A stretch of 64,000 nt of DNA from Actinoplanes octamycinicus (GTDB lineage: Bacteria; Actinomycetota; Actinomycetes; Mycobacteriales; Micromonosporaceae). Under the pieces are notes generated by a model that was not told the origin of the DNA, ran no database searches, and saw only the letters and a program-made list of their open reading frames with translations. Positions 1 to 64,000 of the stretch are shown here, piece by piece. Numbering within the stretch: the stretch's first letter is position 1; the number at the start of each line of letters is the position of its first letter. A program made the translations under genes and the position numbers. The stretch is from contig NZ_JACHNB010000001.1 in assembly GCF_014205225.1 (NCBI RefSeq), forward strand, positions 8,227,501-8,291,500, written 5' to 3'.

Positions 1-380
1 TCGTCATACGGCGTATCGAGCGACGCCGCCCCGACCCGGACGGTCCGATCGGCCGCCGCCTGCTCGGCACGGACCCGGTCGACCGCCCGCCGATGCGCGA
101 TCGTGAACACCCACGCCGTCGCGGACCCGCCACCGGGGTCGAACCGGGCCGCGGTTCGCCACACCTCCACCAGGGCCTCCTGCGCCACCTCCTCGGCCTG
201 CGCCGGATCGCGCAGCACCCGCCGGATCAGCCCGTACACCCGGGGCGCCACCAGGTCGTAGAGCCGCGCGAAGGCCTGCTCGTCACCGCGGCCGACCGCC
301 CGTAACAGGTCGCTCGCATCCGGGCGTCCCGCCGGGTCCGGGTCGGACACCGGGCTCAGATGCTGCGCCCGGCGACTCAT
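1..380 (-). CDS. sigK: ECF sigma factor, SigK-like (3' end outside window)
   Basis: Translation of the minus strand from an ATG at 380 gives a protein beginning MSRRAQHLSP that runs off the left edge after about 126 residues. It carries an ECF sigma region 2: GDEQAFARLYDLVAPRVYGL, then RVLRDPAQAEEVAQEALVEV, then TAWVFTIAHRRAVDRVR (the -10 recognition helix). SigK proteins direct RNA polymerase to small stress regulons and are normally held by a membrane anti-sigma factor, which would lie beyond the edge. The start is chosen because GGAG sits 6-7 bases upstream; in-frame ATGs at 395 and 407 are alternatives. Region 4 is not visible. It is transcribed divergently from the MCP gene. Confidence 0.85.
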   Translation of the reverse strand, partial: MSRRAQHLSPVSDPDPAGRPDASDLLRAVGRGDEQAFARLYDLVAPRVYGLIRRVLRDPAQAEEVAQEALVEVWRTAARFDPGGGSATAWVFTIAHRRAVDRVRAEQAAADRTVRVGAASLDTPYD

Positions 381-435
381 GCCGTGCTCCGCCATCACCA
401 AAACCATCCCTAGGTCACGCTCGCTCGATACCTAC

Positions 436-464
436 CCGGTGATTCGGAGCCGAATGATCACCGG
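436..464. promoter_or_regulatory. Inverted repeat in the sigK/MCP divergent intergenic region
   Basis: The 316-base stretch 381-696 has no gene and separates two divergent starts. It contains an interrupted palindrome: CCGGTGATTCGG at 436-447 and, after two bases, CCGAAT followed by GATCACCGG ending at 464, with a perfect ATTCGG/CCGAAT core. It may be an operator or an mRNA leader hairpin. No clear promoter boxes could be assigned by eye. Confidence 0.35.
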
Positions 465-696
465 ATGGGTCTGACCACCGAAAACTGAGGCTTCCAGCGG
501 TGGCGGCCGGCCCGGACGGCACGTCCCCGGCGTTGACCTCGCCCTGGCCATCGCGCCAGTAGACCGCCCCAGCGATATCTGACCGATAACATCTGATATG
601 CGACTTTCGGTCACATGCCTCTGTGCTGATCGTCGTATGGGCCACCGGGAGCAGCCGCGCCCTCCCAGTCGATCCGCACGCTCAGGAGACCAGACG

Positions 697-2175
697 ATGA
701 GTCGGCTCACCTTCGGCAGAAAACTGGTCGGCGGCTTCGCGCTGACCCTCGGCCTCACTTCGATCATGGCCGTCACCTCGGCCGCCGCGCTGACCCTGGT
801 CGTCCGCGGCAACAACACGGCGATCACCGCGGCGACTGACGACCTGCTCCGGGCACAACGGCTGAGCACCGCGATGGAAGGCCGAGTGTCCAGCGTCCGG
901 GGGTTCTTGATCACCGGCAAACCGGCCGACCTGCAACGCACCCGGCAGGACCGCGACGCCTTCCTCGACCAAACGGCACGGCTACGCGACAGCCTCGGCG
1001 ACGACTCGGCCAAGCAGCTGCTCGACGACGTCACCGCGGCCGAAACCCGATACACCACGGTGCTGGCGCCCCTGCTGGAGAAGCGGCAGTCGACGCGTGA
1101 CCTCACACAGGTGAGTCAGCTGCTCACCGCTGAGCTGGTCGCCGCCCGCCAGGCCGTCCAGGACGCCAACGCCGCGCTCGTCGACCGGATACGCGCCGAC
1201 GTCGAACTCGACCGCGCTCACGCCGCCACGCAAGCCGACCAGGCGATCATCGCCGTCACCCTCCTCGGCGTGCTCGCGCTCGCCAGCGGGGTGTTCATCG
1301 CCCGGCGCCTCAACCGGGCCCTACGCCGTCAGGTCGGCGCCGCTGTCGGCCACATCCAGAGTTCGTCTGCGCAACTGGAGGTGGCAGCCGCCCAGCAGGC
1401 CAACGGCGGCCGTGACCAAGCCGCCGCCCTGGCCGAAATCACGACGACGATCAGCGAACTCCTGATCACCTCACGTCAGATCGCCGAGGGCGCCCAACGC
1501 GTCTCCAAGACCGCCGAGGACACCGAGACCGCCGCCCGCCACGGCGACGCCACCATCAACCAGACCCGCGCCTCCATCACCGCCATCCGCACCCAGGTCG
1601 ACCAGATCGTGCAGCACATGCTGGCCCTGGGCGAGAAGTCGCAGCAGATCGGATCGGTGGTGCAACTGGTCGCCGAGCTCGCCGAACAAACCAACATCCT
1701 GGCCATCAACGCCACCATCGAAGCCACCGGCGCCGGCGAACAAGGCCGTCGCTTCGCCATCGTCGCCGAAGAGATCCGCAAACTCGCCGACCGCACCGCC
1801 ATCTCCGCCAAAGAGATCCGGGCCCTCATCGACGAGATCCGCGCAGCGGTCAACACCACCGTCGTGTCCACCGAAGCCGGCGCACAGGCAGTCGACGCCG
1901 GCACCCGCAACTTCGACGAAGCGACCACCGCCTTCCGCACGATCGCTCAACTCGTCAGCACCACCAACGACGCCACCCGCGAGATCGAACTCTCGACCAA
2001 ACAACAGACCACCGCCGTCGAACAGGTCAACGTCGCCGCAGCCGACACCGCTCGCGTATCCCGCGAAGGCGAAACCGGCGCCACCCAGACCAAACAGACC
2101 GCGGCTCACCTCGCCGCCCTCTCCAGCGACCTGCTGGCACTGGTCGGGACGGGCCGCACCGACAAGAACGGCTGA
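697..2175 (+). CDS. Methyl-accepting chemotaxis protein
   Basis: A 492-residue receptor that would sense a signal outside the membrane and control CheA. The start at 697 is chosen because AGGAGA lies 7 bases upstream; the longer frame from 598 has no ribosome site. A first membrane segment (about residues 12-36) is followed by a helical extracellular region of about 145 residues and a second segment (about 182-204). The cytoplasmic helical bundle has its conserved hairpin tip near 329-360 ([34 protein letters not shown]). A HAMP linker is not obvious between the second membrane segment and the bundle. No other che gene is in the window. An MCP implies a motile host or motile spore stage. Confidence 0.93.
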
Positions 2176-2305
2176 ACTGCGCAACCGTTCCCCGGGCACG
2201 GTGATGCATGCTCGTACGCCCATGACCTCCCTACGCCAAGTGAACCCCGAGTCGCCGTCGCGCTCGAAGCCGCACGCGCCACCAACCGCGAGCTGATCAC
2301 GATCG

Positions 2306-2605
2306 TCAACCGAGTCCACGTGTCGGCGTAGGTCTGTCAGCGCAGCAGGGTGGCACCGTCACCGTCGCCGCGTACGCCGACGCGTCCAGGCAAGGCCCCT
2401 GCCGCTGCTGGTACTGCCATTCGTCCAGCAGCCCGGCGAGGATGCTTGTGCACGCCGGCGTGTCCCGACGCGGACCGATCAACAACGTCACCGAGATCTC
2501 GTCGGCGTTGCCGATCAGCTGCCGGCCCCGCTCGATGATCAGTGTCAGCGCACGATCCAGCGCGTCCTCGTCGAAGACCGGTTCCGCGGCGTCACCGACG
2601 GCCAT
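2306..2605 (-). pseudogene. GAF(-ANTAR) sensor protein, N-terminal fragment
   Basis: An ATG at 2605 opens a frame starting MAVGDAAEPVFDEDALDRAL, followed by GNADEISVTLL and LDEWQYQQRQGPCLDA. This is the pattern at the front of actinobacterial GAF proteins that usually end in an RNA-binding ANTAR domain. After about residue 85 the match stops (VPPCCADRPTPTRGLG) and translation ends. The rest of the GAF domain and any ANTAR domain are missing, so it looks like a truncated gene. Intact relatives are about 230-250 residues long. The bases 2180-2330 between this fragment and the MCP gene hold no recognisable gene. Confidence 0.6.
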
Positions 2606-2620
2606 GGTCGGCCGGATTCC

Positions 2621-2665
2621 TGTGGCACCTTTGCTCGCCGATGACCGGGGAGCAAAGGTGCCACA
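2621..2665 (-). terminator. Perfect 16-bp hairpin after the secreted-protein gene
   Basis: TGTGGCACCTTTGCTC at 2621-2636 is exactly complementary to 2650-2665, with a 13-base loop. The hairpin starts 14 bases past the stop of the minus-strand secreted-protein gene and just upstream of the GAF fragment. No long U tract follows, as is common in high-GC actinobacteria. A transcription terminator is the simplest reading; protection of the mRNA 3' end is possible. Confidence 0.7.
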
Positions 2666-2679
2666 GCCGAGAATGCGGG

Positions 2680-3291
2680 TCAGTGCCGCCAGGTGGCTAC
2701 GAAGCCGAGAGGGATCACCGCGGTCCTGGCCCTAACCTTGGGCGTCGCCAGCACGTTCCCCCAGGGGACGCCGCGTCTACCGCTGGTTCCGCAGATGCCG
2801 ATGGCCTGCCAAGTGGCTTGTCCCCGAGCGTTGAAGCCTAGTCCCTGGACGCACCCCGTTGAACGCACGTTCTGCGCCCTGGCCCAGCTGTACCCCACCA
2901 CCCAGCCAGGCCTTCCCAATATCGAGCAGCCGCTCTTGGAGACCCCGCTCCAGCGTCCCGTTCCCACTGCGACAACCGTCCCTCCGCGGCGTCCGCATGC
3001 CGCCGCAGCTGCCATCGCGGCCCGCGACTGCCCGGGGACCGGCGTCCCGTCCGGGCGGACGATCGGTGTTCCGATCTCGTAGCTGGAATCCACCACGAGT
3101 GTCGGGTCGTTCCGGAGCTCGGCCGGAAGCGAGTTGATGACATCCAGCGAAATGCCGGGGTTCTTCTTCGCCGCGGCGGGTCTCTCCGCCATCGTCTCAC
3201 CGGTTGTACCTGCTCGTGCCCCAGCGGGAGCCACGGCCACCAGCGCGGTGGTCGCGATTGCTGCGCACACGGACACCAGAATCCTCTTCAT
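2680..3291 (-). CDS. Secreted protein of unknown function
   Basis: A 203-residue protein with a classic Sec signal peptide: MKRILVSVC, a hydrophobic stretch, then APAGARA before a likely cleavage site near residue 28. The mature part has a short polar segment with PGISLDVINSLPAELRND and VRPDGTPVPG. It is followed by a glycine- and tryptophan-rich domain with four cysteines that could form two disulfides. I do not recognise the family. ATG 3291 is preferred because GAGG lies 6 bases upstream; a GTG at 3297 is also possible. It is monocistronic, with its own hairpin downstream. Confidence 0.75.
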   Translation of the reverse strand: MKRILVSVCAAIATTALVAVAPAGARAGTTGETMAERPAAAKKNPGISLDVINSLPAELRNDPTLVVDSSYEIGTPIVRPDGTPVPGQSRAAMAAAAACGRRGGTVVAVGTGRWSGVSKSGCSILGRPGWVVGYSWARAQNVRSTGCVQGLGFNARGQATWQAIGICGTSGRRGVPWGNVLATPKVRARTAVIPLGFVATWRH

Positions 3292-3605
3292 CCTCACCCT
3301 CGTCTCTCGGTACGTGCGCGGACATCGCGCACCTCACCTGCTTCGGATATCCCTTCCGGCGGTGCTTGTCGCCGACACGATGCTCGGCGCGGCCCACCTG
3401 GACTGCTCAGAAGCACATCGGACGGGCGGGTGTCCGGCCATCGATCGGAACACATTCGTACTGTCCGGAACGGCCTCGGACAGGACGGACGGCGCGTCGC
3501 CACAGCGTGGGGCCCTGGCGGGGGTCTATCAGCGCCCGGCGGCCCGCTGTTTGTCCGGGGCGCTGGTCGGGCCGCCGGCGCACGAGAGGCCGCCGGACGA
3601 TCGTT

Positions 3606-3623
3606 CCACTTCCTTGGAAGTGG
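3606..3623. repeat. 8-bp inverted repeat in a gene-free stretch
   Basis: The stretch 3298-3714 holds no gene I can support. Near its right end CCACTTCC-TT-GGAAGTGG forms a perfect 8-bp inverted repeat with a 2-base centre, the geometry of a dimeric repressor site. It lies about 90-110 bases before the zinc-ribbon frame at 3715, so it may be an operator for that transcript. Confidence 0.4.
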
Positions 3624-3714
3624 GACGACGCGGCGGGACGTGAACGACGACGCGGCGGGGACGCGGCTGAGGTGGGAGGGGTGAAGGCCGGCATGGCCAC
3701 TATCGGTTCGCCGC

Positions 3715-3980
3715 ATGACGAACACCATCGTGACCAGGACAACCCCGCCAGCGTTCTGGGGCCGTGACGGCCAGGGTGATGGGTTCCGCGCGGCTACCGT
3801 GTGCCGCCGCCGTCATGAGCACGAACTCTCACTGGAGACCTACCCAGGGCCAGACCTCGGTTTCTGCCCGCTGTGCGGCGCACAGGTGCTGCCCGACTGC
3901 ACTCACTGCGGCAAGCACCTTCGGGGCACAAGCCGCAGCGTGACGCCTGTGCCGGGAAAGGCGCCGGCCTACGGGGTCCA
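3715..3980 (+). pseudogene. Zinc-ribbon protein (DUF2321-like), 5' fragment of a chimera
   Basis: ATG 3715 begins MTNTIVTRTTPPAFWGRDGQ, then VCRRRHEHE, then FCPLCGAQVLPDCTHCGKHL and RG. This has the paired CxxC zinc-ribbon layout of short DUF2321-type proteins. The match continues to about VPGKAPAYG near 3980. After that the frame turns to nonsense and the sequence matches a YihY membrane protein in another frame. The gene therefore lost its 3' part at a junction between about 3970 and 3990. Formal translation would run to 4053 with a meaningless tail. Confidence 0.6.
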
Positions 3981-4745
3981 CCAACGGTCCAGGACGCGGT
4001 GCAGCAACTGGCGCCGAACCAGCAGCTGCAGCAGTTGGTCAACACCGTCCTGACGCAGGTACAGGACGCGGGTAAGGCCGGCATCGCCGCGGTCATCGGG
4101 GTTCTGGTGGCGTTCTGGTCGGCGTCCGGCTACACGGCGGCGTTCATGCGCGCCTCGAACGCCGTCTACGACGTCCCGGAAGGCCGGCCGGTCTGGAAGA
4201 CGCTGCCGATCAGGGTGGGTGTCACCGCCGTGGTCGGGCTCGTGCTCGTGACTTCCGCGGCGATCGTCATCTTAACCGGCGACCTCGCCCGAATCGTCGG
4301 CGACAAGATCGGACTCGGCTCCGCCGCGGTGACGACCTGGAACATCGCCAAGTGGCCGGTCCTGCTGGTGCTGATCAGCCTGATGTTCGCGATCCTGTAC
4401 TGGGCGTCGCCGAACGCCAAGACCGGCGGATTCCGGTGGGTGAGCCCCGGCGGCCTGTTCGCCGTGCTGCTGTGGCTGGTCGCCTCCGCCGCGTTCGCCC
4501 TCTACCTGGCGAACTTCGCGAACTACAACAAGACCTACGGCACCCTCGGCGGCGTCATCGCGTTCCTGGTCTGGATGTGGATCAGCAACATCGCGATCCT
4601 GCTGGGCGCGGAACTCGACGCCGAGCTGCAACGCGGCCGGGCCATCGCCGCCGGCCACGACCCCGCCGACGAACCGTTCCTGCAACTGCGCGACGACCGG
4701 AAGATCAAACCCGGCAGTGAGCAGGGCCTGCAAAGCCGCTCTCCT
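3981..4745 (+). pseudogene. YihY/BrkB-type membrane protein lacking its N-terminus
   Basis: Reading in the frame of 3873, recognisable YihY sequence begins near 3981 with VQDAVQQLAPNQQL and continues through FWSASGYTAAFMRASNAVY, WNIAKWPVLL, FRWVSPGGLFAVLLWL, YNKTYGTLGGVIAFLVWMWI and LLGAELDAELQRG to DDRKIKPGSEQGLQ. Intact family members are about 300 residues with six membrane helices; here the first about 90 residues are gone. There is no stop codon: the frame runs straight into the aldo/keto reductase, so a fused membrane-reductase protein could be made if a start codon such as 3873 is used. Loss of the first helices argues against normal membrane function. Confidence 0.65.
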
Positions 4746-5618
4746 ATGACGACGACCATCACGCTCAACAACGGCGTCACCATGCCGGCGCTCGGGCTCG
4801 GTGTCTTCCAGACCCCACCCGAGCAGACCGTCGCGGCCGTGCAGACCGCCCTGGAAGTCGGCTACCGGCACATCGACACCGCCGCCGCATACGGCAACGA
4901 ACGCGAAGTCGGCGAAGCCATCCGCCGCTCCGGCATCGACCGCGACGACATCTTCATCGAAACCAAAGTCTGGGTCACCGACTACGGCTACGACCAGACG
5001 CTGCACGCCTTCGACAAGAGCGCACGCAAGCTCGGCGTCGACCGCATCGACCTGCTCATCCTGCACCAGGCCCTGCCCGCACACTTCGACCGCACCGTCG
5101 CCGCCTACCAGGCCCTGGAGAAACTGCTCGCCGACGGCAAAGTACGCGCGATCGGCGTCAGCAACTTCCTGCCGATCCGCCTCGACGAACTGACGGCCCG
5201 CACCGACATCGTGCCGGCGGTCAACCAGATCGAACTCCATCCGTACAACATCCGGCCGCAGTCGCAAGCCGCGAACGCCAAGCACGGCATCCTCACCCAG
5301 GCGTGGGCACCCATCGGCGGCATCCGCCACTACAGCGGCAGCCCACAGACCCCGCTGACCGACCCCGTCATCACGGCCATCGGCGACCAGTACGGCAAGA
5401 CCACCGCGCAGGTCATGCTGCGCTGGCACCTCCAGCAAAGCCGCTCGGCCATCCCCAAATCGGTACGCGCCGAACGCATCACCGAGAACTTCGACGTCTT
5501 CGACTTCCACCTCACCGACGACGAACTCGCCCGCATCGACGCCCTACACATCGGCGACACCATGAACCCCGACGAGATGGACTTCCTCAGCTTCGACATC
5601 ACCGTCCCCGAAGCCTGA
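4746..5618 (+). CDS. Aldo/keto reductase, in frame with an upstream YihY fragment
   Basis: From ATG 4746 the frame encodes a full-length 290-residue NADPH-dependent aldo/keto reductase that would reduce small aldehydes or ketones. The catalytic tetrad is present: Asp44 and Tyr49 in GYRHIDTAAAYGNEREVG, Lys74 in IETKVW and His107 in LLILHQ. VRAIGVSNF, QIELHPYN and the cofactor loop AIPKSVRAERITENFD are also seen. No good ribosome site precedes 4746, and the YihY fragment upstream is in the same frame without a stop. Expression may therefore depend on read-through from the chimera or on internal initiation. The enzyme itself looks intact. Confidence 0.85.
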   Translation: MTTTITLNNGVTMPALGLGVFQTPPEQTVAAVQTALEVGYRHIDTAAAYGNEREVGEAIRRSGIDRDDIFIETKVWVTDYGYDQTLHAFDKSARKLGVDRIDLLILHQALPAHFDRTVAAYQALEKLLADGKVRAIGVSNFLPIRLDELTARTDIVPAVNQIELHPYNIRPQSQAANAKHGILTQAWAPIGGIRHYSGSPQTPLTDPVITAIGDQYGKTTAQVMLRWHLQQSRSAIPKSVRAERITENFDVFDFHLTDDELARIDALHIGDTMNPDEMDFLSFDITVPEA

Positions 5619-5914
5619 CGCCGAAGTCATGTGTGTCAGTAGAGGTCGGCTCGGAAAGCTTGGAAGATCCGGGCCGAGAGGTGGTTAAGAACGCTGCCAG
5701 TCGCGCTCGAGCAGGCCCGCGCCGCCAGTAAGTTCACCACCGCGAACGTCTGCAAGGTGGGACCCAAGCTCACGCACCTTGATCATGGGTGAACGTTCGA
5801 TCCGGACTCGGATGAGCCGCCCATTCGATCGAAGCCAGGCGTGATTGCCGCTCGCAGGCGACGATGCGATCGGCTCGTAGCGACACCGGCCAGCCTCGTC
5901 GCGTCACGCCTTCG

Positions 5915-6169
5915 TCATTGTCGCGTCAATCGTGGCCTCCAGTGCTGCCGAACCCATAGCTCCACGTCTGAGGCCAGCCAGATCCGGCCGAGGCTCAACG
6001 CTGCATATGGCGCCGGGAAGTCGTCGCGTTGGGTGAGTTGCTGCACCCGTTGTCTGCTGACGCCGAGGCGTTGGGTGATCTCACCTGAGGCCATCAACTT
6101 GGGCCGCTCACCATGAGCCCAGCAGCGCGCGCAACCCGGTTCGTCGTCGGCGGTCTCCTGGCTGGTCAT
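5915..6169 (-). CDS. Small helix-turn-helix DNA-binding protein
   Basis: An 84-residue protein with a short Cys-containing N-terminus (PGCARCWAHGERPKL). A MerR/excisionase-type winged helix follows: LMASGEITQRLGVSRQRVQQ, then TQRDDFPAPYAALSLGRIWL and DVELWVRQH. The pattern 'choose helix, proline-containing wing, basic tail' is typical of small actinobacterial regulators and of element-borne Xis/AlpA proteins. No integrase lies nearby, so a mobile-element role is only a possibility. The flanking stretches 5619-5914 and 6170-6607 show no supportable gene. Confidence 0.7.
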   Translation of the reverse strand: MTSQETADDEPGCARCWAHGERPKLMASGEITQRLGVSRQRVQQLTQRDDFPAPYAALSLGRIWLASDVELWVRQHWRPRLTRQ

Positions 6170-6414
6170 CGCGCCACCCGGTGTCTGGCCGTGGTGGTCC
6201 GGGGCCTTCGCGGGTCAGGGCCGTGCCAGCCGGCTCGCAAGACGGCAGGCCACCCCGTGCTGCGGCAACGACGGCCGCCTGGCGGGTGCCGGACACCGAT
6301 CGCAGGTCCCCTGCGGCATCTTCCGGCGCGTGACTGACGGTCCGGTGCCATGCGGATTCCTTCCTCCGGTAGGAACACCGCGTGGTGCGGTGTAGGGATT
6401 TGCAGCGGTTGGGT

Positions 6415-6432
6415 GCCGGGTGCGCACCCGGC
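6415..6432. repeat. Perfect 18-bp palindrome
   Basis: GCCGGGTGCGCACCCGGC is its own reverse complement. It lies in the gene-free stretch 6170-6607, about 175 bases past the end of the minus-strand small-protein operon (7562-6608). A second hairpin (ACACCGC 6375-6381 with GCGGTGT 6387-6393) follows at once in the transcription direction. The pair could terminate that operon or bind a dimeric regulator. Confidence 0.45.
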
Positions 6433-6607
6433 GGCCGGCGCCGGTCACCGCGCGGGCAGGCGGTCCCGCGCGGTGGCGGGGGTCAGCTGTGACCCGGCGA
6501 CAGGGTGCCGCTGACCGGGAGGCGAGAACCTGCGCGGGTGCCCCCGGGCGCGGCCGCTCGGTTCGGGTATGCCGCCGGTCCTCGCCGGATTCAGGCAGCG
6601 GGCCGCC

Positions 6608-6802
6608 TCATCGGGTACAGGTCCGGGCCACCCGGAACGATCGGGTCCGGGTCACCTCGGGGCTCTGCGCTTTCGCCAGCGCCTGGGCACCAGGTTGAGC
6701 AGACGGCGGGCGAACCGGTCCGCAGCACTGCCGGTGCCGCACTTCGGAGAGGTAGACCGGCGGGCCGGGCAGTTCCTGCACCGTGAGCCGCTCGTCGTGC
6801 AT
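6608..6802 (-). CDS. Small uncharacterised protein, possibly frameshifted
   Basis: Fourth and last member of a minus-strand coupled set. ATG 6802 has AAGGA 7 bases upstream and begins MHDERLTVQELPGPPVYLSE. After about residue 28 the frame turns into low-information sequence. In the neighbouring frame a more natural basic tail (DRFARRLLNLVPRRWRKR) ends near 6650. One base lost or gained near 6715 would join the two, so the gene may be frameshifted. Function unknown. Confidence 0.4.
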   Translation of the reverse strand: MHDERLTVQELPGPPVYLSEVRHRQCCGPVRPPSAQPGAQALAKAQSPEVTRTRSFRVARTCTR

Positions 6803-6817
6803 CGTTCGGTCCTTCGC

Positions 6818-7150
6818 TCACTGTGACCCGATGACGATTGATCCGGCCGGCCGCAGTGACCGCCACTCGGCGAGCTGCATGGCGGCCAGACGGTCCTGCT
6901 CGGCCATCGCCGCGACCAGCTCCGCCTCGGTGCCACCGGCCGCGTAGGTGAAGTAGCGCCACCGCACCCGGTGCTGAGCCCGAAAACCGGCCGCTTCGCC
7001 GTTACGGCTGTCCCACCAGGTCACCGACCAGCCCAGGTGCTCACGATCCAGGCGCTCACAGTCGCCCAGCCGCTCGTCGGGCCAGCCGAGTCGCTCGGCG
7101 ATCACCCGCCGGTTGCGCCAGGACAGGCCGGTCTCATCCGGCCCGGTCAC
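6818..7150 (-). CDS. Uncharacterised protein in a coupled small-gene operon
   Basis: A 110-residue protein starting with GTG at 7150, whose start overlaps the stop of the upstream zinc-finger gene as GTGA. It is charged and tryptophan-rich (LGWSVTWWDS, VRWRYFTYAAGGTEAELVAA, LAAMQLAEWRSL) with no membrane segment or motif that I recognise. The C-terminal half looks like an amphipathic helix. The coupling suggests it works with its neighbours. Function not assigned. Confidence 0.6.
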   Translation of the reverse strand: MTGPDETGLSWRNRRVIAERLGWPDERLGDCERLDREHLGWSVTWWDSRNGEAAGFRAQHRVRWRYFTYAAGGTEAELVAAMAEQDRLAAMQLAEWRSLRPAGSIVIGSQ

Positions 7151-7317
7151 CGTGTCACCACCAGAGCAACGACCGGCCGCCGCCGACTCTCATGGACCTG
7201 GCCGGTTCTCAGGAACGGTCGCCGAGCGATCCGGTTGATGCATCGCTGACCAATGCCGGCGCCGCACGCCGGACAACTCACCCCGAACGGGTGGATCTGC
7301 TGATCGCCGGCGCGCAT
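7147..7317 (-). CDS. Small zinc-finger protein
   Basis: A 56-residue protein starting at ATG 7317, which overlaps the TGA of the upstream gene by one base. It contains CPACGAGIGQRCINR followed after about 15 residues by TGQVHESRR. This is the C-x2-C-x6-C-...-H pattern of small actinobacterial zinc fingers often found beside plasmid or integrative-element genes. Its stop overlaps the next GTG start. It probably binds nucleic acid or a partner protein. Confidence 0.65.
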   Translation of the reverse strand: MRAGDQQIHPFGVSCPACGAGIGQRCINRIARRPFLRTGQVHESRRRPVVALVVTR

Positions 7318-7562
7318 CAGCACACCTCGCAGAACCGGTCGATCGACCACACCAGCTCATCGGGATAAACGCACTCCACCCACTCCTCGCCGCCCGGCCA
7401 AGGCCTGCTCGCCTGATACACCCACCGCCGCGGCGAACAACCGGGCAGACACAGCGCCGGCGCGTACCTGACCTCCCAGCCCGGCAACTCACCGGCAAGC
7501 AGAACGACCACAAGTTGGGGATCGGGGGGCCAGACCCGGAACCGCCGGGCCGGCCGCTTCAC
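7317..7562 (-). CDS. Uncharacterised protein, first gene of a coupled operon
   Basis: The GTG at 7562 is chosen because a perfect GGAGG lies 5 bases before it; a longer frame to 7685 has no such site. The 81-residue product (start VKRPARRFRVWPPDPQ) continues LAGELPGWEVRYAPALCLPG and ends DELVWSIDRFCEVC. Its mix of Trp, Tyr and Cys residues suggests a small folded domain, but I do not recognise the family. It heads four genes joined by one- to four-base overlaps or short gaps down to 6608. Confidence 0.6.
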   Translation of the reverse strand: MKRPARRFRVWPPDPQLVVVLLAGELPGWEVRYAPALCLPGCSPRRWVYQASRPWPGGEEWVECVYPDELVWSIDRFCEVC

Positions 7563-7903
7563 GGCAACCTCCGCATCAACGCCGCCAGCGCCGCCCGCTG
7601 CCGCCGAGCCGGGCACGGATACGCGTCCACCCCGCACCTGCACCCCACCGTCCACGGCCGGCAACGCCTCCACCGCCGGCACCAACCGTGCCCGATCACC
7701 GTGCTGCGCATACCCGCCTCCGCCCTACCGCTCCAGTCCGGAAGCGATGGCGGCCATGCACTTCTACCTACCTCGACGAGACCGGCCGCCACCGCACTTA
7801 TGGGCGACGACGGCAGGCCTCCTGATCGGTCCAAACCCCGCCGCCATCGCTGATCGACAGAATGTCGTCATGACGTCGCCTTGCGCGACGACGACGAAGG
7901 CGG

Positions 7904-7938
7904 CATTCCGGCGACATCAGAGGCGACATTCCGGCGAC
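7904..7938. promoter_or_regulatory. Twelve-base direct repeats upstream of the XRE regulator
   Basis: CATTCCGGCGAC occurs at 7904-7915 and again at 7927-7938, a 23-base period, ending 21 bases before the XRE start. A 10-bp palindrome CGTCATGACG lies at 7866-7875. Evenly spaced repeats just before a helix-turn-helix gene suggest an autoregulatory operator. The rest of 7563-7903 shows no gene. Confidence 0.5.
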
Positions 7939-7959
7939 GTGGGGCGTACGGTGTTGACC

Positions 7960-8703
7960 ATGAATACGCAGCCCCGGCCGAACACCGCGTTTCGCGCCGC
8001 TCGGCTCGCCCTGCGGCTCTCCCAGGACGAGTTCGCCGAGCGGATCCGCGAGGCGGGCGCGCCCATGACTAAGCGAACGGTTCAGCGCTACGAGTCCGGC
8101 GAGATTCCCAACCCGCGGCCAGCGACCGCGCGGGCGCTGGAGATCGTTACTAGGCTCCCTATTTCCTCGCTCGGCTTCCCCGCCGACGTCGACGCCGTGG
8201 TGGTCGACGACGGGCGTGGCGGCCACGATCTCGAAGTCCGCCACACTCCGGTCCCAGTGACCGGCCCGGCCCGGACCGCCGGCGGTTACTCGGGCGTTTG
8301 GCTCAGCCGCTACGAGTTCTTCAGCAGCAGCCGGGAGAGCACGTACGCCGGGCTGCACTACGTCGTGCTGCTCCAGCACGACGACCAGCTGACCGTGCGC
8401 TCGGTGCCCGGCTCGGCGGCGTCCTCGCTAACTATGGACCTCACCGTGGACGGCAACGTGCTGACCGGCACGTGGACCGAGCAGACCGACCCACAGGGGC
8501 ACTACAAGGGTGCTCGCTACCACGGCGCGATCCAGCTGCTCGCCGAGCCGACCGGGCGCCGGCTGGCTGGCAAGTGGATCGGATTCGGCAAGGACATGGA
8601 CGTCAACACCGGCCCGTGGGAGCTGACCTTCCAGGACGCCAGCACCAGCAAGGCGGCGCTGGCAAAGTTCGACCGGAGGCCTGAGGCCGAGCATCGGCCC
8701 TAG
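7960..8703 (+). CDS. XRE-family transcriptional regulator with C-terminal beta-rich domain
   Basis: A 247-residue protein from ATG 7960. Residues about 6-55 form a Cro/C1 helix-turn-helix (AFRAARLALRLSQDEFAERI, KRTVQRYESGEI). A C-terminal domain of about 150 residues is rich in predicted beta strands (YAGLHYVVLLQHDDQLTV, GNVLTGTWTEQTDPQGHY, GRRLAGKWIGFGKDMDVN) and resembles a lipocalin-like or small-ligand barrel. It probably binds DNA with the front and a ligand with the back. Direct repeats lie just upstream and a terminator follows at once, so it is a single-gene unit. Confidence 0.8.
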   Translation: MNTQPRPNTAFRAARLALRLSQDEFAERIREAGAPMTKRTVQRYESGEIPNPRPATARALEIVTRLPISSLGFPADVDAVVVDDGRGGHDLEVRHTPVPVTGPARTAGGYSGVWLSRYEFFSSSRESTYAGLHYVVLLQHDDQLTVRSVPGSAASSLTMDLTVDGNVLTGTWTEQTDPQGHYKGARYHGAIQLLAEPTGRRLAGKWIGFGKDMDVNTGPWELTFQDASTSKAALAKFDRRPEAEHRP

Positions 8704-8716
8704 GGAACTGGTGTTA

Positions 8717-8752
8717 AACGCGGGTTGATCAGAGTCTTGATCGGCCCGCGTT
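8717..8752 (+). terminator. Hairpin terminator after the XRE gene
   Basis: AACGCGGG at 8717-8724 pairs exactly with CCCGCGTT at 8745-8752, and GATCA (8727-8731) pairs with TGATC (8738-8742) inside. The hairpin is followed by a U-rich run in RNA (TTGTTGTTG) and begins 13 bases past the stop. This fits an intrinsic terminator well. Confidence 0.8.
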
Positions 8753-8909
8753 GTTGTTGAGCGGTGGTTGTGGGTCGGGGTTTGTCCTGTTGGCGGGTTG
8801 GAGGGTTGCTGGTGAACGGTGGGTTCCGACTGTCAGGTGAGGGCCCAGCCTTGGAGTTGGTGGGTGAGGCCGAGGGCGGCGAGGCGGGCGAGGTTGGTGG
8901 CGGCTGCTA

Positions 8910-10147
8910 GTGCCCTGACCAAGAACGTTTGGGGTGTTGGGGTCAGGCCGCTCGGGTGGCGGGTTGGCCCCAGCGTCGTTGTCGTTCGCTGCGGACGCGG
9001 GCTCGTTCGCGGCGTTGAGCGTCCAGGACGTCGGGGTGACGGGCGTGGGCGTTGCGCCAGCGTAGGTAGGCGTGCAGTTTCCTGGCCAGGACGGTGTGGT
9101 TCGGATGGTTCGAGCCGGCGATCACGAACGTGCGTAGCGGCCCGAACTGCGCCTCGATCGGGTTGGCCCAGGACGCATACGTCGGTGTGAAGCAGAGTTC
9201 GACCTTGTTGCGGGCCGCCCAGGCACGGATTCGTTTGCCCTTATGCGCGGACAGATTGTCCAAGATGATGTAGATCGGTGCCCCGTCCGGCCGGGCCCGG
9301 CGAATGGATTTCAGCGCGGCGAGGGTTTGCGCGGCGCCTTTGCGGCGCCGGACGACGCCCCAGAGCTGGTCGTCGCCGACGCTGTAGCAGCCGTGGAACT
9401 GCCGCACCCCATGCAGCTTGTGATAGTTCGCCGGGAGCCGGTCGGGATGCCCGGCAGGTGCCCAGCCGGCACCGCCATGGGGGCGGACTGCGAGGGGCCC
9501 GAACTCGTCGAACGCGAACACCCGCTGCGGCATGTGGCTGCTCACGTACTCGATGCGGGCGAGTTTGGCGTCGCGGTCGGGGTCGGTGGATTCCTTCCAG
9601 GTCTTGGTCCGCTGGAAGGTGATGCCGTTGTGGTGCAGGATCTGCCGCAGCCGTTCCCGCCCGATCTCGATGGACCGGGCGGGCTGCAAGGTCAGATAGT
9701 CGGCGAGTTTGCGGATGCTCCACCGGGTGAACGGCCGCCCCAGACTCTCGGGGCGCGCCTTGGCCGTCGTGACGATGAACTGCTCGTCGTCAGGACTGAT
9801 CTGGCGGGGACGGCCACCCGCCCACCGAGGGTCCAGGCTGGCCATCCCTGTCTCGTTGAACCGGTGGATGACCTGCCGGATCGTGTCCTCGTCGGCCTGC
9901 ACGAGCCGGGCGATGGCCGGCACTGTGTTCCCGCCCGCGGATGCGAGCACGACCATGGCCCGGCGTAATCGGATCGGTGAGCCGGTGCCCCGGCGAGTGA
10001 TGCGCAGCAGCGTTTGACCTTCCTGGTCACTGAGCCGCCGCACGCGTACTGGATCTGCCACCAGCACAGCCTGAACGCCATTATGCCGCCCGCCCGTGAA
10101 CCCGACGGCGTGTCATCCAACACCGTGAACGTTCTTGGTCAGGGCAC
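8910..10147 (-). mobile_element. IS630-family insertion sequence, complete
   Basis: A 1238-bp element bounded by perfect 20-bp inverted repeats: GTGCCCTGACCAAGAACGTT at 8910-8929 and its complement at 10128-10147. TA dinucleotides flank it (8908-8909 and 10148-10149), the target duplication of IS630/Tc1-mariner elements. It carries one intact transposase gene. Perfect ends and an open gene suggest recent insertion and possible activity. Confidence 0.93.
8943..10067 (-). CDS. IS630-family DDE transposase
   Basis: A 374-residue transposase filling the element. The N-terminal helix-turn-helix region (TVPAIARLVQADEDTIRQVI, then GMASLDPRWAGGRPR) is followed by the DDE catalytic core. The first Asp is in VFAFDEFGPLAVRP, the second in YIILDNLSAHKGKR and the Glu in WANPIEAQFGPLRTFV. 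The start appears to be GTG at 10067. The 3' end reaches within about 35 bases of the left inverted repeat. No internal stop or frameshift is seen. Confidence 0.93.
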   Translation of the reverse strand: MLVADPVRVRRLSDQEGQTLLRITRRGTGSPIRLRRAMVVLASAGGNTVPAIARLVQADEDTIRQVIHRFNETGMASLDPRWAGGRPRQISPDDEQFIVTTAKARPESLGRPFTRWSIRKLADYLTLQPARSIEIGRERLRQILHHNGITFQRTKTWKESTDPDRDAKLARIEYVSSHMPQRVFAFDEFGPLAVRPHGGAGWAPAGHPDRLPANYHKLHGVRQFHGCYSVGDDQLWGVVRRRKGAAQTLAALKSIRRARPDGAPIYIILDNLSAHKGKRIRAWAARNKVELCFTPTYASWANPIEAQFGPLRTFVIAGSNHPNHTVLARKLHAYLRWRNAHARHPDVLDAQRRERARVRSERQRRWGQPATRAA

Positions 10148-10491
10148 TAGGAGGGTGAAGTCGGCGGCGACGCGGTGCAGTCCGCGCATGCGGGCGTGGC
10201 GTCCGCCGTGGCGGCGGCGCATCAGGTGGGCGATCTTGCGTTCGACTTTGGGTCGGGTGGCTTGGTAGTCGGCTTTCCAGGCGGGGTCGGTCTGTCGGGT
10301 GCGGGCGGTGCTCAGGTGGGTTTCCCAGCGGCTGATGGTGATGTGCCGGCCGGTTTTCGCTGTGGTGCATTGCGGGCGTAGCGGGCAGTCGGTGCAGGCG
10401 GCGCCGAAGTCGGCTTGGCCGGCGTGCCGGTCGTGGCCGGTGATCGGGCGGATCGTGGTGGTGACCTGGTTCGGGCAGGTGCCTCAATCAT

Positions 10492-10503
10492 CGATACGTA
10501 TCG
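10492..10503. repeat. 12-bp palindrome at the IS1182 remnant boundary
   Basis: CGATACGTATCG is a perfect palindrome lying where similarity to the IS1182 transposase stops and the I36-type gene's downstream sequence begins. It may mark a recombination junction or belong to the terminator region of the inhibitor gene. Confidence 0.35.
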
Positions 10504-10526
10504 CATGACGAGTGGCGTTGCAGTAT

Positions 10527-10892
10527 TTAGCCGCAGGAGCTGCCGAGCTTTGCGGAGGACCCCCAGCGACCGACGGAGAAGAAAGTCAGGTCAGCGATCG
10601 ACTGGTGCGGCTGAATGCAGGTATGGGAACCCCCGTAGTTACTGCCGCGGTAGATCCGCAGGCCGCGCGACGTGTTGTTGATAGCAGAGAACGTGTCGTC
10701 GTTCCAGGGCTCAGGCAACTGGCTTGTGCTCGCGGTGTAGTGCACCGGCGTTCCGCCGAAGTTCAGCTGCGGGTAGATGCAGTACTGCCCCGACGGGCAG
10801 CTGACGGCGTACGCAGGGCTCACCGCGAGAAACGTCGTTCCCAGAGTAGCGATCGCGGCTCCGGCGACCATGACCTTTATGCGCTGACTCAT
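10527..10892 (-). CDS. Secreted peptidase-inhibitor I36-like protein
   Basis: A 121-residue exported protein. The Sec signal peptide is MSQRIKVMVAGAAIATLG followed by a hydrophobic run ending SPAYA. The mature domain starts VSCPSGQYCIYPQLNFGG and has the beta/gamma-crystallin-like pattern of the I36 (streptomycete SMI-type) family: AINNTSRGLRIYRGSNYGG, with four cysteines for two disulfides. Family members inhibit metallopeptidases or act as extracellular structural proteins; which applies here cannot be told. The ATG at 10892 is preferred over 10925 because AAAGG lies upstream and the signal peptide starts there. Confidence 0.85.
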   Translation of the reverse strand: MSQRIKVMVAGAAIATLGTTFLAVSPAYAVSCPSGQYCIYPQLNFGGTPVHYTASTSQLPEPWNDDTFSAINNTSRGLRIYRGSNYGGSHTCIQPHQSIADLTFFSVGRWGSSAKLGSSCG

Positions 10893-11081
10893 CTCTGTAC
10901 CTTTCCATTCGTTTCGATCTGGCAACGCTTCGCTGGCACCTATGAAGCAGTACCGCTCGCGTCTCCGTCCGTGGACAAAAGCTGGACGTCTGGATAGGCG
11001 CCGGAACGGCGCAGCACCCTGGCGGACCGACGGGAATTCGTCTCCGTGGTCACACGCCGGGATGGCGAGGCCTCTGTCTGA

Positions 11082-11231
11082 TTAGTGGCACGAAGGTTGT
11101 TCGGCCGCTGCCCGGGGCGGCGTGACCGCGGACTCGGGCAACGCGGCGGTCGCGGCCGTCGCGAGCGCGGTCAGGGCCGGCGTCGCAACGACGCCGAGCG
11201 TGACACGGATTGCCGTGTGATTCGTGATCAC
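11082..11231 (-). CDS. Possible small alanine-rich peptide
   Basis: A 49-residue frame from GTG 11231: it reads ITNHTAIRVTLGVV, then ATPALTALATAATAAL, PESAVTPPRAAAEQ and ends PSCH. The frame stays open upstream of the GTG with sensible sequence (LGVGIDNAGK), so this may be the tail of a decayed gene. The hydrophobic middle could be a signal or membrane helix. No clear ribosome site. Weak call. Confidence 0.3.
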   Translation of the reverse strand: MITNHTAIRVTLGVVATPALTALATAATAALPESAVTPPRAAAEQPSCH

Positions 11232-11848
11232 TTTCCCCGCGTTGTCGATCCCAACGCCTAGCGAGGCCGCAGCAAAACGCTAATGGCAGCATCCTGGCAG
11301 ATTATTCTCATCATTTCCCCGTTCGACGCAAACCTGAGAAGAACTTTCCGAGGCGCAGCCGCAGGATCGCACGCTACCTGCCCGACAAGATCGATGAACG
11401 TGCATGACATGCCATTTGCGCGGTGCGTGAAATCGGACTTCACTCCACCCGGCGTCGCCTCCTTCTTCCGGGCTAGATCAAATTTATCCCCCATCAAGCA
11501 TGGGCTCCCCCGCGATCTTCTCACCGTGAGGCTGTTCGCGATCGCCTGCAGCGCTCGCACTGCATGTGCACCTTGGCATGGAAGCGGGCCACATTCCCGA
11601 AAGCCACGAAGGCGGAAATCCGTGGAACTGATGCCTGTCAGTTAAATCTGGCTGGACATAAATTAGGTCATTATCCGCAATGAGGCGGAGTCCGGATACG
11701 CCCCACCGATCTACTTGCCAGTCCCACCACCGGTCGTTCAGCGTCCCCAAGTCGCGCACTCAGCAATCATGCCGGATGAGTAGCTCACCAGACGACGCAC
11801 TGTCATGCCGCGATCCGCGTGCTGGTCGCTTGCGCACCGCCTCTCGGG
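11232..11848. other. Lower-GC stretch with only doubtful ORFs
   Basis: Base composition drops relative to the neighbours, which suggests acquired DNA. Two minus-strand frames are conceivable: 11258-11560, with a plausible C-terminal part starting MSCTFIDLVGQVACD, and 11484-11759, whose first 50 residues (RWWDWQVDRWGVSGLRLIAD) look protein-like before degrading. They overlap in different frames, so at most one is real. Both are best treated as remnants. Confidence 0.3.
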
Positions 11849-12283
11849 TCAGTCACTTGCGTCGAGCCCGAAGGCGTCCGAACGTGCGCGGCGGGAGCCT
11901 TCGTCATCGAGCCACTCGACGGTCAGGAGCAGGCCGCGGTAGGGGAACCGGCCGCGATCCCAGTACTCCAGTTCTTCGGCCACGGTATCCGCGTCTTCCA
12001 CGAAGTCGTCGAATCCGCCGTCATTCAGGGCGAGGTAGCCGGTCACGTGCTCGCGTGGCTCTGACCAGCGACGCCACCAGAGGTGACCACCGAGCTGCCG
12101 CCAGGATGTGTCAAAGCGCAGGTAGAGAACGCCGAACGGCTCGCCCTGGTCCGCGAGCACGCCGGCACGCTCGCGGTAGGGGTCGAATCGGGGATCGGGG
12201 TCGGCGTGGCCGGGCGGCGGACGGAACGGCATATGCCCATGATCGCGTGCACTGATCTGCCGCAGACCTTCCACAGCGGTCAT
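11849..12283 (-). CDS. Uncharacterised acidic protein
   Basis: A 144-residue protein from ATG 12283 (an internal ATG at 12232 is an alternative start). It is rich in acidic and aromatic residues: FGVLYLRFDTSWRQLGGHLW, then DDFVEDADTVAEELEYWDRG, then RGLLLTVEWLDDEGSRRARS. There is no signal peptide or membrane segment. Such small acidic Trp-rich proteins resemble immunity-like or uncharacterised actinobacterial proteins, but no family is recognised. The 325-base stretch 12284-12608 downstream of the next start shows no gene. Confidence 0.55.
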   Translation of the reverse strand: MTAVEGLRQISARDHGHMPFRPPPGHADPDPRFDPYRERAGVLADQGEPFGVLYLRFDTSWRQLGGHLWWRRWSEPREHVTGYLALNDGGFDDFVEDADTVAEELEYWDRGRFPYRGLLLTVEWLDDEGSRRARSDAFGLDASD

Positions 12284-12608
12284 CGCGGGGAGAGAACCGC
12301 ACGAAGGTGCACCGGCGCCCGGCACTTGGACAGGTTGAGCCCGTTCCCATCGCCTGTTCCGACTCCGTGATCGGCGTAGGTGCCCCGATGTCCGGCGTCT
12401 ACGCCGTGCTACCAGGCGAGAGGGAGGGACGCCCGCGGATTGCGGCACAGGCGGATGCCAGCCCGGCACGCTGGTGAATCATCGGCGAATGCGTTGCGGA
12501 CGGAATTGTTCGTCGAGGACATGGACGTCAGCGTCGAGGTGGAGCGAGGTGCCGAGGCGTCACCGCGGCACACCGGAAGGTTGATCGTGGCGAATGTATG
12601 ATCGGGTA

Positions 12609-13721
12609 ATGTCACCGAAGAGGCCGACGTTGGCTGACGTCGCCGCTGCGGCGAACGTGTCCACCGCAGCGGTTTCCCGGGTCCTCAACAATGCCCCCGG
12701 GGTGGCACCGCAGACCCGCGAGCACGTCCAGCGGGTGATCGCCCAGCTCGGATACCGGCCCGATCCCGTCGCACGGGCACTGGCCTTCGGCCACGGCAGC
12801 GTGGTGGAGCTGGTAGTCGTCGATGACGCCGCGGTCTTCGGCGACAGCCCGTACTACGGTCGAGTGACCGCCGGGATCCTGCAGGAACTCGCCGGCGGGG
12901 AGGCGCAGTTGCGGGTCCACGTGGTCGACGAGTCCGGCGCGGCCGCCCTGCTGGCGAAGATCGCCGACACGGTGAGCGTGGGTGTCATCTTGATCAATGT
13001 GGCACCGGATCTGGCGGCAACTTTTCATGCGCGGTGTGAACGGGTGGTCTCGATGGGCCCGTCCGCCCCAGGGGTCCCGTTCGTCGACATGGAGAATGCC
13101 GACGGCGCGTACGCGGCGGTCGTGCACCTGCACGAGACCGGGCGCCGCCGCATCGTCGCGCTACACGGTCAGGAAGGCAATCCGTGCGCCGAGGCCAGGC
13201 GCGAAGGATTCCGGCGCGCGGTGCGTGACCTCGGGCTGGCCGACATCTCCGCGGTCGGCAAGTTCCGCCGGGAGGCGGGCTACGAGCTGACGCTGCGCCT
13301 GCTGGCCGAGGAGGCGGACGTGGACGCGTTCTTCGTCGGCTGTGACCTGATGGCGACCGGAGTGATGCAGGCTCTGGCCGACACGGGCCGGCGGGTCCCC
13401 GAGGATGTGGCGGTCGTGGGATTCGACGACAGTGTGATCGCCGTCTGCACCACCCCGCCGTTGTCCTCCGTGCGTCAGCCGGTCGAGACGATGGCCGCGG
13501 CGGCCACCCGTGCGCTGGTGAATCGGCAAACCGCGCCGTACTGGCGGCGGGTGTTCCCCGCTGTCCTGCAAGTGCGCCAGAGCTCCGCCGAGGCTGACCG
13601 CCCCGGTGTCGTGGCCGGGCGCCGCGAGGGTGTGGATCGGCGGCCTACGGGCGCCGGCGTGGCGATGTCGCCAGGTAGCCGTGTGGGTACGGCAGCGGCC
13701 GACGATCCCCGGCGACGGTGA
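12609..13721 (+). CDS. LacI-family transcriptional repressor
   Basis: A 370-residue regulator from ATG 12609. The HTH is [20 protein letters not shown] with the hinge helix [20 protein letters not shown] and [13 protein letters not shown] periplasmic-binding-like sensor domain follows ([69 protein letters not shown]). It faces, and overlaps by 77 bases, the end of a deleted aldo/keto reductase. A perfect LacI-type palindrome lies just upstream of that gene, so the reductase was probably its target. The last about 40 residues are low-complexity and extend past normal LacI length. Confidence 0.9.
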
Positions 13722-14213
13722 GGCTTTCCATGTGCTTGTCGGTGAGCGACCAGCCGGACGCGCCCAGGTTGTCCGCGAGCTGATCGACCGCGCTCGCACC
13801 AGCCCGTCGAGAGTCGACAGGGTTTCCTCCAGCGGGGTGGATTCGTCGAACGCGTGCACCTGGTACAGGTCGATGTAGTCGGTGCCCAGCCGTCGCAGGC
13901 TTGCGTGCACGGCCGCGATGATGTGCTTACGCCCTGCGCCATGGTCGTTCGGGCCGCCACCGGTCGGCCAGAAGCACTTCGTGGCGATGACCAACTCGTC
14001 ACGGGTCCGAGCGGCCAGCCAGCGGCCGATGATCTCCTCGGACGCACCGCCGCCGTACACATCGGCGGTGTCGATGAAATTGCCGCCGGCATCGACGTAC
14101 CGGTCGAGCAGTAGCCGGGACGCCGCCTCGTCGGCCTCGCCCCCGAATGTCATCGAGCCCAGACACAACTCACTGACCAGCAGTCCACTCGCACCCACAT
14201 ATCTGTGCTCCAT
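13645..14213 (-). pseudogene. Aldo/keto reductase with internal deletion
   Basis: The ATG at 14213 begins [19 protein letters not shown]. It proceeds through [29 protein letters not shown] and [14 protein letters not shown] to TLDGLVRA, which is the first about 130 residues of a ~320-residue reductase with Asp, Tyr, Lys and His in place. The next bases encode, in another frame, the family's C-terminal end ([20 protein letters not shown], then PLPYPHGYL), ending at 13645. About 170 codons are missing and the frame is broken, so the enzyme is not made. Confidence 0.8.
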
Positions 14214-14251
14214 GCTGCCATTCTGGTTCGTCGTGAGCCCGCCGCTGCCCA

Positions 14252-14263
14252 GTAAGCGCTTAC
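14252..14263 (-). promoter_or_regulatory. LacI-family operator palindrome
   Basis: GTAAGCGCTTAC is a perfect 12-bp palindrome with the central CG typical of LacI/GalR-type operators. It lies 39-50 bases upstream of the reductase start at 14213 and within 1.7 kb of the LacI gene start. The rest of 14214-14613 shows no gene. Confidence 0.75.
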
Positions 14264-14613
14264 GACTTTCGCACCATGCCGATGTTCGGTAAGCCCACAC
14301 GGCGGACCACAGCGCCAAGTCCGCCCGCCCGCGTCGAACTCGCCCCATGAGCCGGGCTGATGTCACCATGATCGAATGCACTGGCATCGGCATGTCCGGA
14401 CCTCAGCAAGGTGACCTGACGGTACTCCCGGTCACCGAAGCGCAGCGCGCACCAATGGTGCCGGGCCGTAGCTCCCGAGAGCATGCGCCCTCCGTACGGG
14501 CAATCATGAAGCGAACCGGGTGTCGGCGCACCGACCTGCCGCAGCGGACGTCGACCAAAGAACATGATCGCGATCACAGCCCCGCCGGTCGCACCCACCA
14601 TAGAGTTGCTCGG

Positions 14614-15417
14614 GTGGAGCCTCGCCATATCGCCCGTGACGGTGCCGGGCTGCACGCCCTGTGGCGCCCCGGCATTGGCATGCCGCTGGTCTTCGTTCCG
14701 GGTGTGATGACCGACGCCAAGGGATGGCGGCGTGTCGTGGCCTCCGTCGAGGGTCCGGAGCCGACCCTCATCCTCAACCGACGCGGCCGGGTGCCCAGCG
14801 GACCGCTCGGAAACGACTACGGTATCGAGACCGAGGTACTCGACCTGCTGGCATGGCTTGACTGGCTGGACGAGCCGGCGCGGTTGTTCGGCTGGAGTTA
14901 CGGCGGACTTGTCGCCATCGAAACGGCGACGCGGTCCGCGGCGGTGCGGCACGTGATCGCGTATGAACCGGTGCTGCGTCCGTTCGGAGCCGCCGCCGTA
15001 CCGGCGTTGCACGCGGCGGTCGCTGTCGATGACCTGGACCGGGCTGTCGAGGTGGTCAACCTCGAGGTTTCGAAGTACTCGCCGGAACACGTCGCAGCAC
15101 TGCGGGCCAGCCCCGCCTGGGAATCATTGCGATTGTGGGCGGCGCCTGTGGCGCAGGAGCTGGCCGCGCTCAACGCCTTCACCCCTGATACTGGAAGATG
15201 GGCCGCGCTGGAGGTGCCGGTCGACCTTGTCGTCGGCGAGCACAGCCGGGACGCCGATCCCTACGGCACCGCCTTCACCGCTGTCGAGCGGCTGCTGCCG
15301 GGCGCGGCCGTGCATGTCTTACCTGGGCAGGGTCACCTCGCTCACATCGATGCGCCGGAAGTGCTGGGGAACCTCGTCAGCAACATCGTTGCCGGCCGCG
15401 CGACAGCCCTGGACTGA
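14614..15417 (+). CDS. Alpha/beta hydrolase
   Basis: A 267-residue alpha/beta-hydrolase-fold protein from GTG 14614; the longer frame from 14347 lacks protein-like sequence at its front. The nucleophile elbow is GWSYGG with Ser95. The acid may be in VDLVVGEHSRDADP and the catalytic His is in PGQGHLAHID. An oxyanion region FVPGVMTDAKGW is present. The substrate cannot be told from sequence. It is not in an operon with neighbours; the downstream 367 bases (15418-15784) hold only the repeated element described separately. Confidence 0.8.
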   Translation: MEPRHIARDGAGLHALWRPGIGMPLVFVPGVMTDAKGWRRVVASVEGPEPTLILNRRGRVPSGPLGNDYGIETEVLDLLAWLDWLDEPARLFGWSYGGLVAIETATRSAAVRHVIAYEPVLRPFGAAAVPALHAAVAVDDLDRAVEVVNLEVSKYSPEHVAALRASPAWESLRLWAAPVAQELAALNAFTPDTGRWAALEVPVDLVVGEHSRDADPYGTAFTAVERLLPGAAVHVLPGQGHLAHIDAPEVLGNLVSNIVAGRATALD

Positions 15418-15546
15418 GCGACGGCCGCATGCCGGACGCACAAGGTTCCATGCGAAGGTTGCTGCCGACGTCAGGCACGTTCCGCCTCCTCACCGGTCAC
15501 CGCGTGTTGAGCAGTGCGCTGGCCGACGACAGATGTCTGGTCCCAC

Positions 15547-15620
15547 GAGGGGTGGCGCCCAAACTCGCGAACATCCAAATCGGTAAGATCCCGCCGGTGC
15601 CGAAACTCAGCGACATCTGG
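15547..15620 (+). repeat. 74-base direct repeat, copy A
   Basis: This segment is about 86% identical, without gaps, to 31988-32061. The best-conserved core includes ATCGGTAAGA and CCGAAACTCAGCGACATCTG. In both copies one frame spells a peptide like LANIQIGKIPPVPKLSDIW, but most differences change amino acids. It lies 165 bases before a broken resolvase gene. It is probably a remnant of the same mobile element as copy B. Confidence 0.7.
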
Positions 15621-15784
15621 CATCGGAACTCGGAACTCACGAACAAAAGCGACCGATCAGCTGCCGGCCCCGCTCATGTCGGAGGCGAACTGCCGCTGGT
15701 GGTCGCGTAACTGCGTCCACAGCGCGGCGTGTCCTGTGATCTGTCCGGTGAGCGGGGCCATCCGTTACCGATAGGCTCACCGGC

Positions 15785-16124
15785 ATGACCGCCGTGCGGA
15801 TCGGCTACGCCCGCTGCTCCACCGACGAACAGGACCTCGAAGCGAACCGGCAGATCCTGCTCGACCTCGGCGTGTCCGCTGATCAGATCTACCTCGGCCG
15901 GGCGTACTCGGGCAGCACCCGCGTCCGGCTCGTCCCTGATCAGGCCCTCACGGGCGTCCGCACCGGTGACACCCTCGTGGTGCCGAAACTCGACCGGCTC
16001 ACCCGTTCGTTGCCCGACGCCCGGCAGATCGGCGACTCCCCTCGTCGAGCGCCGCGTTCGCCTGCAGCTCGGCACGATGCGGATGCGGCATGACCGCCGC
16101 AACCACGAACTCCGCCCGGCCTGA
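15785..16124 (+). pseudogene. Serine resolvase fragment, frameshifted and deleted
   Basis: The ATG at 15785 starts MTAVRIGYARCSTDEQDLEA with the catalytic-serine motif of Tn3-type resolvases. It then reads RTGDTLVVPKLDRLTRSLPD and ARQIGDS. An extra C near 16037 breaks the frame; in the next frame LVERRVRLQLGTMRMRH continues and ends at 16124. The rest of the catalytic domain and the DNA-binding tail are gone. It is evidence of a past transposon near the 74-base repeat. Confidence 0.8.
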
Positions 16125-16132
16125 ACACCCCC

Positions 16133-16960
16133 ATGGGAAGCGAGCACCACACCGTGTCGACCACCGCTGACAGGCCCGCCCTCACCGACCCCGCCCGGTT
16201 AGCGGCGGTACGCCGTTACGAGATCCTCGATGCCCCCACCGACGGCCAGTTCGACACCATCGCGGCGACCGCGGCAGCGGTGTGCGGCACCCCGATCGCC
16301 ACGGTCAGCATCGTCGACGCCGACCGGGTCTGGTTCGCCGCGGCCAAGGGACTCGATGGCGTCGCGCAGGTCGGCACCGAACCGGGACTGTGCGCGTCGG
16401 CGTTCTGCGCCGAGGGCCCGTACGTGGTCAACGACGCGGTCACGGATCCGCGCACCCTCGAGCATCCGCTGGTGCGTGGCGAGCTGGGGCTGCGGTTCTA
16501 CGCCGCCGCCCCGATCGTCACCGCCGACGGGCACCACCTCGGCACCGTAACCGCGATCGACGCGATGCCTCGGGAGCTGACCGAGGCGCAGACGACCGTG
16601 CTCGGCCATCTCGCCGACCTGGTCGCGCAGCACCTGGAGCTGCGCCTGGCCACCATCGAGGCGGTACGCGCCGAACGCCAGTTGCGTGACGATGCCGAGC
16701 AACGCGCGGCCGCCGCCGCCGAGCTCGCCGCCCGGATGCGAGCTGCGGCTGCGGTACAGGCGACCACGCCGCACCCTGAACGCTGTCAGCTCGGCGGCAC
16801 CGCCGGCTGCACCGCCCCGGCCGAGCTGAAGATCGCCGACTCGTGGGGCGACTCGGCCTGGGGCTGCACCATCCACGTCGAAGAGGCCATCCTCAACGTC
16901 CGGTCGGTGTTCATCGCCAACGAGGAGCTCGGCGGCCTCGCCGGCTACCTCAACCGCTGA
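16133..16960 (+). CDS. GAF-domain sensor protein
   Basis: A 275-residue soluble protein. Residues about 20-175 form a GAF domain: RRYEILDAPTDGQFDTIAA, IATVSIVDADRVWFAAAKGL, GLCASAFCAEGPYVVNDAV, RFYAAAPIVTADGHHLGTVT. A coiled-coil stretch (AVRAERQLRDDAEQRAAAAA) follows. A C-terminal module has three cysteines (ERCQLGGTAGCTAPAELKI, WGCTIHVEEA) and may bind metal. There is no kinase, cyclase or phosphatase domain, so it may be a stand-alone sensor. The GTG at 16154 is an alternative start. It begins only 9 bases after the resolvase remnant. Confidence 0.8.
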   Translation: MGSEHHTVSTTADRPALTDPARLAAVRRYEILDAPTDGQFDTIAATAAAVCGTPIATVSIVDADRVWFAAAKGLDGVAQVGTEPGLCASAFCAEGPYVVNDAVTDPRTLEHPLVRGELGLRFYAAAPIVTADGHHLGTVTAIDAMPRELTEAQTTVLGHLADLVAQHLELRLATIEAVRAERQLRDDAEQRAAAAAELAARMRAAAAVQATTPHPERCQLGGTAGCTAPAELKIADSWGDSAWGCTIHVEEAILNVRSVFIANEELGGLAGYLNR

Positions 16961-17048
16961 CCGTCACCACGAACCAACTGTCCGGCCGCCCGTACGGCCC
17001 CGCAGCCGGGTGACCGCCCACCATGGGTGTGCACCGCCGCTACCTGCG

Positions 17049-17183
17049 ATGCGACAACCGGTGGAGAGACCGCCGTTGATCGCCGACGCGCTGGCGTTCC
17101 CGCGCCGTGACGCCTCGTACCTCGATGCCCCCGAGCCCGGACCTGTTGTAGGCAATCTGCCGCAGTCGGTGCGGATCGGCTAA
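17049..17183 (+). CDS. Possible gene remnant
   Basis: A 44-residue frame from ATG 17049 (MRQPVERPPLIADALAFPRR, then ASYLDAPEPGPVVGNLPQSV). It reads like the C-terminal end of a larger enzyme, but no family is recognised and no ribosome site is clear. It ends directly against the AraC remnant on the other strand. Confidence 0.3.
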   Translation: MRQPVERPPLIADALAFPRRDASYLDAPEPGPVVGNLPQSVRIG

Positions 17184-17447
17184 TTAGTCGCGGGGGCGTT
17201 TTCTGGCTGCGCGCCAGTCTCGTGGGGTTATGCCGTATGTCTGGCGGAAGACGCGGCTGAAGTGGGTGGCGTCGGCGAAGCCCCATTGGTGAGCGATGGA
17301 TGCGATGGTGCGGTCGAGGTTGTGCGGTTTGGCGAGTTCACGGCGGCAGGCTTCGAGGCGTTGGGTACGCAGCCAGTCGCCGAGGCTGACGCCGGCGCGG
17401 CTGCCGTCTCGAGCAGCACGGCCGTCGCCGCACGGCACACTCCACAT
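17184..17447 (-). pseudogene. AraC-family regulator, C-terminal HTH fragment
   Basis: The minus strand encodes VSLGDWLRTQRLEACRRELA, then TIASIAHQWGFADATHFSRV and FRQTYGITPRDWRAARK. This is the second half of the AraC/XylS double helix-turn-helix, with the diagnostic second HTH complete. The sensor domain and the first HTH helix are missing upstream (the start reads MWSVPCGDGRAARDGSRAG). The fragment would not be a functional regulator. The 193 bases to 17640 hold nothing further. Confidence 0.75.
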
Positions 17448-17640
17448 TCCGTACGAGGGCCATCAAATCAGCCGGTCGGCGCTGTTCTCGCAGGTAGAAC
17501 GGGCACGAGACGAGAACGTTCCATGCCGCTGCGTGGACGGCAATGTTGTCTGCACGCTCGTCCATACCCGATCAACGGCGCGCTACCTAGCGTCGGTTCG
17601 ACGTAGCACGTGACTCGACACCGACCGAGGAGCAAGAACC

Positions 17641-17751
17641 ATGCCGGGACCTGTCCTGGATACCGCCGCGCAACCGTTCGCCGCTGCGACGGCTGACCGG
17701 CCGTACCTATTCGACCTGACCGCAGCCTTCCAGAACGGAGCCCACGCATGA
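17641..17751 (+). pseudogene. N-terminal stub of an alpha/beta hydrolase, coupled to the next gene
   Basis: A 36-residue frame from ATG 17641 with a strong GAGGAG site 8 bases upstream. The sequence LDTAAQPFAAATADRPYLFD resembles the first 30 residues of alpha/beta-hydrolase esterases of another subfamily. It then runs into GAHA and stops as ATGA, overlapping the start of the next gene. The likely history is deletion of one hydrolase body, leaving its translation start to feed the downstream hydrolase by coupling. Confidence 0.55.
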
Positions 17752-18584
17752 CCGTCACCCGTGACCTGCAGCAGATCGAGGACGCCAACGCCAGCGGCCG
17801 GCCGCCGGTCGTGTTCGTCCATGGCCTGTGGCTGCTACCCAGCAGCTGGGACCGGTGGGCGGACCTGTTCACGGAGGCCGGCTACGCCCCGGTCGTGCCG
17901 GGCTGGCCCGACGACCCCGCCACCGTCGAGGAGGCCAACGCCCACCCCGAGGTCTTCGCCCGCAAGAGCGTCGGCCAGGTCGCCGACCACTTCTGCAACC
18001 TCGTCGGCAAGCTCGACCGCAAGCCCGCCGTGATCGGCCACTCCTTCGGCGGTCTGATCACCCAGATCACCGCAGGGCGCGGGCTGTCCGCCGTCTCGGT
18101 CGCCATCGACCCGGCCCCGTTCCGCGGCGTCCTGCCGCTGCCCATCTCGGCGCTGCGGGTGGCCAGCGTCGTGCTCGGCAACCCGGCCAACTACCACCGC
18201 GCCGTGCCGCTCACCTACGAGCAGTTCCGCTACGGCTTCGCCAACGCCGTCACCGAGGGCGAGGCCCGCGAGCTCTACGCCACCTACGCCGTGCCCGCCT
18301 CCGGCGAACCGCTGTTCCAGGCCGCGGTGGCCCACCTCAACCCCTGGACCGAGGTGAAGGTCGACACCGGCAACCCCGCCCGTGGCCCGCTGCTGATCAT
18401 CTCGGGCGAGCAGGACCACACCGTCCCCTGGGCCATCGCCAACGCCTCCTACAAACAGCAGCAGGACAACCCGGGCGTCACCGAGATCGTCGAAATCCCC
18501 GGCCGAGGCCACTCCCTCACCATCGACAGCGGATGGCGCCAGGTCGCCGAAACAGCGCTCGCCTTCGTCCGCCGCTACCACTGA
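17748..18584 (+). CDS. Alpha/beta hydrolase (paralogue of 20447-21274)
   Basis: A 278-residue alpha/beta hydrolase. FVHGLWLLPSSWDRW gives the oxyanion loop, GHSFGG with Ser99 is the nucleophile elbow, GEQDHTVPW carries the acid and GRGHSLTID the His. It shares with the protein at 20447 the blocks VHGLW..SWDRW, GHSFGG, LGNPANYHRAVPLTYEQFRY and GFANAV, so the two are paralogues. It has no good ribosome site of its own and starts inside the stop of the upstream stub (ATGA), suggesting coupling. Substrate unknown. Confidence 0.85.
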   Translation: MTVTRDLQQIEDANASGRPPVVFVHGLWLLPSSWDRWADLFTEAGYAPVVPGWPDDPATVEEANAHPEVFARKSVGQVADHFCNLVGKLDRKPAVIGHSFGGLITQITAGRGLSAVSVAIDPAPFRGVLPLPISALRVASVVLGNPANYHRAVPLTYEQFRYGFANAVTEGEARELYATYAVPASGEPLFQAAVAHLNPWTEVKVDTGNPARGPLLIISGEQDHTVPWAIANASYKQQQDNPGVTEIVEIPGRGHSLTIDSGWRQVAETALAFVRRYH

Positions 18585-18864
18585 CTTGACCGGCACCCAC
18601 TCGCACACCCTGCCCGGCGCGCGTACCGCGGCTGGAGCATGGCGGTCAGCGCGACTCTGTACTGCCTGACCGGTTCGGCTACTCCCATGCCCAAGGATCA
18701 GCACCAACGAAACGCGGCACCGCAACGTAACAACAAGGGGTCTTGGGGCTTCGGCTTCAAGCCCTTCTGCCGCTGAATGTGACGGCCACGACACCCCGGT
18801 CGCGGCGGGAATCGGATCTCCGTGACTGGAGTTTCGTGCGGGAAGAGCCGTTTCAGGAGGGGTC

Positions 18865-19836
18865 ATGCGAGCGATTCAGGTTTCCGAAGTGGGCGGCCCC
18901 GAGGTGCTGCGGCTGGTCGATGCTGATCAACCGGTGCCGGGTCCAGGTCAGGCGGTCGTGGAGGTTGCCGCGTCCGGCGTCAACTACCTCGACGTCTACC
19001 ACCGCCAGGGCCGGTACACCCTCCCGATGCCCTTCACCCCGGGCACCGAGGGCGCGGGCACGGTCGTCGAAATTGGACCGGGTGTCGCGGACGTCGCTGT
19101 GGGAGACCGGGTCGGCTGGGTGGAGATTCCCGGCACCTATGCTGAGCAAGCTGTCGTGGACGCCTCCCGGCTCGTGCCACTGCCCGACGGCGTCGACTTC
19201 GAGGCCGCCGCCGCGGTGCTGCTGCAGGGCATGACGGCGCACTATCTCGTCAAGGACGCCTACCCGGTTCAGCCAGGCGACACGGTGCTCGTGCACGCTG
19301 CTGCCGGTGGCATGGGGCTTTTGCTGACTCAGCTCATCACCCATCTCGGCGGCAGGGTGATCGGCACGACCTCGACGCCGGAGAAAGCCGAGCTGGCGCG
19401 GCGCGCCGGGGCGGCCGAGGTGATCCTTTACTCGGCAGTGGATGACCTCGCGGCCGAGGTGAAGCGGCTCAATGGCGGCCAAGGACTGCCTGTCGTCTTC
19501 GACGGCGTCGGCAGGGACACCTTTGATGCGAGCCTGGCCAGCCTACGAACCCGCGGGCACCTGGTACTCTTCGGCGCCGCGAGTGGTGCCGTGCCACCGT
19601 TCGACCCCATCCGGCTCGCCCAGGGTGGTTCGTTGACCCTGATCCGGCCAAGCCTCGGGCACTTTGTCGCCGATCGGTCCGAGTTGCTCTCGCGTGCCGC
19701 CGACGTGCTCGAATGGGTGCGCACCAAGGCGCTTGAGGTCACCGTGACGGCCCGTTACCCGCTTGCCGAGGTCGCCCAGGCTCACCGTGATCTGGAGGCT
19801 CGGCGTACCACCGGCAAGCTACTCGTCATCCCATAG
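18865..19836 (+). CDS. NADPH:quinone oxidoreductase (MDR family, zinc-free)
   Basis: A 323-residue medium-chain dehydrogenase/reductase of the QOR type that would reduce quinones or enones with NADPH. The start has CAGGAGGGG just upstream. Motifs: GVNYLDVYHRQGRY, PFTPGTEGAGTVVEIGPGV, LLQGMTAHYLVKDAYPVQPG, the nucleotide loop VLVHAAAGGMGLLLTQL and the ending HRDLEARRTTGKLLVIP. The structural and catalytic zinc ligands of alcohol dehydrogenases are absent, as expected for QOR. It is probably single; the 280 bases upstream hold no gene. Confidence 0.92.
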   Translation: MRAIQVSEVGGPEVLRLVDADQPVPGPGQAVVEVAASGVNYLDVYHRQGRYTLPMPFTPGTEGAGTVVEIGPGVADVAVGDRVGWVEIPGTYAEQAVVDASRLVPLPDGVDFEAAAAVLLQGMTAHYLVKDAYPVQPGDTVLVHAAAGGMGLLLTQLITHLGGRVIGTTSTPEKAELARRAGAAEVILYSAVDDLAAEVKRLNGGQGLPVVFDGVGRDTFDASLASLRTRGHLVLFGAASGAVPPFDPIRLAQGGSLTLIRPSLGHFVADRSELLSRAADVLEWVRTKALEVTVTARYPLAEVAQAHRDLEARRTTGKLLVIP

Positions 19837-20446
19837 GTACGAAGTACGGAAAGCGGTTGGCGGCGGATTCCAAACGGGCTGCCTGCCGCACCAACAGCGG
19901 CTCCGAGCCGGACGGGCCAAACACCAGAATATGATCCACTCCGCGTGAAACGCCAACCAATGCTCGGACGAACGCAGCAGCTCACGACAGTTTCGCCGGT
20001 GGCCCAACGACTGAGCTGCTGGCGCCGGCGGCGGGCTGCCCGTCCCGGCCAGGGTCGCAATGGCCCGAGTACTTGCGCTGCTGAGCGGACGAGGCCTCTG
20101 CAACGGCATGTTGGCATTAGTGCGAGGTCCCCATTTAGAGGATCAGATGCCCTCTTAGCTGCGAAGGTGTTCCACCGCTGTGCGGGCGGTTGCGCCGATG
20201 ACGGCGTCGACGCGGGAGGTTGAGGGCGGTGGAGGCACTGCGGGTGAACACGGCCACGGCGTACCAAACGCCGTCGGGTTATTCGATGACGCCCGGCTCG
20301 TTGCGGACGGTGCGCCAGATCGCGGTCAGCAACAGGGATGTAGTCCAACGCGTGCGTCAATGGGTGCGGTGCTTCATCCCGCGGGGATGAGGCACCGCTG
20401 CCTGAGGTTTCCCACGATGGGGTGTTGCCCTATCGGAAGGAGCGTC
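19837..20446. other. 610-base gene-poor stretch
   Basis: No frame here has convincing protein character. A weak plus-strand frame at about 20229-20390 (VEALRVNTATAYQTPSGYSM, then GSLRTVRQIAVSNRDVV) may be decayed coding DNA. The last 15 bases supply the AAGGAG site for the next hydrolase. Confidence 0.4.
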
Positions 20447-21274
20447 ATGAGCGATCCGGCCACCAGCCCGCTGCCGATTGTGTTGATCCACGGGTTGTGG
20501 ATGACTCCGCGCAGTTGGGACCGCTGGGTGCAGCATTACCAGGCGAAGGGTCATGAGGTGATCGCGCCGGCGTATCCGGGATTCGAGATCGAAGTCGAGG
20601 CCTTGCGGGAGAAACCTGAGGTGATCACCGAGGCATCCGTTCCCGCGACACTCGATCATCTGACGGAGGTGGTGGAGAGCCTGAACCGGCCGCCGATCAT
20701 CATGGGCCATTCCTTCGGCGGAACCTTCACCCAGCTCCTGGTCAACCGCGGTTTGGGCGCCGCCGCGGTGACGATCGACTCGGCACCGCCCGAGGGCGTA
20801 CGGGTGAATCCTCCGTCGCAGATCAAATCCCTGTTCCCGGTCCTGAGGAACCCGGCCAACCGGCACCGGGCGGTGGGTTTCACCAAGGAACAGTTCCACT
20901 ACGCCTTCGCCAACACGGTCAGCCGCGAAGAGTCCGACGCCGCGTACGACCGGCTGCACGTCCCGGCGCCGGGCAACTGGGTGTGGGCGTACGGCCTGAT
21001 CGCCAACTTCAAACCCGGCCACCAGGAAACCTGGGTCGACTACGACCTCGACGAGCGGGCCCCACTGCTGTTCATCGCCGGCGGCAAGGACCACCTGATG
21101 CCGACCGCCGTCGTCCGTTCCAACTTCAAGAAGTACCGCAACTCCGAAGCCGTCACGGACTTCCACGAGTTCCCGGAGCGCTCGCACTTCACCGGCGTCG
21201 AACCCGGCTGGGAGCAGGTGGCCGACTATGCCCTCGAGTGGGCGATCACCCACGCACGAACCACACCGTCCTGA
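20447..21274 (+). CDS. Alpha/beta hydrolase (paralogue of 17748-18584)
   Basis: A 275-residue alpha/beta hydrolase from ATG 20447, with AAGGAG 6 bases upstream. IHGLWMTPRSWDRW is the oxyanion loop, GHSFGG with Ser89 the nucleophile elbow, AGGKDHLMP the acid region and ERSHFTGVEPGW the His. The central block VLRNPANRHRAVGFTKEQFH, then YAFANTVSREE matches its paralogue 2.7 kb upstream. It is followed after 61 bases by an epoxide hydrolase on the same strand, so the two may be co-transcribed. Substrate unknown. Confidence 0.87.
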   Translation: MSDPATSPLPIVLIHGLWMTPRSWDRWVQHYQAKGHEVIAPAYPGFEIEVEALREKPEVITEASVPATLDHLTEVVESLNRPPIIMGHSFGGTFTQLLVNRGLGAAAVTIDSAPPEGVRVNPPSQIKSLFPVLRNPANRHRAVGFTKEQFHYAFANTVSREESDAAYDRLHVPAPGNWVWAYGLIANFKPGHQETWVDYDLDERAPLLFIAGGKDHLMPTAVVRSNFKKYRNSEAVTDFHEFPERSHFTGVEPGWEQVADYALEWAITHARTTPS

Positions 21275-21335
21275 CCAGTCCCTGACAGCTGCGACTTCTC
21301 CGCACGGGGTTGCGAACGAGAGGAAGTGCTGGCGC

Positions 21336-22538
21336 ATGACTACGACCGAGCACCAGGCTGGAAGTTCGATCCGGCCCTTCACCGTGCAGATCCCCAAAGA
21401 CACCCTCGACGATCTCCAGCGCCGCCTGGCGGCGACGCGGTGGCCGACCAGAGAGCTGGTCGGTGACCGCACACAGGGAGTGCAACTGGCCCCGCTGCAG
21501 GCGCTGCGCCAATACTGGGCGACCGAGTACGACGGGCGCCGGGTCGAATCCCGGCTGAACGCGTTACCGCAGTTCATCACCGAGATCGACGGCGTCGACA
21601 TCCACTTCGTACACGTCCGGTCGCAGCATCAGCACGCGCTGCCGCTGATCATGACGCACGGCTGGCCGGGCTCGGTCATCGAGATGCTCGACTCCGTCGG
21701 CCCGCTCACCGACCCCACCGCGCACGGCGGCACCGCCGCGGACGCGTTTCACCTGGTGTTGCCGTCACTGCCCGGCTACGGCTTCTCCGGCGAGCCCGCC
21801 GAAGTCGGCTGGGACCTCGCCCGGACCGCGCGGGCCTGGGCGGAGCTGATGCGCCGGCTCGGCTACGGCCGGTACGTGGCCCAGGGCGGTGACGTCGGCG
21901 CCGGCGTCACCGACGCGATGGGCCGACTCGGCCCGGACGGGCTGGCCGGCATCCACACGAACCTGCTGGTCCCTGCGCTCAACGACCCCGCATCGCTGCC
22001 GCAGAACACCGAGGCGGAACGCGCGGCACTGGCCGCCATCAAGACCTTCCAGACCAGCGGAAACGGCTACTTCGTGGAGATGGCCACCCGGCCGCAGACC
22101 ATCGGGTACGCGTTGCTGGACTCGCCGGTCGCCCTGGCCGCCTGGATGATCGACCACGACACCGACGCCTACTACAAGATCGCCCGCGCGTTCGTCGACG
22201 GGCAACCCTCCGGCAACCTCACCCGCGACCACATCCTCGACAACATCACCGCCTACTGGCTGACCGGCACGGGCGCGTCCGCAGCCCGCTCGTACTGGGA
22301 GGCGTACGGACCGGACGCGCCCGCCGCGGGTAGCCGGCCGCTCCCGCCGCCGCGGATCCCGGTCGGCTTCAGCACCTTCCCCGGCGAGATCTGGCGCACG
22401 CCGCGCAGCTGGGCCGAGCAGGCCTATCCCACACTCAGCTACTTCGACGAGGCCGAACACGGCGGCCACTTCGCCGCCTGGGAGGAACCGCAGCTGTTCG
22501 CGGCACACCTGCGAGCCGCCTTCCGCCCACTGCGATGA
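21336..22538 (+). CDS. Epoxide hydrolase (EHN-type alpha/beta hydrolase)
   Basis: A 400-residue protein with the N-terminal EHN domain of microsomal-type epoxide hydrolases (residues about 12-115: FTVQIPKDTLDDLQRRLAAT, RWPTRELV, LNALPQFITEIDGVDIHFVH). The core then follows. HGWPGS forms the oxyanion site, Asp186 in VAQGGDVGAG is the nucleophile in place of Ser, and the His lies in FDEAEHGGHFAAWEEP. Such enzymes add water to epoxides. Two Tyr-containing regions typical of epoxide activation are plausible but not verified. It follows the hydrolase at 20447 and ends at a hairpin. Confidence 0.9.
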   Translation: MTTTEHQAGSSIRPFTVQIPKDTLDDLQRRLAATRWPTRELVGDRTQGVQLAPLQALRQYWATEYDGRRVESRLNALPQFITEIDGVDIHFVHVRSQHQHALPLIMTHGWPGSVIEMLDSVGPLTDPTAHGGTAADAFHLVLPSLPGYGFSGEPAEVGWDLARTARAWAELMRRLGYGRYVAQGGDVGAGVTDAMGRLGPDGLAGIHTNLLVPALNDPASLPQNTEAERAALAAIKTFQTSGNGYFVEMATRPQTIGYALLDSPVALAAWMIDHDTDAYYKIARAFVDGQPSGNLTRDHILDNITAYWLTGTGASAARSYWEAYGPDAPAAGSRPLPPPRIPVGFSTFPGEIWRTPRSWAEQAYPTLSYFDEAEHGGHFAAWEEPQLFAAHLRAAFRPLR

Positions 22539-22568
22539 CCGCACCTCCCCACGACCGGAGGCGCCCCG

Positions 22569-22588
22569 GAGCGCCAGTCACGGCGCTC
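22569..22588 (+). terminator. Hairpin terminator after the epoxide hydrolase
   Basis: GAGCGCC (22569-22575) pairs with GGCGCTC (22582-22588) across AGTCAC, 30 bases past the stop. It lies between convergent genes; a weaker 6-bp hairpin (AGCCGG/CCGGCT, 22754-22768) serves the opposite strand. Confidence 0.6.
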
Positions 22589-22784
22589 TCCCGGAGTTCG
22601 GCGACGACGCGCCGATGATGACCATGCTGTGCGGGACCGACGGGAGGCGGGTGAGCGATGGAAGTTGGGCCGGGCTCGGCTGAGGTTTTACCGGCGCCTT
22701 CCCGGCAGGGCCGAAGCGGTGCTCCGGCAGCGTCTCCTTCTTCGACCACGAAGAGCCGGTCGCCGGCTGCGACCCGCCGCGTCG

Positions 22785-23255
22785 TCAGTTGCCGGCCGTA
22801 ACGGCGTGCAGCGCGTCGGCCGCTGTCACCAGCGCGGCTCCGAGCAGCACGGTGTCTTTCAACAGAGCCTCACCGAGCATGGACAGCTGCGGCACTCCCC
22901 GACCTTGCTGCCACGCCTCCGGCGTCGTGACCAGGAAACTAAGCGTGCCCAGCATCATCGCCGCGGCGCCGAAGCTGCCGAGCGCTGCGGCTCGGGGCGC
23001 CACTGCCTTGGCCGCGATCAGCGAGCCCAGCGTGATCTGAGTGATCCCGATGATGCGGGCGAGGCCGCGGGCACCCAGTTTCGCGCGCAACCGCGACGTC
23101 AGCGGGCTCGCCGTGACAAGAACCTCAGCGTTCTCGACCTCATAGTCCTTGAACTTCAGTGTCCCCACCCACACGAAGACGGTGGCCAGCCCGCAACGTG
23201 TGACCGAGAGCCCGAGGGAGGCCAAGCCGCCGTCCAAGGGGCCTCGTGTGCCCAT
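22785..23255 (-). CDS. DUF417/YkgB-type membrane protein
   Basis: A 156-residue membrane protein from ATG 23255 with GGAG 7 bases upstream; the longer frame to 23342 overlaps the preceding gene and is not protein-like. About four hydrophobic helices are seen. Family marks include FVWVGTLKFKDYEVENAEVL near the front (the 'KF..YE...I.PLV..SP' region of DUF417), then LARIIGITQITLGSLIAA, MMLGTLSFLVTTPEAW and LLKDTVLLGAALVTAADAL. Its role is unknown; relatives are linked to quinone or chlorine-stress chemistry. It follows a flavoprotein gene by 29 bases, so one operon is likely. Confidence 0.85.
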   Translation of the reverse strand: MGTRGPLDGGLASLGLSVTRCGLATVFVWVGTLKFKDYEVENAEVLVTASPLTSRLRAKLGARGLARIIGITQITLGSLIAAKAVAPRAAALGSFGAAAMMLGTLSFLVTTPEAWQQGRGVPQLSMLGEALLKDTVLLGAALVTAADALHAVTAGN

Positions 23256-23284
23256 GCTCGCTCTCCAATCGGGATCGTGGGCGG

Positions 23285-24502
23285 TCACCGGATCAGCGGG
23301 TCCCAGCCCCGCAGATGCCGGACGGACTGGCGGTACTCCCACTCGATGGCATCCTTGAGCAGGTGAGCCAGCCGCCCTCCGCTGGTGAGACCGGCGACCT
23401 CGGCGACCCCGCGGGTGGCGCCGACCGAGACAACGAAGCCCTTGTCGTGGAAGGTGAACGCCGCCTGAGGTGTGCCGTCCAACTCTGCGTGCAGATTGTG
23501 GGCCACGGTCTCGCCCTCCTCCAGCGCGACCTGCGCCAGCGGAGGCAGCACGTGGCCGCTGACCGGATCGGTCACCGACGCCAGATCACCGGCAACGTAA
23601 ATGTCCGGGTGGTCCAGGACCCGAAGATATTGGTCGACTTTGATGCGCCCGTTGTGGCCGGTCGGTAACTCCGAATTGGCCACCAGATCAGGCGCTTTGA
23701 CCCCGCCGGCCCAGACGAAAACGCCACCTGCCACAACCTGGTCGTCCTTGAGCCGGAATCCCTCCTCGGTCGCGGCCCCGATCACCGCACCGGTGCGAAC
23801 CTGCACGCCCAAACCCGCGAGAATGCTGGTGGCCTCATCGACCAACTTGGGTGAGGAACCAGCCAGGATGGTAGGGCCCGCCTCGACAAGCAGCACGGCG
23901 GGCCGGTCCGGCGCCAAGCCGTGCCGGCCGGCCAGCTCGGGCAGCGCCTCTGCCAGCTCACCGGCCAGTTCGACCCCCGTGGCGCCGCCGCCGCCGATCA
24001 CGACGGTCGCCCGGCGGCGTTGCTCCTGCGGATCAGCGGTGAGCCTGCCCGCGCCGAGCGCCCTGCCGACCGCCGCCCACACCTGTTCAGCGTCACCGAC
24101 CGAGTACACCGGCAAGGTCCGCTCAGCCAGGCCGGGGATGGCGAAGTCGTTGGGCCGGCTGCCCAACGCCATGACCAGCCGCCGCCAGCCGATCGGCCCC
24201 GCCGTGGTGAGCAGCCGCCGGGCCGCCAGGTCGAAGCCGGTGATCTCGGCCCGTATGAACTGGACGCGGTCGGCCAGCACATCCTGCAGCGGCAGGCGCA
24301 CGGCTCCGGCAGCGCGGGTGCCGGCGGCGACCCGGGGCAGCTCAGTGAGTACCTGATGGTAATCGTTGCGGTCGATCAGGATCAGCTTCACCTCGGGGCG
24401 CTTGGCCAGCATGGTTCCCAGGCGCAAGGCGATGTGCAGGCCGGCGTAGCCAGCACCGGCGACCACAACAGCGTCGCTCCCGCCTCCGGCGAGTTCATCC
24501 AT
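23285..24502 (-). CDS. NAD(P)/FAD-dependent oxidoreductase, NDH-2-like
   Basis: A 405-residue flavoprotein of the type II NADH dehydrogenase group. The FAD-binding Rossmann motif is VVVAGAGYAGLHIALRL, the NADH-binding motif is ATVVIGGGGATGVELAGELA, and the second FAD contact is PDIYVAGDLASV. LVMALGSRPNDF and FVWAGGVKAPDL are typical. The C-terminal part (FHDKGFVVSVGATRGVAEVA) could attach to the membrane. It would pass electrons from NADH to quinone without pumping protons. It is co-transcribed with a DUF417 membrane protein. There is no clear ribosome site at 24502, and a later start is possible. Confidence 0.87.
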   Translation of the reverse strand: MDELAGGGSDAVVVAGAGYAGLHIALRLGTMLAKRPEVKLILIDRNDYHQVLTELPRVAAGTRAAGAVRLPLQDVLADRVQFIRAEITGFDLAARRLLTTAGPIGWRRLVMALGSRPNDFAIPGLAERTLPVYSVGDAEQVWAAVGRALGAGRLTADPQEQRRRATVVIGGGGATGVELAGELAEALPELAGRHGLAPDRPAVLLVEAGPTILAGSSPKLVDEATSILAGLGVQVRTGAVIGAATEEGFRLKDDQVVAGGVFVWAGGVKAPDLVANSELPTGHNGRIKVDQYLRVLDHPDIYVAGDLASVTDPVSGHVLPPLAQVALEEGETVAHNLHAELDGTPQAAFTFHDKGFVVSVGATRGVAEVAGLTSGGRLAHLLKDAIEWEYRQSVRHLRGWDPLIR

Positions 24503-24672
24503 GAGAAGCCGTGTCCGGGGTGCCGATCGTGCTCACGGATTGGCTCCTTCTGTCGCCTGGCGTCGGTCCGTGCCGCGCGGTGCAACCGGGTACCGCTAGG
24601 GCTGGTGTAACACCAAATAGTCGGCGAGCACTCATCCGTGCAGGGTGAAACGCCAGGAGGATCTTCCAGGCT

Positions 24673-24850
24673 GGGACAGGCTCGTCGCCGGTCAACCGCG
24701 GCAAACCCGGCTCAAAGCACCACCTGACCTGCGACGGCAACGGCGCCCCGACCTACGTGCTGACCGGCGCGCGAACGTGCCCGACATCAAACGGGCTCTG
24801 GACCTGCTCGACCGCTACCCACCGATCACCGGACAGACCCAGCGGGAACA
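24673..24850 (+). pseudogene. IS5-type transposase remnant
   Basis: Two frames give consecutive pieces of an IS5-group transposase core: TGSSPVNRGKPGSKHHLTCD, then GNGAPTYVLTGA (from 24673), followed after a frameshift near 24772 by NVPDIKRALDLLDRYPPITG. Nothing recognisable flanks them. The rest of 24503-25074 has no supportable gene. Confidence 0.6.
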
Positions 24851-25074
24851 CGCGGCAGGCGTCAGAACCGATCCAACGGTTCAGCATTCGGCAAAGAACC
24901 CCATCCGCGTCCATGCGGACCGCGCTGCGCTGATCGTCAGCCTTCCCATCCGGCTCGGCCCAGCTGGGCGGGACCTCGGAGCGGTGGTTTGTAAGGGCGT
25001 TGTAAGTGCCGCGGACCAGCAGATTCACCAGGTACGGGCCTAGCGTCGGGAACCTCACGACCTTGGGGGTGCTC

Positions 25075-27387
25075 GTGCGTGCCGGACTGATGCTGTTCCC
25101 GATTCTCGCCGGATTTCCGGCCGGACTTGTCGCGCTGGCCGGGTCGCCGCTGCCGAGCCGGCTCCCCACCGCCGCCGAACTCGACTGCTGGATGGGCAAT
25201 CCGATGCAGGCCCAGTTCCTGCCCGGACTGCTCGCTGCGATCGCCTGGCTGTTCTGGGCGCTCGCGGCGATCGGCTGGGTGCGGCTGGCGGTGCGGTCGA
25301 GCCGGCGTTTCGCCCGCCACCTTCCCGGTCCGGCACAGAGCCTGGCCGCCACCGTGGTCGGAGCGGCGGCCGTCACGGCCGGCTACACGCCCGCCTCGGC
25401 CGCTCCCCCGGCCGCCACGACCGCGACCGCCACCAACCCGGCCCCGCCGATCAAGCAGGCATCCGCCGACGATCCGACCTGCACGGTGCGGCACGGCGAC
25501 AGCCTGTCGAAGATCGCCAAGCAGCGGCTCGGCGACGCCGACCGCTGGCCGGTCATCTACAAGCTCAACCGCGGGACCTCGTTCCCGCAGGTCGGCGGGC
25601 GGCTCACCGACCCCGACGTGATCTATCCGGGCTGGCAGCTGCAGCTGCCGGACACCGCCACCGCCACGGCGTCCGGGAACTGCACCGGCAAGACCGCTCC
25701 GAAGCCACACCGGCCGGCGGAGCACGACGACGGGATCGCCACGCCGCCGCCCACGATCACACCGTCGCACCCGGGCACGGTCGCCTCGCCGCCAGCGGCA
25801 TCGGGATCCGACGACGATTCAGGTTCCGCTGTCACCGCCGGGATCGCCGGGCTGGCGATGGCGGCAGGTTTCGCGTACGCCGGAGGGCTGCTCTGGCGCC
25901 GCAGGCGCTCCGCCGCGACCAGCAGCAAACCCGCAACCGCACCGCCCGCCGCACGCCCGCACCCCGTCGCGGCCCTCACCCTGCTCCGCCGCGGCAGCCG
26001 CCCCGAACCGGCATCGCGACCGCGACCGGCTCTCGCCTCCCCGGCCACCGCTCCCCCGCCCGCGCCGACTCCAGTCCTCGCGTCCAACCCGGCGACCGCG
26101 CTGAGCGGGCCGGGAGCACTCGGGGCGGCCCGCGCCGCGCTCGTCGCACTGCTCACCGAGGCCACCTCGGGGCGGGCGGTCGTCCCCGGCATGACCCTCG
26201 ACCGCCTGGTGCCTGCCCGCCCGGCCAGCGACAAGATCGCCGTCGCGGCGGACTTCCCGGCGGCCCTGGCCGTCATCGACGAGGAGATCATCCGACGGAG
26301 CCGGCTGCTCGACGAGAACGAGGACGAACCGGCGCCGGCCGAGCCGCCGCTGCTGCTGCTCGCCGACGTGCCGGAGCCCACCTGGCACGCCCGGCTGGCG
26401 ACCGCCGCCCGGCTCGGCGCGCCGCTGGGCATCGACGTCACCCTGATCGGCACCTGGCCATCCGGAACAACTCTGGAGGTCGCCGCGGACGGCGCCACCG
26501 ACGCCGGCGACCTGGCCGTACTGGACAGCGCCGCGGCCACCGAGCTGCTGCACCCCGCCGCACCGCCCGCCACCGCGCCCGCGCCGGTGACCAGCACACC
26601 AGCACCGCAGCCCGCGCCGGCACGGGTGGTCGCCCGGGTGCTCGGCCGGCCCGCCATCCTCGGCCCGGACGGCAACCCGGTCCGCGGCCTGCGTACCAAA
26701 GCCCTGGAACTGTTCGTCTACCTGGTCCTCAACCGCGACGGCGCCGCCCTGAGCGACATCATGGAAGCGCTCTGGCCCGACATCACCCTCGCCCGCGCCA
26801 CCGACCGGCTCTCCACCTGCGTCGCCAACCTGCGCAACACCCTGCGCGCCAACGCCCCCGGCGGCGACGCGAAGGCAAAGGTCGAGCCGGTCATCAACAC
26901 CGGCGGCCGCTACCACCTCAACCCGGACCTGCTCGACGTCGACTGGTGGACCATCCTCGACGCCCACACCGCCACCACCACCGCCGAGGACGACCAGGCC
27001 CGGCTACGGCACCTGCGCACCGCGATCGACACCGCCGCCGGACGATCCCTCGCGGACGGCGCCGGCTACGACTGGATCGGCACCGACCACGAACGCGCCC
27101 GCCGCACCCTGATCCGCATCCACCTGCAGGCCGCCACCCTGCTCGCCGACACCGACCCGGACGGCGCGCACCAGCTCCTCGAAACCGCCTGCGGCTACGA
27201 CCCGATGTCCGAGGAACTCGCCCGCAAAGCCATGCAGGCCGCCGCCGGCCGCAACGACCCCGACGGCATCCGGCACCGCCGCGAACAGCTGCACCAGGCG
27301 CTCGCCGAAGCAGGCATCGACGCCGACACCGCCACCGACCGTTTCGCCGCCGACCTGCTCGCCCAGGTCGGCGCCGCCCACCGTTGA
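25075..27387 (+). CDS. Membrane-anchored SARP/BTAD regulator with LysM domain
   Basis: About 770 residues. There are hydrophobic helices near residues 3-23 and 49-73 and a further one at about 90-108. A LysM peptidoglycan-binding domain spans about 135-192 (CTVRHGDSLSKIAKQRLGD, VIYPGWQLQLP). A proline-rich linker, a fourth membrane helix at about 251-274 and an Arg-rich stop (WRRRRS) follow. After a long linker, the C-terminus (about 520-770) has an OmpR-type winged helix (RTKALELFVYLVLNRDGAAL, TDRLSTCVANLRNTLR) and a bacterial transcriptional-activation (BTAD) repeat region. This places a cell-wall sensor outside and a DNA-binding activator inside. GTG 25006 or 25069 are alternative starts. 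A NERD protein follows in the same operon. Confidence 0.8.
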   Translation: MRAGLMLFPILAGFPAGLVALAGSPLPSRLPTAAELDCWMGNPMQAQFLPGLLAAIAWLFWALAAIGWVRLAVRSSRRFARHLPGPAQSLAATVVGAAAVTAGYTPASAAPPAATTATATNPAPPIKQASADDPTCTVRHGDSLSKIAKQRLGDADRWPVIYKLNRGTSFPQVGGRLTDPDVIYPGWQLQLPDTATATASGNCTGKTAPKPHRPAEHDDGIATPPPTITPSHPGTVASPPAASGSDDDSGSAVTAGIAGLAMAAGFAYAGGLLWRRRRSAATSSKPATAPPAARPHPVAALTLLRRGSRPEPASRPRPALASPATAPPPAPTPVLASNPATALSGPGALGAARAALVALLTEATSGRAVVPGMTLDRLVPARPASDKIAVAADFPAALAVIDEEIIRRSRLLDENEDEPAPAEPPLLLLADVPEPTWHARLATAARLGAPLGIDVTLIGTWPSGTTLEVAADGATDAGDLAVLDSAAATELLHPAAPPATAPAPVTSTPAPQPAPARVVARVLGRPAILGPDGNPVRGLRTKALELFVYLVLNRDGAALSDIMEALWPDITLARATDRLSTCVANLRNTLRANAPGGDAKAKVEPVINTGGRYHLNPDLLDVDWWTILDAHTATTTAEDDQARLRHLRTAIDTAAGRSLADGAGYDWIGTDHERARRTLIRIHLQAATLLADTDPDGAHQLLETACGYDPMSEELARKAMQAAAGRNDPDGIRHRREQLHQALAEAGIDADTATDRFAADLLAQVGAAHR

Positions 27388-27398
27388 GGAGACCCGTC

Positions 27399-28217
27399 AT
27401 GCAGGTAGTCATGCTGTCCGACCACGGCGGCGACCAGCTCGACCAGAGCATCCGCCGGCTGCACGCCGTCGAAACCGACGTGGCCGACTGGAACCAGGCC
27501 TACCAGGACGCCTGGCAGGAACTGCAGGGCAGCCGCCGGGCGAAGCCGTGGTGGCGGCGAGCACTCGGCATCAGCACCGTCGCCGAGCAGGAGGCGACCG
27601 TCCGGGTCCAGTTCGCCCGCTACGGCATCGCCGAGGCCGACCACGAACGTCAGCAGGCCGAGGCCCGGGCCCACCAGCAGGCCGCCGGCGTCGACGGCGA
27701 ACAGGCCCTGGTTCACGGCCTGGCCGGCCTCGACGACTCGTGGGTGATGCTGCGCGGCTACCGCAACCGGCGCGGCGAAACCGACCACGTCCTGGTCGGC
27801 CCGGCCGGCGTCTGGGCGGTCGAGGTCAAACGCCGCCGGATCCGGCTGCACGTCTCCGGGTACCAGTGGTGGTACGAGAAACTCAGCGCCCGCGGCCAGG
27901 TCGTCGAAACCGGCTGGGCCGTCGACGGCAGCGGCCGCACCTGGGGCGAACAGGTCACCCAGGTCGCCACCGACCTCGGCGCCTGGCTGGCCCGCAACCA
28001 CCACCCCGTCCCGATCCGCACCGCCGTCATGATCATGCACGAGCAGGCGGCGATCGGCTGCTGCGAACATCCCGCCGTCAACACGATCGGCACCCGGCCC
28101 GAGCACCTGCTGTGGGCCATCGAACGCTCCGGCACCCTGCTCACCCCGGCCACCTGCCAGCAGATCGTCGACCTGATCCGCCGCGACCACCGCTTCCACA
28201 ACCAGCGCCGGGTCTGA
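27399..28217 (+). CDS. NERD-domain (nuclease-related) protein
   Basis: A 272-residue protein with GAGGAG upstream of ATG 27399, 11 bases after the LysM-SARP gene. The N-terminal third is helical and coiled-coil-like (AEQEATVRVQFARYGIAEAD, HERQQAEARAHQQ). The NERD core is GLDDSWVMLRGYRNRRGETD, HVLVGPAGVWAVEVKRRRI, which keeps the Asp and E-x-K residues of the PD-(D/E)XK nuclease fold, then GEQVTQVATDLGAWL. NERD domains occur in plasmid and element proteins and are predicted DNases; activity is unproven. Pairing with the membrane regulator suggests a shared role in the element. Confidence 0.85.
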   Translation: MQVVMLSDHGGDQLDQSIRRLHAVETDVADWNQAYQDAWQELQGSRRAKPWWRRALGISTVAEQEATVRVQFARYGIAEADHERQQAEARAHQQAAGVDGEQALVHGLAGLDDSWVMLRGYRNRRGETDHVLVGPAGVWAVEVKRRRIRLHVSGYQWWYEKLSARGQVVETGWAVDGSGRTWGEQVTQVATDLGAWLARNHHPVPIRTAVMIMHEQAAIGCCEHPAVNTIGTRPEHLLWAIERSGTLLTPATCQQIVDLIRRDHRFHNQRRV

Positions 28218-28385
28218 CCTACCCGCCCCGGAGACGCCGTGGATCCTGGAGGCAAGTGGTCTGCAGGTCTGCTGTAGCCCGTCGGCACCGTCGCGTAAGC
28301 GCAGCAGGCGAGGCCTGACGTAGCCCCCGTCTCATCGACGCAGCACCGGCGGAGTTTGGGTGTATGAGCTGGCCGCATCTGCGAC

Positions 28386-28934
28386 TCAAAGCACCCCGCC
28401 CAACCGGCGCAGGGTCGCGTCCAGGCAAGCCACGATCGTCGGCAGGGTCTTGTCCAAAACGGGGATCACGACCCGGAACCGCGACCAGGGCAGCCAAGCG
28501 CACCACAACGTGGTCCGCCGGCCGCCGATCCGCGGACCTTCGCCCCAGTCGAACTGCATCCACAGCCCCGGCTCCGGAATCCACGGCCGAAACACCCGCC
28601 GCTGACCGGCCTGCCAAGACTTCTTCACCGCCGCGACCGCCCGGCGGGTGGTGCGTTCCCCGCCGGCGAAGCCCATCGCGGTGATCCGCCGGTGCACCAC
28701 GTCGGCACGGATCCGGCCGCCCGAGCGGGCCACCAGCTCTTCGATCTTGTCCATGAAGTCGTCGATCGGCCGGGACCGCTGCGCACGCTCCTCGGGGCTA
28801 CGGCCCTCCGCCCGCAGCTTCACATACCGGGCAACGGTGTGGTGGTCGCACCCCGCCAGCTCGGCCGCCGCACGGTAACTACCCGTGAGGTCGTAGGCCT
28901 CCAAGATTTCCACGATCTCCCTGCCGCTCTTCAC
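28386..28934 (-). pseudogene. IS21-family IstA transposase, N-terminal part
   Basis: The ATG at 28934 opens MKSGREIVEILEAYDLTGSY, RAAAELAGCDHHTVARYVKL (helix-turn-helix), then WIPEPGLWMQFDWGEGPRIG and DKTLPTIVACLDATLRRLGG. This is IstA up to just past the first catalytic Asp. Full IstA is over 500 residues; here the gene stops at 182 residues and no istB follows. The 3' end of the element has been deleted. The 168 bases between the NERD gene and this fragment have no gene. Confidence 0.85.
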
Positions 28935-28963
28935 GCCGCCGACCCTCGCCGACCGGCATCCGG

Positions 28964-29060
28964 TGTTGATCAGCGGGGAAGTATCTGGCCGTCCGCGGGG
29001 AGGACCTTGGCCATCAGCGGGGCGGTAAATGGCCGCCTATGGGGATCATTCACTGGCCGC
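28964..29060. repeat. IS21-type terminal multiple repeats
   Basis: Upstream of the istA fragment, copies of a TGGCC..NNCGGGG unit recur at 22-24-base spacing: TGGCC at 28986, 29008, 29030 and 29054, each of the first three followed by a G-rich block (CCGCGGGGA, TCAGCGGGGC, CCTATGGGGA), and a partial unit at 28964. IS21 elements carry such tandem terminal repeats as transposase binding sites, so this is the surviving left end. Confidence 0.75.
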
Positions 29061-29175
29061 GGACAGCAAGATGCGGCAGTAGCCGACTGATGACCTCATC
29101 ACACCATCACCAAACGACCGATCATGAACTGCATCGATCACTCTTCGCGGGACAGAACCGAGTTTGGGCGCCAGG

Positions 29176-29242
29176 TGTTCGCGACTTCCGGTGCCACGCT
29201 GCCACCGCCGCGTGGCGAAATGTTCGCGAAAACCGGCACCAC
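29176..29242 (+). repeat. Imperfect 22-bp direct repeat beside the IS3 element
   Basis: TGTTCGCGACTTCCGGTGCCAC-type sequence at 29176-29197 recurs at 29221-29242 with a few changes (45-base period). The surrounding stretch 29063-29384 has no supportable gene. Two copies only, so the significance is uncertain. Confidence 0.35.
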
Positions 29243-29427
29243 TTGTGGATCTCCACAGCGGTAGCGCTGGCGGTGCCCCCGGAGCCTGTTCACTATCCGT
29301 ACAGACGCTCATCATGAAGCGACCGAGCCGCGCATGGTCGGCTAAGTAGCCGAGGATGGTGCATCCGGTGGTTCGCTACGCCGGTGGGCTTGACCCGTTT
29401 CGACGGACAAGGGCGATGTGTTGATCT

Positions 29428-30321
29428 TTAAGCTACCTTGAGATCGATCAGGGGTCTGGTGCTGATGCCGGTCTCGTAGGCGGCGGGGCTGCAGTAGCCG
29501 AGGCTGGAGTGCCGGCGGCGGGTGTTGTACCAGCCCTCGATGTACTCGAATATTGCCTGGTGGGCGGCTTTGTGGGTGGGCCAGGGCCGGCGGTGCAGCA
29601 GTTCGGTTTTGATCGTGGCGAAGAACGATTCGGCGACCGCGTTGTCCCAGCACTGGCCGCGCCGGCCGACTGAGAGCCGGACACCGTGCGCGGTGGCCAG
29701 CCGGGCGTGCTGCGCGCTGGTGTGCTGACAGCCGCGATCAGAATGAAAGACCAGGCCATCAGCGGGACGACGCCGGGTGAGGGCGTCGGCCAGTGCCGCA
29801 TCGACCAGGTCGGTTTTGAGATGGTCGGCGACCGCCCAGCCGACCACCCGGCGCGAGGCCAGATCGATGACGGTGGCCAGATACAGCCAGCCCTGCCATG
29901 TGTTGATGTAGGTGATGTCGCCGCACCAGCGGGTGTTGACTGCCGCCGCGTCCACGGTGAAGTCCCGGCCGACCAGATCCGGACGGTCGGCTGCGGCCGC
30001 ATCCGGGATCGTCGTGGTGCGCCACCGGCGCGGGCATTTGCCGGCCAGCCCACCGGCACGCATCAGCCGAGCGACGCGTTTACGGCCGTGCCGCAGCCCT
30101 GCCTCGGCCAGCTCAGCGTGCACGCGTGGCGCCCCGTAGGTGCCCATCGACGCCGCGTGCACCGCCGCGATGCGCTGGCTCAGCTGCTCGTCGGCACGCT
30201 GTCGCAGCGACCGCTGGTCGCGGGCGTAGAACGCGGATCGGGAGACCTTGAGCAGTTCGCAGGCACGCTTGACGTTGTGCTCGCCGGCCTGCTCCGCGGC
30301 GATGAACGGATACACGTTCAC
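29428..30321 (-). CDS. IS3-family transposase OrfB (integrase catalytic core)
   Basis: A 297-residue OrfB. The N-terminal part (LLKVSRSAFYARDQRSLRQR, MGTYGAPRVHAELAEAGLRH) is the usual HTH_21 region. The catalytic DDE core has Asp in CGDITYINTWQGWLYLATVI, Asp in VFHSDRGCQHTS and Glu in CWDNAVAESFFATIKTELL. It starts as GTGA overlapping the end of orfA, the layout in which OrfAB is made by programmed -1 frameshifting. No internal defects are seen. Confidence 0.93.
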   Translation of the reverse strand: MNVYPFIAAEQAGEHNVKRACELLKVSRSAFYARDQRSLRQRADEQLSQRIAAVHAASMGTYGAPRVHAELAEAGLRHGRKRVARLMRAGGLAGKCPRRWRTTTIPDAAAADRPDLVGRDFTVDAAAVNTRWCGDITYINTWQGWLYLATVIDLASRRVVGWAVADHLKTDLVDAALADALTRRRPADGLVFHSDRGCQHTSAQHARLATAHGVRLSVGRRGQCWDNAVAESFFATIKTELLHRRPWPTHKAAHQAIFEYIEGWYNTRRRHSSLGYCSPAAYETGISTRPLIDLKVA

Positions 30322-30629
30322 CGGGTCTCCCTCGCGAAGAAAGCCGTCGCCCGCTTCAAGATCTCGACGTCCTCCTGAAGCCGGCGGTTCTCCCGACGCA
30401 GCCGGGCCAACTCATCACGCTCATCCGAAGTGAGCCCGTCCGACCGGGTCCCGGCGTCAAGCTCGGCCTGCTTGACCCACTCCCGCACCGCGGTCTCCGT
30501 CAGGTCGAAATCCCGCACGACCTGCAGCAACGACCGATCCCCGCGCTGACACAACTCCACGATCTCGGCCTTGAACTCCGGCGTGAAAGACCGCCGCGGC
30601 CGATATCGCTTCTTACCCACGTTCTCCAT
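30318..30629 (-). CDS. IS3-family transposase OrfA
   Basis: A 103-residue OrfA. MENVGKKRYRPRRSFTPEFK opens a helix-turn-helix (AEIVELCQRGDRSLLQVVRD, LTETAVREWVKQ) followed by a leucine-zipper-like coiled coil (ERDELARLRRENRRLQEDVE) that pairs with OrfAB. ATG 30629 is chosen because GGGAGG lies 9 bases upstream; the ATG at 30641 directly abuts that site. It ends in a 4-base overlap with orfB. Confidence 0.92.
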   Translation of the reverse strand: MENVGKKRYRPRRSFTPEFKAEIVELCQRGDRSLLQVVRDFDLTETAVREWVKQAELDAGTRSDGLTSDERDELARLRRENRRLQEDVEILKRATAFFARETR

Positions 30630-30812
30630 GATGCTGGACATCCTCCCGGAGACACGAAGCCTCCTGATCTCAGATGTCCGTCAAAACGGGGCAGGCCCAC
30701 GGTACTTGTCGGCTGTGTGAGGGCAGCCGGTCCCGCCGCGCGCACCCGTTGCGGCATGGCCGCCTCTTACACAAATCATCTGGACAGATGCGTGGTGATC
30801 GCTCGGCTTCGA

Positions 30813-31754
30813 TCAGTGACGGCTCGGGTGGCGCTGGAGCGCCTCGATGAACCAACTGAAGATCGGCGCGAGTGGCGTCATGGTGGGCGAGCCGTTGATC
30901 GTGGCGATCAGGTGCCAGTACCGCTCCACCCGCGGATCGTTGGCAATGGTCAGCCGGGTCACCATCTGGGCCCGGTACTCGGGGCTGTCGACGGCTCCGA
31001 AGGTGTCCGCGTAGCGGGCGACCAGCTCAGAAACCACCAGCCCGGCCTGTGCTGACGCAGGTTGGATCCCAGCGGCGACCGCCGCCGCGACCTGGTCACG
31101 GACATGGTTGGTCAGGTCGTGATGGAGCCCTGTCCGGTCACCGGCGGCACGCTCGGCCGCCTGGTGTTCAGCCATCCGCCGGACACTGGCTCTGAAGTCG
31201 CTGTCCTGCACCAGTTCCGCCAACTCGATCCAGCACTCGACCTGCTCGGCGGTCGGCTCGTCCGGCAGGTCCGGTACCGCCGAACGAAGCAGCGCCATCA
31301 ACTCCGGGTTGGCGTCGACGCCGCCGAACGTGCTGTCGACGAAGTCGTTGATGAGTCGGTGACGTTCGGCCTCGGACAGTTGCGCGATGCGGTGCATGAG
31401 TTTCATCTCCTCAGGGCTGACGTCCCGTTTCGCCACCACACGAAGGACCGCCCGCCGCAGTCGAAGCACTCGGATCTGCACGTCGAGCGCCTCGGCGTGG
31501 GCGATCGCGGCCTCCGACACGGTGATCTCCTCTGCGAGCACCCGATGAATGCTGGCCAGATCAACACCCAGCTCGCGCAACGTGCGGATGAGTTCAAGAC
31601 GAGCGACCGCGGTCAGGTCATATCGGCGATGGTTGGCGGAACTGCGATATGTGGGCGGCAGAACGCCGGCATCGGAGTAGAACCTGATCGTGCGTACCGG
31701 CAGACCGGTCCGCCGAGCCAGATCCCCGATCGAGTACAACGTCCTGTGATCCAC
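30813..31754 (-). CDS. MerR-family transcriptional regulator
   Basis: A 313-residue regulator. GTG 31754 is preferred over the longer frame because GGAGG lies 9 bases upstream and the MerR fold begins at once: LYSIGDLARRTGLPVRTIRF, YSDAGVLPPTYRS, NHRRYDLTAVARLELIRTLR. A dimerisation helix (IRVLRLRRAVLRVVAKRD) and a ~200-residue helical effector domain with no recognised ligand site follow. It resembles multidrug- or stress-type MerR proteins with C-terminal helical sensors. It sits just right of the IS3 element and is not obviously in an operon. Confidence 0.9.
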   Translation of the reverse strand: MDHRTLYSIGDLARRTGLPVRTIRFYSDAGVLPPTYRSSANHRRYDLTAVARLELIRTLRELGVDLASIHRVLAEEITVSEAAIAHAEALDVQIRVLRLRRAVLRVVAKRDVSPEEMKLMHRIAQLSEAERHRLINDFVDSTFGGVDANPELMALLRSAVPDLPDEPTAEQVECWIELAELVQDSDFRASVRRMAEHQAAERAAGDRTGLHHDLTNHVRDQVAAAVAAGIQPASAQAGLVVSELVARYADTFGAVDSPEYRAQMVTRLTIANDPRVERYWHLIATINGSPTMTPLAPIFSWFIEALQRHPSRH

Positions 31755-31987
31755 GTCGACCAGCCTCCAACCTCCACCAGGTGGAGATGCAACCCACAGA
31801 TCATCCTGCATGAACCCGTCGAGAAACCGGTCCCGTTGGCGACGACCGCAACAAGCCCCGGTGCCACGGCCGCGTTTGCAGGTCAACCGATGTGTCCTTG
31901 TGTCGGATACCAGGCGCGTCCCGCGTCGAACCCCATCACCGAGCGTAAATGGGCCGTCGGCTGGTGACTGGTGCCCCTGGTTCCATG

Positions 31988-32061
31988 GAGAGGTGGAGCC
32001 AGAACTCACGAACATCGAGATCGGTAAGACCCAGCCGGTCCCGAAACTCAGCGACATCTGG
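31988..32061 (+). repeat. 74-base direct repeat, copy B
   Basis: This segment matches 15547-15620 in the same orientation, 16441 bases away, with no gaps. One frame reads EPELTNIEIGKTQPVPKLSD then IWCPN and a stop. It lies upstream of the MerR gene on the opposite strand and 33 bases before a strong hairpin. It is probably the remnant of the same element as copy A. The surrounding 31755-32186 shows no gene. Confidence 0.7.
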
Positions 32062-32094
32062 TGCCCGAACTGACGAGCAGAGCCAAGCAACAAA

Positions 32095-32115
32095 GGCCCG
32101 GCTGGGGGCCGGGCC
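32095..32115. terminator. Strong GC hairpin
   Basis: GGCCCGGC (32095-32102) pairs exactly with GCCGGGCC (32108-32115) around a 5-base loop, preceded by CAAA and followed by CGTCGCCTCTTA. It has the shape of an intrinsic terminator, most likely for whatever transcript carried copy B of the direct repeat. Confidence 0.65.
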
Positions 32116-32186
32116 CGTCGCCTCTTATAAGCAGCTTTTATGGCTAGAACCGAGCATTACACCGTGCGCATCTTGGCATCGCCATG

Positions 32187-32447
32187 TCACGCGTGCGCAC
32201 CTTCAGCGACACTCAACGGCCGTATCGGCGCTGAACAGGTCAGCGGAGGCGACAGTAGCTCGTGGTCCTTCATCTCGGCCACCACAATGGTGGTGGCTGC
32301 GGTGATGCAAGCTGAGATCACTGCGGCGAGTACGGGACCCGCCAGGTCAGCGCGGCGGCGCTTCGGGAGTCGCTGTTGCTCCCCTGTCGATCGATTTCCG
32401 GAAAACGTTGACGGTGGTTGGTCGAGCCAGTCAGTAGGCTCTGGCAT
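32187..32447 (-). CDS. Small single-pass membrane protein
   Basis: An 86-residue protein from ATG 32447 with AAAGGA upstream. It has a polar N-terminus (EPTDWLDQPPSTFSGNRS, basic KRRRADLAG), one membrane helix (AGPVLAAVISACITAATTIV) and a short tail. The positive charges before the helix predict an inside N-terminus. Function unknown; it lies at the edge of the conjugation region. Confidence 0.5.
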   Translation of the reverse strand: MPEPTDWLDQPPSTFSGNRSTGEQQRLPKRRRADLAGPVLAAVISACITAATTIVVAEMKDHELLSPPLTCSAPIRPLSVAEGAHA

Positions 32448-32997
32448 GGCGGGAATTCCTTTCGCGGTGACTCCCGCCTCCGGGGTGGCCAGCCTTCATT
32501 GGAGTGGGTGCTGGTCACCCCTCATCCTTGCGGAAACGGAGGCGTCGAAAGCTCGAACGGAAGCCCAGATTAGAGCCGTGAAGGGCACAGCGGATGCCGA
32601 CACGCCGCCCCTTTGCCTGCTTTTGCCAGATGTGACCAGGTTTGACAGTAAGTCAGTCACCGCTAAGCTCCCCGCACGCCACGCCGCCCCTTTCGGGTTA
32701 CTTGCCCCAGCTGTACCTTCTGCGCCCTGATGCCCTATTAACTTCTCTAGGCGAACACCCCGCCCGGGATTCGGCATGCTTCGCCACCTGCGTGGCCGCC
32801 AAGCTCGGCCCCTCGCCGGGCGAGCAGAGGTCCCTCCATGTTGCCTACTGTGCCGTGAGCGATCGAGGCCGCGGTCGCTTGGCCGCCATTACAGCGGATC
32901 AGCCTCGAGGCCGCTATTGCCGCCGTGCCGGCATCGGTAGCCGGCAAGTTCGCTCGACCAGTTGCCCTTCCACCCCCGCACCCCTCAGCCCTCCCGT
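32448..32997. other. 550-base gene-poor stretch beside the transfer genes
   Basis: No frame looks like a real protein; codon-position GC bias is weak and runs of CCCC/ACCCCCGCACCCC occur near 32970. Position directly downstream of the replication-relaxation gene makes it a candidate for a transfer origin or replication origin, but no nic-site motif was recognised. Confidence 0.4.
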
Positions 32998-33933
32998 TCA
33001 GGGAAGTAGGGGGACGCCGGTGAGCAGGGCCAGTGGGTGGTGGTCAGGGCGGGCCGGGCCCGGGCTCAGGGGGCCTTCCGGGCCGTGACCGGCGGGGAGG
33101 TCTGCCAGGCGAAGCCGCCGCCGATCCGCGCCAGCCAGCCACCACACCGGGCCGGCTGCGCTCACCCCGGGCGTGGTCACGCAGGTCGCGACGGTGACGC
33201 CCAGAGACGGGCCGGCGGCGAGCCGGGTGTGCAGATGCTCCTCGCGGGCCGGGCTGGGCAGGGTGAACAGGACCGGATAGTCGGGGCCGCCGTCGGCGCG
33301 CAGCCGCCGGTAGGCGCCGAGTTTGTCGGTGAGCCGGGTCAGCGACTCGGTCCCGCGGTCGTGTTCGAGGTAGAAGCCGGTTTCGGCGTCACCGTCGCGC
33401 CAGATGCCGTGGCCGTCAGGGTGGATGCGGCGGCCGAAGGTGGCGGCAGTGGTGCGCTCCGACCACCAGCGGACCAGGTCGGCTTCGGGGCGGTGGCGGG
33501 CGTCGACGAGCAGGTCGATGAAGAACTGGTTGACCTCCAGCAGGTGATCCAGATAAGGGCTGGCATACGCCCGGTCCTGCCGGTCCCGCAGCGCCCGCGG
33601 GCTCGGCGGCGCCTCACCACGGGCGAGGGCGACATAGCGCGCCGACAGCGGGCCGGGCACCCAGCAGGCCGGGTTCGGTTCGCCGGGGCGGTTGCGGACG
33701 AAGCGGTCGACGAACCCGAGCCGGCGCAGCGTGTAGAGCCGGTGCCGGCAGGTGGTGCGGTGGTCGAACAGCACCCGGGCGAGCTGGTCGGTGGTGAGAG
33801 TGCCGTGCTCGTCGAGCAGGTTCGCGATCGCGTAGTCGCGGACGCGGAGCCGGTGGGAGATGGTGAGAAGGCTGCTCCCCCGTTCGGGAGTTTCCCCTTC
33901 AGGAAACTGTCGGGGTGGCACGGCCGCGTTCAC
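32998..33933 (-). CDS. Replication-relaxation family protein
   Basis: A 311-residue protein from GTG 33933 with GGAGG 5 bases upstream. The N-terminal winged helix (RVRDYAIANLLDEHGTLTTD, QLARVLFDHRTTCRHRLYTL, RRLGFVDRF) and the following AYASPYLDHLLEVNQFFIDL and FYLEHDRGTESLTRLTDKL match the replication-relaxation family of actinobacterial plasmids and integrative elements. Such proteins are thought to nick or relax element DNA at the start of transfer or replication. It is the last gene of the transfer operon, 90 bases after TraG. Confidence 0.85.
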   Translation of the reverse strand: MNAAVPPRQFPEGETPERGSSLLTISHRLRVRDYAIANLLDEHGTLTTDQLARVLFDHRTTCRHRLYTLRRLGFVDRFVRNRPGEPNPACWVPGPLSARYVALARGEAPPSPRALRDRQDRAYASPYLDHLLEVNQFFIDLLVDARHRPEADLVRWWSERTTAATFGRRIHPDGHGIWRDGDAETGFYLEHDRGTESLTRLTDKLGAYRRLRADGGPDYPVLFTLPSPAREEHLHTRLAAGPSLGVTVATCVTTPGVSAAGPVWWLAGADRRRLRLADLPAGHGPEGPLSPGPARPDHHPLALLTGVPLLP

Positions 33934-34023
33934 GAGGGCCTCCGAGCTGCGGTGTTGGGCGGGTGGGGGTCGGCCACGCCCCGGCCGTACGAGGCTGGGG
34001 TGTGGCCGGGGCGGGGGCCGGGG

Positions 34024-36273
34024 TCAGGCCAGGGCCAGGCGTAGCCGCTCGGCGGTGCCCAGAGCGGCTCGGGGCGCCGGGGTCCGTACCGTGAACGCGG
34101 GTGTTTCCCGGCCGCTGACTACCAGGCGGCAGGCGGCGGTGTAGGCGTCGAGGTTGGTCAGGTCGTGCTCGTCGAGTTCGGGCGTGGTGTGCCGGGCCAG
34201 CTGGGTGGCGTCCTCGGGCGCGCACGAGAAGAAAATCTTGTTGCGGGCGTTCGCCGAGACGGCGAGCTGGGTTTCGCGGGGCATCTGGGCCAGGTTCTGA
34301 TGTGCCAGGGTCAGGCCGAGGCCGTAGCCGCGGGCTTCGGCGAGCATGTCGGCGATCGAGCCGGGCAAGTTCAGGAAGTTGTGAGCTTCGTCGAGGTAGA
34401 CGCAGGCGTCGCGGCGTTTGTCCTGCGGGATCCGGGCCCGGGCGGTGGCGGCCTGCCAGGCGCTGGCCAGGACGAACGAGCCCATCACCCGCGCGGTCTC
34501 CTCGCCGATCTGCCCTTTCGGCAGGCGGGCGAGCAGGATGCCGCCGTCGAGGATGCGGCGCATGTCGAAGCTGGAGCGCGGCGAGCCGAAGGTGTGCCGC
34601 ACGAAGTCGCGCAGCAGTAGCGACCGCAGCCGGGCCAGGACCGGCGCGATGACGGTGGAGCGCAGCTGCAGCGGGCTGGTCTCGTACCAGCTCCAGTAGC
34701 CGCCGAGCCCGGCCGGATCGTCCAGGCCTTGGGTGTAGCGGCGCCGGAACTCGCGTTCGTTGAGCAGTTCCGGGACGCTGGTCAGGGTGGCGCCAGGCTG
34801 GCGCAGCAGGGTGAGGCAGGCGACGCGCAGCGTGTCGTCGATGCGCGGCCCCCAGTGTTTGGCGAAGATCCGCCCGAAGATGCTGACCACGTTGTCGACC
34901 AGCAGGTCGTGATCGTCGCCCTCCAAGGGGTTCAGCGTCGGCCCGTGGGGCTGGTCGGGGTCGAGCAGGACCAGCCGGCGGGCGTAGCCGACCGGGATCC
35001 GGTCGAGCAGGTCGGTGACCAGGTCGCCTTTCGGGTCGATGACTATGGTGCCGCGGCCGGCGTGGATGTCGTCGAGGATCAGGTTGGTCAGCAGGGTGCT
35101 CTTGCCCGAGCCGGTCGCGCCGAGCACGTGCAGGTGGTGCCGGGCGTCGGCGGCGCGCAACGCGATCGAATGCCCGCCGACCTCGGCGCGGCCGAGGACT
35201 TTGGTGTCCCGCCCGCCGGCCGGGATCCCGACCGGGGCCGGGACGGCTTTCGCCCGCGCCCGCTCCAGGCCGGGCACAGCCGGGTCCTGCGGCAGGGCGG
35301 CGAGCATCGCCAGCTCCACCGGCGTGAGCAGGAACCCGCGCCGCAGCCGGCGGCTGCCGACCAGGTCGACCGGATGCCGCAGGCGGTGGGCGCGCAGCCG
35401 GTTGCGGCCGGTGAACGGCCCGAAGGCGCTGGTCAGCCCACGCGCGAGAATGACGAGCCGCCCCAGATTGTCGCGCGTGGAGGTGACCGCGCAGCGCACC
35501 GCGACCTCCCAGTGCGGTCCGGCGAGCTGGTCCATCGCGGCCCGGCCGTCGCGTTCGCGTTGCGGGTCGCTGCTGGCGGCGCCGCGGCCGGCGGGCCGGG
35601 AGGTGGGGCCGCCGACGAGCAGGTCGAGCACGCTGAGCAGCCATCCGGCCGGGTCGACCAGGCTGCGTGCGGCCGGGCCGCCGCGCAGCCGGTGCACGCC
35701 GCGGATCAAGTGGCGGCGGGCGCGGGCCGAGGCAGGCCGGGCCAGGATCTGGACGCAGGCGTGCTCGCCGGGTCTGAGGTGGGTGGCGGCGCTGATCAGG
35801 GTGCGCAGCGGGTCGTTGCGGTGCTCCGTCCGCAGCGGAAACCAGGCAGGCAGCACGGTGGTCAGGGCGCTGCCGGCGGCCGCGGCCGCATCCGGCGGCA
35901 CAGGTGCGGCGGCGGGCGCGACGGTGCAGGCCGCGCCGGGCCAGGCGCCGCGGATCGCGGCAAGGACAGGATCCACGGCGACGGTACGCGGCAGCCAGAC
36001 GGCGATCCGCAGTCGTCGCCCGTCCCACCGGTACTCGTAGGCGGCGTACGCCCGGCCGTGACGCAGCCGGTTCCGCCAGCCGGTGCGCAGCACCTCGCCG
36101 AGGGTGGCCCAGAAGACCGCGGCGCCGGCCGGGTCGACCGCCGGCGGCGCGCTGATCAGCACCTCCCGGCCGCCCACGGCCAGGCGTTGCCCGCGACGCT
36201 CGACCACCACCAGCCAACACCCGGCCAACAGGACGGTGAACAGGCACAACAACACAACACAGAGCACGATCAT
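34024..36273 (-). CDS. Type IV coupling protein (TraG/VirD4-like ATPase)
   Basis: A 749-residue protein from ATG 36273, with GGAGG 6 bases upstream. The N-terminal membrane helix is MIVLCVVLLCLFTVLLAG. After about 330 residues comes the motor: HLHVLGATGSGKSTLLTNLI (Walker A, about 381-390), TIVIDPKGDLVTDLLDRI, then RRDACVYLDEAHNFLNLPG (Walker B) and LGLTLAHQNLAQMPRE. It would bring the DNA-relaxase complex to the secretion channel and pump DNA out. It belongs to the TraG/TraD/VirD4 group with a TraM-recognition-like C-terminus. Neighbours are VirB4 upstream and the relaxation protein downstream. Confidence 0.9.
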   Translation of the reverse strand: MIVLCVVLLCLFTVLLAGCWLVVVERRGQRLAVGGREVLISAPPAVDPAGAAVFWATLGEVLRTGWRNRLRHGRAYAAYEYRWDGRRLRIAVWLPRTVAVDPVLAAIRGAWPGAACTVAPAAAPVPPDAAAAAGSALTTVLPAWFPLRTEHRNDPLRTLISAATHLRPGEHACVQILARPASARARRHLIRGVHRLRGGPAARSLVDPAGWLLSVLDLLVGGPTSRPAGRGAASSDPQRERDGRAAMDQLAGPHWEVAVRCAVTSTRDNLGRLVILARGLTSAFGPFTGRNRLRAHRLRHPVDLVGSRRLRRGFLLTPVELAMLAALPQDPAVPGLERARAKAVPAPVGIPAGGRDTKVLGRAEVGGHSIALRAADARHHLHVLGATGSGKSTLLTNLILDDIHAGRGTIVIDPKGDLVTDLLDRIPVGYARRLVLLDPDQPHGPTLNPLEGDDHDLLVDNVVSIFGRIFAKHWGPRIDDTLRVACLTLLRQPGATLTSVPELLNEREFRRRYTQGLDDPAGLGGYWSWYETSPLQLRSTVIAPVLARLRSLLLRDFVRHTFGSPRSSFDMRRILDGGILLARLPKGQIGEETARVMGSFVLASAWQAATARARIPQDKRRDACVYLDEAHNFLNLPGSIADMLAEARGYGLGLTLAHQNLAQMPRETQLAVSANARNKIFFSCAPEDATQLARHTTPELDEHDLTNLDAYTAACRLVVSGRETPAFTVRTPAPRAALGTAERLRLALA

Positions 36274-36296
36274 GGTTGGCCTCCAGGATGAGAGAG

Positions 36297-38048
36297 TCAT
36301 TCGTCGAGGTCGAGGTCGCCGGTGCAGAGCCGGTGTTCGGCCGGTGAGGCGACCACCTGGAACCCGGCGCGGTGCGTACCGGACAGCAGCAGCGCCTCCC
36401 CGCGACGGGCGGTGAGCAGCGCGCGGGCCTCACCGTCGCTGAGCGCGAACGACTCGGCGACCAGGTCGATCGCCTGCGGCGCCTGCCGCATCAACACCTG
36501 CGTCGCCGCGTTCGCGATCACGATCTGCCCCAGGTCGCTGCCGAGCACGTCGAGCACGTCCTGCGAGGCGACCAGCAGCCCGGCCCGCCGTTTGCGAGCC
36601 TGTTTCGCCAGCCGCGCCAGGAACCGTGCACCCTCGCCGTCGCGCATCAACGTCCACGCCTCGTCGACCACGACCAGCCGCCGCGGCGGATCGGTGACCG
36701 GACTGTCGACGTCGCGCCAGATCGCATCCAGGGCGAGCAGCATTCCCGCCGGGCGCAGCTCGTCGGCCAGCGCCCGCGTCGACCAGCACACCAGCTGACC
36801 GGTGGGAACAGTCGTGGTGGGACCGTCGAACAGCTCCCGGAACGAGCCATGCGTCCACGGCGACAACCGCGCCGCCAGGTTCTCCCCCGCCGTGCTGTCC
36901 AGCCCGGTCAACGCGGCCGCGACATCCCGCAGCAGCGGCGCCGGCCGCCGCCACGTGCCCGGATCCGTGGTGATCCCGGCCGCCTCGTAGGCGTCGACCA
37001 CCGCCCGGTCCAGCGCCGCCCGCTCCGCCGGTGGCGGCTGCTCCCCCAACAGCACCGCGACCAGCGTGTGCAGGAACAAGGCCCGCCGAGTGCGCGCTTG
37101 ATCCCGTCGGTCCCCGGCCGCGATATCGAGCGGATTGAGACGTACGCCGCCGGCACCGAGCACGATGGTGGCGCCATCGACCGCCTCGGCCAGCCGCAGA
37201 TACTCGTTCTCCGGGTCGATCACCGCCACGTGCACCCCGTCGGCGAGCGAGCGGAGCACGTCCAGTTTGACGAAGTACGACTTGCCGCTGCCGCTGCGAG
37301 CCAGCACCACCCCGTTGGCGTTGTCCTGCGACCAGCGGTCCCACCACACCACCCCGTGCGACGCCCGGTTCAGCCCGTAGAGCACCCCACCGGAGGGTCC
37401 CGGCCGCCCCGGCAACGGCGCCGGCAGATCCGCACCCGCCAGCGGGAACGCGGCGGCCAGCGCCTCGGTGTCCATCACCCGCCGCATCCGCAGGCCGTCC
37501 CCGGCCACCGGCAGGCTCGACTGCCAGCCCTGCACCTGCCGGAACGTCGCCGGCTGGGTGTCGAGCAGCACCGACGCGGCGGTCGCCCGCACATGGGTGA
37601 CCGCCTCCCGCAACTCCTCGACGCTCGGCGCGGTCACACACAGATACAGCCCGACTCGGAACAGCTTCGACTCACCGCGGGCCACCCGCTCGGCCAGCTC
37701 CGCGGCATCCTCGGCCGCAGCATCCGTCAACGGATCACTGACCCGGCCACGACCGGCGTCACCGAGCCGGTTCGACTCCAGCCGCGCCCGCTGCCGCCGC
37801 AACCGGGCCGCCGCGACCGGGGCCGGCACCGGGTCGGCGAACAGCACCACATCCAGGCGGCCCGGCCAGGAAAGCAGCGGTTCCAGCCAGGCCGGGCCGA
37901 CCTCGGCCGGATAGCCGGTCACGATCAACGTCGCGGTGAACCCGTCAGCGACCTGCACGTAGTCCGGGTGCACGTCGACCCCGGCCGGGCTGGGCGGGAC
38001 AGCTGCGGCCGTACCGTCAATCGCCGGCCCGGTGCGCCGCGGCTTCAT
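36297..38048 (-). CDS. VirB4-like conjugation ATPase
   Basis: A 583-residue ATPase. ATG 38048 overlaps the stop of the PrgI-like gene (ATGA). The N-terminal domain (VDVHPDYVQVADGFTATLIV, TGYPAEVGPAWLEPLLSW) is the VirB4/TraC 'CagE' region. The motor has Walker A at about 247-256 (VVLARSGSGKSYFVKLDVL), VAVIDPENEYLRLAEAV, Walker B RRLVVVDEAWTLMRDGEG and LLVASQDVLDVL. It powers assembly of the secretion channel and pilus in the membrane of a Gram-positive-type T4SS. The TraG start follows after 23 bases. Confidence 0.92.
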   Translation of the reverse strand: MKPRRTGPAIDGTAAAVPPSPAGVDVHPDYVQVADGFTATLIVTGYPAEVGPAWLEPLLSWPGRLDVVLFADPVPAPVAAARLRRQRARLESNRLGDAGRGRVSDPLTDAAAEDAAELAERVARGESKLFRVGLYLCVTAPSVEELREAVTHVRATAASVLLDTQPATFRQVQGWQSSLPVAGDGLRMRRVMDTEALAAAFPLAGADLPAPLPGRPGPSGGVLYGLNRASHGVVWWDRWSQDNANGVVLARSGSGKSYFVKLDVLRSLADGVHVAVIDPENEYLRLAEAVDGATIVLGAGGVRLNPLDIAAGDRRDQARTRRALFLHTLVAVLLGEQPPPAERAALDRAVVDAYEAAGITTDPGTWRRPAPLLRDVAAALTGLDSTAGENLAARLSPWTHGSFRELFDGPTTTVPTGQLVCWSTRALADELRPAGMLLALDAIWRDVDSPVTDPPRRLVVVDEAWTLMRDGEGARFLARLAKQARKRRAGLLVASQDVLDVLGSDLGQIVIANAATQVLMRQAPQAIDLVAESFALSDGEARALLTARRGEALLLSGTHRAGFQVVASPAEHRLCTGDLDLDE

Positions 38049-38878
38049 GCCGCACCGCCTGCCGTGACCACCTGATCCGCAAGCGCCCGCGGCCAGCCGG
38101 TGTCGGCCGGGGTGTAAGCGTCGACCGCGCAGGTCAGCACGGCCAGAGCGGCGCCGCCGTCGAGAACAGCGGTGCTGGCCCCCAACCCGGCCAGCACCCC
38201 GGCGGTGTGCTCGGCCTGCCGCAGCGCCTGCGCCGGCTGGGCGGCGGTGTGCGCGACGGTGACCGTGCGCCACAGCGGATCCCGCTGCTCGGCCACCTGG
38301 TCCAGAAACGCCGCATAATCACGGGCAACCGCCGCCAGGCCGACAGAGGTGATCGTGGCGGCGTGGTCACTGACCCGCTGCGCCTGCCGGGACAGATCAA
38401 CCCGGCGGGTCGACACGACGATCTGCACCGGCGTCGACAGTCCGTTGAGCCAGCGACCGTAGCCGCCGATCAGCGCGGCCTGCTCATCAGCGGTGCGCAA
38501 CCCGATGTTGACGGTCGTGCACGCGACCAGCGCCACCGACTGCGCACCAGTGTCGATCACGCCGTCAGCGTTGATCCCGGCCGCCGACGGCAGCTCGGGG
38601 GCGGCGATCCGGCGGGGGCGGCGCCGGTAGCGCAGACCCGCCCACAGCCACGCGTCGAGCCCGACACCGTCACGGCGGCCGAGCGCCACAGCCATCGCCG
38701 CACCGGCCGGCGGCACCAGCACACCGACCGCGACCGGAGTCGGCACCAGCCCGGCAAGGCTGCTGTAGAGCCCGTAGAGCAGGACCGCAGCGACAGCCAG
38801 AATCGCCAGCTGGCGGGCGGTCAGCCCGTAGGCGACCCGGTCCGGCGTGTCGATGTCGGCCGGGATCCGCGCCCTCAT
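38045..38878 (-). CDS. PrgI/SCO6880-like conjugation membrane protein
   Basis: A 277-residue protein from ATG 38878, overlapping the preceding gene by 4 bases. The front (RIPADIDTPDRVAYGLTARQ) with two adjacent membrane helices (LAILAVAAVLLYGLYSSLAG, VAVGVLVPPAGAAMAVALG) followed by DAWLWAGLRYRRRPRRI is the PrgI signature of Gram-positive conjugation systems. The rest is a soluble domain with VNIGLRTADEQAALIGGYGR, WLNGLSTPVQIVVSTRRVDL. PrgI-type proteins partner with VirB4 in the inner channel, which fits the gene order. Confidence 0.87.
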   Translation of the reverse strand: MRARIPADIDTPDRVAYGLTARQLAILAVAAVLLYGLYSSLAGLVPTPVAVGVLVPPAGAAMAVALGRRDGVGLDAWLWAGLRYRRRPRRIAAPELPSAAGINADGVIDTGAQSVALVACTTVNIGLRTADEQAALIGGYGRWLNGLSTPVQIVVSTRRVDLSRQAQRVSDHAATITSVGLAAVARDYAAFLDQVAEQRDPLWRTVTVAHTAAQPAQALRQAEHTAGVLAGLGASTAVLDGGAALAVLTCAVDAYTPADTGWPRALADQVVTAGGAA

Positions 38879-39954
38879 CGCCAGCCCCTGCGCCGCATCG
38901 CCCGCGTGTAGAGGTCCACACCGCCGCGTAGTTCCTCCAGTGTGTAGGGCGCGGGTCGTCGCCGAGGCCGCAGCCGGCCAGTACCGCCGCCCCTGGCCGG
39001 ACCGCCCGCGGCATGGGCGGCGATCCGGCCGGCCGCGCCGGCGCCGGGCAGCAGCCGGGCGCGCAGCAGGGCGGTGGCCTGCTGCACCATCAGCAGCCGC
39101 AGCAGCCCGGACACCCGGCCCGGCCGGGTCTGCATGACGAACCGGCTCATCAGCGCCGGGATCCGGATGACACCCCACAACAGGCCGGTCACGACCAGCA
39201 GGTTCATCGCGGCGCCCGGCGAACCGGACAGGCCCAGCGCCGGCAGCGACGCGTGCGGGCGCAGCAGGATCTGCAGGGTGGTGTGCAGCGCCACCGCTTG
39301 CAGCACCACGGTGGCCGGCGCGCCCAGCATGATCCGCCACCACAGCTTCGCCAGCGGTTCGGTCTGCGGGGTGCCGTGCATGGCCAGCGCGATCGGAGCG
39401 ATCCCGACCGCGACGATCAACAGCCCGGCTCGGGTGATCCATTGGAACACCAGCGTCACCGCGAGACTGGCGACGATCCCGGCGATGATCAGCAGCAGGA
39501 AGTCCTCCGGGCTGCTGCCGGTCATGCCGTTGGTCGCCTGCGCCACCGCCGCCTGCAACTGCGGCACCGGCGACCCACCGCGTTCACCGGTCAGCGCGGT
39601 CGTCAGCGCGTTGGCGGTCTCCACGACCGAGGTGCAGATCGGGCGGGCGCAGTTCGCCGCGATCAGCCCGACGACCAGCCGCGGGATCAGCTCGCCGAGA
39701 CCGTCGCGCGACTGCAGCCACTCCCGGTTCATGATCATGATTCCGGTCCAGACGAACGCCAGCACATAGCACGTGTCGACGATCCCCAGCGAGGTCGCCA
39801 TCAGCCCGGTCACCTGCGGCAGGGCGGTGACGTCCGGGACGACCAGCACGGTCAGCGACAGCAGCCGCCACGCCAGGTTCAGCGCCGCGATGATCAGGGT
39901 GGAGATCGCGCCGAGCATCGGCCCCAGCACACCGTTGAGAATCCACTCGGTCAT
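38875..39954 (-). CDS. VirB6/TrbL-like polytopic channel protein
   Basis: A 359-residue protein with at least six hydrophobic helices (LGAISTLIIAALNLAWRLLS, GIVDTCYVLAFVWTGIMIM, LVVGLIAANCARPICTSVV, LLLIIAGIVASLAVTLVF, GLLIVAVGIAPIALAM, AMNLLVVTGLLWGVIRIPAL) and a basic cytoplasmic tail rich in Arg, Gly and Ala. The topology and the place between pilin and PrgI genes fit a VirB6-like membrane channel core. It overlaps the PrgI gene by 4 bases and follows the pilin gene after 4. Confidence 0.85.
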   Translation of the reverse strand: MTEWILNGVLGPMLGAISTLIIAALNLAWRLLSLTVLVVPDVTALPQVTGLMATSLGIVDTCYVLAFVWTGIMIMNREWLQSRDGLGELIPRLVVGLIAANCARPICTSVVETANALTTALTGERGGSPVPQLQAAVAQATNGMTGSSPEDFLLLIIAGIVASLAVTLVFQWITRAGLLIVAVGIAPIALAMHGTPQTEPLAKLWWRIMLGAPATVVLQAVALHTTLQILLRPHASLPALGLSGSPGAAMNLLVVTGLLWGVIRIPALMSRFVMQTRPGRVSGLLRLLMVQQATALLRARLLPGAGAAGRIAAHAAGGPARGGGTGRLRPRRRPAPYTLEELRGGVDLYTRAMRRRGWR

Positions 39955-39958
39955 CGCC

Positions 39959-40255
39959 CTACGCCCCGATCAGACCCTTGAGGACGGTCATGAAGACCGG
40001 GGCGAGCAGGGCGATCGCATACCCGAGCAGCGCGCACCGGAACGCGGTCTTGGCCCGCTCCACCTCGCTGGTGTCGCCGTTGGCCAGCATGTACCGGATC
40101 CCGGCGATGCTCAGGAACAGGGTGGCGACCGCAGCCGCGATCCCGATCACCCAGTTACGAATGTTCGTCACGATCTGCGGCAGGGTGTAGACCGCGAGGA
40201 CGGTGTCGGCGGCCAGCGTCCGGGCGAACCGGCCGAGTGCGGGTCGGGGCAACAT
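39959..40255 (-). CDS. Pilin-like TrbC/VirB2 subunit
   Basis: A 98-residue membrane protein from ATG 40255 with GGAGG 6 bases upstream. Two hydrophobic helices, WVIGIAAAVATLFLSIAGI and AFRCALLGYAIALLAPVF, are separated by a short polar loop (RYMLANGDTSEVERAKT), the standard VirB2/TrbC hairpin. The loop motif 'RYM.A.G....VE.AK' is common in Gram-positive T4SS pilin-like proteins. It is the first structural gene after the sigma-like gene and has a 135-base leader. Confidence 0.87.
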   Translation of the reverse strand: MLPRPALGRFARTLAADTVLAVYTLPQIVTNIRNWVIGIAAAVATLFLSIAGIRYMLANGDTSEVERAKTAFRCALLGYAIALLAPVFMTVLKGLIGA

Positions 40256-40390
40256 CACAAACCTCCAACAGCAGGTGGGGTACGGCGTCCGCTCGACGCC
40301 GCACCCCACGAAGGCCTGCTGTTGTGCACCGGACAGCACCCGACACCCGCCGGACACCACCCAACTCGTCGCCGATGTCGGCCTGGTGGA

Positions 40391-41146
40391 TCAGGCGACG
40401 CGCCGGCGTGGCCGCAGCGCCACGAACGCCAGATCGCCCGCACGGATCGCCTCCCGCAGCCGGCCCTCCGCCTGTGTCCGCCACGCCGACGCGAGCCGTA
40501 CCGACAAGCCGAGCCGCTCCCCCGCCTGCGCCAGCGTCGCGCCCTCCAACCGGGTCGCGGCGATCAGGTGCGCCTCGTCCGCGTCCACCACCCCGACCGC
40601 GACCGCCCGGGCCAGCACGAAATCCGGGTGATCCGCCGGCCGGGCCGGCGCCGACGGCCCCGGCGTGCCGCTGCCGCCGACCGGACGGTCCGCCTGAGCG
40701 TCCCGGACCCGGCGCGCCGCCCGGACACCGGCGTCGATCAACCGGCCACAGACCCGCGGCGCGTCCACGTCGATCGTGCGCAACGCGGCCACGAAACCAG
40801 CGAGCAGCTCCGCGTCCAGGTCTTCGCTGTCGCCGCGATACCCGGCCGCCAGGCGGCCCGCGGCGCGGCGCAGTCCGGGCATCGCCATGCCGACCGCGCC
40901 GACCACCCAGCCGGGTCCGTCTCGACGGGCTCGCAGCACCACCTGCCGCCAGACGGCGTCCCGCTTGTCCGCGGCCATGCCGGGTGCCAGCAGCATGGTG
41001 CGCAGCCGGTCCAGCGGCACCCCCGCCAATGACGGCTCGACGACGCCGTCGGTGTCGAACAGCAGCCGCGTCGGCGGCACCACCAAAAGTGAGAAGGCAC
41101 GTTGAGCGACGGTCAGCGGAGAGGTTGTCCGCGGCTTACCAGACAT
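40391..41146 (-). CDS. Sigma-70-like factor heading the conjugation operon
   Basis: A 251-residue protein from ATG 41146. The middle (GYRGDSEDLDAELLAGFVAA, LRTIDVDAPRVCGRLIDAGV) resembles a sigma region-2-like helical bundle. The C-terminal helix-turn-helix (DEAHLIAATRLEGATLAQAG, ERLGLSVRLASAWRTQAEGR) is like sigma region 4. Similar proteins stand in front of transfer operons in actinobacterial elements. It may direct RNA polymerase to the transfer genes, giving element-specific control; this is inferred. The upstream 308-base gap has a clear inverted repeat. Confidence 0.7.
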   Translation of the reverse strand: MSGKPRTTSPLTVAQRAFSLLVVPPTRLLFDTDGVVEPSLAGVPLDRLRTMLLAPGMAADKRDAVWRQVVLRARRDGPGWVVGAVGMAMPGLRRAAGRLAAGYRGDSEDLDAELLAGFVAALRTIDVDAPRVCGRLIDAGVRAARRVRDAQADRPVGGSGTPGPSAPARPADHPDFVLARAVAVGVVDADEAHLIAATRLEGATLAQAGERLGLSVRLASAWRTQAEGRLREAIRAGDLAFVALRPRRRVA

Positions 41147-41225
41147 TGCAGGCCTCGCAAGGATGTGGCTCCAGTACTGCACCGGAGTGAGACCCCATCC
41201 GCGCACGCCGGTCCAACAGGTCGCC

Positions 41226-41250
41226 TGTTCACGCCGACAGTTGGTGAACA
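41226..41250 (-). promoter_or_regulatory. Candidate operator upstream of the transfer operon
   Basis: TGTTCAC at 41226-41232 and GTGAACA at 41244-41250 are perfect inverted half-sites with an 11-base spacer (18 bases centre to centre). They lie 80-104 bases upstream of the sigma-like start. The stretch 41147-41454 has no gene. The arrangement fits a dimeric repressor site controlling transfer. Confidence 0.55.
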
Positions 41251-41454
41251 ACTGCGCGCTGTTGGCAGTGTTGGACGAGCAGGCCGACTCGCGGCCGATG
41301 CTCCAGCCCGGCCCGGGCGGTCAGGCTGAACGTAGGGAAGCGACCGCCTGCAGACCGTTGTGGGCTGTTGGCCGCCTTCCTGCCGATCAGCGTGTCCGCT
41401 GTCACCGCCGCGATCGCGATGCGGCACTGTCCAGTCCGGGTGCTGCGTGCCGGC

Positions 41455-42075
41455 TCAGCGGCTCAGCGGCACCGCGATGCCGAAGCGGTGTGCCGGGCTC
41501 TCGGCCTCGTCGAGCATGGCGGCGGCCACGGTGGCGCGGCTGATCCGCGCCGGGAACAGTCGTCGGGCGACGCCGTCCACGCCGGTCGTACGGTAATCCG
41601 CGCTCAGCGGCCCGTCGGACAGCGGGCCCGCGTGGAAGATCGTGCCGCCCGCCCGATGGATGATCTCCTCCGCGGTGACCTTGTCGTCCAGGTCGCCGAG
41701 CAGCCGCAGCAGCGTGCGAGTGAGCAGCCCGGCCGCCCGGGCGGAGCGCCCGGTGCCGAACGCGCCCAGCCAGACGATCCGCTCCGGCGCCGCCGCGGCC
41801 ACGGCACGTGCGCCCGCGGTCAGCGCGCCCGGCTTGTCACCCTTGGCGACGCCGAGGGCGGAGACCACGGTGGCACGCCCGCGCAGGGCGGCGGCCATGC
41901 CGTCCGCGTCGCGCACGTCAGCGGCGACCCGGATCAGGCGCGGCGAGTCGGGCACGGCGATGCGCTGGGGGTTGCGGGCGAGCGCGACGACGGTGTGCCC
42001 CCGGGCCAGGGCTTGGCGGGTCAGTTCGAGGCCGGTCGCGCCGGACGCGCCCAGCACGGTGATCTCGGCGGGCAT
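41455..42075 (-). CDS. NAD(P)-binding atypical SDR oxidoreductase
   Basis: A 206-residue protein of the atypical short-chain dehydrogenase group (NmrA/BVR-B-like). ITVLGASGATGLELTRQALA is the nucleotide-binding loop, then HTVVALARNPQRI, VVSALGVAKGD, IVWLGAFGTGRS and ARISRATVAAAMLDE. The classic Tyr-x3-Lys pair is not evident, as in other members. It could be a reductase or an NADP sensor. It starts 5 bases after the inositol-monophosphatase-like gene, so the two form an operon divergent from the LysR gene. Confidence 0.87.
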   Translation of the reverse strand: MPAEITVLGASGATGLELTRQALARGHTVVALARNPQRIAVPDSPRLIRVAADVRDADGMAAALRGRATVVSALGVAKGDKPGALTAGARAVAAAAPERIVWLGAFGTGRSARAAGLLTRTLLRLLGDLDDKVTAEEIIHRAGGTIFHAGPLSDGPLSADYRTTGVDGVARRLFPARISRATVAAAMLDEAESPAHRFGIAVPLSR

Positions 42076-42080
42076 CCCGG

Positions 42081-42863
42081 TCACCGCAGCGGACGCAGGA
42101 TGTCGAGGGCGGCGGCGTGCACGCCGGGCGCCGCGGCCAGGTAACCGTCGCTGGCGATCCGCCATGGCTCGCCGTCGAAGTCCGTGACGATGCCGCCCGC
42201 CTCCTGCACGATCAGGATCGGGGCGATGTGCGAGCGCAGGTTGTCGTACTGGAAATGCAGGTCCATCCGGCCGGCGGCGACCTGCGCGAGCTGGTGGCCG
42301 ACCGGGACCGACGCCCGGACGTACAACGCGTTCTTCATCATCGCGGCGACAGCCGCGCCGGCTCGGTCGGCGGCCGCGGCGTCCCGGCCCGGTTTCGCCT
42401 GGCCGGTGCCGGCCAGCGCCAGCGCGAGGTCGGTCTTCGCGGAAACCCGCAGCGGCACGCCGTTGACCTGCGCGCCGGCGCCGGCGAGCGCGGTGAACGT
42501 CTCGCCCGCCACCGGAGCGTGCAGGACGGCGAGCACCGGCCGGCCGGCACGGACCAACGCCACGCCGATGTTCCAGTCGGGCATGCCCTGCACCGCGTTC
42601 ATGTTGCCGCCGACCGGATCGACCACCCACCAGTCGCCGTCCGGCATCGGTCCGGAGCCGTGCTCGTCGGAGGTCCACCGGGAACCGGGCAGGGCGTCGA
42701 GCAACGCCGGCCGCAGGACGTCGCTGACGGCGTCGTCGTTGGCGCGCAGCGCGGCGGACAGCTCCGCGAACGTCGTCGGGGTGTGGTCCGGCCGCGCGAC
42801 ACGAGCGGCGGCCAGGTGTACGGCGGCCGTCGCGGCGGCCAGCAGATCTTGTTCCGAGGTCAT
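42081..42863 (-). CDS. Inositol-monophosphatase-family protein with altered metal motif
   Basis: A 260-residue member of the IMPase fold. WWVVDPVGGNMNAVQGMPDW stands where canonical enzymes have DPxDGTxNF, so the second metal-binding Asp is Gly. The late motif is NLRSHIAPILIVQEAGGIVT instead of WDxAAG. ALPGSRWTSDEHGSGP supplies the Glu/Asp loop (normally EE). A subfamily with DxVxGNxN in place of DPIDGT is known among bacterial homologues, so this may be a distinct but active phosphatase. It is co-transcribed with the SDR gene and divergent from LysR. Confidence 0.85.
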   Translation of the reverse strand: MTSEQDLLAAATAAVHLAAARVARPDHTPTTFAELSAALRANDDAVSDVLRPALLDALPGSRWTSDEHGSGPMPDGDWWVVDPVGGNMNAVQGMPDWNIGVALVRAGRPVLAVLHAPVAGETFTALAGAGAQVNGVPLRVSAKTDLALALAGTGQAKPGRDAAAADRAGAAVAAMMKNALYVRASVPVGHQLAQVAAGRMDLHFQYDNLRSHIAPILIVQEAGGIVTDFDGEPWRIASDGYLAAAPGVHAAALDILRPLR

Positions 42864-42894
42864 GGATCAAGCGTGCGGCCGAGACTTCGTGAAG

Positions 42895-42940
42895 TCCAAT
42901 GCAACCTTGCTACGTTACGATTTACTGCCATGCAATTGGA
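42895..42940. promoter_or_regulatory. LysR-type operator region
   Basis: The 66-base gap between divergent genes contains TCCAATGCA (42895-42903) and TGCAATTGGA (42931-42940), an inverted pair with one extra base. The right half-site overlaps the LysR start codon. This fits LysR autoregulation together with control of the phosphatase-SDR pair. Confidence 0.5.
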
Positions 42941-43829
42941 CTTGAACCTGCTGACTGTCCTGGACGCTCTGCTGGAGGAGGGCAGCGTCACCGGCGCAGC
43001 ACAGCGGCTGCGGCTGTCCGCACCGGCGATCAGCCGCAGCCTCGGCCGATTGCGCCGACTCACCGGCGACGACATCCTGGTCCGCACCGGGCGGACGATG
43101 ACCCCGACGCCGTACGCGATCGCCGTTCGCGAGCAGCTCGGTGACCTCCTGCGGCAGAGCCGGGAGATCCTCACGCCCCGCGGTGAGCTGGACCTGGCCG
43201 CGCTCGACCGGGTCTTCACCCTCCAATGCCACGACACGCTGGCCACCGCGCTCGCTCCGGCGCTGCTGGCCGACGTCGCGACCCGGGCACCGGGCGTGCG
43301 GGTGCGGTTCCTCGCCGAGGCCGCGGTCGACACCGACGAGCTCCGGCACGGCCGGGTGGATCTGGAGATCGGCGCCACGATCCCGGCAGCCGCCGAGATC
43401 CGGCACGAGACCGTGGGCCACGACCGGTTCGTGGTCATCCTGCGCCGCGATCATCCGTACGCCGATCGGCTCGATCTGCCCGCGTACGCTGCCCGGCAGC
43501 ACGTGCTCATCTCCCGCCGCGGCCGGCTCACCGACCCGGTCGACGCGATCCTGGAGTCGCACGGTCTGCACCGGCAGGTTCTGGCCTCGGTCGGCACCGC
43601 CGCCGCGGCGGCACACCTGCTCGCGCACAGCGACGTCGTGCTGACCGCGCCGGAACTCACCTGGCGGCCCCTGGTCCGCACCTTCGCCTTGACCGCCGTC
43701 CCCCTGCCGATCCCCTTGCCGCCGCTCCCGGTCGTGACGTGCTGGCACCAGCGCTACGACAGCGACCCGGCCCACCTCTGGTTACGCGACCGGGTTCGCG
43801 CCGCCGTCGCCACCGTCCTCACCGACTGA
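42930..43829 (+). CDS. LysR-family transcriptional regulator
   Basis: A 299-residue LysR protein from ATG 42930. HTH: LNLLTVLDALLEEGSVTGAA, QRLRLSAPAISRSLGRLRRL, then GDDILVRTGRTMTPTPYA. The effector-binding domain (LQCHDTLATALAPALLADVA, GVRVRFLAEAAVDTDELRHG, RVDLEIGATIP) is complete. Gene order (divergent from SDR/phosphatase) suggests that it controls them in response to a small molecule. ORFs extending upstream to 42117 are antisense artefacts. Confidence 0.93.
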   Translation: MQLDLNLLTVLDALLEEGSVTGAAQRLRLSAPAISRSLGRLRRLTGDDILVRTGRTMTPTPYAIAVREQLGDLLRQSREILTPRGELDLAALDRVFTLQCHDTLATALAPALLADVATRAPGVRVRFLAEAAVDTDELRHGRVDLEIGATIPAAAEIRHETVGHDRFVVILRRDHPYADRLDLPAYAARQHVLISRRGRLTDPVDAILESHGLHRQVLASVGTAAAAAHLLAHSDVVLTAPELTWRPLVRTFALTAVPLPIPLPPLPVVTCWHQRYDSDPAHLWLRDRVRAAVATVLTD

Positions 43830-43917
43830 AGATCACCTGCTGCGCATACAACGACCGGCCGACGGGTACGCACGGCTGGCGTTCCGGCGGTGTGCCGGTG
43901 CGGAAGGAGACCCCGCC

Positions 43918-44076
43918 ATGCGTACGCTGCTTGTCACCCTGGGTGTTGTCGCTGTTGTGCTGATCGTGCTGGGCCTGCTCTTGAAGGCCCTGAAGTGGCT
44001 GCTGATCCTCGGCGTCGTGGCGCTGCTCGCCTCGATCGTCCTGGGCGTGGTGAAGGGCCGGCGCGCATTGCGCTGA
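43918..44076 (+). CDS. Small two-helix membrane protein
   Basis: A 52-residue protein, ATG 43918 with AAGGAG about 9 bases upstream. It is almost entirely hydrophobic: MRTLLVTLGVVAVVLIVLG, LLLKALKWLLILGVVALLA, SIVLGVVKGRRALR. Two membrane helices with a LKALKW turn and a basic tail are predicted. It resembles the short hydrophobic proteins common in actinobacteria. Function unknown. It converges with the injection-system operon, sharing the hairpin at 44099-44119. Confidence 0.75.
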   Translation: MRTLLVTLGVVAVVLIVLGLLLKALKWLLILGVVALLASIVLGVVKGRRALR

Positions 44077-44098
44077 CCCGGCCTCCGGCGAGGCGGCC

Positions 44099-44119
44099 AC
44101 GGCCGATGTCATCGGCCGT
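44099..44119. terminator. Bidirectional hairpin terminator
   Basis: ACGGCCGAT (44099-44107) pairs perfectly with ATCGGCCGT (44111-44119) around GTC. It lies between convergent genes (stop at 44076 on +, stop at 44176 on -), so it can end both the small membrane protein transcript and the long injection-system transcript. Confidence 0.8.
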
Positions 44120-44175
44120 CCCCTCCCAGAACGATGATCCCCGGCCGTAGGCATCCCACGAGGTCGGCTCGACGA

Positions 44176-45219
44176 TCACGGGCCGGAGGCGTTGTCCAGC
44201 ACCGAGACGTCGACCCGGCGCTGCTCGCGGCTCTCCACAGCATCCTCCGTGCCGGCCGTGTACTCGCCTTCGGCCCGGGTGTGGAACTGCACCCGATTAC
44301 CGGCGAATACCTCCAGGATCCGCCGGACCGCGGCCATCCGCTCGGCGGAGAGCCGCAGGTTCAGCGCCGTGTCGCCGGTGGTGCTGGCCCGGCCGATGAG
44401 GACGACAGGGGTGCGGCCGTCGCGGACCCGGGCCTGGGTCGGCTCGGGCAGCGACTGGAACCACGCAATCAGCCGGTCCTGCTCGGCGAGGCTCACCGCG
44501 TCCTGCCGGGGCCTCTCGAAGTAGGTGCGGTGTCCTCGCTCGCGCACCGCGGGGTGGGCGGGCGTCCGCACCGCCAGCCGGAACTGCCTGATCCAGGACC
44601 GTCCGCCGATGCCCTCGTTGATCACGTAACCCACACCACCGCTGCGCCCGTGACTGGTCGTGGTGGTGATCCGGACGTTCAACTGCACCCAGTCGGCGCC
44701 CGTCAGCGGCTCTACTGACTCGACGTACAGCTGCGTCGTCAGGTCCAGGCCTTCGTCACGGACGAGTCCGGCGTCGATCTGGAGCGTCCCGTCCGGAGCC
44801 ACAGTGATCGGGAAGTCGGCGAAGAAGTCCTTCGCGTAGCTCAAGTCGTCGAACGGCGGACTGTTGTCAATGTCCACGACGGCATGCACCCGGACCTGAA
44901 GCACGCCACTGGTCCCGGACGCCACGGTGATGGCGGCCGTCTGGGCTGTTGCTCCGAACACCGTGGTCGCCGCAGCCCGGCCGCCGACCCAGTAGGTGGC
45001 GCTGAGTGACAGGTCGACCTGGGAGTCGTCGTCGGCAAGGGCAACCCGGGCGCCCATCCCGGTGTCCGGCGTCCGGACCACGAGCCGCTGGACCGCGGTG
45101 TTGCCGAGCCGCTTCTGGAGTGTCAGGAGGCGGTGAGCAGGGGCGTGCGCCCGGATGGGCAAGGCGGTGCGGCGGGCCGGGACGACAGACTGCTCCGGGG
45201 TGCGGTCGAAGGCGGGCAT
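44176..45219 (-). CDS. OmpA-like domain protein of the injection-system cluster
   Basis: A 347-residue protein without a signal peptide. Near its N-terminus LLTLQKRLGNTAVQRLV (31-47) matches the motif in the DUF4157 protein of the same cluster. The middle (about 55-220) is beta-rich. The C-terminal domain (LIAWFQSLPEPTQARVRDGR, TPVVLIGRASTTGDTALNLR, LSAERMAAVRRILEVF) is OmpA/MotB-like and would normally bind peptidoglycan. It is the last gene of the operon. It may anchor or dock the device at the wall, or be a cargo carrying a loading motif; the sequence does not decide. Confidence 0.75.
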   Translation of the reverse strand: MPAFDRTPEQSVVPARRTALPIRAHAPAHRLLTLQKRLGNTAVQRLVVRTPDTGMGARVALADDDSQVDLSLSATYWVGGRAAATTVFGATAQTAAITVASGTSGVLQVRVHAVVDIDNSPPFDDLSYAKDFFADFPITVAPDGTLQIDAGLVRDEGLDLTTQLYVESVEPLTGADWVQLNVRITTTTSHGRSGGVGYVINEGIGGRSWIRQFRLAVRTPAHPAVRERGHRTYFERPRQDAVSLAEQDRLIAWFQSLPEPTQARVRDGRTPVVLIGRASTTGDTALNLRLSAERMAAVRRILEVFAGNRVQFHTRAEGEYTAGTEDAVESREQRRVDVSVLDNASGP

Positions 45220-45222
45220 CGG

Positions 45223-45564
45223 TCACTCCAGGACCGGGACGTCGATGAGGTAGAAGCCGGATCGTACGGTCTGGAAGGTCGTGATGGTCCGGTCCTCGGT
45301 GTAGAGCTGCTTGCGGCACGGGGCGGGATAGTCGGCGCGGGCGGCGGTCAGCTGTTTCGCGGTCAGCCGGGTCATCCCGGGGGCGTTCGCCAGGCGCTTC
45401 AGGACGTCGGCCGGCTGGTCGACGCGGATCAGCGCCTCCTCGCCGCCGTCGCGGACCAGCACGAACCGGAAGTCGACGCCGTCCAGGGCGTCCGGGACGG
45501 TGAGCGTGGCGTCCCCGCCGGCCGGCTGCACCGCGGTCCGGATGCGGAAGTGTGCGACGGCCAT
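45223..45564 (-). CDS. Uncharacterised injection-system-associated protein
   Basis: A 113-residue protein from ATG 45564 with GGAGG 8 bases upstream. It has a beta-rich front (AVAHFRIRTAVQPAGGDATL, GVDFRFVLVRDGGEEALIRV) and a helical middle (DVLKRLANAPGMTRLTAKQL). No family is recognised. It lies 3 bases before the OmpA-like start and 12 after the fibre-like gene, so it is part of the operon; a chaperone or adaptor for the fibre is one guess. Confidence 0.65.
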   Translation of the reverse strand: MAVAHFRIRTAVQPAGGDATLTVPDALDGVDFRFVLVRDGGEEALIRVDQPADVLKRLANAPGMTRLTAKQLTAARADYPAPCRKQLYTEDRTITTFQTVRSGFYLIDVPVLE

Positions 45565-45576
45565 GGTGACCACCTC

Positions 45577-47274
45577 CTACTGGATGTTGACGAAGACCGC
45601 GATGTAGCCGGTGCCCTCGGCGAGCGGTTCCAGCGCCTTGCCGATGATCGTGCCGAGCTTCGGCTCGGTCGCCTTCTTGGCGTGCCCCGGGTTCGCCGAC
45701 GAGGTGAGCAGGTCACCAACCCGGATGGGCGCTTCGGTGGCGTCCGCCCGGCAGTGCGCGTAACAGCCGAGGGTGACGACGTGCAGCCGCCCGCCCGGCG
45801 CCACGAACGTCGGATCGTCCGGCTCGGTGCGCTGGTCCGGCTCGCCGGGCGCCGGCAGCACTTCGCCGTCCATGATGCCGATGACCAGCGGATCGTCGGC
45901 GGTATCGGCTGGCAGCACCTCGTTCACCGGGATCCGATTGAGTGTTCCGCTGAACGAGGTGCTGCCGGTGCCGGCCAGTTTGACCACGTCACCGGTTCGC
46001 AGGCGGCCCGGGCTCGCGTTGACGAAGAGATCCGTCACGTAGCCGGGCTTGCCACCGTTGAAGGAGATGGCGCCGTTGACGATCAGGGCGAAGGCGCCGT
46101 TCGGCGCCCCGAAGTACCCGCCGTGCGCCCGGGTCGAGTTGGACAGGCCCATGACCGCGCTGCGTTCGGCAGGCATCGCGATGCCACCGGTCCCGGCGAC
46201 GATTCCCTGGATCGCGTTCTGAGCCGGCTGCCCGGCATTCAGGTTCATCTGGACCTGCAGGCCCGCAAGTCCCCTCGCGGTCGAGACCGTGACGTCCATC
46301 GTGTCGCCGTCGACGGAGAGCGCACCCAGCACCCGCACCGGGCCCGACACCTGACCGCCGGTGATCGGCAGGGCGCCGACCTGATCGGCGGTCGTCGCGT
46401 GCGGGTTGTTCCCGTCGGTGGAGTGGGTTTCACCGACGATGATCGCGTTGTTGCCGTCGTCAGTGACCACGGAGATCGTGTTCGCCCCGGCGAGGCTGAT
46501 GTCGCCGCCCGGGTTGCTCACTCCGCCGACCGAGGTCAGCGCGCCCAGCTGGGCGGCGGTCGTGCCGTGCGGGTTGGCGGTGTTCGCCACGTGCTGGTCG
46601 AGGCGGGTGCCGTCGGCGGACACGTCGCGGCCGTCGACAGTGCCGCTCACCTGCAGATTTCCCTGCAGGTCGGCCCGCCCGGCCGCGCCCAGCCGCAGCC
46701 GCACCCACTGGCTCGGCGCCACCTGCGGGTCGGTCAGCGCCAGGTCGTGCACCTCCAGGTCGCCGCCGACCACCCCGGCCGCCCGGCGGCGGTTCGGCCC
46801 GTCGCCGTCGTCGACGCCGCTGATCGTCCCGTCGTTCGCCACCGTGGCGCGGCCCAGGATCAGCGTGAGACTGGGGTCGTCGGGCGGGTCGGGGCTGACG
46901 TCGACGACCGGCAGCTCGGTCCATCGGGTGTTCCCGGTGACTCCGGTCTCGCTCGTGGAATCGGTCTGCTGCTCGTCGTACGCCAACGTGACGAACAGGG
47001 TCTGACCGCCGGACCCGGACAGGTCCGCGGTCTGGGCGTTGTGCGGCAGCACCAGCTCGCGGCCGTTGCCGTCGACGGCGGCGCCGGCGGTGACGGTGAC
47101 CCGGGAGCCGCCGGCGACGGTGGTCAGCGTGAGCCCTTCGGCGATCCCCCAGGTGTGCTGCAGCCGCTGGTGGCGCCGCCGCTGTTCGAGGTGATACTCC
47201 TGCTCGGCGGTGAAATCAGTTTCGCGCAGGAACTGGTGGTCGAAGTAATGGACGCGTTTGATCTCGTCCGCCAC
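45577..47274 (-). CDS. Tail-fibre/receptor-binding-like protein
   Basis: A 565-residue protein. The N-terminus (VHYFDHQFLRETDFTAEQEY, HLEQRRRHQRLQHTWGIAEG) is the usual opening of baseplate-attached proteins in contractile injection clusters. The middle has collar-like repeats, HVANTANPHGTTAAQLGAL and GNNPHATTADQVGALPITGG, as in phage fibres. The C-terminal part (GLSNSTRAHGGYFGAPNGAF, GRLHVVTLGCYAHCRADATE) is beta-rich, like a peptidase-G2 or fibre head. It would contact the target or fix the device. It is followed by the small protein and the OmpA-like gene. Confidence 0.75.
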   Translation of the reverse strand: MADEIKRVHYFDHQFLRETDFTAEQEYHLEQRRRHQRLQHTWGIAEGLTLTTVAGGSRVTVTAGAAVDGNGRELVLPHNAQTADLSGSGGQTLFVTLAYDEQQTDSTSETGVTGNTRWTELPVVDVSPDPPDDPSLTLILGRATVANDGTISGVDDGDGPNRRRAAGVVGGDLEVHDLALTDPQVAPSQWVRLRLGAAGRADLQGNLQVSGTVDGRDVSADGTRLDQHVANTANPHGTTAAQLGALTSVGGVSNPGGDISLAGANTISVVTDDGNNAIIVGETHSTDGNNPHATTADQVGALPITGGQVSGPVRVLGALSVDGDTMDVTVSTARGLAGLQVQMNLNAGQPAQNAIQGIVAGTGGIAMPAERSAVMGLSNSTRAHGGYFGAPNGAFALIVNGAISFNGGKPGYVTDLFVNASPGRLRTGDVVKLAGTGSTSFSGTLNRIPVNEVLPADTADDPLVIGIMDGEVLPAPGEPDQRTEPDDPTFVAPGGRLHVVTLGCYAHCRADATEAPIRVGDLLTSSANPGHAKKATEPKLGTIIGKALEPLAEGTGYIAVFVNIQ

Positions 47275-47291
47275 GGGCTTCCTCCGATCGG

Positions 47292-47972
47292 TCAGTGCGG
47301 GCCCAGCAGGGTGTCGACGCCGACCGTGGAGTGCACCCCGATCCGCAGTGCCGGCGTCTGCACCGCGAGGGCGTACTGCGTGTGTGCGGGTTTCTCTTGG
47401 TCGAGCAGGTAGGTGACGACCTGCCGGTGCCGGGCGAGCTCGGCCGGGTCGGTGCCGGGCAGCCGGATCAGCACCCGGAAGAAGTGCGGGGCCCCGCCGC
47501 CGAGCAGCGTGTCCACCCCGACCCTGGAGTGCACGCCGAGCTGGAACGGGGTGTCCAGCTCGTCGACGGTCACTCCGAGCCGGGTGTACACCCGCAGGTA
47601 CTCCTCCAGCCCGGCCTTGGTGCCGCGCCGGTGGTAGAGCGACACGGCCCGCGCGACGAAGTCGCGTTGCCGCAGCTCGTCCAGGTCGCCGCGGAGGCTT
47701 ATCGCGACCCAGCCGGCCAGCCAGTCGAGGAACTCGGCGGGTGCCCGTTCGGCGTCCGGCAGCTCCGGGCCGGGATCGAAGTAGCGGTGCACGCCGGCCA
47801 GCCGGACCTGCCCGGTGACCGGGTCGGCGATGCCGTCCAGGATCTCCTCGATCCCCGGCGCGTCCGGGTCGCCGAGCCCTGTCAGCATCTGCTCGAAGGC
47901 GAGCAGGAACCGGCCCAGCAACGGCGATCCGTCCTGGAAGGTGGCCGGCAGGTAGTCGAGGTAGCCGCTCAT
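47292..47972 (-). CDS. Baseplate protein gpI-like (P2 tail protein I family)
   Basis: A 226-residue protein whose ATG overlaps the upstream stop (ATGA). MSGYLDYLPATFQ, PLLGRFLLAFEQMLTGLGD, ADPVTGQVRLAGVHRYFDPG, then VSLYHRRGTKAGLEEYLRVY is the tail-protein-I pattern that joins wedge to fibre. Unusually GVHSRVGVDTLLG (146-158) recurs as GVHSTVGVDTLLG (212-224) at the C-terminus, flanking a small beta domain. It is followed 17 bases later by the fibre-like gene, in keeping with its docking role. Confidence 0.85.
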   Translation of the reverse strand: MSGYLDYLPATFQDGSPLLGRFLLAFEQMLTGLGDPDAPGIEEILDGIADPVTGQVRLAGVHRYFDPGPELPDAERAPAEFLDWLAGWVAISLRGDLDELRQRDFVARAVSLYHRRGTKAGLEEYLRVYTRLGVTVDELDTPFQLGVHSRVGVDTLLGGGAPHFFRVLIRLPGTDPAELARHRQVVTYLLDQEKPAHTQYALAVQTPALRIGVHSTVGVDTLLGPH

Positions 47973-49057
47973 GCGTCGATCACCACCTCGGCGAGCTCGC
48001 CGGGCTGCAGCCGCACGCCGGTCCCGATCTGGTGGGCCGGATCGGTGGTCACCTCCGCGGTGACCTGCGGCGCGCCCGGCCCGAGCGCCTCCCGGACCGC
48101 CGCCCGGATCGTCGCCGCGGTGACCGTCCGGGCCGCGTCGTGCAGCGGATGGAAGATCTCCCGGGTGCGCAGCCGGGCCACCCGCCGCCCCGCCTCGTCG
48201 AGCGCGGGCTGCGCCCGCAGCACCACGCTGACCTCGACGAACGTCGTCCCGATCACGATCCGCGCCGGGTCCGCGGCGGGTTGCGGCAGCTGGTGCGGCC
48301 CGAGGACGAGCCGGTCCGGGCCACCGATCAGGAACACTTCGGGTACGTGGTCGACCCCGGCCGTGCGCTCGAGCACCTGGTACAGCTCCGAGACGTGCAC
48401 GTCCCGCCCGAACGGCCAGTTCAGCGGGTCGAGGAAGCCGGTCAGCCGCTCGACGACCCGGGTCCGCAGCGGCTCCACCGGCGCGTCCGGCCGCCGCGCC
48501 ACCAGGATCTCCGCGCCGACCGGCACGAGGAACGGCCCGGTCACGTGCACCCGGGTGGTCAGCAGCCGCCGCCCGTCCAGGTCCGCGCGGACCGCCGCCA
48601 GCTGGTCCGGCGCGCCGGGCACGACCACCACGCTGACGTGCCCGGGCCGGTCCGCGGCCGGGTCGCCGCTCAGGTCGCGCCGCGGCACGCACCGGGTCCG
48701 GGCGATGCCCGGGGCGGCCGCCGCGGCGAGCCGCTCATAGTCACCGGCGGTGACCGCCCGGTCCTGGGCGCGCAACCCGAGCACCGTCGCCCGGACGTCC
48801 GCGTCCAGATCCGTCCCGGGCGTCCATCCGGGCCCGTTCAACAGCTTCAGGAACGTGCGTACGTGCTGGTCCGGCACCCGTCCGGTGCGGTACACCAGCA
48901 TCTCGGTCAGCCACGCGAACAGCTCGATCAGCGTGATGCCGGGATCTGACACGTTGTGGTTCGTCCACTCCGGGTCCTCGGTGCGGATCCGGGCGCGGGC
49001 CTCGTCGAGCAGCGCCGCGAACGTGCGATCGTCCAGCTCAGGGCTCGGGATCGGCAT
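47969..49057 (-). CDS. Baseplate wedge protein gpJ-like (second copy)
   Basis: A 362-residue protein. The front PIPSPELDDRTFAALLDEAR, WTNHNVSDPGITLIELFAWL, TEMLVYRTGRVPDQHVRTFL, then DRAVTAGDYERLAAAAAPGI is typical of baseplate assembly protein J (Afp11/12-type). VSELYQVLERTAGVDHVPEV ends the wedge core; the rest is strand-rich. It overlaps the larger wedge gene upstream by 20 bases in a different frame and overlaps the gpI gene by 4. The two J-type proteins would form the inner and outer wedge. Confidence 0.87.
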   Translation of the reverse strand: MPIPSPELDDRTFAALLDEARARIRTEDPEWTNHNVSDPGITLIELFAWLTEMLVYRTGRVPDQHVRTFLKLLNGPGWTPGTDLDADVRATVLGLRAQDRAVTAGDYERLAAAAAPGIARTRCVPRRDLSGDPAADRPGHVSVVVVPGAPDQLAAVRADLDGRRLLTTRVHVTGPFLVPVGAEILVARRPDAPVEPLRTRVVERLTGFLDPLNWPFGRDVHVSELYQVLERTAGVDHVPEVFLIGGPDRLVLGPHQLPQPAADPARIVIGTTFVEVSVVLRAQPALDEAGRRVARLRTREIFHPLHDAARTVTAATIRAAVREALGPGAPQVTAEVTTDPAHQIGTGVRLQPGELAEVVIDA

Positions 49058-52000
49058 CGTCGTCCCCCTCCCGCAGCACGATCCGGTGGGCTCCGCCGTA
49101 GGTGAGCAGCCGGTCGGCGCGCACCGGCCCGTCCGCCTCGTTCGTCACGCTCAGTGCTGACACGTGGTCCACGCCGGGCACCTCCTCGATCACCGCGTAC
49201 AGCTCGGAGCGGTGCGGCCGCCGCCCGAAGTCCCAGCCCGCGCCGTCCGGGCCGCCGGTCACCGGGTGCAGGAACGCCGCCAGCCGCGCCAGCACGCCGG
49301 CGACCAGGTCCGCACCCGCCTCGGCGGACGGCACCACCTCGGCGTCGACCCGGGTGCGCAGCCAGTCCGGGCCGGCCACGGTCAGCGTGGCGGTCGGCGT
49401 CATCCGCGCCCGCAGATGCTCGTCGACCCGCCCGAGCAATTCAAGATCGGGAACCGGTTGGGGTACGGGGTCCCGCGGCACCACGATCACCGTCACCGAA
49501 CCGGGCCCCGCCGCGATCGCGGCCACCCGGGCAACGTCGCTGGACGCCTGCCGGGCCAGGTCCTCGAAGTCGCTGACCGCCACCGCCCGGTCCCGGTGCC
49601 GCAGTGTGCGCGGTCCCCGCTCGCGGGCCGCGGCCGCAGTCTCGGCCGGCGCTCCTCCGCGGGCCGGCTCCACGTTGGTCACCGAGTCCACGTACGGCAC
49701 CGCCGTTTTGAGCTGCACGATCGTCCCGGCTGCCCGGTTCCCTCGGGCCCCGCCGCCGACCTGATAGCGGACGGCTCGTACGTTGCCCCGCCCCGGCGGG
49801 GGGATCAGGCCACGGCGCCCGTCCCCGAAGGTGACCGTCCCGCTCGCCCGATCCAGCACGTAGTGCCGATCGCTCGGCCCGGACTCGTAGAAGTCGCCCA
49901 CCCCGACCCAGTTCTCGACCGTGTCCCCCGACGGGTTCCCGGCGGACCGGATCTGGATCTGCTCGCCGGGCAGGACCGGAGTGCCGGACAGGCGGAACAC
50001 CTGGCCGGGCTCGCCGTTGCTCGACCCGAGGATCTCGTCGCGGACGGTGCGGGACTGGGTGGCCCAGGTCGTGCCGGTGAGCACGTGCCGGAGCCGGGGA
50101 GGCTCCGGATAGCCGCCGCTCAGCCAGCGGACCCGCAGCCAGCAGGCGCTCCGGCCGAACTCGGTGGACTCGCGCTGGTCGGCCGGCCCGAGGAAGGTGA
50201 CCAGGCCGGACCGCGTCAGCGCCCGGGTCCGGTCGCGGACACCGAGCGGCGCCCAGCCGCTGCCATTCCAGTATTCCCAGGCCAGCGTCGGGTCGGCGGC
50301 GGGCGGTGACGCCGGGGTGGCGGTGTATCGGGTTTCGGCGACGCCGAGGAACAGGGTGACCGGGCGGTTGCCGAAGGCGGGCGGGGCGAAGCCGAGATAC
50401 AGGGTCGGGCGGTCGTCGGCCGACGGCACGAAGGGCTGCACCTCTTGGCCGGCGGCCAGCGCGGCGGCGTGGTCGCGGGGAGTCTGATCGTTGTCGCTGC
50501 GTACCGCGGTGATCGGGGCGAACGGTGATACGGCGGTGTACCCGATGGTGCACGGCCCGGCAGCCGGCGGCTGATGTGTCTCGGGTACCAGGCGGTACAC
50601 CGGCCGGGTGGAACCGTCGGGTATGTATCGGGCGTCCTCGCCGTAGCCGCCGGAGGCGACCCGGGCCCGTACCCAGGCCCCGGCGACCCCGTTCACCTCG
50701 CGCGGCGCCGCATCGGCCGGCATCTGGAAAGTGACCTGCCCGGGCCGGGTGAAAGCCCAGGTCGCGTCGGCGAAGCCGGCCGGCTGCAGGACCACCGGCA
50801 GCACCTCGCCGGCCACCGCCCGGCCGGCGTTGTCCAGGACCAGCACCGCCAGGTCGTTGCGGCCGCCGGCGAGGGTGACCGGCACCTCGAACCGGCCGCC
50901 GGCCAGCGGGACGTCGGTGCGTGTTCCGGTGGCCGCGTTGTACAGCACCGCGGTTCCGGCGGCGAGTCCGCAGCTCCCGGCCACCACCAGAGGCGATTCC
51001 GCAACGATGCCCGGGGCGGGGTCCAGGGTCAGCGGGACCGGGTCGACGCCGGCCCCGGCGCGGAATACCGGCGCGAGCACCGGCGGCCGGTTCGGGACGC
51101 CGATCCGGAACAGGCTCATGCCCGGCTGCAGGCCGGTGAGCGTCCGCTGCCAACTGGTGTCGCCGGCCGGAACGGTGTCCGCAGCGGCGGGCGGGTGGAT
51201 CCGCTCGATGGTGACCACGGCGCCGGGCGGCCGCTGTCCGCCGATGGTGACGTCGGTCGTCTCGACCGATGTCACATAGGGCTCCAGGACTCGGTCGCCG
51301 GGCAGCGGCGTGCCCCGGCCCAGCTCAGCCCAGCGTTGTCCGGTCCAGTACTCCCAGGCCACGGCCAGCCCGGGGGACGGCCGGACCGGTGGCCGCGGCC
51401 AGCCGCTCTGGGGCCGGCGTGGGTTGCCGACCGGGATGTCCACGGTGACCACGGCGCCGGGAGTGCCGAACGCCGCGGAATGCGCGAGGTACACCGCGTC
51501 GTCGACGTGCGGCCGCTCGCCGAACGGCAGGAACCGGTCACCCGGGTCGGCCGGCCCGTCAGCGGTCACGGCCTGCGCCGGTAGCAGCCCGGAGCGCCGC
51601 ACCACCACGCGCCGCTGGATCTGGGTGATCCGCGGCAGCTGCCGGTCGGCGCCGTCACGCGGCAGCGGGGCCGCGAGCCGCGCCCGCAGCCAGCGCCCAC
51701 CGGTCGGCGGCGGCACCGCCGGAAGGTGGACTTCCCAAGCCCCGCCCACCGGGGCCGGCCCGGTCGTCGCGGGCACGTCAGCCCAGTCGCCGCCGTCCCA
51801 CGCCGCCCAGGTCACCCCGGCCGGCCACGGCTGGTTCCCCTCGGCCGGCCGGAACCGCAGCGTGACCGCCTCGGGCTCGCCGGCCGGGCCGGGCGGGGTG
51901 AGGCGATCCAGGAACAGGTCGTGGGTCATCGGGCGGTCGCCGGTGAAAGCCGGGAACGGCTGCCGGCCGGTGCTGTCCCGGTAGCGGTCGGCGGCCGGGT

Positions 52001-52571
52001 CGCGGGTCAGTACCGCGACCAGGCGGGTCCGCGGCACCACCAGATCGTTCTCGGTCTCGAAGACGACCGGGTCGCTCTCTCCGTCCAGCGGCGCGGCGCT
52101 CACCCGGGTGCCGGCCGGCACCAGCGGGTCGACCTGGGCGGCGGTGGCCGGCCGGAAGGTGAGCGGCACCCGGGCGGCCCGGGCCGGCAGCAGGTCGACG
52201 CCGATCAGGTCGAGGAAGGCGGCCAGGTTGCGGTCCGGTACCTGGTTGACCCGTTCGACGAGCTGTTCCAGCATCCGCGCGAAGATCCGGACCAGGCCGT
52301 ACGCCGGGTCCGGCTCGGGAACCACGGCGATCCGGCCGAGCCCGGGCACCGCGGCGAGCACCTGGAGCAGGGCGTCGTCGGCAACGGTCCCGGCGCTCGC
52401 GACGAGCTGCCCGGTGCCCGGGTCGGTGACGTCCTCGTTCAACGTCCGGCCGAGCAGCAGTTCCGGGACCACCGGCACCCGCTGCCAGCCGGCATGGCGC
52501 TGCAGCAGCCGCTCGGTCTGCGCGACCAGGTCGGCCGGCGTGCGCCTGTCGACCGGCGGTGGCCCGCTCAC
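49038..52571 (-). CDS. Large baseplate wedge protein (Afp11/gpJ-like)
   Basis: A 1177-residue protein, the largest in the window. The N-terminal part (ARMLEQLVERVNQVPDRNLA, AFLDLIGVDLLPARAARVPL, TFRPATAAQVDPLVPAGTRV) and the C-terminal part (RHRDRAVAVSDFEDLARQAS, SDVARVAAIAAGPGSVTVIV, SELYAVIEEVPGVDHVSALS) are baseplate-J modules. Between them lie beta-sandwich insertions (about 510-600) and repeated ALAWEYWTG/LAWEYWNGSGWAPLG blocks. These WEYW(T/N)G segments are common in large eCIS wedge proteins. It overlaps the gp25 gene by 4 bases. Confidence 0.88.
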   Translation of the reverse strand: MSGPPPVDRRTPADLVAQTERLLQRHAGWQRVPVVPELLLGRTLNEDVTDPGTGQLVASAGTVADDALLQVLAAVPGLGRIAVVPEPDPAYGLVRIFARMLEQLVERVNQVPDRNLAAFLDLIGVDLLPARAARVPLTFRPATAAQVDPLVPAGTRVSAAPLDGESDPVVFETENDLVVPRTRLVAVLTRDPAADRYRDSTGRQPFPAFTGDRPMTHDLFLDRLTPPGPAGEPEAVTLRFRPAEGNQPWPAGVTWAAWDGGDWADVPATTGPAPVGGAWEVHLPAVPPPTGGRWLRARLAAPLPRDGADRQLPRITQIQRRVVVRRSGLLPAQAVTADGPADPGDRFLPFGERPHVDDAVYLAHSAAFGTPGAVVTVDIPVGNPRRPQSGWPRPPVRPSPGLAVAWEYWTGQRWAELGRGTPLPGDRVLEPYVTSVETTDVTIGGQRPPGAVVTIERIHPPAAADTVPAGDTSWQRTLTGLQPGMSLFRIGVPNRPPVLAPVFRAGAGVDPVPLTLDPAPGIVAESPLVVAGSCGLAAGTAVLYNAATGTRTDVPLAGGRFEVPVTLAGGRNDLAVLVLDNAGRAVAGEVLPVVLQPAGFADATWAFTRPGQVTFQMPADAAPREVNGVAGAWVRARVASGGYGEDARYIPDGSTRPVYRLVPETHQPPAAGPCTIGYTAVSPFAPITAVRSDNDQTPRDHAAALAAGQEVQPFVPSADDRPTLYLGFAPPAFGNRPVTLFLGVAETRYTATPASPPAADPTLAWEYWNGSGWAPLGVRDRTRALTRSGLVTFLGPADQRESTEFGRSACWLRVRWLSGGYPEPPRLRHVLTGTTWATQSRTVRDEILGSSNGEPGQVFRLSGTPVLPGEQIQIRSAGNPSGDTVENWVGVGDFYESGPSDRHYVLDRASGTVTFGDGRRGLIPPPGRGNVRAVRYQVGGGARGNRAAGTIVQLKTAVPYVDSVTNVEPARGGAPAETAAAARERGPRTLRHRDRAVAVSDFEDLARQASSDVARVAAIAAGPGSVTVIVVPRDPVPQPVPDLELLGRVDEHLRARMTPTATLTVAGPDWLRTRVDAEVVPSAEAGADLVAGVLARLAAFLHPVTGGPDGAGWDFGRRPHRSELYAVIEEVPGVDHVSALSVTNEADGPVRADRLLTYGGAHRIVLREGDDDADPEP

Positions 52572-52969
52572 GGCGCCACCCCCGGGTCCAGGTAGAACGG
52601 GTAGACCAGGTTGAACACCGTGTTGGTGGCCCGGAGGCGGTAATCGATCTGGATCAGCAGCGTGGCCGGCGAGTCCGGTGCCGAGCCGGCCCGGACGTCG
52701 AGCAGGTCGATCCGTGGCTCCCAGCGCACCAGCGCGTCCCGCACCCGGGCTTCGACCAGCCCGGCGGTGGCCGCGTTGCTGATGCCGAAGACCAGGTCGT
52801 GCACGCCGCAGCCGAAGCCGGGCCGCATCGCCCGCTCGCCCGGCGCGGTGCTCAGGATCAGCCAGATCGCCTCCCGGACGCTGTCCTCGCCGGACACCCG
52901 GACGACCCGGCCGCGTTCGTCGAGCTGGATCGGGAACTTCCAGCCCACCCCGGTGAAGTCGGCGGTCAT
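52568..52969 (-). CDS. Baseplate protein gp25-like (GPW/gp25 family)
   Basis: A 133-residue protein. GVGWKFPIQLDERGRVVRVS, VREAIWLILSTAPGERAMRP, GFGCGVHDLVFG is the diagnostic gp25/W fold, including the E-x-R-like core that nucleates sheath assembly. DALVRWEPRIDLLDVRAGSA follows. It sits between the PAAR tip and the large wedge gene, as in other contractile injection clusters. Confidence 0.92.
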   Translation of the reverse strand: MTADFTGVGWKFPIQLDERGRVVRVSGEDSVREAIWLILSTAPGERAMRPGFGCGVHDLVFGISNAATAGLVEARVRDALVRWEPRIDLLDVRAGSAPDSPATLLIQIDYRLRATNTVFNLVYPFYLDPGVAP

Positions 52970-52981
52970 CGTCCTCCCGCC

Positions 52982-53380
52982 TCAGCCGATCGTCACGGTG
53001 CCGCCGGCGACGACCCGGCCGACGGCGAGGTCGGCCGGATCGTTGCAGGTGGTGGCGGGGTCGCCGGACCGGGCGGCGGCCCGCCCGTTGATCGTCACGG
53101 TGGTGCTGCCGGCCTGCACGGTGGCCCGGTTCGCCGGTGGCGTGGCGAAGCCGGTGCCGGGCGGCGACGGCAGGTGCGCCGGGACGTTGCCGGCGGTGCT
53201 GCCGACCGTCGCGGCGGGCCGGCCCTCGATGGTGACGTCGCTGCTCAGGCCACCGGTCAGCACGCCGCTGAACGGGTGCGGCAGCGGCTGCGGCACCAGC
53301 GTCCCGCCGGACGGGACCAGCACGATGTGCGTGTCAGTGGCGACGATCCGGTCGCCCTGCTTGGCGGCGGGCAGGCCCAT
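52982..53380 (-). CDS. PAAR-like spike tip protein
   Basis: A 132-residue protein of PAAR type: MGLPAAKQGDRIVATDTHIV, TGGLSSDVTIEGRPAATVGS, ATVQAGSTTVTINGRAAARS, GDPATTCNDPADLAVGRV. The repeated 'V.I.GRPAA..GS' hairpins build the cone that sharpens the spike, often with a metal held by His/Cys residues (His at 18, Cys near 112). It follows the spike gene by 9 bases. Confidence 0.9.
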   Translation of the reverse strand: MGLPAAKQGDRIVATDTHIVLVPSGGTLVPQPLPHPFSGVLTGGLSSDVTIEGRPAATVGSTAGNVPAHLPSPPGTGFATPPANRATVQAGSTTVTINGRAAARSGDPATTCNDPADLAVGRVVAGGTVTIG

Positions 53381-53389
53381 GTTTCCCCC

Positions 53390-54046
53390 TCAGTTGATGC
53401 CGACGGTGCTGCCGGCCACCGCGCAGTGCCCGCTCGCCCGCAGCGTGGCGCCGGCGGCGGAGGTGACGGTGACGTCGCCGCCGGACGAGCTCAGCTCGAT
53501 GCTCTGGCCGGTCACCACGACCTTGCCGGTGGCGGACTCCAGGACCAGGTCGCCGTCGGCGTGCACGGTGACGGTGCCGGCCGCGGTGTCGATCACGATG
53601 CGGTTGGCGCCGCCCGCGCCGACGATCTCGACGCGGCCGGCGCCGTCGGTGTCGTCGAGCCGGATCAGGTGCCCGGCGCGGGAGACGATGGCGCGCCTGG
53701 CGACCTGACCGGACTCGTCGAGCGGCGTGGACTCCGGCGGGGCGTCCACGCCGTTCCAGAGCGCGCCGAGCACGTACGGAAAACGGATGTCACCGTGCGC
53801 GAAAGCGACCAGGACCTCGTCGTCGACCTCGGGCAGGAGCTGCAGGCCCCGCCCGGGGCCGGCCATCGGCGCGGCGATCCGCGCCCACCAGCTCTCGTCA
53901 TTTCCGGACAGCCAGGGGAAGCGGACCCGGACCCGGCCGAGCCCGTCCGGGTCGTTGTTGTTGGTGACGATCCCCGGGACGACGCCGAAGACGCGGTCGT
54001 GGCCGCCCGGCGGCGGTCCCAGCAGATCCAGCAGGTCGTTGCTCAT
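53390..54046 (-). CDS. Spike protein gpV/VgrG-like
   Basis: A 218-residue baseplate protein V. The OB-fold (VFGVVPGIVTNNNDPDGLGR, VRVRFPWLSGNDESWWARIA, QLLPEVDDEVLVAFAHGDIR, FPYVLGALWNG) is followed by a strand-repeat helix (IVIDTAAGTVTVHADGDLVL, VTGQSIELSSSGGDVTVTSA) that forms the trimeric needle. It pairs with gpD upstream, with which it overlaps by 4 bases, and carries the PAAR tip. Confidence 0.92.
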   Translation of the reverse strand: MSNDLLDLLGPPPGGHDRVFGVVPGIVTNNNDPDGLGRVRVRFPWLSGNDESWWARIAAPMAGPGRGLQLLPEVDDEVLVAFAHGDIRFPYVLGALWNGVDAPPESTPLDESGQVARRAIVSRAGHLIRLDDTDGAGRVEIVGAGGANRIVIDTAAGTVTVHADGDLVLESATGKVVVTGQSIELSSSGGDVTVTSAAGATLRASGHCAVAGSTVGIN

Positions 54047-55098
54047 GAGACGGCGTTCCTCCGGACCGAGAAGGACGTCCGGTATCCGGACGCGTCGATG
54101 GTGTGGGTGGTCTGCGCGACGTAGTACGGGCCGCTGAACGCGGGCCCGAGCCCGGCCAGCTCGAGCACCTCGCCGGCGCGCAGCCCGGGCTCGCCGGCCG
54201 CCGACCCGGTGCCGGTGACGAAATCCAGCGCCCGGTCCTGGTAGATCGCCCGGGCCAGCACGTCGGCCTCCTCCTGCGAGGCGATCGGGGTGTCCACCCG
54301 GATCTCCTCGACCCGCCGGTGGAACGCCGTCTCGGCGACCGCCGCACCGGTGCGCCGGCCGCCCATCCCGGCAGCAGCGGTGTCCGCGCCGGCCTCGCCG
54401 CGGACCTCCTTCTTGGTCCGCGCGTCATAGCCGCACACGATCACCTTGCTGACCTGCCGCAGCGTGTTCATCGTCGGGTGGAACGAGCGCAGCGAGCGGC
54501 CCCATTCGAGGCGGAAGCCACCGCGGTCGGCGGACCGCTGCTCGCGGAAGACCAGGGTGCGGCCGTCGACCGTCACCTCGAAGCCGATCGCGCGGGCTCG
54601 CTGGACCAGGAAGGCCAGGTCGGTCTGGTTGTACTGGATCAGGTACGGGTGCCGGGCCCCGGTCCGTTCCGCGGCGGCCTTGAGCCCGAGGCCGGCCGCG
54701 ATCCGCTCGGCCACGTCCTGATCGGTGACGTCCTGGAAGGTGCGGCTGCGGGCGGCGCCGCGCAGCCAGTGCAGCCGCGTGTATCCCTCGACCCGGACGG
54801 TCGGCGTGCCGGACTCCGGGAAGGCCGGGCTCAGGCTGGTGATCTCGCCGTCGAACAGGGTGCGCAGCTCGCCGGCGTACCCCATGCCGATGGTGACCGC
54901 GTTGCCCTCGCGGAACCAGTCGGCCTGCTCGGTGTGCGTCCACGGCATGCTCGGGTACGGGTTGGCGACGGTCAGGCTGAAGTGGTCGAGCAGGTCCGGC
55001 TCGTGCACCACGGACAGCTCGGTCACGTGGGCGGCGACCTCAGCGGTGATGCTGGTCCCGTCGACGAGCACCGAGAAGGCGGGCGCGAACCGGCTCAT
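54043..55098 (-). CDS. Baseplate hub protein gpD-like
   Basis: A 351-residue protein from ATG 55098 (ATGA overlap with the LysM gene). FSVLVDGTSITAEVAAHVTE, HFSLTVANPYPSMPWTHTEQ, FREGNAVTIGMGYAGELRTL, FDGEITSLSPAFPESGTPTV and QNVD-like TFQDVTDQDVAERIAAGLGL match the phage late-control gene D family. It makes the trimeric hub joining tube to spike; the spike gpV follows. In Afp the two are fused in one protein (Afp8), here they are separate. Confidence 0.92.
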   Translation of the reverse strand: MSRFAPAFSVLVDGTSITAEVAAHVTELSVVHEPDLLDHFSLTVANPYPSMPWTHTEQADWFREGNAVTIGMGYAGELRTLFDGEITSLSPAFPESGTPTVRVEGYTRLHWLRGAARSRTFQDVTDQDVAERIAAGLGLKAAAERTGARHPYLIQYNQTDLAFLVQRARAIGFEVTVDGRTLVFREQRSADRGGFRLEWGRSLRSFHPTMNTLRQVSKVIVCGYDARTKKEVRGEAGADTAAAGMGGRRTGAAVAETAFHRRVEEIRVDTPIASQEEADVLARAIYQDRALDFVTGTGSAAGEPGLRAGEVLELAGLGPAFSGPYYVAQTTHTIDASGYRTSFSVRRNAVS

Positions 55099-55727
55099 GA
55101 CCCGGCCTCCGGCGGCAGCGGCGGGACGGCCAGCACCCGGCCCGGTTCCAGCCTGCGCGGGTTGTCGATGCCGTTGGCCTCGGCGATCGGCCGCCAGCGG
55201 GCCGGGTCGCCGTACTCGGCGGCGGCGATGGTGGCCAGGGTGTCGCCGCGGGCCACCACCCGGGTCTTGGCGTGGTCGGCGGACTCGGTGGGGCGGCGGC
55301 GGACCTCGACGGCCAGGTCGACGTACTCCTTGAAGGTGACGCCGAGGATCGCGCGGACCGGGGTGCCGTCGGCCAGGAACAGGGTGAACCGGCCGCTGAC
55401 CCGGTCCAGCACCGCGGTGAACAGGAAGGTGCCCCATCCGACCCGGCAGATCGGCGGCGCGTGCGTGCCGGGGTCGATGCGCAGCAGGTCATACACGCGG
55501 TCGGTGTGCTCGCGCACGTCCGTCTGCTTCTCGTACGTGTCGAAGAACAACTCCATCGTCAGCACCGCGGTGGTGCCCCTGACGAACTGCAGGATCGGCG
55601 CGGCCTGGCCGGGGATCGGGATCTCGGCGATCTGATTGCCCCGGTCCAGCGTGTACTGGGTCGGGTTGAACAGGGCGGTGATCGCGGCGCCACCGGCCGG
55701 CGTGATGTGGATCTTCTCGAGTGGCAT
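55095..55727 (-). CDS. LysM baseplate protein (Afp7-like)
   Basis: A 210-residue protein from ATG 55727. The N-terminal part (LFNPTQYTLDRGNQIAEIPI, LQFVRGTTAVLTMELFFDTY) is the Afp7/gp53-like region. The C-terminus is a LysM domain (TRVVARGDTLATIAAAEYGD, NPRRLEPGRVLAVPP). In related devices it connects hub and wedge, and the LysM domain acts as a structural adaptor. It starts 4 bases after the proline-rich protein's stop. Confidence 0.9.
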   Translation of the reverse strand: MPLEKIHITPAGGAAITALFNPTQYTLDRGNQIAEIPIPGQAAPILQFVRGTTAVLTMELFFDTYEKQTDVREHTDRVYDLLRIDPGTHAPPICRVGWGTFLFTAVLDRVSGRFTLFLADGTPVRAILGVTFKEYVDLAVEVRRRPTESADHAKTRVVARGDTLATIAAAEYGDPARWRPIAEANGIDNPRRLEPGRVLAVPPLPPEAGS

Positions 55728-55731
55728 CGGG

Positions 55732-56904
55732 TCACCAGCCCCGGCGTTCGCGGTCGCTGCGCAGGCGGCGGACGAGCAGGCCGTAGACGTGGTCGGCGAG
55801 GGCGGGCAGGTCGGGCGGGGTGGGCTGCGGCGGGCCGAACGGGACGGTGCCGGGTGCGGTGGCGGTCGCCTCCGGGAGGTCCGGTGCGGCCTGCGGCGCG
55901 GAACTCGCCGGGGCGGCCGCCCGTTGCGGGGCGCGCGGCGCGCCGGCCCTCGGCCCTTCCGGAAGCAGCGGCTCCGGAAACTTCGACAGCGCGCTTCCCG
56001 GGACCGACGGGACGGCACTGCCGGCGCCGAAGCCGGCCGGGTGCTGCCCAGCCGGCGCGGCGGCGCCGCCGGTGCGGGTGACGGGAACTGCCGAGGATGA
56101 CGCGATGGGCGCGATCGCCACCGGACGGTCGGCACCGGCGGATCCCGGCAACGACGTTGGGCCGCGCCGCACTGTGATCACTTCCGGACGACCGGTGGCG
56201 CCACGGCGAACCGGCACGGGGCGCGACGGCGGCCGCGCGACAGGCGATGCCGCCGGCGACTCCGCGCCGGCGATCGGCGACACGGACACCCGGTCACCAG
56301 GCGAAGGAACACCCGTGAGAGCGACACCCGGAGGCGGAAGACCCATGGGAGAGACAACCGTGGGCGGAAGACCCGTGGGAACGACACCCGTGGGCGCAAG
56401 GCCCGTGGGCGGGACGCCCGGAGTGGCCGATGCCGCGCCGGTGCCCGGCCACCGGATCGTTACTGATCTCGCCGAGCCGGTCCCGGTGGCACCGCCCGGC
56501 ATAGTCGCCGACAGCTGAGCAACCTGGAGTTCCGGCTGCTCAAGCCCCTTGTGGATACCGGTCCCCGACGCGGATCGCGCGAGCCGGGAGGTCGTTGCGA
56601 CCACCGGTGTGCCCCTGTCCGGCCTGGCGGGCGTCAAGGCCACCGCCGGCACGGGCACCAGCGGAACCACCCCCGCCGACCGGCCACCGCCGACCGGGAC
56701 CGCCGCCGGCCCACCGTTCCCCCACGACGGCCACCGCCCGAACGCCTCCCGCACAGCCCACCGCCGCAGCACCGAGTCAAGCAGAGGCAACCTCCGATCG
56801 CTCCCGGACAGCTCCTGCGCCCGCCGTCGCGCGTCCCCAAGCCGGATCACCCCGGGCCGCTCCACGAACCGCCCGGCCAGATCGTCCCCCCACGCCTCGG
56901 TCAC
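55732..56904 (-). CDS. Proline-rich protein of the injection-system operon
   Basis: A 390-residue protein from GTG 56904 (GTGA overlap with the tube gene). The short ordered N-terminus (GDDLAGRFVERPGVIRLGDA, LLDSVLRRWAVREAFGRWP) and C-terminus (LPALADHVYGLLVRRLRSDR) bracket about 300 residues rich in Pro, Ala, Gly, Ser and Thr. These include a 10-residue repeat (PTGLAPTGVVPTGLPPT). I do not recognise a family. The position between tube and LysM protein, with two ordered ends and a disordered middle, suggests a linker, a loading or length-setting factor or the device's missing tape measure; this is unproven. Confidence 0.7.
   Translation of the reverse strand: MTEAWGDDLAGRFVERPGVIRLGDARRRAQELSGSDRRLPLLDSVLRRWAVREAFGRWPSWGNGGPAAVPVGGGRSAGVVPLVPVPAVALTPARPDRGTPVVATTSRLARSASGTGIHKGLEQPELQVAQLSATMPGGATGTGSARSVTIRWPGTGAASATPGVPPTGLAPTGVVPTGLPPTVVSPMGLPPPGVALTGVPSPGDRVSVSPIAGAESPAASPVARPPSRPVPVRRGATGRPEVITVRRGPTSLPGSAGADRPVAIAPIASSSAVPVTRTGGAAAPAGQHPAGFGAGSAVPSVPGSALSKFPEPLLPEGPRAGAPRAPQRAAAPASSAPQAAPDLPEATATAPGTVPFGPPQPTPPDLPALADHVYGLLVRRLRSDRERRGW
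56333..56422. repeat. 30-bp tandem repeat in the proline-rich gene
   Basis: Three 30-bp units (56333-56362, 56363-56392, 56393-56422) share GGCGGAAGACCCGTGGGA-like cores, with a diverged 33-base fourth copy at 56300-56332. They encode a PTGxxPTxxx repeat on the minus strand. In-frame repeats can change number by slippage. Confidence 0.75.
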
Positions 56905-57359
56905 CCCGCACCCCCGGCCCGCGCCTTGCGCAACCCCTGATGCACCAGCTCGACTGCCTCCACCGCGACGGTCCCGGACGCGGCCCGCAGCTCCGGCCCG
57001 GTCCACCGCACCGGCAACGCCTGCAGGAAGTGCCACCACATGACGTCCTCCCCCGCACCGTCCAGCAGGTAGACGGTCCCGTCCCGGCGTTCGAACACCC
57101 CGCCGAGCACGTCCTGGTGCCACTGCCAGAGCGCTTCCACGTCGCTGATCCCGTTGCGCAGCACCAGGTTGGCCGGGTAGCGGGCCGGCCCGGGCAGCTT
57201 GTGCTCGTACTCGTTCACCCCGCCCTCCCGGTACGTCTCCACCACCGTCTCCACCTGCAGCCCGGTCACCTCGGTGAACCCGCCGACGACGAGCCCGCCG
57301 ACCTCGACCCGGAACCCGTAGCCCAGGTACGGGTCGACGCGCTCCCCGGTCGTCGCCAC
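56901..57359 (-). CDS. Tail tube protein, gp19-like (second tube)
   Basis: A 152-residue T4 gp19/Hcp-like protein. VDPYLGYGFRVEVGGLVVGG, FTEVTGLQVETVVETYREGG, LRNGISDVEALWQWHQDVL, VYLLDGAGEDVMWWHFLQAL, then AVEAVELVHQGLRKARAG covers the full fold. It is a paralogue of the tube at 57895-58329 and probably caps or starts the tube near the baseplate (Afp5-like role), as two distinct tubes are usual in this group. Confidence 0.92.
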   Translation of the reverse strand: MATTGERVDPYLGYGFRVEVGGLVVGGFTEVTGLQVETVVETYREGGVNEYEHKLPGPARYPANLVLRNGISDVEALWQWHQDVLGGVFERRDGTVYLLDGAGEDVMWWHFLQALPVRWTGPELRAASGTVAVEAVELVHQGLRKARAGGAG

Positions 57360-57386
57360 AGCCGTCCCTCCTCCGCCGGCGAAAGC

Positions 57387-57536
57387 TCACTCGCGGGACA
57401 GCAGCGCGGCCACCTCGGCCACCCAGCGCTGCCGCTCCCGGTGCGCCATCGACATGATCTGGTCGTACGGCCAGTGCAGGTGGAAGCCGAGATACGCCAC
57501 CTCCTCGTGCAGCCGCTGCGAGGGGTAGCGCGTCAT
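57387..57536 (-). CDS. Small conserved injection-system protein (DUF6760-type)
   Basis: A 49-residue protein, ATG 57536, overlapping the previous stop (ATGA). MTRYPSQRLHEEVAYLGFHL, HWPYDQIMSMAHRERQRWVA, EVAALLSRE is the pattern of a tiny helical protein found between tube genes in many clusters, often as the second cistron of a tail-assembly-chaperone pair. It is too short for most gene finders. Confidence 0.8.
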   Translation of the reverse strand: MTRYPSQRLHEEVAYLGFHLHWPYDQIMSMAHRERQRWVAEVAALLSRE

Positions 57537-57898
57537 CCCCCCAGGCCGCTCAGCTCCACCGCGAACTCGGTCTCGCAGCGCGGGCAGACCACGGTTCCGT
57601 GCGCCGCCCCGTCCTCGTTGACCCGGCGGTAGAACTCCTGCAGGAACGCCAGGTCCCCGGCCGGCAACCCCTCCATGACCTTCGGGTTGACCCGGGGCAG
57701 GTCGCCGAGCCGCAGCACCACCCGGGAGAGCAGGATGAGCACCAGGTAGCCCGGGTTGGCCTGCACCCGCGGGTCCTGCATCGGCGCGATCTCGTCGTAC
57801 GCGGTGGCCAGCCGCATCACCCCGGCGCGGTGCACCGCGCCGTCCGCGTCGGTGTAGCCGCGGGGCAGCGTGAACGGGAACTCGGTCGGCGGGTTCAT
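57533..57898 (-). CDS. Tail-assembly-type protein with CxxC
   Basis: A 121-residue protein from ATG 57898, overlapping the first tube gene by 4 bases. FPFTLPRGYTDADGAVHRAG, VMRLATAYDEIAPMQDPRVQ, LVLILLSRVVLRLGDLPRV, then VCPRCETEFAVELSGLG with Cys105 and Cys108. It resembles phage tail assembly chaperones (gpG/gp41-like) that hold the tape measure before tube growth, and forms a pair with the 49-residue protein. Confidence 0.82.
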   Translation of the reverse strand: MNPPTEFPFTLPRGYTDADGAVHRAGVMRLATAYDEIAPMQDPRVQANPGYLVLILLSRVVLRLGDLPRVNPKVMEGLPAGDLAFLQEFYRRVNEDGAAHGTVVCPRCETEFAVELSGLGG

Positions 57899-58329
57899 GC
57901 CCGGACCAGCCCCTCGTGGGTGATCTCGACGGACTCGATGGCCACCTCGTTCGCCGTCGCGTTCAGCGCCGGTCCGGTCCACTTGCTCGGCCAGCCGCCG
58001 ACGAAGTTCCACCGCACCTGCTCCTGCCCGAGCTCATCGAGCAGCACTATCGAGCCGTTGCGCCGCTCGATCCGGCCGGTCATCGCCCGTTCCCGCCACT
58101 GCCAGAACGCGGCGCTCGTGGTGATCCCCCAGCGCAGCACGATCGCCGGGTAGGTGACCAGGCCGGCCAGCTGGCGCATGGTCGGCGGGTCGTTGCCCTC
58201 CCGGTACGGCACCGGGGCGGTCGTCGTCTCCAGCCCGGACACCTGCTGGAATCCAGCCTGCGCGACCTGGTCGATCTCGACCAGGAAGCTGTGCGCGAAG
58301 AACGGGTCGACGCGTACTCCTAGCGGCAT
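57895..58329 (-). CDS. Tail tube protein, gp19-like (main tube)
   Basis: A 144-residue tube subunit. VDPFFAHSFLVEIDQVAQAG, FQQVSGLETTTAPVPYREGN, LRWGITTSAAFWQWRERAMT, LLDELGQEQVRWNFVGGWPS, then AIESVEITHEGLVRA. It follows the sheath genes after a 21-base gap and is expected to be the repeated inner tube of the device. Confidence 0.93.
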   Translation of the reverse strand: MPLGVRVDPFFAHSFLVEIDQVAQAGFQQVSGLETTTAPVPYREGNDPPTMRQLAGLVTYPAIVLRWGITTSAAFWQWRERAMTGRIERRNGSIVLLDELGQEQVRWNFVGGWPSKWTGPALNATANEVAIESVEITHEGLVRA

Positions 58330-58350
58330 TGCCGGTACCTCCCGATCCGG

Positions 58351-59505
58351 TCAGCCGTCGCCGGCCGACGCGGTGAACGCGATGGTCGCGCCATCGCTGA
58401 CGATGCGAACGACGACGAACTCGTGCAGGCCGCACGGCGCGAAACCGACCTCGGCCACCGCCATACCCCGCGCGCGTACGTCAAAGGTGTTGGTCTCGGC
58501 GTCGCATTTGACGTAGAAACCCTGCTCGGCGGTCCGGCCGGCGAGCGCGCCCTGCCGGAACAGCTCGTGGAAGACGGCGGTCAGCTCGCGCACGATGCGC
58601 GCCCACAGCGGTGGCGCGTTCGGTTCGAAGGCGAGCCCGCGCATGGTGTGGTCGAGTCGCCGGGCGACGCTCAGCCAGAGCCGCCGGACGCTCACGTAAC
58701 GCCAGAGCGGATCGGTGGACAGGGTGCGCGCGCCCCACACCCGGATGCCGCGTCCCGGGAACGCGCGCAGGCAGTTCACCCCTGCCGGATTGAGCACCGC
58801 CTGCTCGGCGTCGGTGACCTGAGCGGCCAGATCGGTGACGCCGGCGAGCACCACGTTGGCCGGCGCGTGATGCACACCGGACTGTGCGTCGGTGGCCGCA
58901 TACACCCCGGCCAGATGTCCGCACGGCGGCACCAGCGCGCCGCCGGCGACGCGCACCCACGGGTGGTACAGGGCCCCGCCGGCCTCTGCACGTCCGCTCA
59001 GTCCGGCCGCTTGCGCGAGCAGCGCGTCGCGGCCGACGCCGGGCAGCGGGTCCAGGATCGCGAACCGGTCACCGGTCTGCACGCAGTGGTCGAGCACCGC
59101 CCGCTGCATTGTCCGCACCTGCTCGGGCGCCGGCGGCAGGCCGCCTTCGCGGTCGCGCACCACGTCCGGTACACAGATCAGATCCGCGTTCTCGTACGCC
59201 GTGAGCACCGCCAAACCGTCCGAGAGAGCGTCCTCCGGGGCGCGATCCGGCGCCAGCGCGAGCACGTGACAGCGGGTGCCGCCGGCGCCGAAGAAGCCGC
59301 GGACCGCCGCCCCCAGGAAGCCCGGCCGGCCCGCGCCGTACACCGAGACGAACTGATCCCAGAGGTCCACCGGCTGCGGCGTGCCGATCGGGCCCTGCAC
59401 CGCGTACCCCAGAAAAACCGGCACGCCGGTGACCGGACCGGCGACCGCGGCCACCGTGCGGTCCTCCCGGTGCACGCCGGGAGTGGACGGGCTCGGGCCG
59501 GTCAC
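58351..59505 (-). CDS. Contractile sheath protein, second paralogue
   Basis: A 384-residue sheath. VPVFLGYAVQGPIGTPQPVD, RGFFGAGGTRCHVLALAP, LVPPCGHLAGVYAATDAQSG, VHHAPANVVLAGVTDLAAQV, GIRVWGARTLSTDPLWRYVS, then GFYVKCDAETNTFDVRARGM. It lacks the typical first 'APGVYVEE' strand and starts MTGPSPSTPGVHREDRTVAA, so its N-terminal linker may differ. It begins 2 bases after the first sheath's stop. Two sheath types are usual in Afp-type devices; one may form a ring at the base. Confidence 0.9.
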   Translation of the reverse strand: MTGPSPSTPGVHREDRTVAAVAGPVTGVPVFLGYAVQGPIGTPQPVDLWDQFVSVYGAGRPGFLGAAVRGFFGAGGTRCHVLALAPDRAPEDALSDGLAVLTAYENADLICVPDVVRDREGGLPPAPEQVRTMQRAVLDHCVQTGDRFAILDPLPGVGRDALLAQAAGLSGRAEAGGALYHPWVRVAGGALVPPCGHLAGVYAATDAQSGVHHAPANVVLAGVTDLAAQVTDAEQAVLNPAGVNCLRAFPGRGIRVWGARTLSTDPLWRYVSVRRLWLSVARRLDHTMRGLAFEPNAPPLWARIVRELTAVFHELFRQGALAGRTAEQGFYVKCDAETNTFDVRARGMAVAEVGFAPCGLHEFVVVRIVSDGATIAFTASAGDG

Positions 59506-59507
59506 GG

Positions 59508-60677
59508 TCAGCCCGCCGAGCCGGCCGTCTGGCTGACGTGGAAGATCACGAACTCGGCCGGCTTGACCACCGCCACCCCGATCTCGGTCACCACCTGTCC
59601 CAGGTCACGCACGTCCGGTGGGTTGGTCTGCGCATCGCAGCGGACGAAGAACGCCTCCTCCGGGGTCGCCCCGAACAGCGCGCCGCTGCGCCACACGGTG
59701 GTCAGGAACGCGGTGACGTTACGGGTGATCTGCGCCCAGAGCGCTGTCCCGTTCGGCTCGAAGACCGCCCACTGGGTGCCCTCGTCGATCGACTCGCGCA
59801 GGAAGATGAAGAGCCGGCGCACGTTGATGTAACGCCATTCGCCCTTCTCCGCACCGGCCAGGGTGTGCGCGCCCCAGATGGTCATGTTCGCGTCGAACGG
59901 CCGGATCACGTTGATGTCGTCCGGGTTCAGGCCGGCCTGACCGACCCGGCTGACCCGGGTCTCGACGTTCAGCGCGCCGCGGATCACCTCGTTGGCCGGC
60001 GCCTTGTGCACGCCGCGGGTATTGTCCACCCGCGAGTAGACACCGGCGATGTGCCCGGACGGCGGCACCATGATCGGTGCCGCGGTGGCCGGGTCGAACA
60101 CCTGGATCCACGGGTAGTAGAGGGCGCCGTAGCTGCTGTCCCGGACCTGTCCCTGGATGGCGGCCTTGGTCAGCGTGGTGGTCCGCCGGCCGTCCAGGAT
60201 GGCGAACCGGTCCTGCATCAGCTCGTTCTCGCAGTGGTCGAGCAGCGCGCCCTGCACGGTGTCGGAGACCGCCCCGGGGATCGCCACCAGGGCGATCTCG
60301 TCGATCGGCCGGAGCAGGTCGAGCCCGTCGGTGAGGGCCTTCTCGGTGGCGCCGGCGTTCGCGCCCTCCACCACCCGGACCACCCAGCAGCGAGTGCCGC
60401 CGTTGTTGAAGAAGCCGAAGACGGCGTGCGCGAGGATCGAGTTGCCCGTCTGGAAGTCGCCGAAACTCGTCCGGAACTCCTCCCACGAGGTGATCAGGGT
60501 GGGGGTGCCGGCCGGGACGACGGTGTAGGAGTCGGTGCGCCCGGGACGCACCGGCATGGTCACGGTGTCCGGGGCCAGGCCGACGAAACCGGCGGTGCTG
60601 GTGCCGACGCCGGCGATCGGTTTGGCGCCGGAGTCCTGCTCGACGACGTAGACGCCCGGGGCCTGATACTGCACCAC
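59508..60677 (-). CDS. Contractile sheath protein, main
   Basis: A 389-residue sheath from GTG 60677 (GTG 60674 also possible; GAGAGG upstream). MVQYQAPGVYVVEQDSGAKP, IAGVGTSTAGFVGLAPD is the classic start with the exchanged strand. It continues GNSILAHAVFGFFNNGGTRC, PSGHIAGVYSRVDNTRGVHK, APANEVIRGALNVETRVSRV, IWGAHTLAGAEKGEWRYINV, AFFVRCDAQTNPPDVRDLGQ. At about 390 residues it is shorter than many phage sheaths, as in small eCIS. It is followed 2 bases later by the second sheath. Confidence 0.93.
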   Translation of the reverse strand: MVQYQAPGVYVVEQDSGAKPIAGVGTSTAGFVGLAPDTVTMPVRPGRTDSYTVVPAGTPTLITSWEEFRTSFGDFQTGNSILAHAVFGFFNNGGTRCWVVRVVEGANAGATEKALTDGLDLLRPIDEIALVAIPGAVSDTVQGALLDHCENELMQDRFAILDGRRTTTLTKAAIQGQVRDSSYGALYYPWIQVFDPATAAPIMVPPSGHIAGVYSRVDNTRGVHKAPANEVIRGALNVETRVSRVGQAGLNPDDINVIRPFDANMTIWGAHTLAGAEKGEWRYINVRRLFIFLRESIDEGTQWAVFEPNGTALWAQITRNVTAFLTTVWRSGALFGATPEEAFFVRCDAQTNPPDVRDLGQVVTEIGVAVVKPAEFVIFHVSQTAGSAG

Positions 60678-60708
60678 TCGCCTCTCACCTGTCCTCTCTG
60701 TCCGCCGC

Positions 60709-61257
60709 TCAGGCGGTCTGCAGGGCGAAGTCCACGGTTTGCTCCTGGCCGGCGAGCAGGGTGACCGCTCGGCTCGCGGCGCCGAACTTCGGTGCGCCGA
60801 CCTCGACGACCACCGGGCCGGCGGGCAGGCCGGCCACGCGATAGCCACCGTCCGGGCCGGTCCGCCACCGCTCGGTGGTGCCGCGCAGCCGGACCGTCGC
60901 GCCCGGCACCGGGGTGTCGTCGGCCGCGGCGCTCACCCGGCCGGCGAGCCGGGTCGGTGGCAGCCGGATGTCGAGCGGGTCGATCTTCCCCGGGGTCACC
61001 CAGACCCGCACCGGGCCGGTCTGCACGCTGCCGTACCGGGTGCCCAGCCCCGGCGCGGTGGCCTCCAGGCGGTACAGCCCGGCGGGGAGGTCCAGGAAGT
61101 AGAAGCTGCCGTCGGCCCGGCTGACCGCCGGACCGGCCCCGAGCCGCGGACCGCTCAGCACCACCACCCGGGCCAGCGGCACCGGTAGCCCGGTGGTGTC
61201 GTCGGCCACCCGCCCGCCGATCGCCACCACGTGCCGGGTGGTCTCCCAGCCGCTCAC
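60709..61257 (-). CDS. Two-repeat carboxypeptidase-regulatory-like beta-sandwich protein
   Basis: A 182-residue protein with two similar beta-sandwich units: residues about 10-95 (GGRVADDTTGLPVPLARVVV, GSFYFLDLPAGLYRLEATAP) and 103-180 (LAGRVSAAADDTPVPGATVR, GGYRVAGLPAGPVVVEVGAP). This fold is common as a decoration or adhesion module. Here it sits between the cap protein and the sheath. A role as an outer decoration or shaft attachment is possible. It overlaps the DUF4255 stop by 4 bases. Confidence 0.8.
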   Translation of the reverse strand: MSGWETTRHVVAIGGRVADDTTGLPVPLARVVVLSGPRLGAGPAVSRADGSFYFLDLPAGLYRLEATAPGLGTRYGSVQTGPVRVWVTPGKIDPLDIRLPPTRLAGRVSAAADDTPVPGATVRLRGTTERWRTGPDGGYRVAGLPAGPVVVEVGAPKFGAASRAVTLLAGQEQTVDFALQTA

Positions 61258-61811
61258 GGCACCTCCTCCACCCCTAGCCGCATCCGGTCGATCTTCTGCA
61301 GCACCACCGGGGCGTCCACCCGCTCGAAGACGTCCAGCCCGATGGTGACCGTGTAGTTGAACGCGGCCTTCGGCTTGCCGCCCATCGCCTGCCAGAACTC
61401 GCCGGCGCTCTGCAACAGGCTGGGCTGCAGCGTGCCGGCCGGCAGCCGCGGGTCGGCGCGCAGGCTGCCCTGGCGCACCTCCGGAGGCAGCACCGGGTAC
61501 CGGGCCAGCACCCGGATCACCCGGCTCAGCACCAGGTGCTCGTTGCGGATGTCACCGGCCCACGCGGTGACCAGGTAGGAGCAGGCCACCCGCAGCGGCG
61601 GGCGGGCGGTGACCACCCCGGGCGGCGCCGAGCGGTCCAGCAGCCAGTCGTTGTCCCGCAGCTCCCGGTTCTCCCGCAGGTCGTAGAGGAACAGGTCGAC
61701 GGCCGGCTGGGCCGGAGCGAACTTGTCGTCCGGCGGGTCGAAGCTGACGTTGACGTCGGGCAGGTCCCGCTTGAGCAGCTCGCCGAGGGTGGCGTCCAGG
61801 TCATTGATCAT
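61254..61811 (-). CDS. DUF4255 protein (Pvc16/Afp16-like tube terminator)
   Basis: A 185-residue protein. MINDLDATLGELLKRDLPDV, NVSFDPPDDKFAPAQPAVDL, FLYDLRENRELRDNDWLLD, then VACSYLVTAWAGDIRNEHLV, LSRVIRVLARYPVLPPE matches the N-terminal domain of Pvc16-type proteins that cap the tube and sheath when the right length is reached. ATG 61811 is preferred; GTG 61817 is possible. It overlaps the end of the DUF4157 gene. Confidence 0.9.
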   Translation of the reverse strand: MINDLDATLGELLKRDLPDVNVSFDPPDDKFAPAQPAVDLFLYDLRENRELRDNDWLLDRSAPPGVVTARPPLRVACSYLVTAWAGDIRNEHLVLSRVIRVLARYPVLPPEVRQGSLRADPRLPAGTLQPSLLQSAGEFWQAMGGKPKAAFNYTVTIGLDVFERVDAPVVLQKIDRMRLGVEEVP

Positions 61812-62310
61812 CGGCACGGCTCACGATCCGATCGGCGACCTGGTCGGCCTCCCGCTCGAACTCGTCGTCCGGATCGCTCACGCTAAGCTCGCCGGCCGCA
61901 ACGGCCGCGGACTGCTGGACGACGTGGGTGAGTTCGTGAGCCAGCAACCGGCGGCCGGCAGTGGTGTCCGGCTCGTAGCCGCCGGCCCGGAAGAAGATGT
62001 CCCGGCCGGTGGTGAACGCGTGCGCGCCGAGCGCGCGGCTGAGCCGGTCGGCGGCACCGCCGGTGTGCACCCGGACCGCGCCGAAGTCAGCGCCGAACGC
62101 CGCCTCCATCGGTGCCCGGACCGCGTCGTCGAGCGCCGCGCCGGTGCCCCGCGCCCGGTCCAGCTCGTCCGGGTCCAGCAGCCGCTGCACGGACTGGTTG
62201 CCGATCTGGCGCTGCAGCCGCAGCAGCGGGTGGACGGCCGGGCGCACCCGGGACGGCACCGGCAGCGCGCCGGCCGGGGTGGTCGCCGGTCGGCGGATCC
62301 GGCCGGTCAC
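61801..62310 (-). CDS. DUF4157 HExxH protein of the injection-system cluster
   Basis: A 169-residue protein from GTG 62310 (GTGA overlap with the ATPase gene). LLRLQRQIGNQSVQRLL (29-45) is the motif also seen in the OmpA-like protein. The DUF4157 core follows (LDDAVRAPMEAAFGADFGAV, RVHTGGAADRLSRALGAHAF, TTGRDIFFRAG) with the zinc-protease-like HELTHVVQQ (125-133). This domain is common at the start of eCIS-loaded toxins and also alone in clusters. Here it stands alone, so it may be a processing protease, a loading adaptor or a reduced effector. Confidence 0.88.
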   Translation of the reverse strand: MTGRIRRPATTPAGALPVPSRVRPAVHPLLRLQRQIGNQSVQRLLDPDELDRARGTGAALDDAVRAPMEAAFGADFGAVRVHTGGAADRLSRALGAHAFTTGRDIFFRAGGYEPDTTAGRRLLAHELTHVVQQSAAVAAGELSVSDPDDEFEREADQVADRIVSRADDQ

Positions 62311-64000
62311 GACGGCACCTCGGCCGGGGTGACCCGGCCCAGCTTCCGGTACTCCGCGCCGACGGCGTCCAGCAGGTGCTCCATGGTGATCGGGGTGCCC
62401 GCCTCGGCAGCACGGAAGGCAGCGGCCACCGCCACGTCCCGGATGCTGCCGCCGGACAGGTCGAACCGGCCGGCCAGCATGTCCAGGTCCACGTCGGCGG
62501 CAACCGGTGCGGTGGCCGGCCAGACCCGCTGCCAGATCCGCCGGCGGTCCGCCTCGCCGGGCATCGGGAAGTCGACGGCGAACCGCATCCGGCGGACGAA
62601 CGCGGCATCCATGTTCTTGCGCAGGTTGGTGGCGAGCACCACCACGCCCTGGTGCTCCTCGAGGCGCTGCAGCAGGAAGCTGACCTCGATGTTCGCGTAC
62701 CTGTCGTGCGCGTCGTGCACCTCGCTGCGCTGCCCGAAGAGCGCGTCCGCCTCGTCGCAGAACAGGATCGCGTCGCCGCTCTCCGCCTCGGCGAACACCT
62801 GCGCCAGGTGCTTCTCGGTCTCCCCGATGTACTTGCTGACCACGGCCGACAGGTCGAGCCGGTACAGATCGAGCCCGAGCCCGGCGGCGAGCACCTCGGC
62901 AGCCATCGTCTTGCCGGTCCCGCTCGGCCCGGCGAACAGCACCGTCACCCCGGACCCGAGCGCCAGCCGCTCCCCGAACCCCCACTCGTCGTGCACCAGG
63001 CCGCGATGCCTGATCACCGCCCCGATCTCGGCCAGCTGCCGTCTCTGATCAGACGGCAGGATCAGATCATTTTCCGTACGGGTGGGCACGATCCTGCGCG
63101 CCAGCGTCGAGAGGGTGGGCCGGGCGTGCCACCGGCACCCGGCGAGCAGGTCCGCGGTGGTCGGGTGCGCCGTACCGCCCCGGGCGGCCCGGGCCAGGTT
63201 GCGGGCGGTGGCGGCGGCGTCCGCGATCTGCGCGCCGCTGAGCCGGAACGTGCCGGCCAGCCGCTCGACGTCGACCGTGCCGGCGCTGCCGTTCAACGTC
63301 CGGGTCCAGACCGCGGCCCGGTCCGCGTGGCCCGGCCGGCGCACCTCGATCCGGCTGAACGGCAAGTCCCGGAACTCGCCGGACGGCTCCCAGGGATGCT
63401 CGCCGGCCAGGATCACCCGGGCGTGGCCGGCCGCGATCCGCTCCAGCAGCAGCCCGGGCGGCCCATCGGCACCGGTCCAGTACAGGGTGGCCCGCTGCAG
63501 GACGGCCTCCCGCAGCGCCCGCCGGACCAGGTCGTCGAGGTCCGCCCGGGGCACCCGCTCGCCGTCGACCACCAGCAGGCGGCCGGCGAGCGCGGCGGCG
63601 GCGGTCCGCTTGCCGGCGCCGGCCGGCCCGTGGAGGTAATACAGCCTCCGCTCCTCGCCGGCCACGGCGGTCAGCCGGTGGGCCAGCTCGGCCGGGACCA
63701 GCTCGGCCGGTGCCATCGCCGGATCCGCCAGCCGGGCGTACGGTGCCAGCGCCTGGTCGAGGTCGTCGTCGCCGAGCAGGTGCGCCACGATCCGCTCGTC
63801 GAGCCTCAGATACTTGCCGAGCAGCGGCGGGTCCGGCTGGGCCGGGTCGTCGACCAGGTCGAGCAGGCGGTGCGCGCGCAGCGGCGCGGCCGGGGTGAAG
63901 CAGCGCCGGGCGGCCCACTTCTCCTCGGCGGTGTGGCACAGCAGGTTCAGCGCCAGGTCGACGCCGGGGCGGCGGCGGGTGACGTCGTCCTGCAAGTAGG
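62307..64000 (-). CDS. AAA+ ATPase of the injection system (Afp15-like; 5' end outside window)
   Basis: At least 564 residues; the frame stays open to the right edge (preceding codon Tyr), so the start lies beyond 64000. A degenerate first ATPase unit (LYYLHGPAGAGKRTAAAALA) is followed by a full AAA+ module: FAGPSGTGKTMAAEVLAAGL (Walker A), DAILFCDEADALFG (Walker B), VVVLATNLRKNMDAAFVRRM (sensor 1, arginine finger region), then GGSIRDVAVAAAFRAAEAGT (sensor 2). Afp15/Pvc15 ATPases help load cargo or assemble or recycle the device. It is the first visible gene of the operon. Confidence 0.92.
   Translation of the reverse strand, partial: YLQDDVTRRRPGVDLALNLLCHTAEEKWAARRCFTPAAPLRAHRLLDLVDDPAQPDPPLLGKYLRLDERIVAHLLGDDDLDQALAPYARLADPAMAPAELVPAELAHRLTAVAGEERRLYYLHGPAGAGKRTAAAALAGRLLVVDGERVPRADLDDLVRRALREAVLQRATLYWTGADGPPGLLLERIAAGHARVILAGEHPWEPSGEFRDLPFSRIEVRRPGHADRAAVWTRTLNGSAGTVDVERLAGTFRLSGAQIADAAATARNLARAARGGTAHPTTADLLAGCRWHARPTLSTLARRIVPTRTENDLILPSDQRRQLAEIGAVIRHRGLVHDEWGFGERLALGSGVTVLFAGPSGTGKTMAAEVLAAGLGLDLYRLDLSAVVSKYIGETEKHLAQVFAEAESGDAILFCDEADALFGQRSEVHDAHDRYANIEVSFLLQRLEEHQGVVVLATNLRKNMDAAFVRRMRFAVDFPMPGEADRRRIWQRVWPATAPVAADVDLDMLAGRFDLSGGSIRDVAVAAAFRAAEAGTPITMEHLLDAVGAEYRKLGRVTPAEVPS

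What the first reader, a model, noticed from the sequence alone, without database searches (positions are those of the whole stretch)
44176..64000. Near-complete contractile injection system in one - strand operon
Seen: ATPase, DUF4157, DUF4255, two sheaths, two tubes, LysM, gpD, gpV, PAAR, gp25, two wedge proteins, gpI, a fibre-like and an OmpA-like gene in a single run with 4-base overlaps, and no capsid, portal or terminase. Known: this gene set defines Afp/PVC-type extracellular contractile injection systems, also present in actinobacteria. Inferred: a working device in an Actinoplanes-like host, whose target (other cells or its own life cycle) is unknown.
Basis: partly seen in the sequence, partly recalled or inferred. 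Interest (0 to 1): 0.8.

Follow-up and report, generated by a model that had tools for sequence, protein, structure and literature searches.

The report
Injection device with cargo address tag
A soil actinobacterium carries a complete phage-tail-like molecular syringe, and three proteins beside it share a short front-end motif that, in related bacteria, marks many different proteins almost only where such syringes exist, so it may be the address label that tells the syringe what to load.

Summary
Window 44176-64511 (the ATPase runs past 64000) holds an intact contractile injection system (CIS); the genes scanned on both sides include no phage head genes. The machine is a known kind: nearest to Streptomyces CIS by sheath, in a rare two-sheath sublineage shared with Sphaerisporangium, but with a fibre gene. 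The new part is a 17-residue N-terminal motif, LLxLQRxAGNxAVxxLL, on the DUF4157 protein, the OmpA-like protein and an orphan 490-aa gene at 64604-66076; strong matches occur nowhere else in the genome. In relatives it marks DUF4157-free proteins of 50 BLAST groups, some with ADP-ribosyltransferase, deaminase or peptidase domains, many away from the CIS locus. In a class sample (245 genomes) it occurs in 17 of 41 with a CIS sheath and 1 of 204 without; a reversed decoy matched none. Tape-measure-like Streptomyces proteins resembling the published cargo Sle1 carry it (119 of 120 listed). I read it as a cargo-docking tag used with a standalone DUF4157 adaptor. Association is shown; docking is inferred. 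24 of the 41 sheath-bearing genomes lack it at the cut-off, as do the closest two-sheath relatives. I found no description of it in the papers searched.

The parts
62307..64000 (-). AAA+ ATPase with winged-helix domain (Afp15/Pvc15 type; the name is recalled); the gene runs on to 64511, past the window. Beyond it, at 64604-66076 (L003:4604-6076, outside the window), lies a 490-aa orphan protein with the N-terminal tag, the first candidate cargo
   Evidence: ATPase: Pfam WHD E 3e-50, AAA E 1e-27. 490-aa gene: tag E 6.7e-8 in the own genome; only relative found, P0002 (Actinoplanes sp. NPDC049265), 33% over 54%, also tagged; hydropathy windows starting at 150 and 156-162; no Pfam match
61801..62310 (-). 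Standalone 169-aa eCIS_core (DUF4157) protein with HELTH motif and the N-terminal tag; proposed adaptor
   Evidence: Pfam E 1.8e-33 in the longer frame 61801-62985; tag E 2.2e-9
61254..61811 (-). Pvc16_N (DUF4255) tail terminator/cap
   Evidence: Pfam E 2.5e-30
60709..61257 (-). CarboxypepD_reg beta-sandwich protein
   Evidence: Pfam E 3e-29
59508..60677 (-). Sheath 1, compact (389 aa)
   Evidence: Pfam E 8e-18; PDB 8bky E 3e-103
58351..59505 (-). Sheath 2, compact (384 aa)
   Evidence: Pfam E 2e-17; 44% identical to sheath 1 over residues 55-383
57895..58329 (-). Inner tube 1 (gp19-like)
   Evidence: Pfam E 4e-43
57533..57898 (-). Tail-assembly-chaperone-like protein
   Evidence: phrog_508 E 7e-6
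56901..57359 (-). Inner tube 2 / tube initiator (CIS5-like)
   Evidence: TIGR02241 E 4e-34 (over cut-off) and CIS5_fam E 6e-34 (below cut-off)
55732..56904 (-). Low-complexity protein, unknown
   Evidence: open frame; no NCBIfam or PHROG match
55095..55727 (-). CIS_tube + LysM hub protein
   Evidence: Pfam E 2e-29 and 5e-6 in the longer frame 55095-56135
54043..55098 (-). gpD spike hub
   Evidence: Pfam E 2e-10
53390..54046 (-). gpV spike
   Evidence: Pfam E 2e-30
52982..53380 (-). PAAR spike tip
   Evidence: Pfam E 2e-9
52568..52969 (-). gp25 sheath initiator
   Evidence: Pfam E 7e-28
49038..52571 (-). Baseplate J wedge protein, 1177 aa
   Evidence: Pfam E 3e-19
47969..49057 (-). Second baseplate wedge protein
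   Evidence: TIGR02243 E 3e-40, below cut-off; phrog_6 baseplate wedge E 5e-12
47292..47972 (-). gpI-like baseplate protein
   Evidence: Tail_P2_I in the longer frame 47292-48692; TIGR02242 and CIS12_fam
45577..47274 (-). Tail fibre with CIS13-like N-terminal anchor
   Evidence: CIS13_fam E 5e-14 over residues 5-111, below cut-off; phrog_8147 tail fibre E 6e-14
45223..45573 (-). 116-aa protein, unknown
   Evidence: no family match
44176..45219 (-). Tagged protein: N-terminal tag (from about residue 30), beta-rich middle, OmpA-like C-terminus; second candidate cargo
   Evidence: tag E 1.1e-7; OmpA 18.2 bits, below cut-off; relative P0004 also tagged; low-confidence model, residues 1-66 under pLDDT 50

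Best explanation
The locus encodes a complete fibre-bearing CIS (well supported). Its cargo is selected by a 17-residue N-terminal tag, LLxLQRxAGNxAVxxLL. Proposed working: the standalone DUF4157 protein acts as adaptor at the tube-initiator/spike end; the tag on cargo (here the 490-aa and the OmpA-like proteins) docks it to that adaptor or to the AAA+ ATPase; the cargo is drawn into the tube; on fibre contact the sheath contracts and the tube delivers the cargo. Shown here: the gene set, the tag on three proteins of the cluster, its spread on different and unlinked proteins in relatives, and its strong co-occurrence with CIS sheath genes. Inferred: loading, docking partner, delivery and target.
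For: Own genome: three matches at E<=1e-3, all in this cluster. Class sample (245 genomes without own; the 56 rows of profile A2 all come from the window's own order, and no tag-positive genome of the sample does): tag at E<=1e-3 in 17 of 41 sheath+ and 1 of 204 sheath- genomes, Fisher p 4e-14. Relatives (99 without own, profile A1, partly built from them): 16 of 53 sheath+ and 1 of 46 sheath-; same genus only, 11 of 40 versus 0 of 19, p 0.008. Reversed decoy: 0 of 246. 104 distinct tagged ORFs, 76 without a DUF4157 match, forming 50 groups by BLAST (E 1e-5) once the tag is removed; tag at about residue 55 (median) of ORFs of median 470 aa. Of 39 tag matches in the 17 sheath+ class genomes, 15 lie within 30 kb of a sheath, 4 lie 0.75-4.2 Mb away on the same contig and 20 are on other contigs. 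Of 50 tagged proteins scanned, none has eCIS_core and six reach a Pfam cut-off: Scabin-like ADP-ribosyltransferase, GT4-conflict, M15 peptidase, APOBEC-like deaminase, Stv, OmpA. A tagged 1297-aa protein beside the sheath of G308 has 1103 relatives; of the best 120, 119 are tagged, with 33 C-terminal groups; one of them, P0006, matches tape-measure PHROGs. Published: Sle1, a protein described in this way, is packaged in SLP; its N-terminal region interacted with the DUF4157 protein Sle2, which showed a potential interaction with the tube initiator (PMC13277306, section 5). The smallest DUF4157 open frame is short in tag+ genomes (median 288 aa, n=17) and long in tag- ones (1094 aa, n=15), p 2e-5.
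Against: No binding or loading test. 24 of 41 sheath+ genomes in the class sample have no tag at E<=1e-3, so it is not universal to CIS. The closest two-sheath relatives have none: whole genome of L077 at E<=0.01, whole genomes of G180 and G316 at E<=1e-3, and their clusters at relaxed cut-off (only 4 kb of the G316 cluster seen). Two of ten tag+ genomes examined (G332, G307) have no tag within the 36 kb around the sheath. G113 has two adjacent tagged genes but neither sheath nor DUF4157; in the relatives set G072 (82% complete) also lacks a sheath, and so does G078 at the laxer E<=0.01. The 120 relatives are homologues of a query chosen for its tag, so they are not independent, and their genomic context was not seen. 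Most tagged proteins scanned (39 of 50) have no Pfam match. The DUF4157 protein carries the tag itself, which a simple adaptor model does not require. The model of the OmpA-like protein was poor (mean pLDDT 54) with the tag region disordered.
Confidence: 0.62

Rival explanations
1. The tag is a recognition or processing site for the DUF4157 metallopeptidase-like protein (HExxH), which trims or activates tagged proteins, rather than a loading signal.
For: The own DUF4157 protein keeps HELTH and carries the tag itself; all 17 tag+ sheath+ genomes of the class sample have DUF4157.
Against: G113 has tagged genes but no DUF4157; no protease activity of DUF4157 is reported in the passages I read.
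Confidence: 0.15
2. The tag is only an inherited N-terminal segment of phage tape-measure-like proteins and of DUF4157 proteins, without a role in targeting.
For: A large tagged family is tape-measure-like (P0006: phrog_5493 E 1e-6) and 28 of 104 tagged ORFs match DUF4157.
Against: The tag sits on 76 ORFs without DUF4157 that form 50 groups once it is removed, many short and away from CIS.
Confidence: 0.13
3. Ordinary actinobacterial eCIS; the shared motif is chance or base-composition bias.
For: High G+C genomes give many spurious frames.
Against: Per-genome E-values down to 1e-9, 0 hits for the reversed decoy in 246 genomes, N-terminal position and CIS association.
Confidence: 0.04
4. The device works inside the producer (cell death or development), as Streptomyces CIS does, not on other cells. 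(This rival concerns the target and can hold together with the tag.)
For: Sheath closest to Streptomyces CIS, which acts on the producer (PMC10066040, passages).
Against: A fibre gene with CIS13-like anchor is present, whereas Casu et al. report no conventional fibre gene in the Streptomyces clusters (PMC10066040, passage); none of the three proteins downstream of the baseplate genes has a membrane-like window, whereas CisA has a membrane segment (PMC12237407, passage).
Confidence: 0.3

Closest known systems
Streptomyces coelicolor/lividans CIS (CISSc, SLP; class IId)
   Same: Closest solved sheath (8BKY/8BL4); sheath, tube, hub, spike, gp25, wedge and ATPase relatives in the clusters examined
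   Different: Here two compact sheaths, separate gpD and gpV, a fibre gene, no membrane-like window in the proteins after the baseplate genes
Sle1/Sle2 effector pair of S. lividans SLP (PMC13277306)
   Same: Small DUF4157 protein in the cluster together with a DUF4157-free candidate cargo; the tape-measure-like Streptomyces relatives I found carry the tag
   Different: The own 490-aa protein is short and has no tape-measure PHROG match; the ATPase gene lies between the two; I did not see the sequence of Sle1 itself
Two-sheath CIS of Sphaerisporangium corydalis (L077) and of G180, G316
   Same: Both sheaths group with the own ones (support 0.97 and 0.996); L077 and G180 have two tubes and gpD as a separate gene
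   Different: No tag found; the DUF4157 gene of L077 is on the opposite strand
Afp/PVC N-terminal leader peptides
   Same: N-terminal cargo signal for a CIS
   Different: Danov et al. [quoted passage not shown] here a strict 17-residue motif
MIX/FIX/LXG markers of T6SS and T7SS effectors (recalled)
   Same: A shared N-terminal marker on diverse toxins (recalled)
   Different: Different secretion machine; this motif is much shorter (recalled)

Membership tests
eCIS superfamily (Afp/PVC/CISSc related) | Sheath, tube, spike hub, PAAR, gp25, wedge, AAA ATPase, Pvc16/DUF4255 in one locus | tested here: met
eCIS superfamily (Afp/PVC/CISSc related) | DUF4157 core domain in the locus | tested here: met
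   E 1.8e-33; the only eCIS_core match in the genome at E<=0.01
eCIS superfamily (Afp/PVC/CISSc related) | Tape-measure protein (Afp14) | tested here: inconclusive
   none recognised; 8 of the own proteins were scanned with PHROGs; low-complexity gene 55732-56904 unassigned
eCIS superfamily (Afp/PVC/CISSc related) | Particles released and injecting other cells | not testable with these tools
   needs microscopy and co-culture
Streptomyces CISSc subtype | Sheath most similar to CISSc among solved sheaths | tested here: met
Streptomyces CISSc subtype | No conventional fibre gene | tested here: not met
   fibre present; the defining statement is a passage of PMC10066040
Streptomyces CISSc subtype | CisA-like membrane protein downstream of the baseplate genes | tested here: not met
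   no membrane-like hydropathy window in the three downstream proteins; homology to CisA not searched
Sle1/Sle2 effector pair | Small standalone DUF4157 protein among the CIS genes | tested here: met
   169 aa, overlapping the ATPase gene by 4 bases
Sle1/Sle2 effector pair | Tape-measure-like coiled-coil effector | tested here: not met
   490-aa protein without a tape-measure PHROG match; coiled coils not predicted
Tailed phage or prophage | Capsid, portal or terminase nearby | tested here: not met
   none among the genes scanned

The most novel reading that the evidence does not exclude
A 17-residue N-terminal motif is a general CIS cargo address. It lets one syringe load a set of effectors scattered over the chromosome (up to 11 tag matches per genome at E<=1e-3, G090), through a standalone DUF4157 adaptor that bears the same tag, perhaps by tag-to-tag docking. 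It would be a second loading strategy beside DUF4157 fused directly to the toxin, and may extend beyond Actinomycetota: a tagged protein without DUF4157 in an Acidobacteriota genome, and tagged DUF4157 proteins in a Haloarculaceae and an Anaerolineae genome.
Probability: 0.45. Interest if true: 0.85.

Novelty: new variant of a known kind. Interest (0 to 1): 0.7.

Why it matters
What CIS load is an open question. Danov et al. [quoted passage not shown] If this motif is such a signal for one group of actinobacterial CIS, candidate cargo can be listed from a genome, including genes far from the syringe, and the adaptor role of standalone DUF4157 becomes directly testable.

Tried and rejected
Rejected: prophage remnant (no head genes among those scanned); decayed cluster (no internal stops); close Afp/PVC kinship; the 552-aa frame 55732-57390 and the 466-aa frame 47292-48692 as whole genes (codon pattern and overlap). 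Plain motif expressions found nothing in six relatives' clusters; a matrix later found one divergent copy there (L075, G044).

Paper searches for motif spellings found only unrelated papers, and no paper holds contractile injection together with Actinoplanes. That the tag is not in print rests on the listings and on passages or sections of ten papers of this one library (PMC13277306, PMC11297309, PMC11126660, PMC12237407, PMC12691689, PMC12923769, PMC10066040, PMC10020575, PMC8213781, PMC12210884); passages of an eleventh, PMC12067865, concerned mycobacterial NlpC_P60 peptidases. Supplements and preprints were not seen.

Limits of counts: the rows passed a filter that demands most of the LQ..GN core, so its column counts overstate conservation there; one of its 76 BLAST queries (L243) could not be scored and stands as its own group. 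'Without DUF4157' means no phmmer match to the own domain; in the 50 scanned by Pfam none had it. Scripts dropped ORFs by codon-position G+C; this hid even the known tagged genes of G113, so I repeated the scan without the filter and use that. One search received 17 of the 24 tag-negative sheath-positive genomes; two of the 17 had no DUF4157 and were left out of the length test, whose values are open frames and for G108 and G298 come from a weak and an interrupted match. Most of the 16 segments that built the matrix are among its top scores. Tagged ORFs at the ends of short loci are incomplete, and starts are the first possible codon.


Full report
THE OBSERVATION. The window is part of a complete 10.28 Mb single-contig genome. 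From 66076 down to 44176 on the - strand lie 22 genes without internal stops; 8 of the 21 junctions are 4-base overlaps and the largest gap is 173 bp. Pfam, NCBIfam and PHROG assign a full contractile injection system: AAA+ ATPase, eCIS_core (DUF4157), Pvc16_N (DUF4255), CarboxypepD_reg, two sheaths, two tubes, a tail-assembly-chaperone-like protein, CIS_tube/LysM hub, gpD, gpV, PAAR, gp25, Baseplate_J, a second wedge protein, gpI and a fibre. The ATPase, cut by the window end, is complete at 64511. Beyond it lie a 490-aa orphan gene and then GGDEF/EAL and ordinary genes; no phage head gene was found among the genes scanned.

WHICH CIS. Sheath 1 is closest among solved chains to 8BKY/8BL4 (E 3e-103 and 7e-100), the Streptomyces CIS of Casu et al. 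(data-availability passage of PMC10066040). In a tree of 177 sheath sequences both own sheaths group with those of Sphaerisporangium corydalis (L077), G316 (L277) and G180, support 0.97 and 0.996. L077 and G180 also have two tubes and gpD as a separate gene. In 59 other genomes of the same genus the best full-length matches to sheath 1 are G020 (58%) and G007 (59%), and no second sheath showed in their clusters. A patchy, possibly transferred sublineage is an inference. Unlike the Streptomyces clusters it has a fibre gene: N-terminal CIS13_fam (E 5e-14, below cut-off) and tail-fibre PHROG (E 6e-14), while the three proteins after the baseplate genes show no membrane-like window. That leans towards a device meant for other cells; it does not prove it.

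THE TAG. Reading the translations, three proteins of the cluster share an N-terminal motif: the DUF4157 protein, the OmpA-like protein and the 490-aa protein. One relative of each of the last two, P0002 and P0004, carries it too (a third relative, P0005, lacks its N-terminus); P0002 aligns with the 490-aa protein in the body and in the tag, with about 230 residues more between them. A 23-column profile (A1) finds in the own genome three strong matches, E 2e-9 to 1e-7, all in this cluster. In 100 relatives (own included) it finds 18 genomes at E<=1e-3, of which 17 have a CIS sheath, and in several genomes many matches on scattered contigs.

TEST IN OTHER ORDERS. A second profile of 56 segments (A2), all from genomes of the same order, was run on an even sample of 246 genomes of the class, and the sheath on the same sample. 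Without the own genome: tag in 17 of 41 sheath-positive and 1 of 204 sheath-negative genomes (Fisher p 4e-14, not corrected for relatedness). The tag-positive genomes are all from other orders. The exception, G113, has two adjacent tagged genes and neither sheath nor DUF4157. A reversed decoy profile found nothing in the same 246 genomes. Within the genus, where genomes are of similar size, it is 11 of 40 versus 0 of 19 (p 0.008; profile A1 was partly built from these genomes).

WHAT BEARS THE TAG. From the fetched places, 104 distinct tagged ORFs were collected; 76 have no DUF4157 match and fall into 50 groups by BLAST after removal of the tag; the tag sits at about residue 55 (median) of ORFs of median 470 aa. 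Of 39 matches in the 17 sheath-positive class genomes, 15 are within 30 kb of a sheath gene, 4 are 0.75-4.2 Mb away on the same contig and 20 on other contigs. Pfam on 50 tagged proteins: no eCIS_core in any; 11 with some match, 6 at or over the cut-off, namely Scabin-like ADP-ribosyltransferase, GT4-conflict glycosyltransferase, M15 peptidase, APOBEC-like deaminase, Stv and OmpA. The tagged OmpA protein of G072 shows that the own OmpA-like gene is not a lone case. None of the Pfam stretches reported for those 50 covers the tag, nor does any NCBIfam stretch in ten tagged proteins scanned.

LINK TO KNOWN CARGO. Of ten tag-positive genomes whose sheath region I read (20-37 kb), seven have a tagged DUF4157 protein there, five a tagged protein of 990-1300 aa without DUF4157 next to or near the sheath (G308, G256, G196, G176, G145), and two (G332, G307) no tag in that region; of ten tag-negative ones, two (G290, G219) have weaker tags. 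The 1297-aa protein of G308 is up to 99% identical to database proteins, the named ones from Streptomyces, and has 1103 relatives; of the best 120 listed, 119 carry the tag at median residue 41, the exception having no tag in the sequence as annotated; N-termini form one group, C-termini 33. One of them, P0006, matches phage tape-measure PHROGs. This resembles the description of Sle1 by Nagakubo et al. 2026: tape-measure-related, packaged in SLP, N-terminal region interacting with the small DUF4157 protein Sle2, which showed a potential interaction with the tube initiator (PMC13277306, abstract and sections 5, 10, 12 read). They mention an N-terminal extension but, in what I read, no motif. 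I did not see the letters of Sle1, so that it bears the tag is inference. The sheath of G332, of the same unnamed genus, aligns end to end with 8BKY.

MODEL. Two ways of loading seem to exist: DUF4157 fused to a long effector, or a short standalone DUF4157 protein plus tagged cargo. The smallest DUF4157 open frame is short in tag-positive genomes (median 288 aa, n=17) and long in tag-negative ones (1094 aa, n=15; p 2e-5). I therefore propose that the tag docks cargo on the standalone adaptor or on the ATPase. That the adaptor carries the tag itself suggests tag-to-tag docking or a shared receptor; this is untested.

WHAT SPEAKS AGAINST. 24 of 41 sheath-positive genomes of the class sample lack the tag at the cut-off. 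The nearest two-sheath relatives have none: genome of L077 at E<=0.01, genomes of G180 and G316 at E<=1e-3, clusters at relaxed cut-off. Of 20 genomes reached through named loci, 3 have the tag; Haloarcula L108 shows only a weak copy that does not reach the cut-off there. The processing-site rival is not excluded. No structure supports a particular fold: the only model is poor and leaves the tag disordered.

LITERATURE. Danov et al. [quoted passage not shown] Searches and passages or sections of the other papers looked at showed no mention of the motif. Preprints and supplements were not seen.

Noticed in passing
34024-40360: Conjugation-like genes on the - strand downstream of the CIS: TrwB/TraG-like ATPases, TrbL and a T4SS pilin; possibly an integrated element next to the syringe.
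   Followed up: no
66499-70219 (beyond the window; L003:6499-10219): Two GGDEF genes, one with EAL, directly upstream of the tagged 490-aa gene, same strand; c-di-GMP control of the cluster is conceivable.
   Followed up: no
L262, L275 (G113): Two adjacent tagged genes in a genome without sheath or DUF4157: lost CIS, mobile cargo, or a limit of the tag's meaning.
   Followed up: partly
L346/L090, L345, L347 (weaker: L108): The tag also occurs in a Haloarculaceae, an Anaerolineae and an Acidobacteriota genome, so it may be older than Actinomycetota.
   Followed up: partly
L078-L084, L091, L092, L094: Compact sheaths like sheath 1 turn up patchily in Myxococcota, Spirochaetes, Chloroflexi, Geothrix and Methylophaga.
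   Followed up: partly
L270 1411-3045: A tagged GT4-conflict family glycosyltransferase (E 3e-87), an unusual candidate cargo.
   Followed up: no
55732-56904: Low-complexity Pro/Val-rich gene between tube 2 and the LysM hub without an NCBIfam or PHROG match.
   Followed up: no
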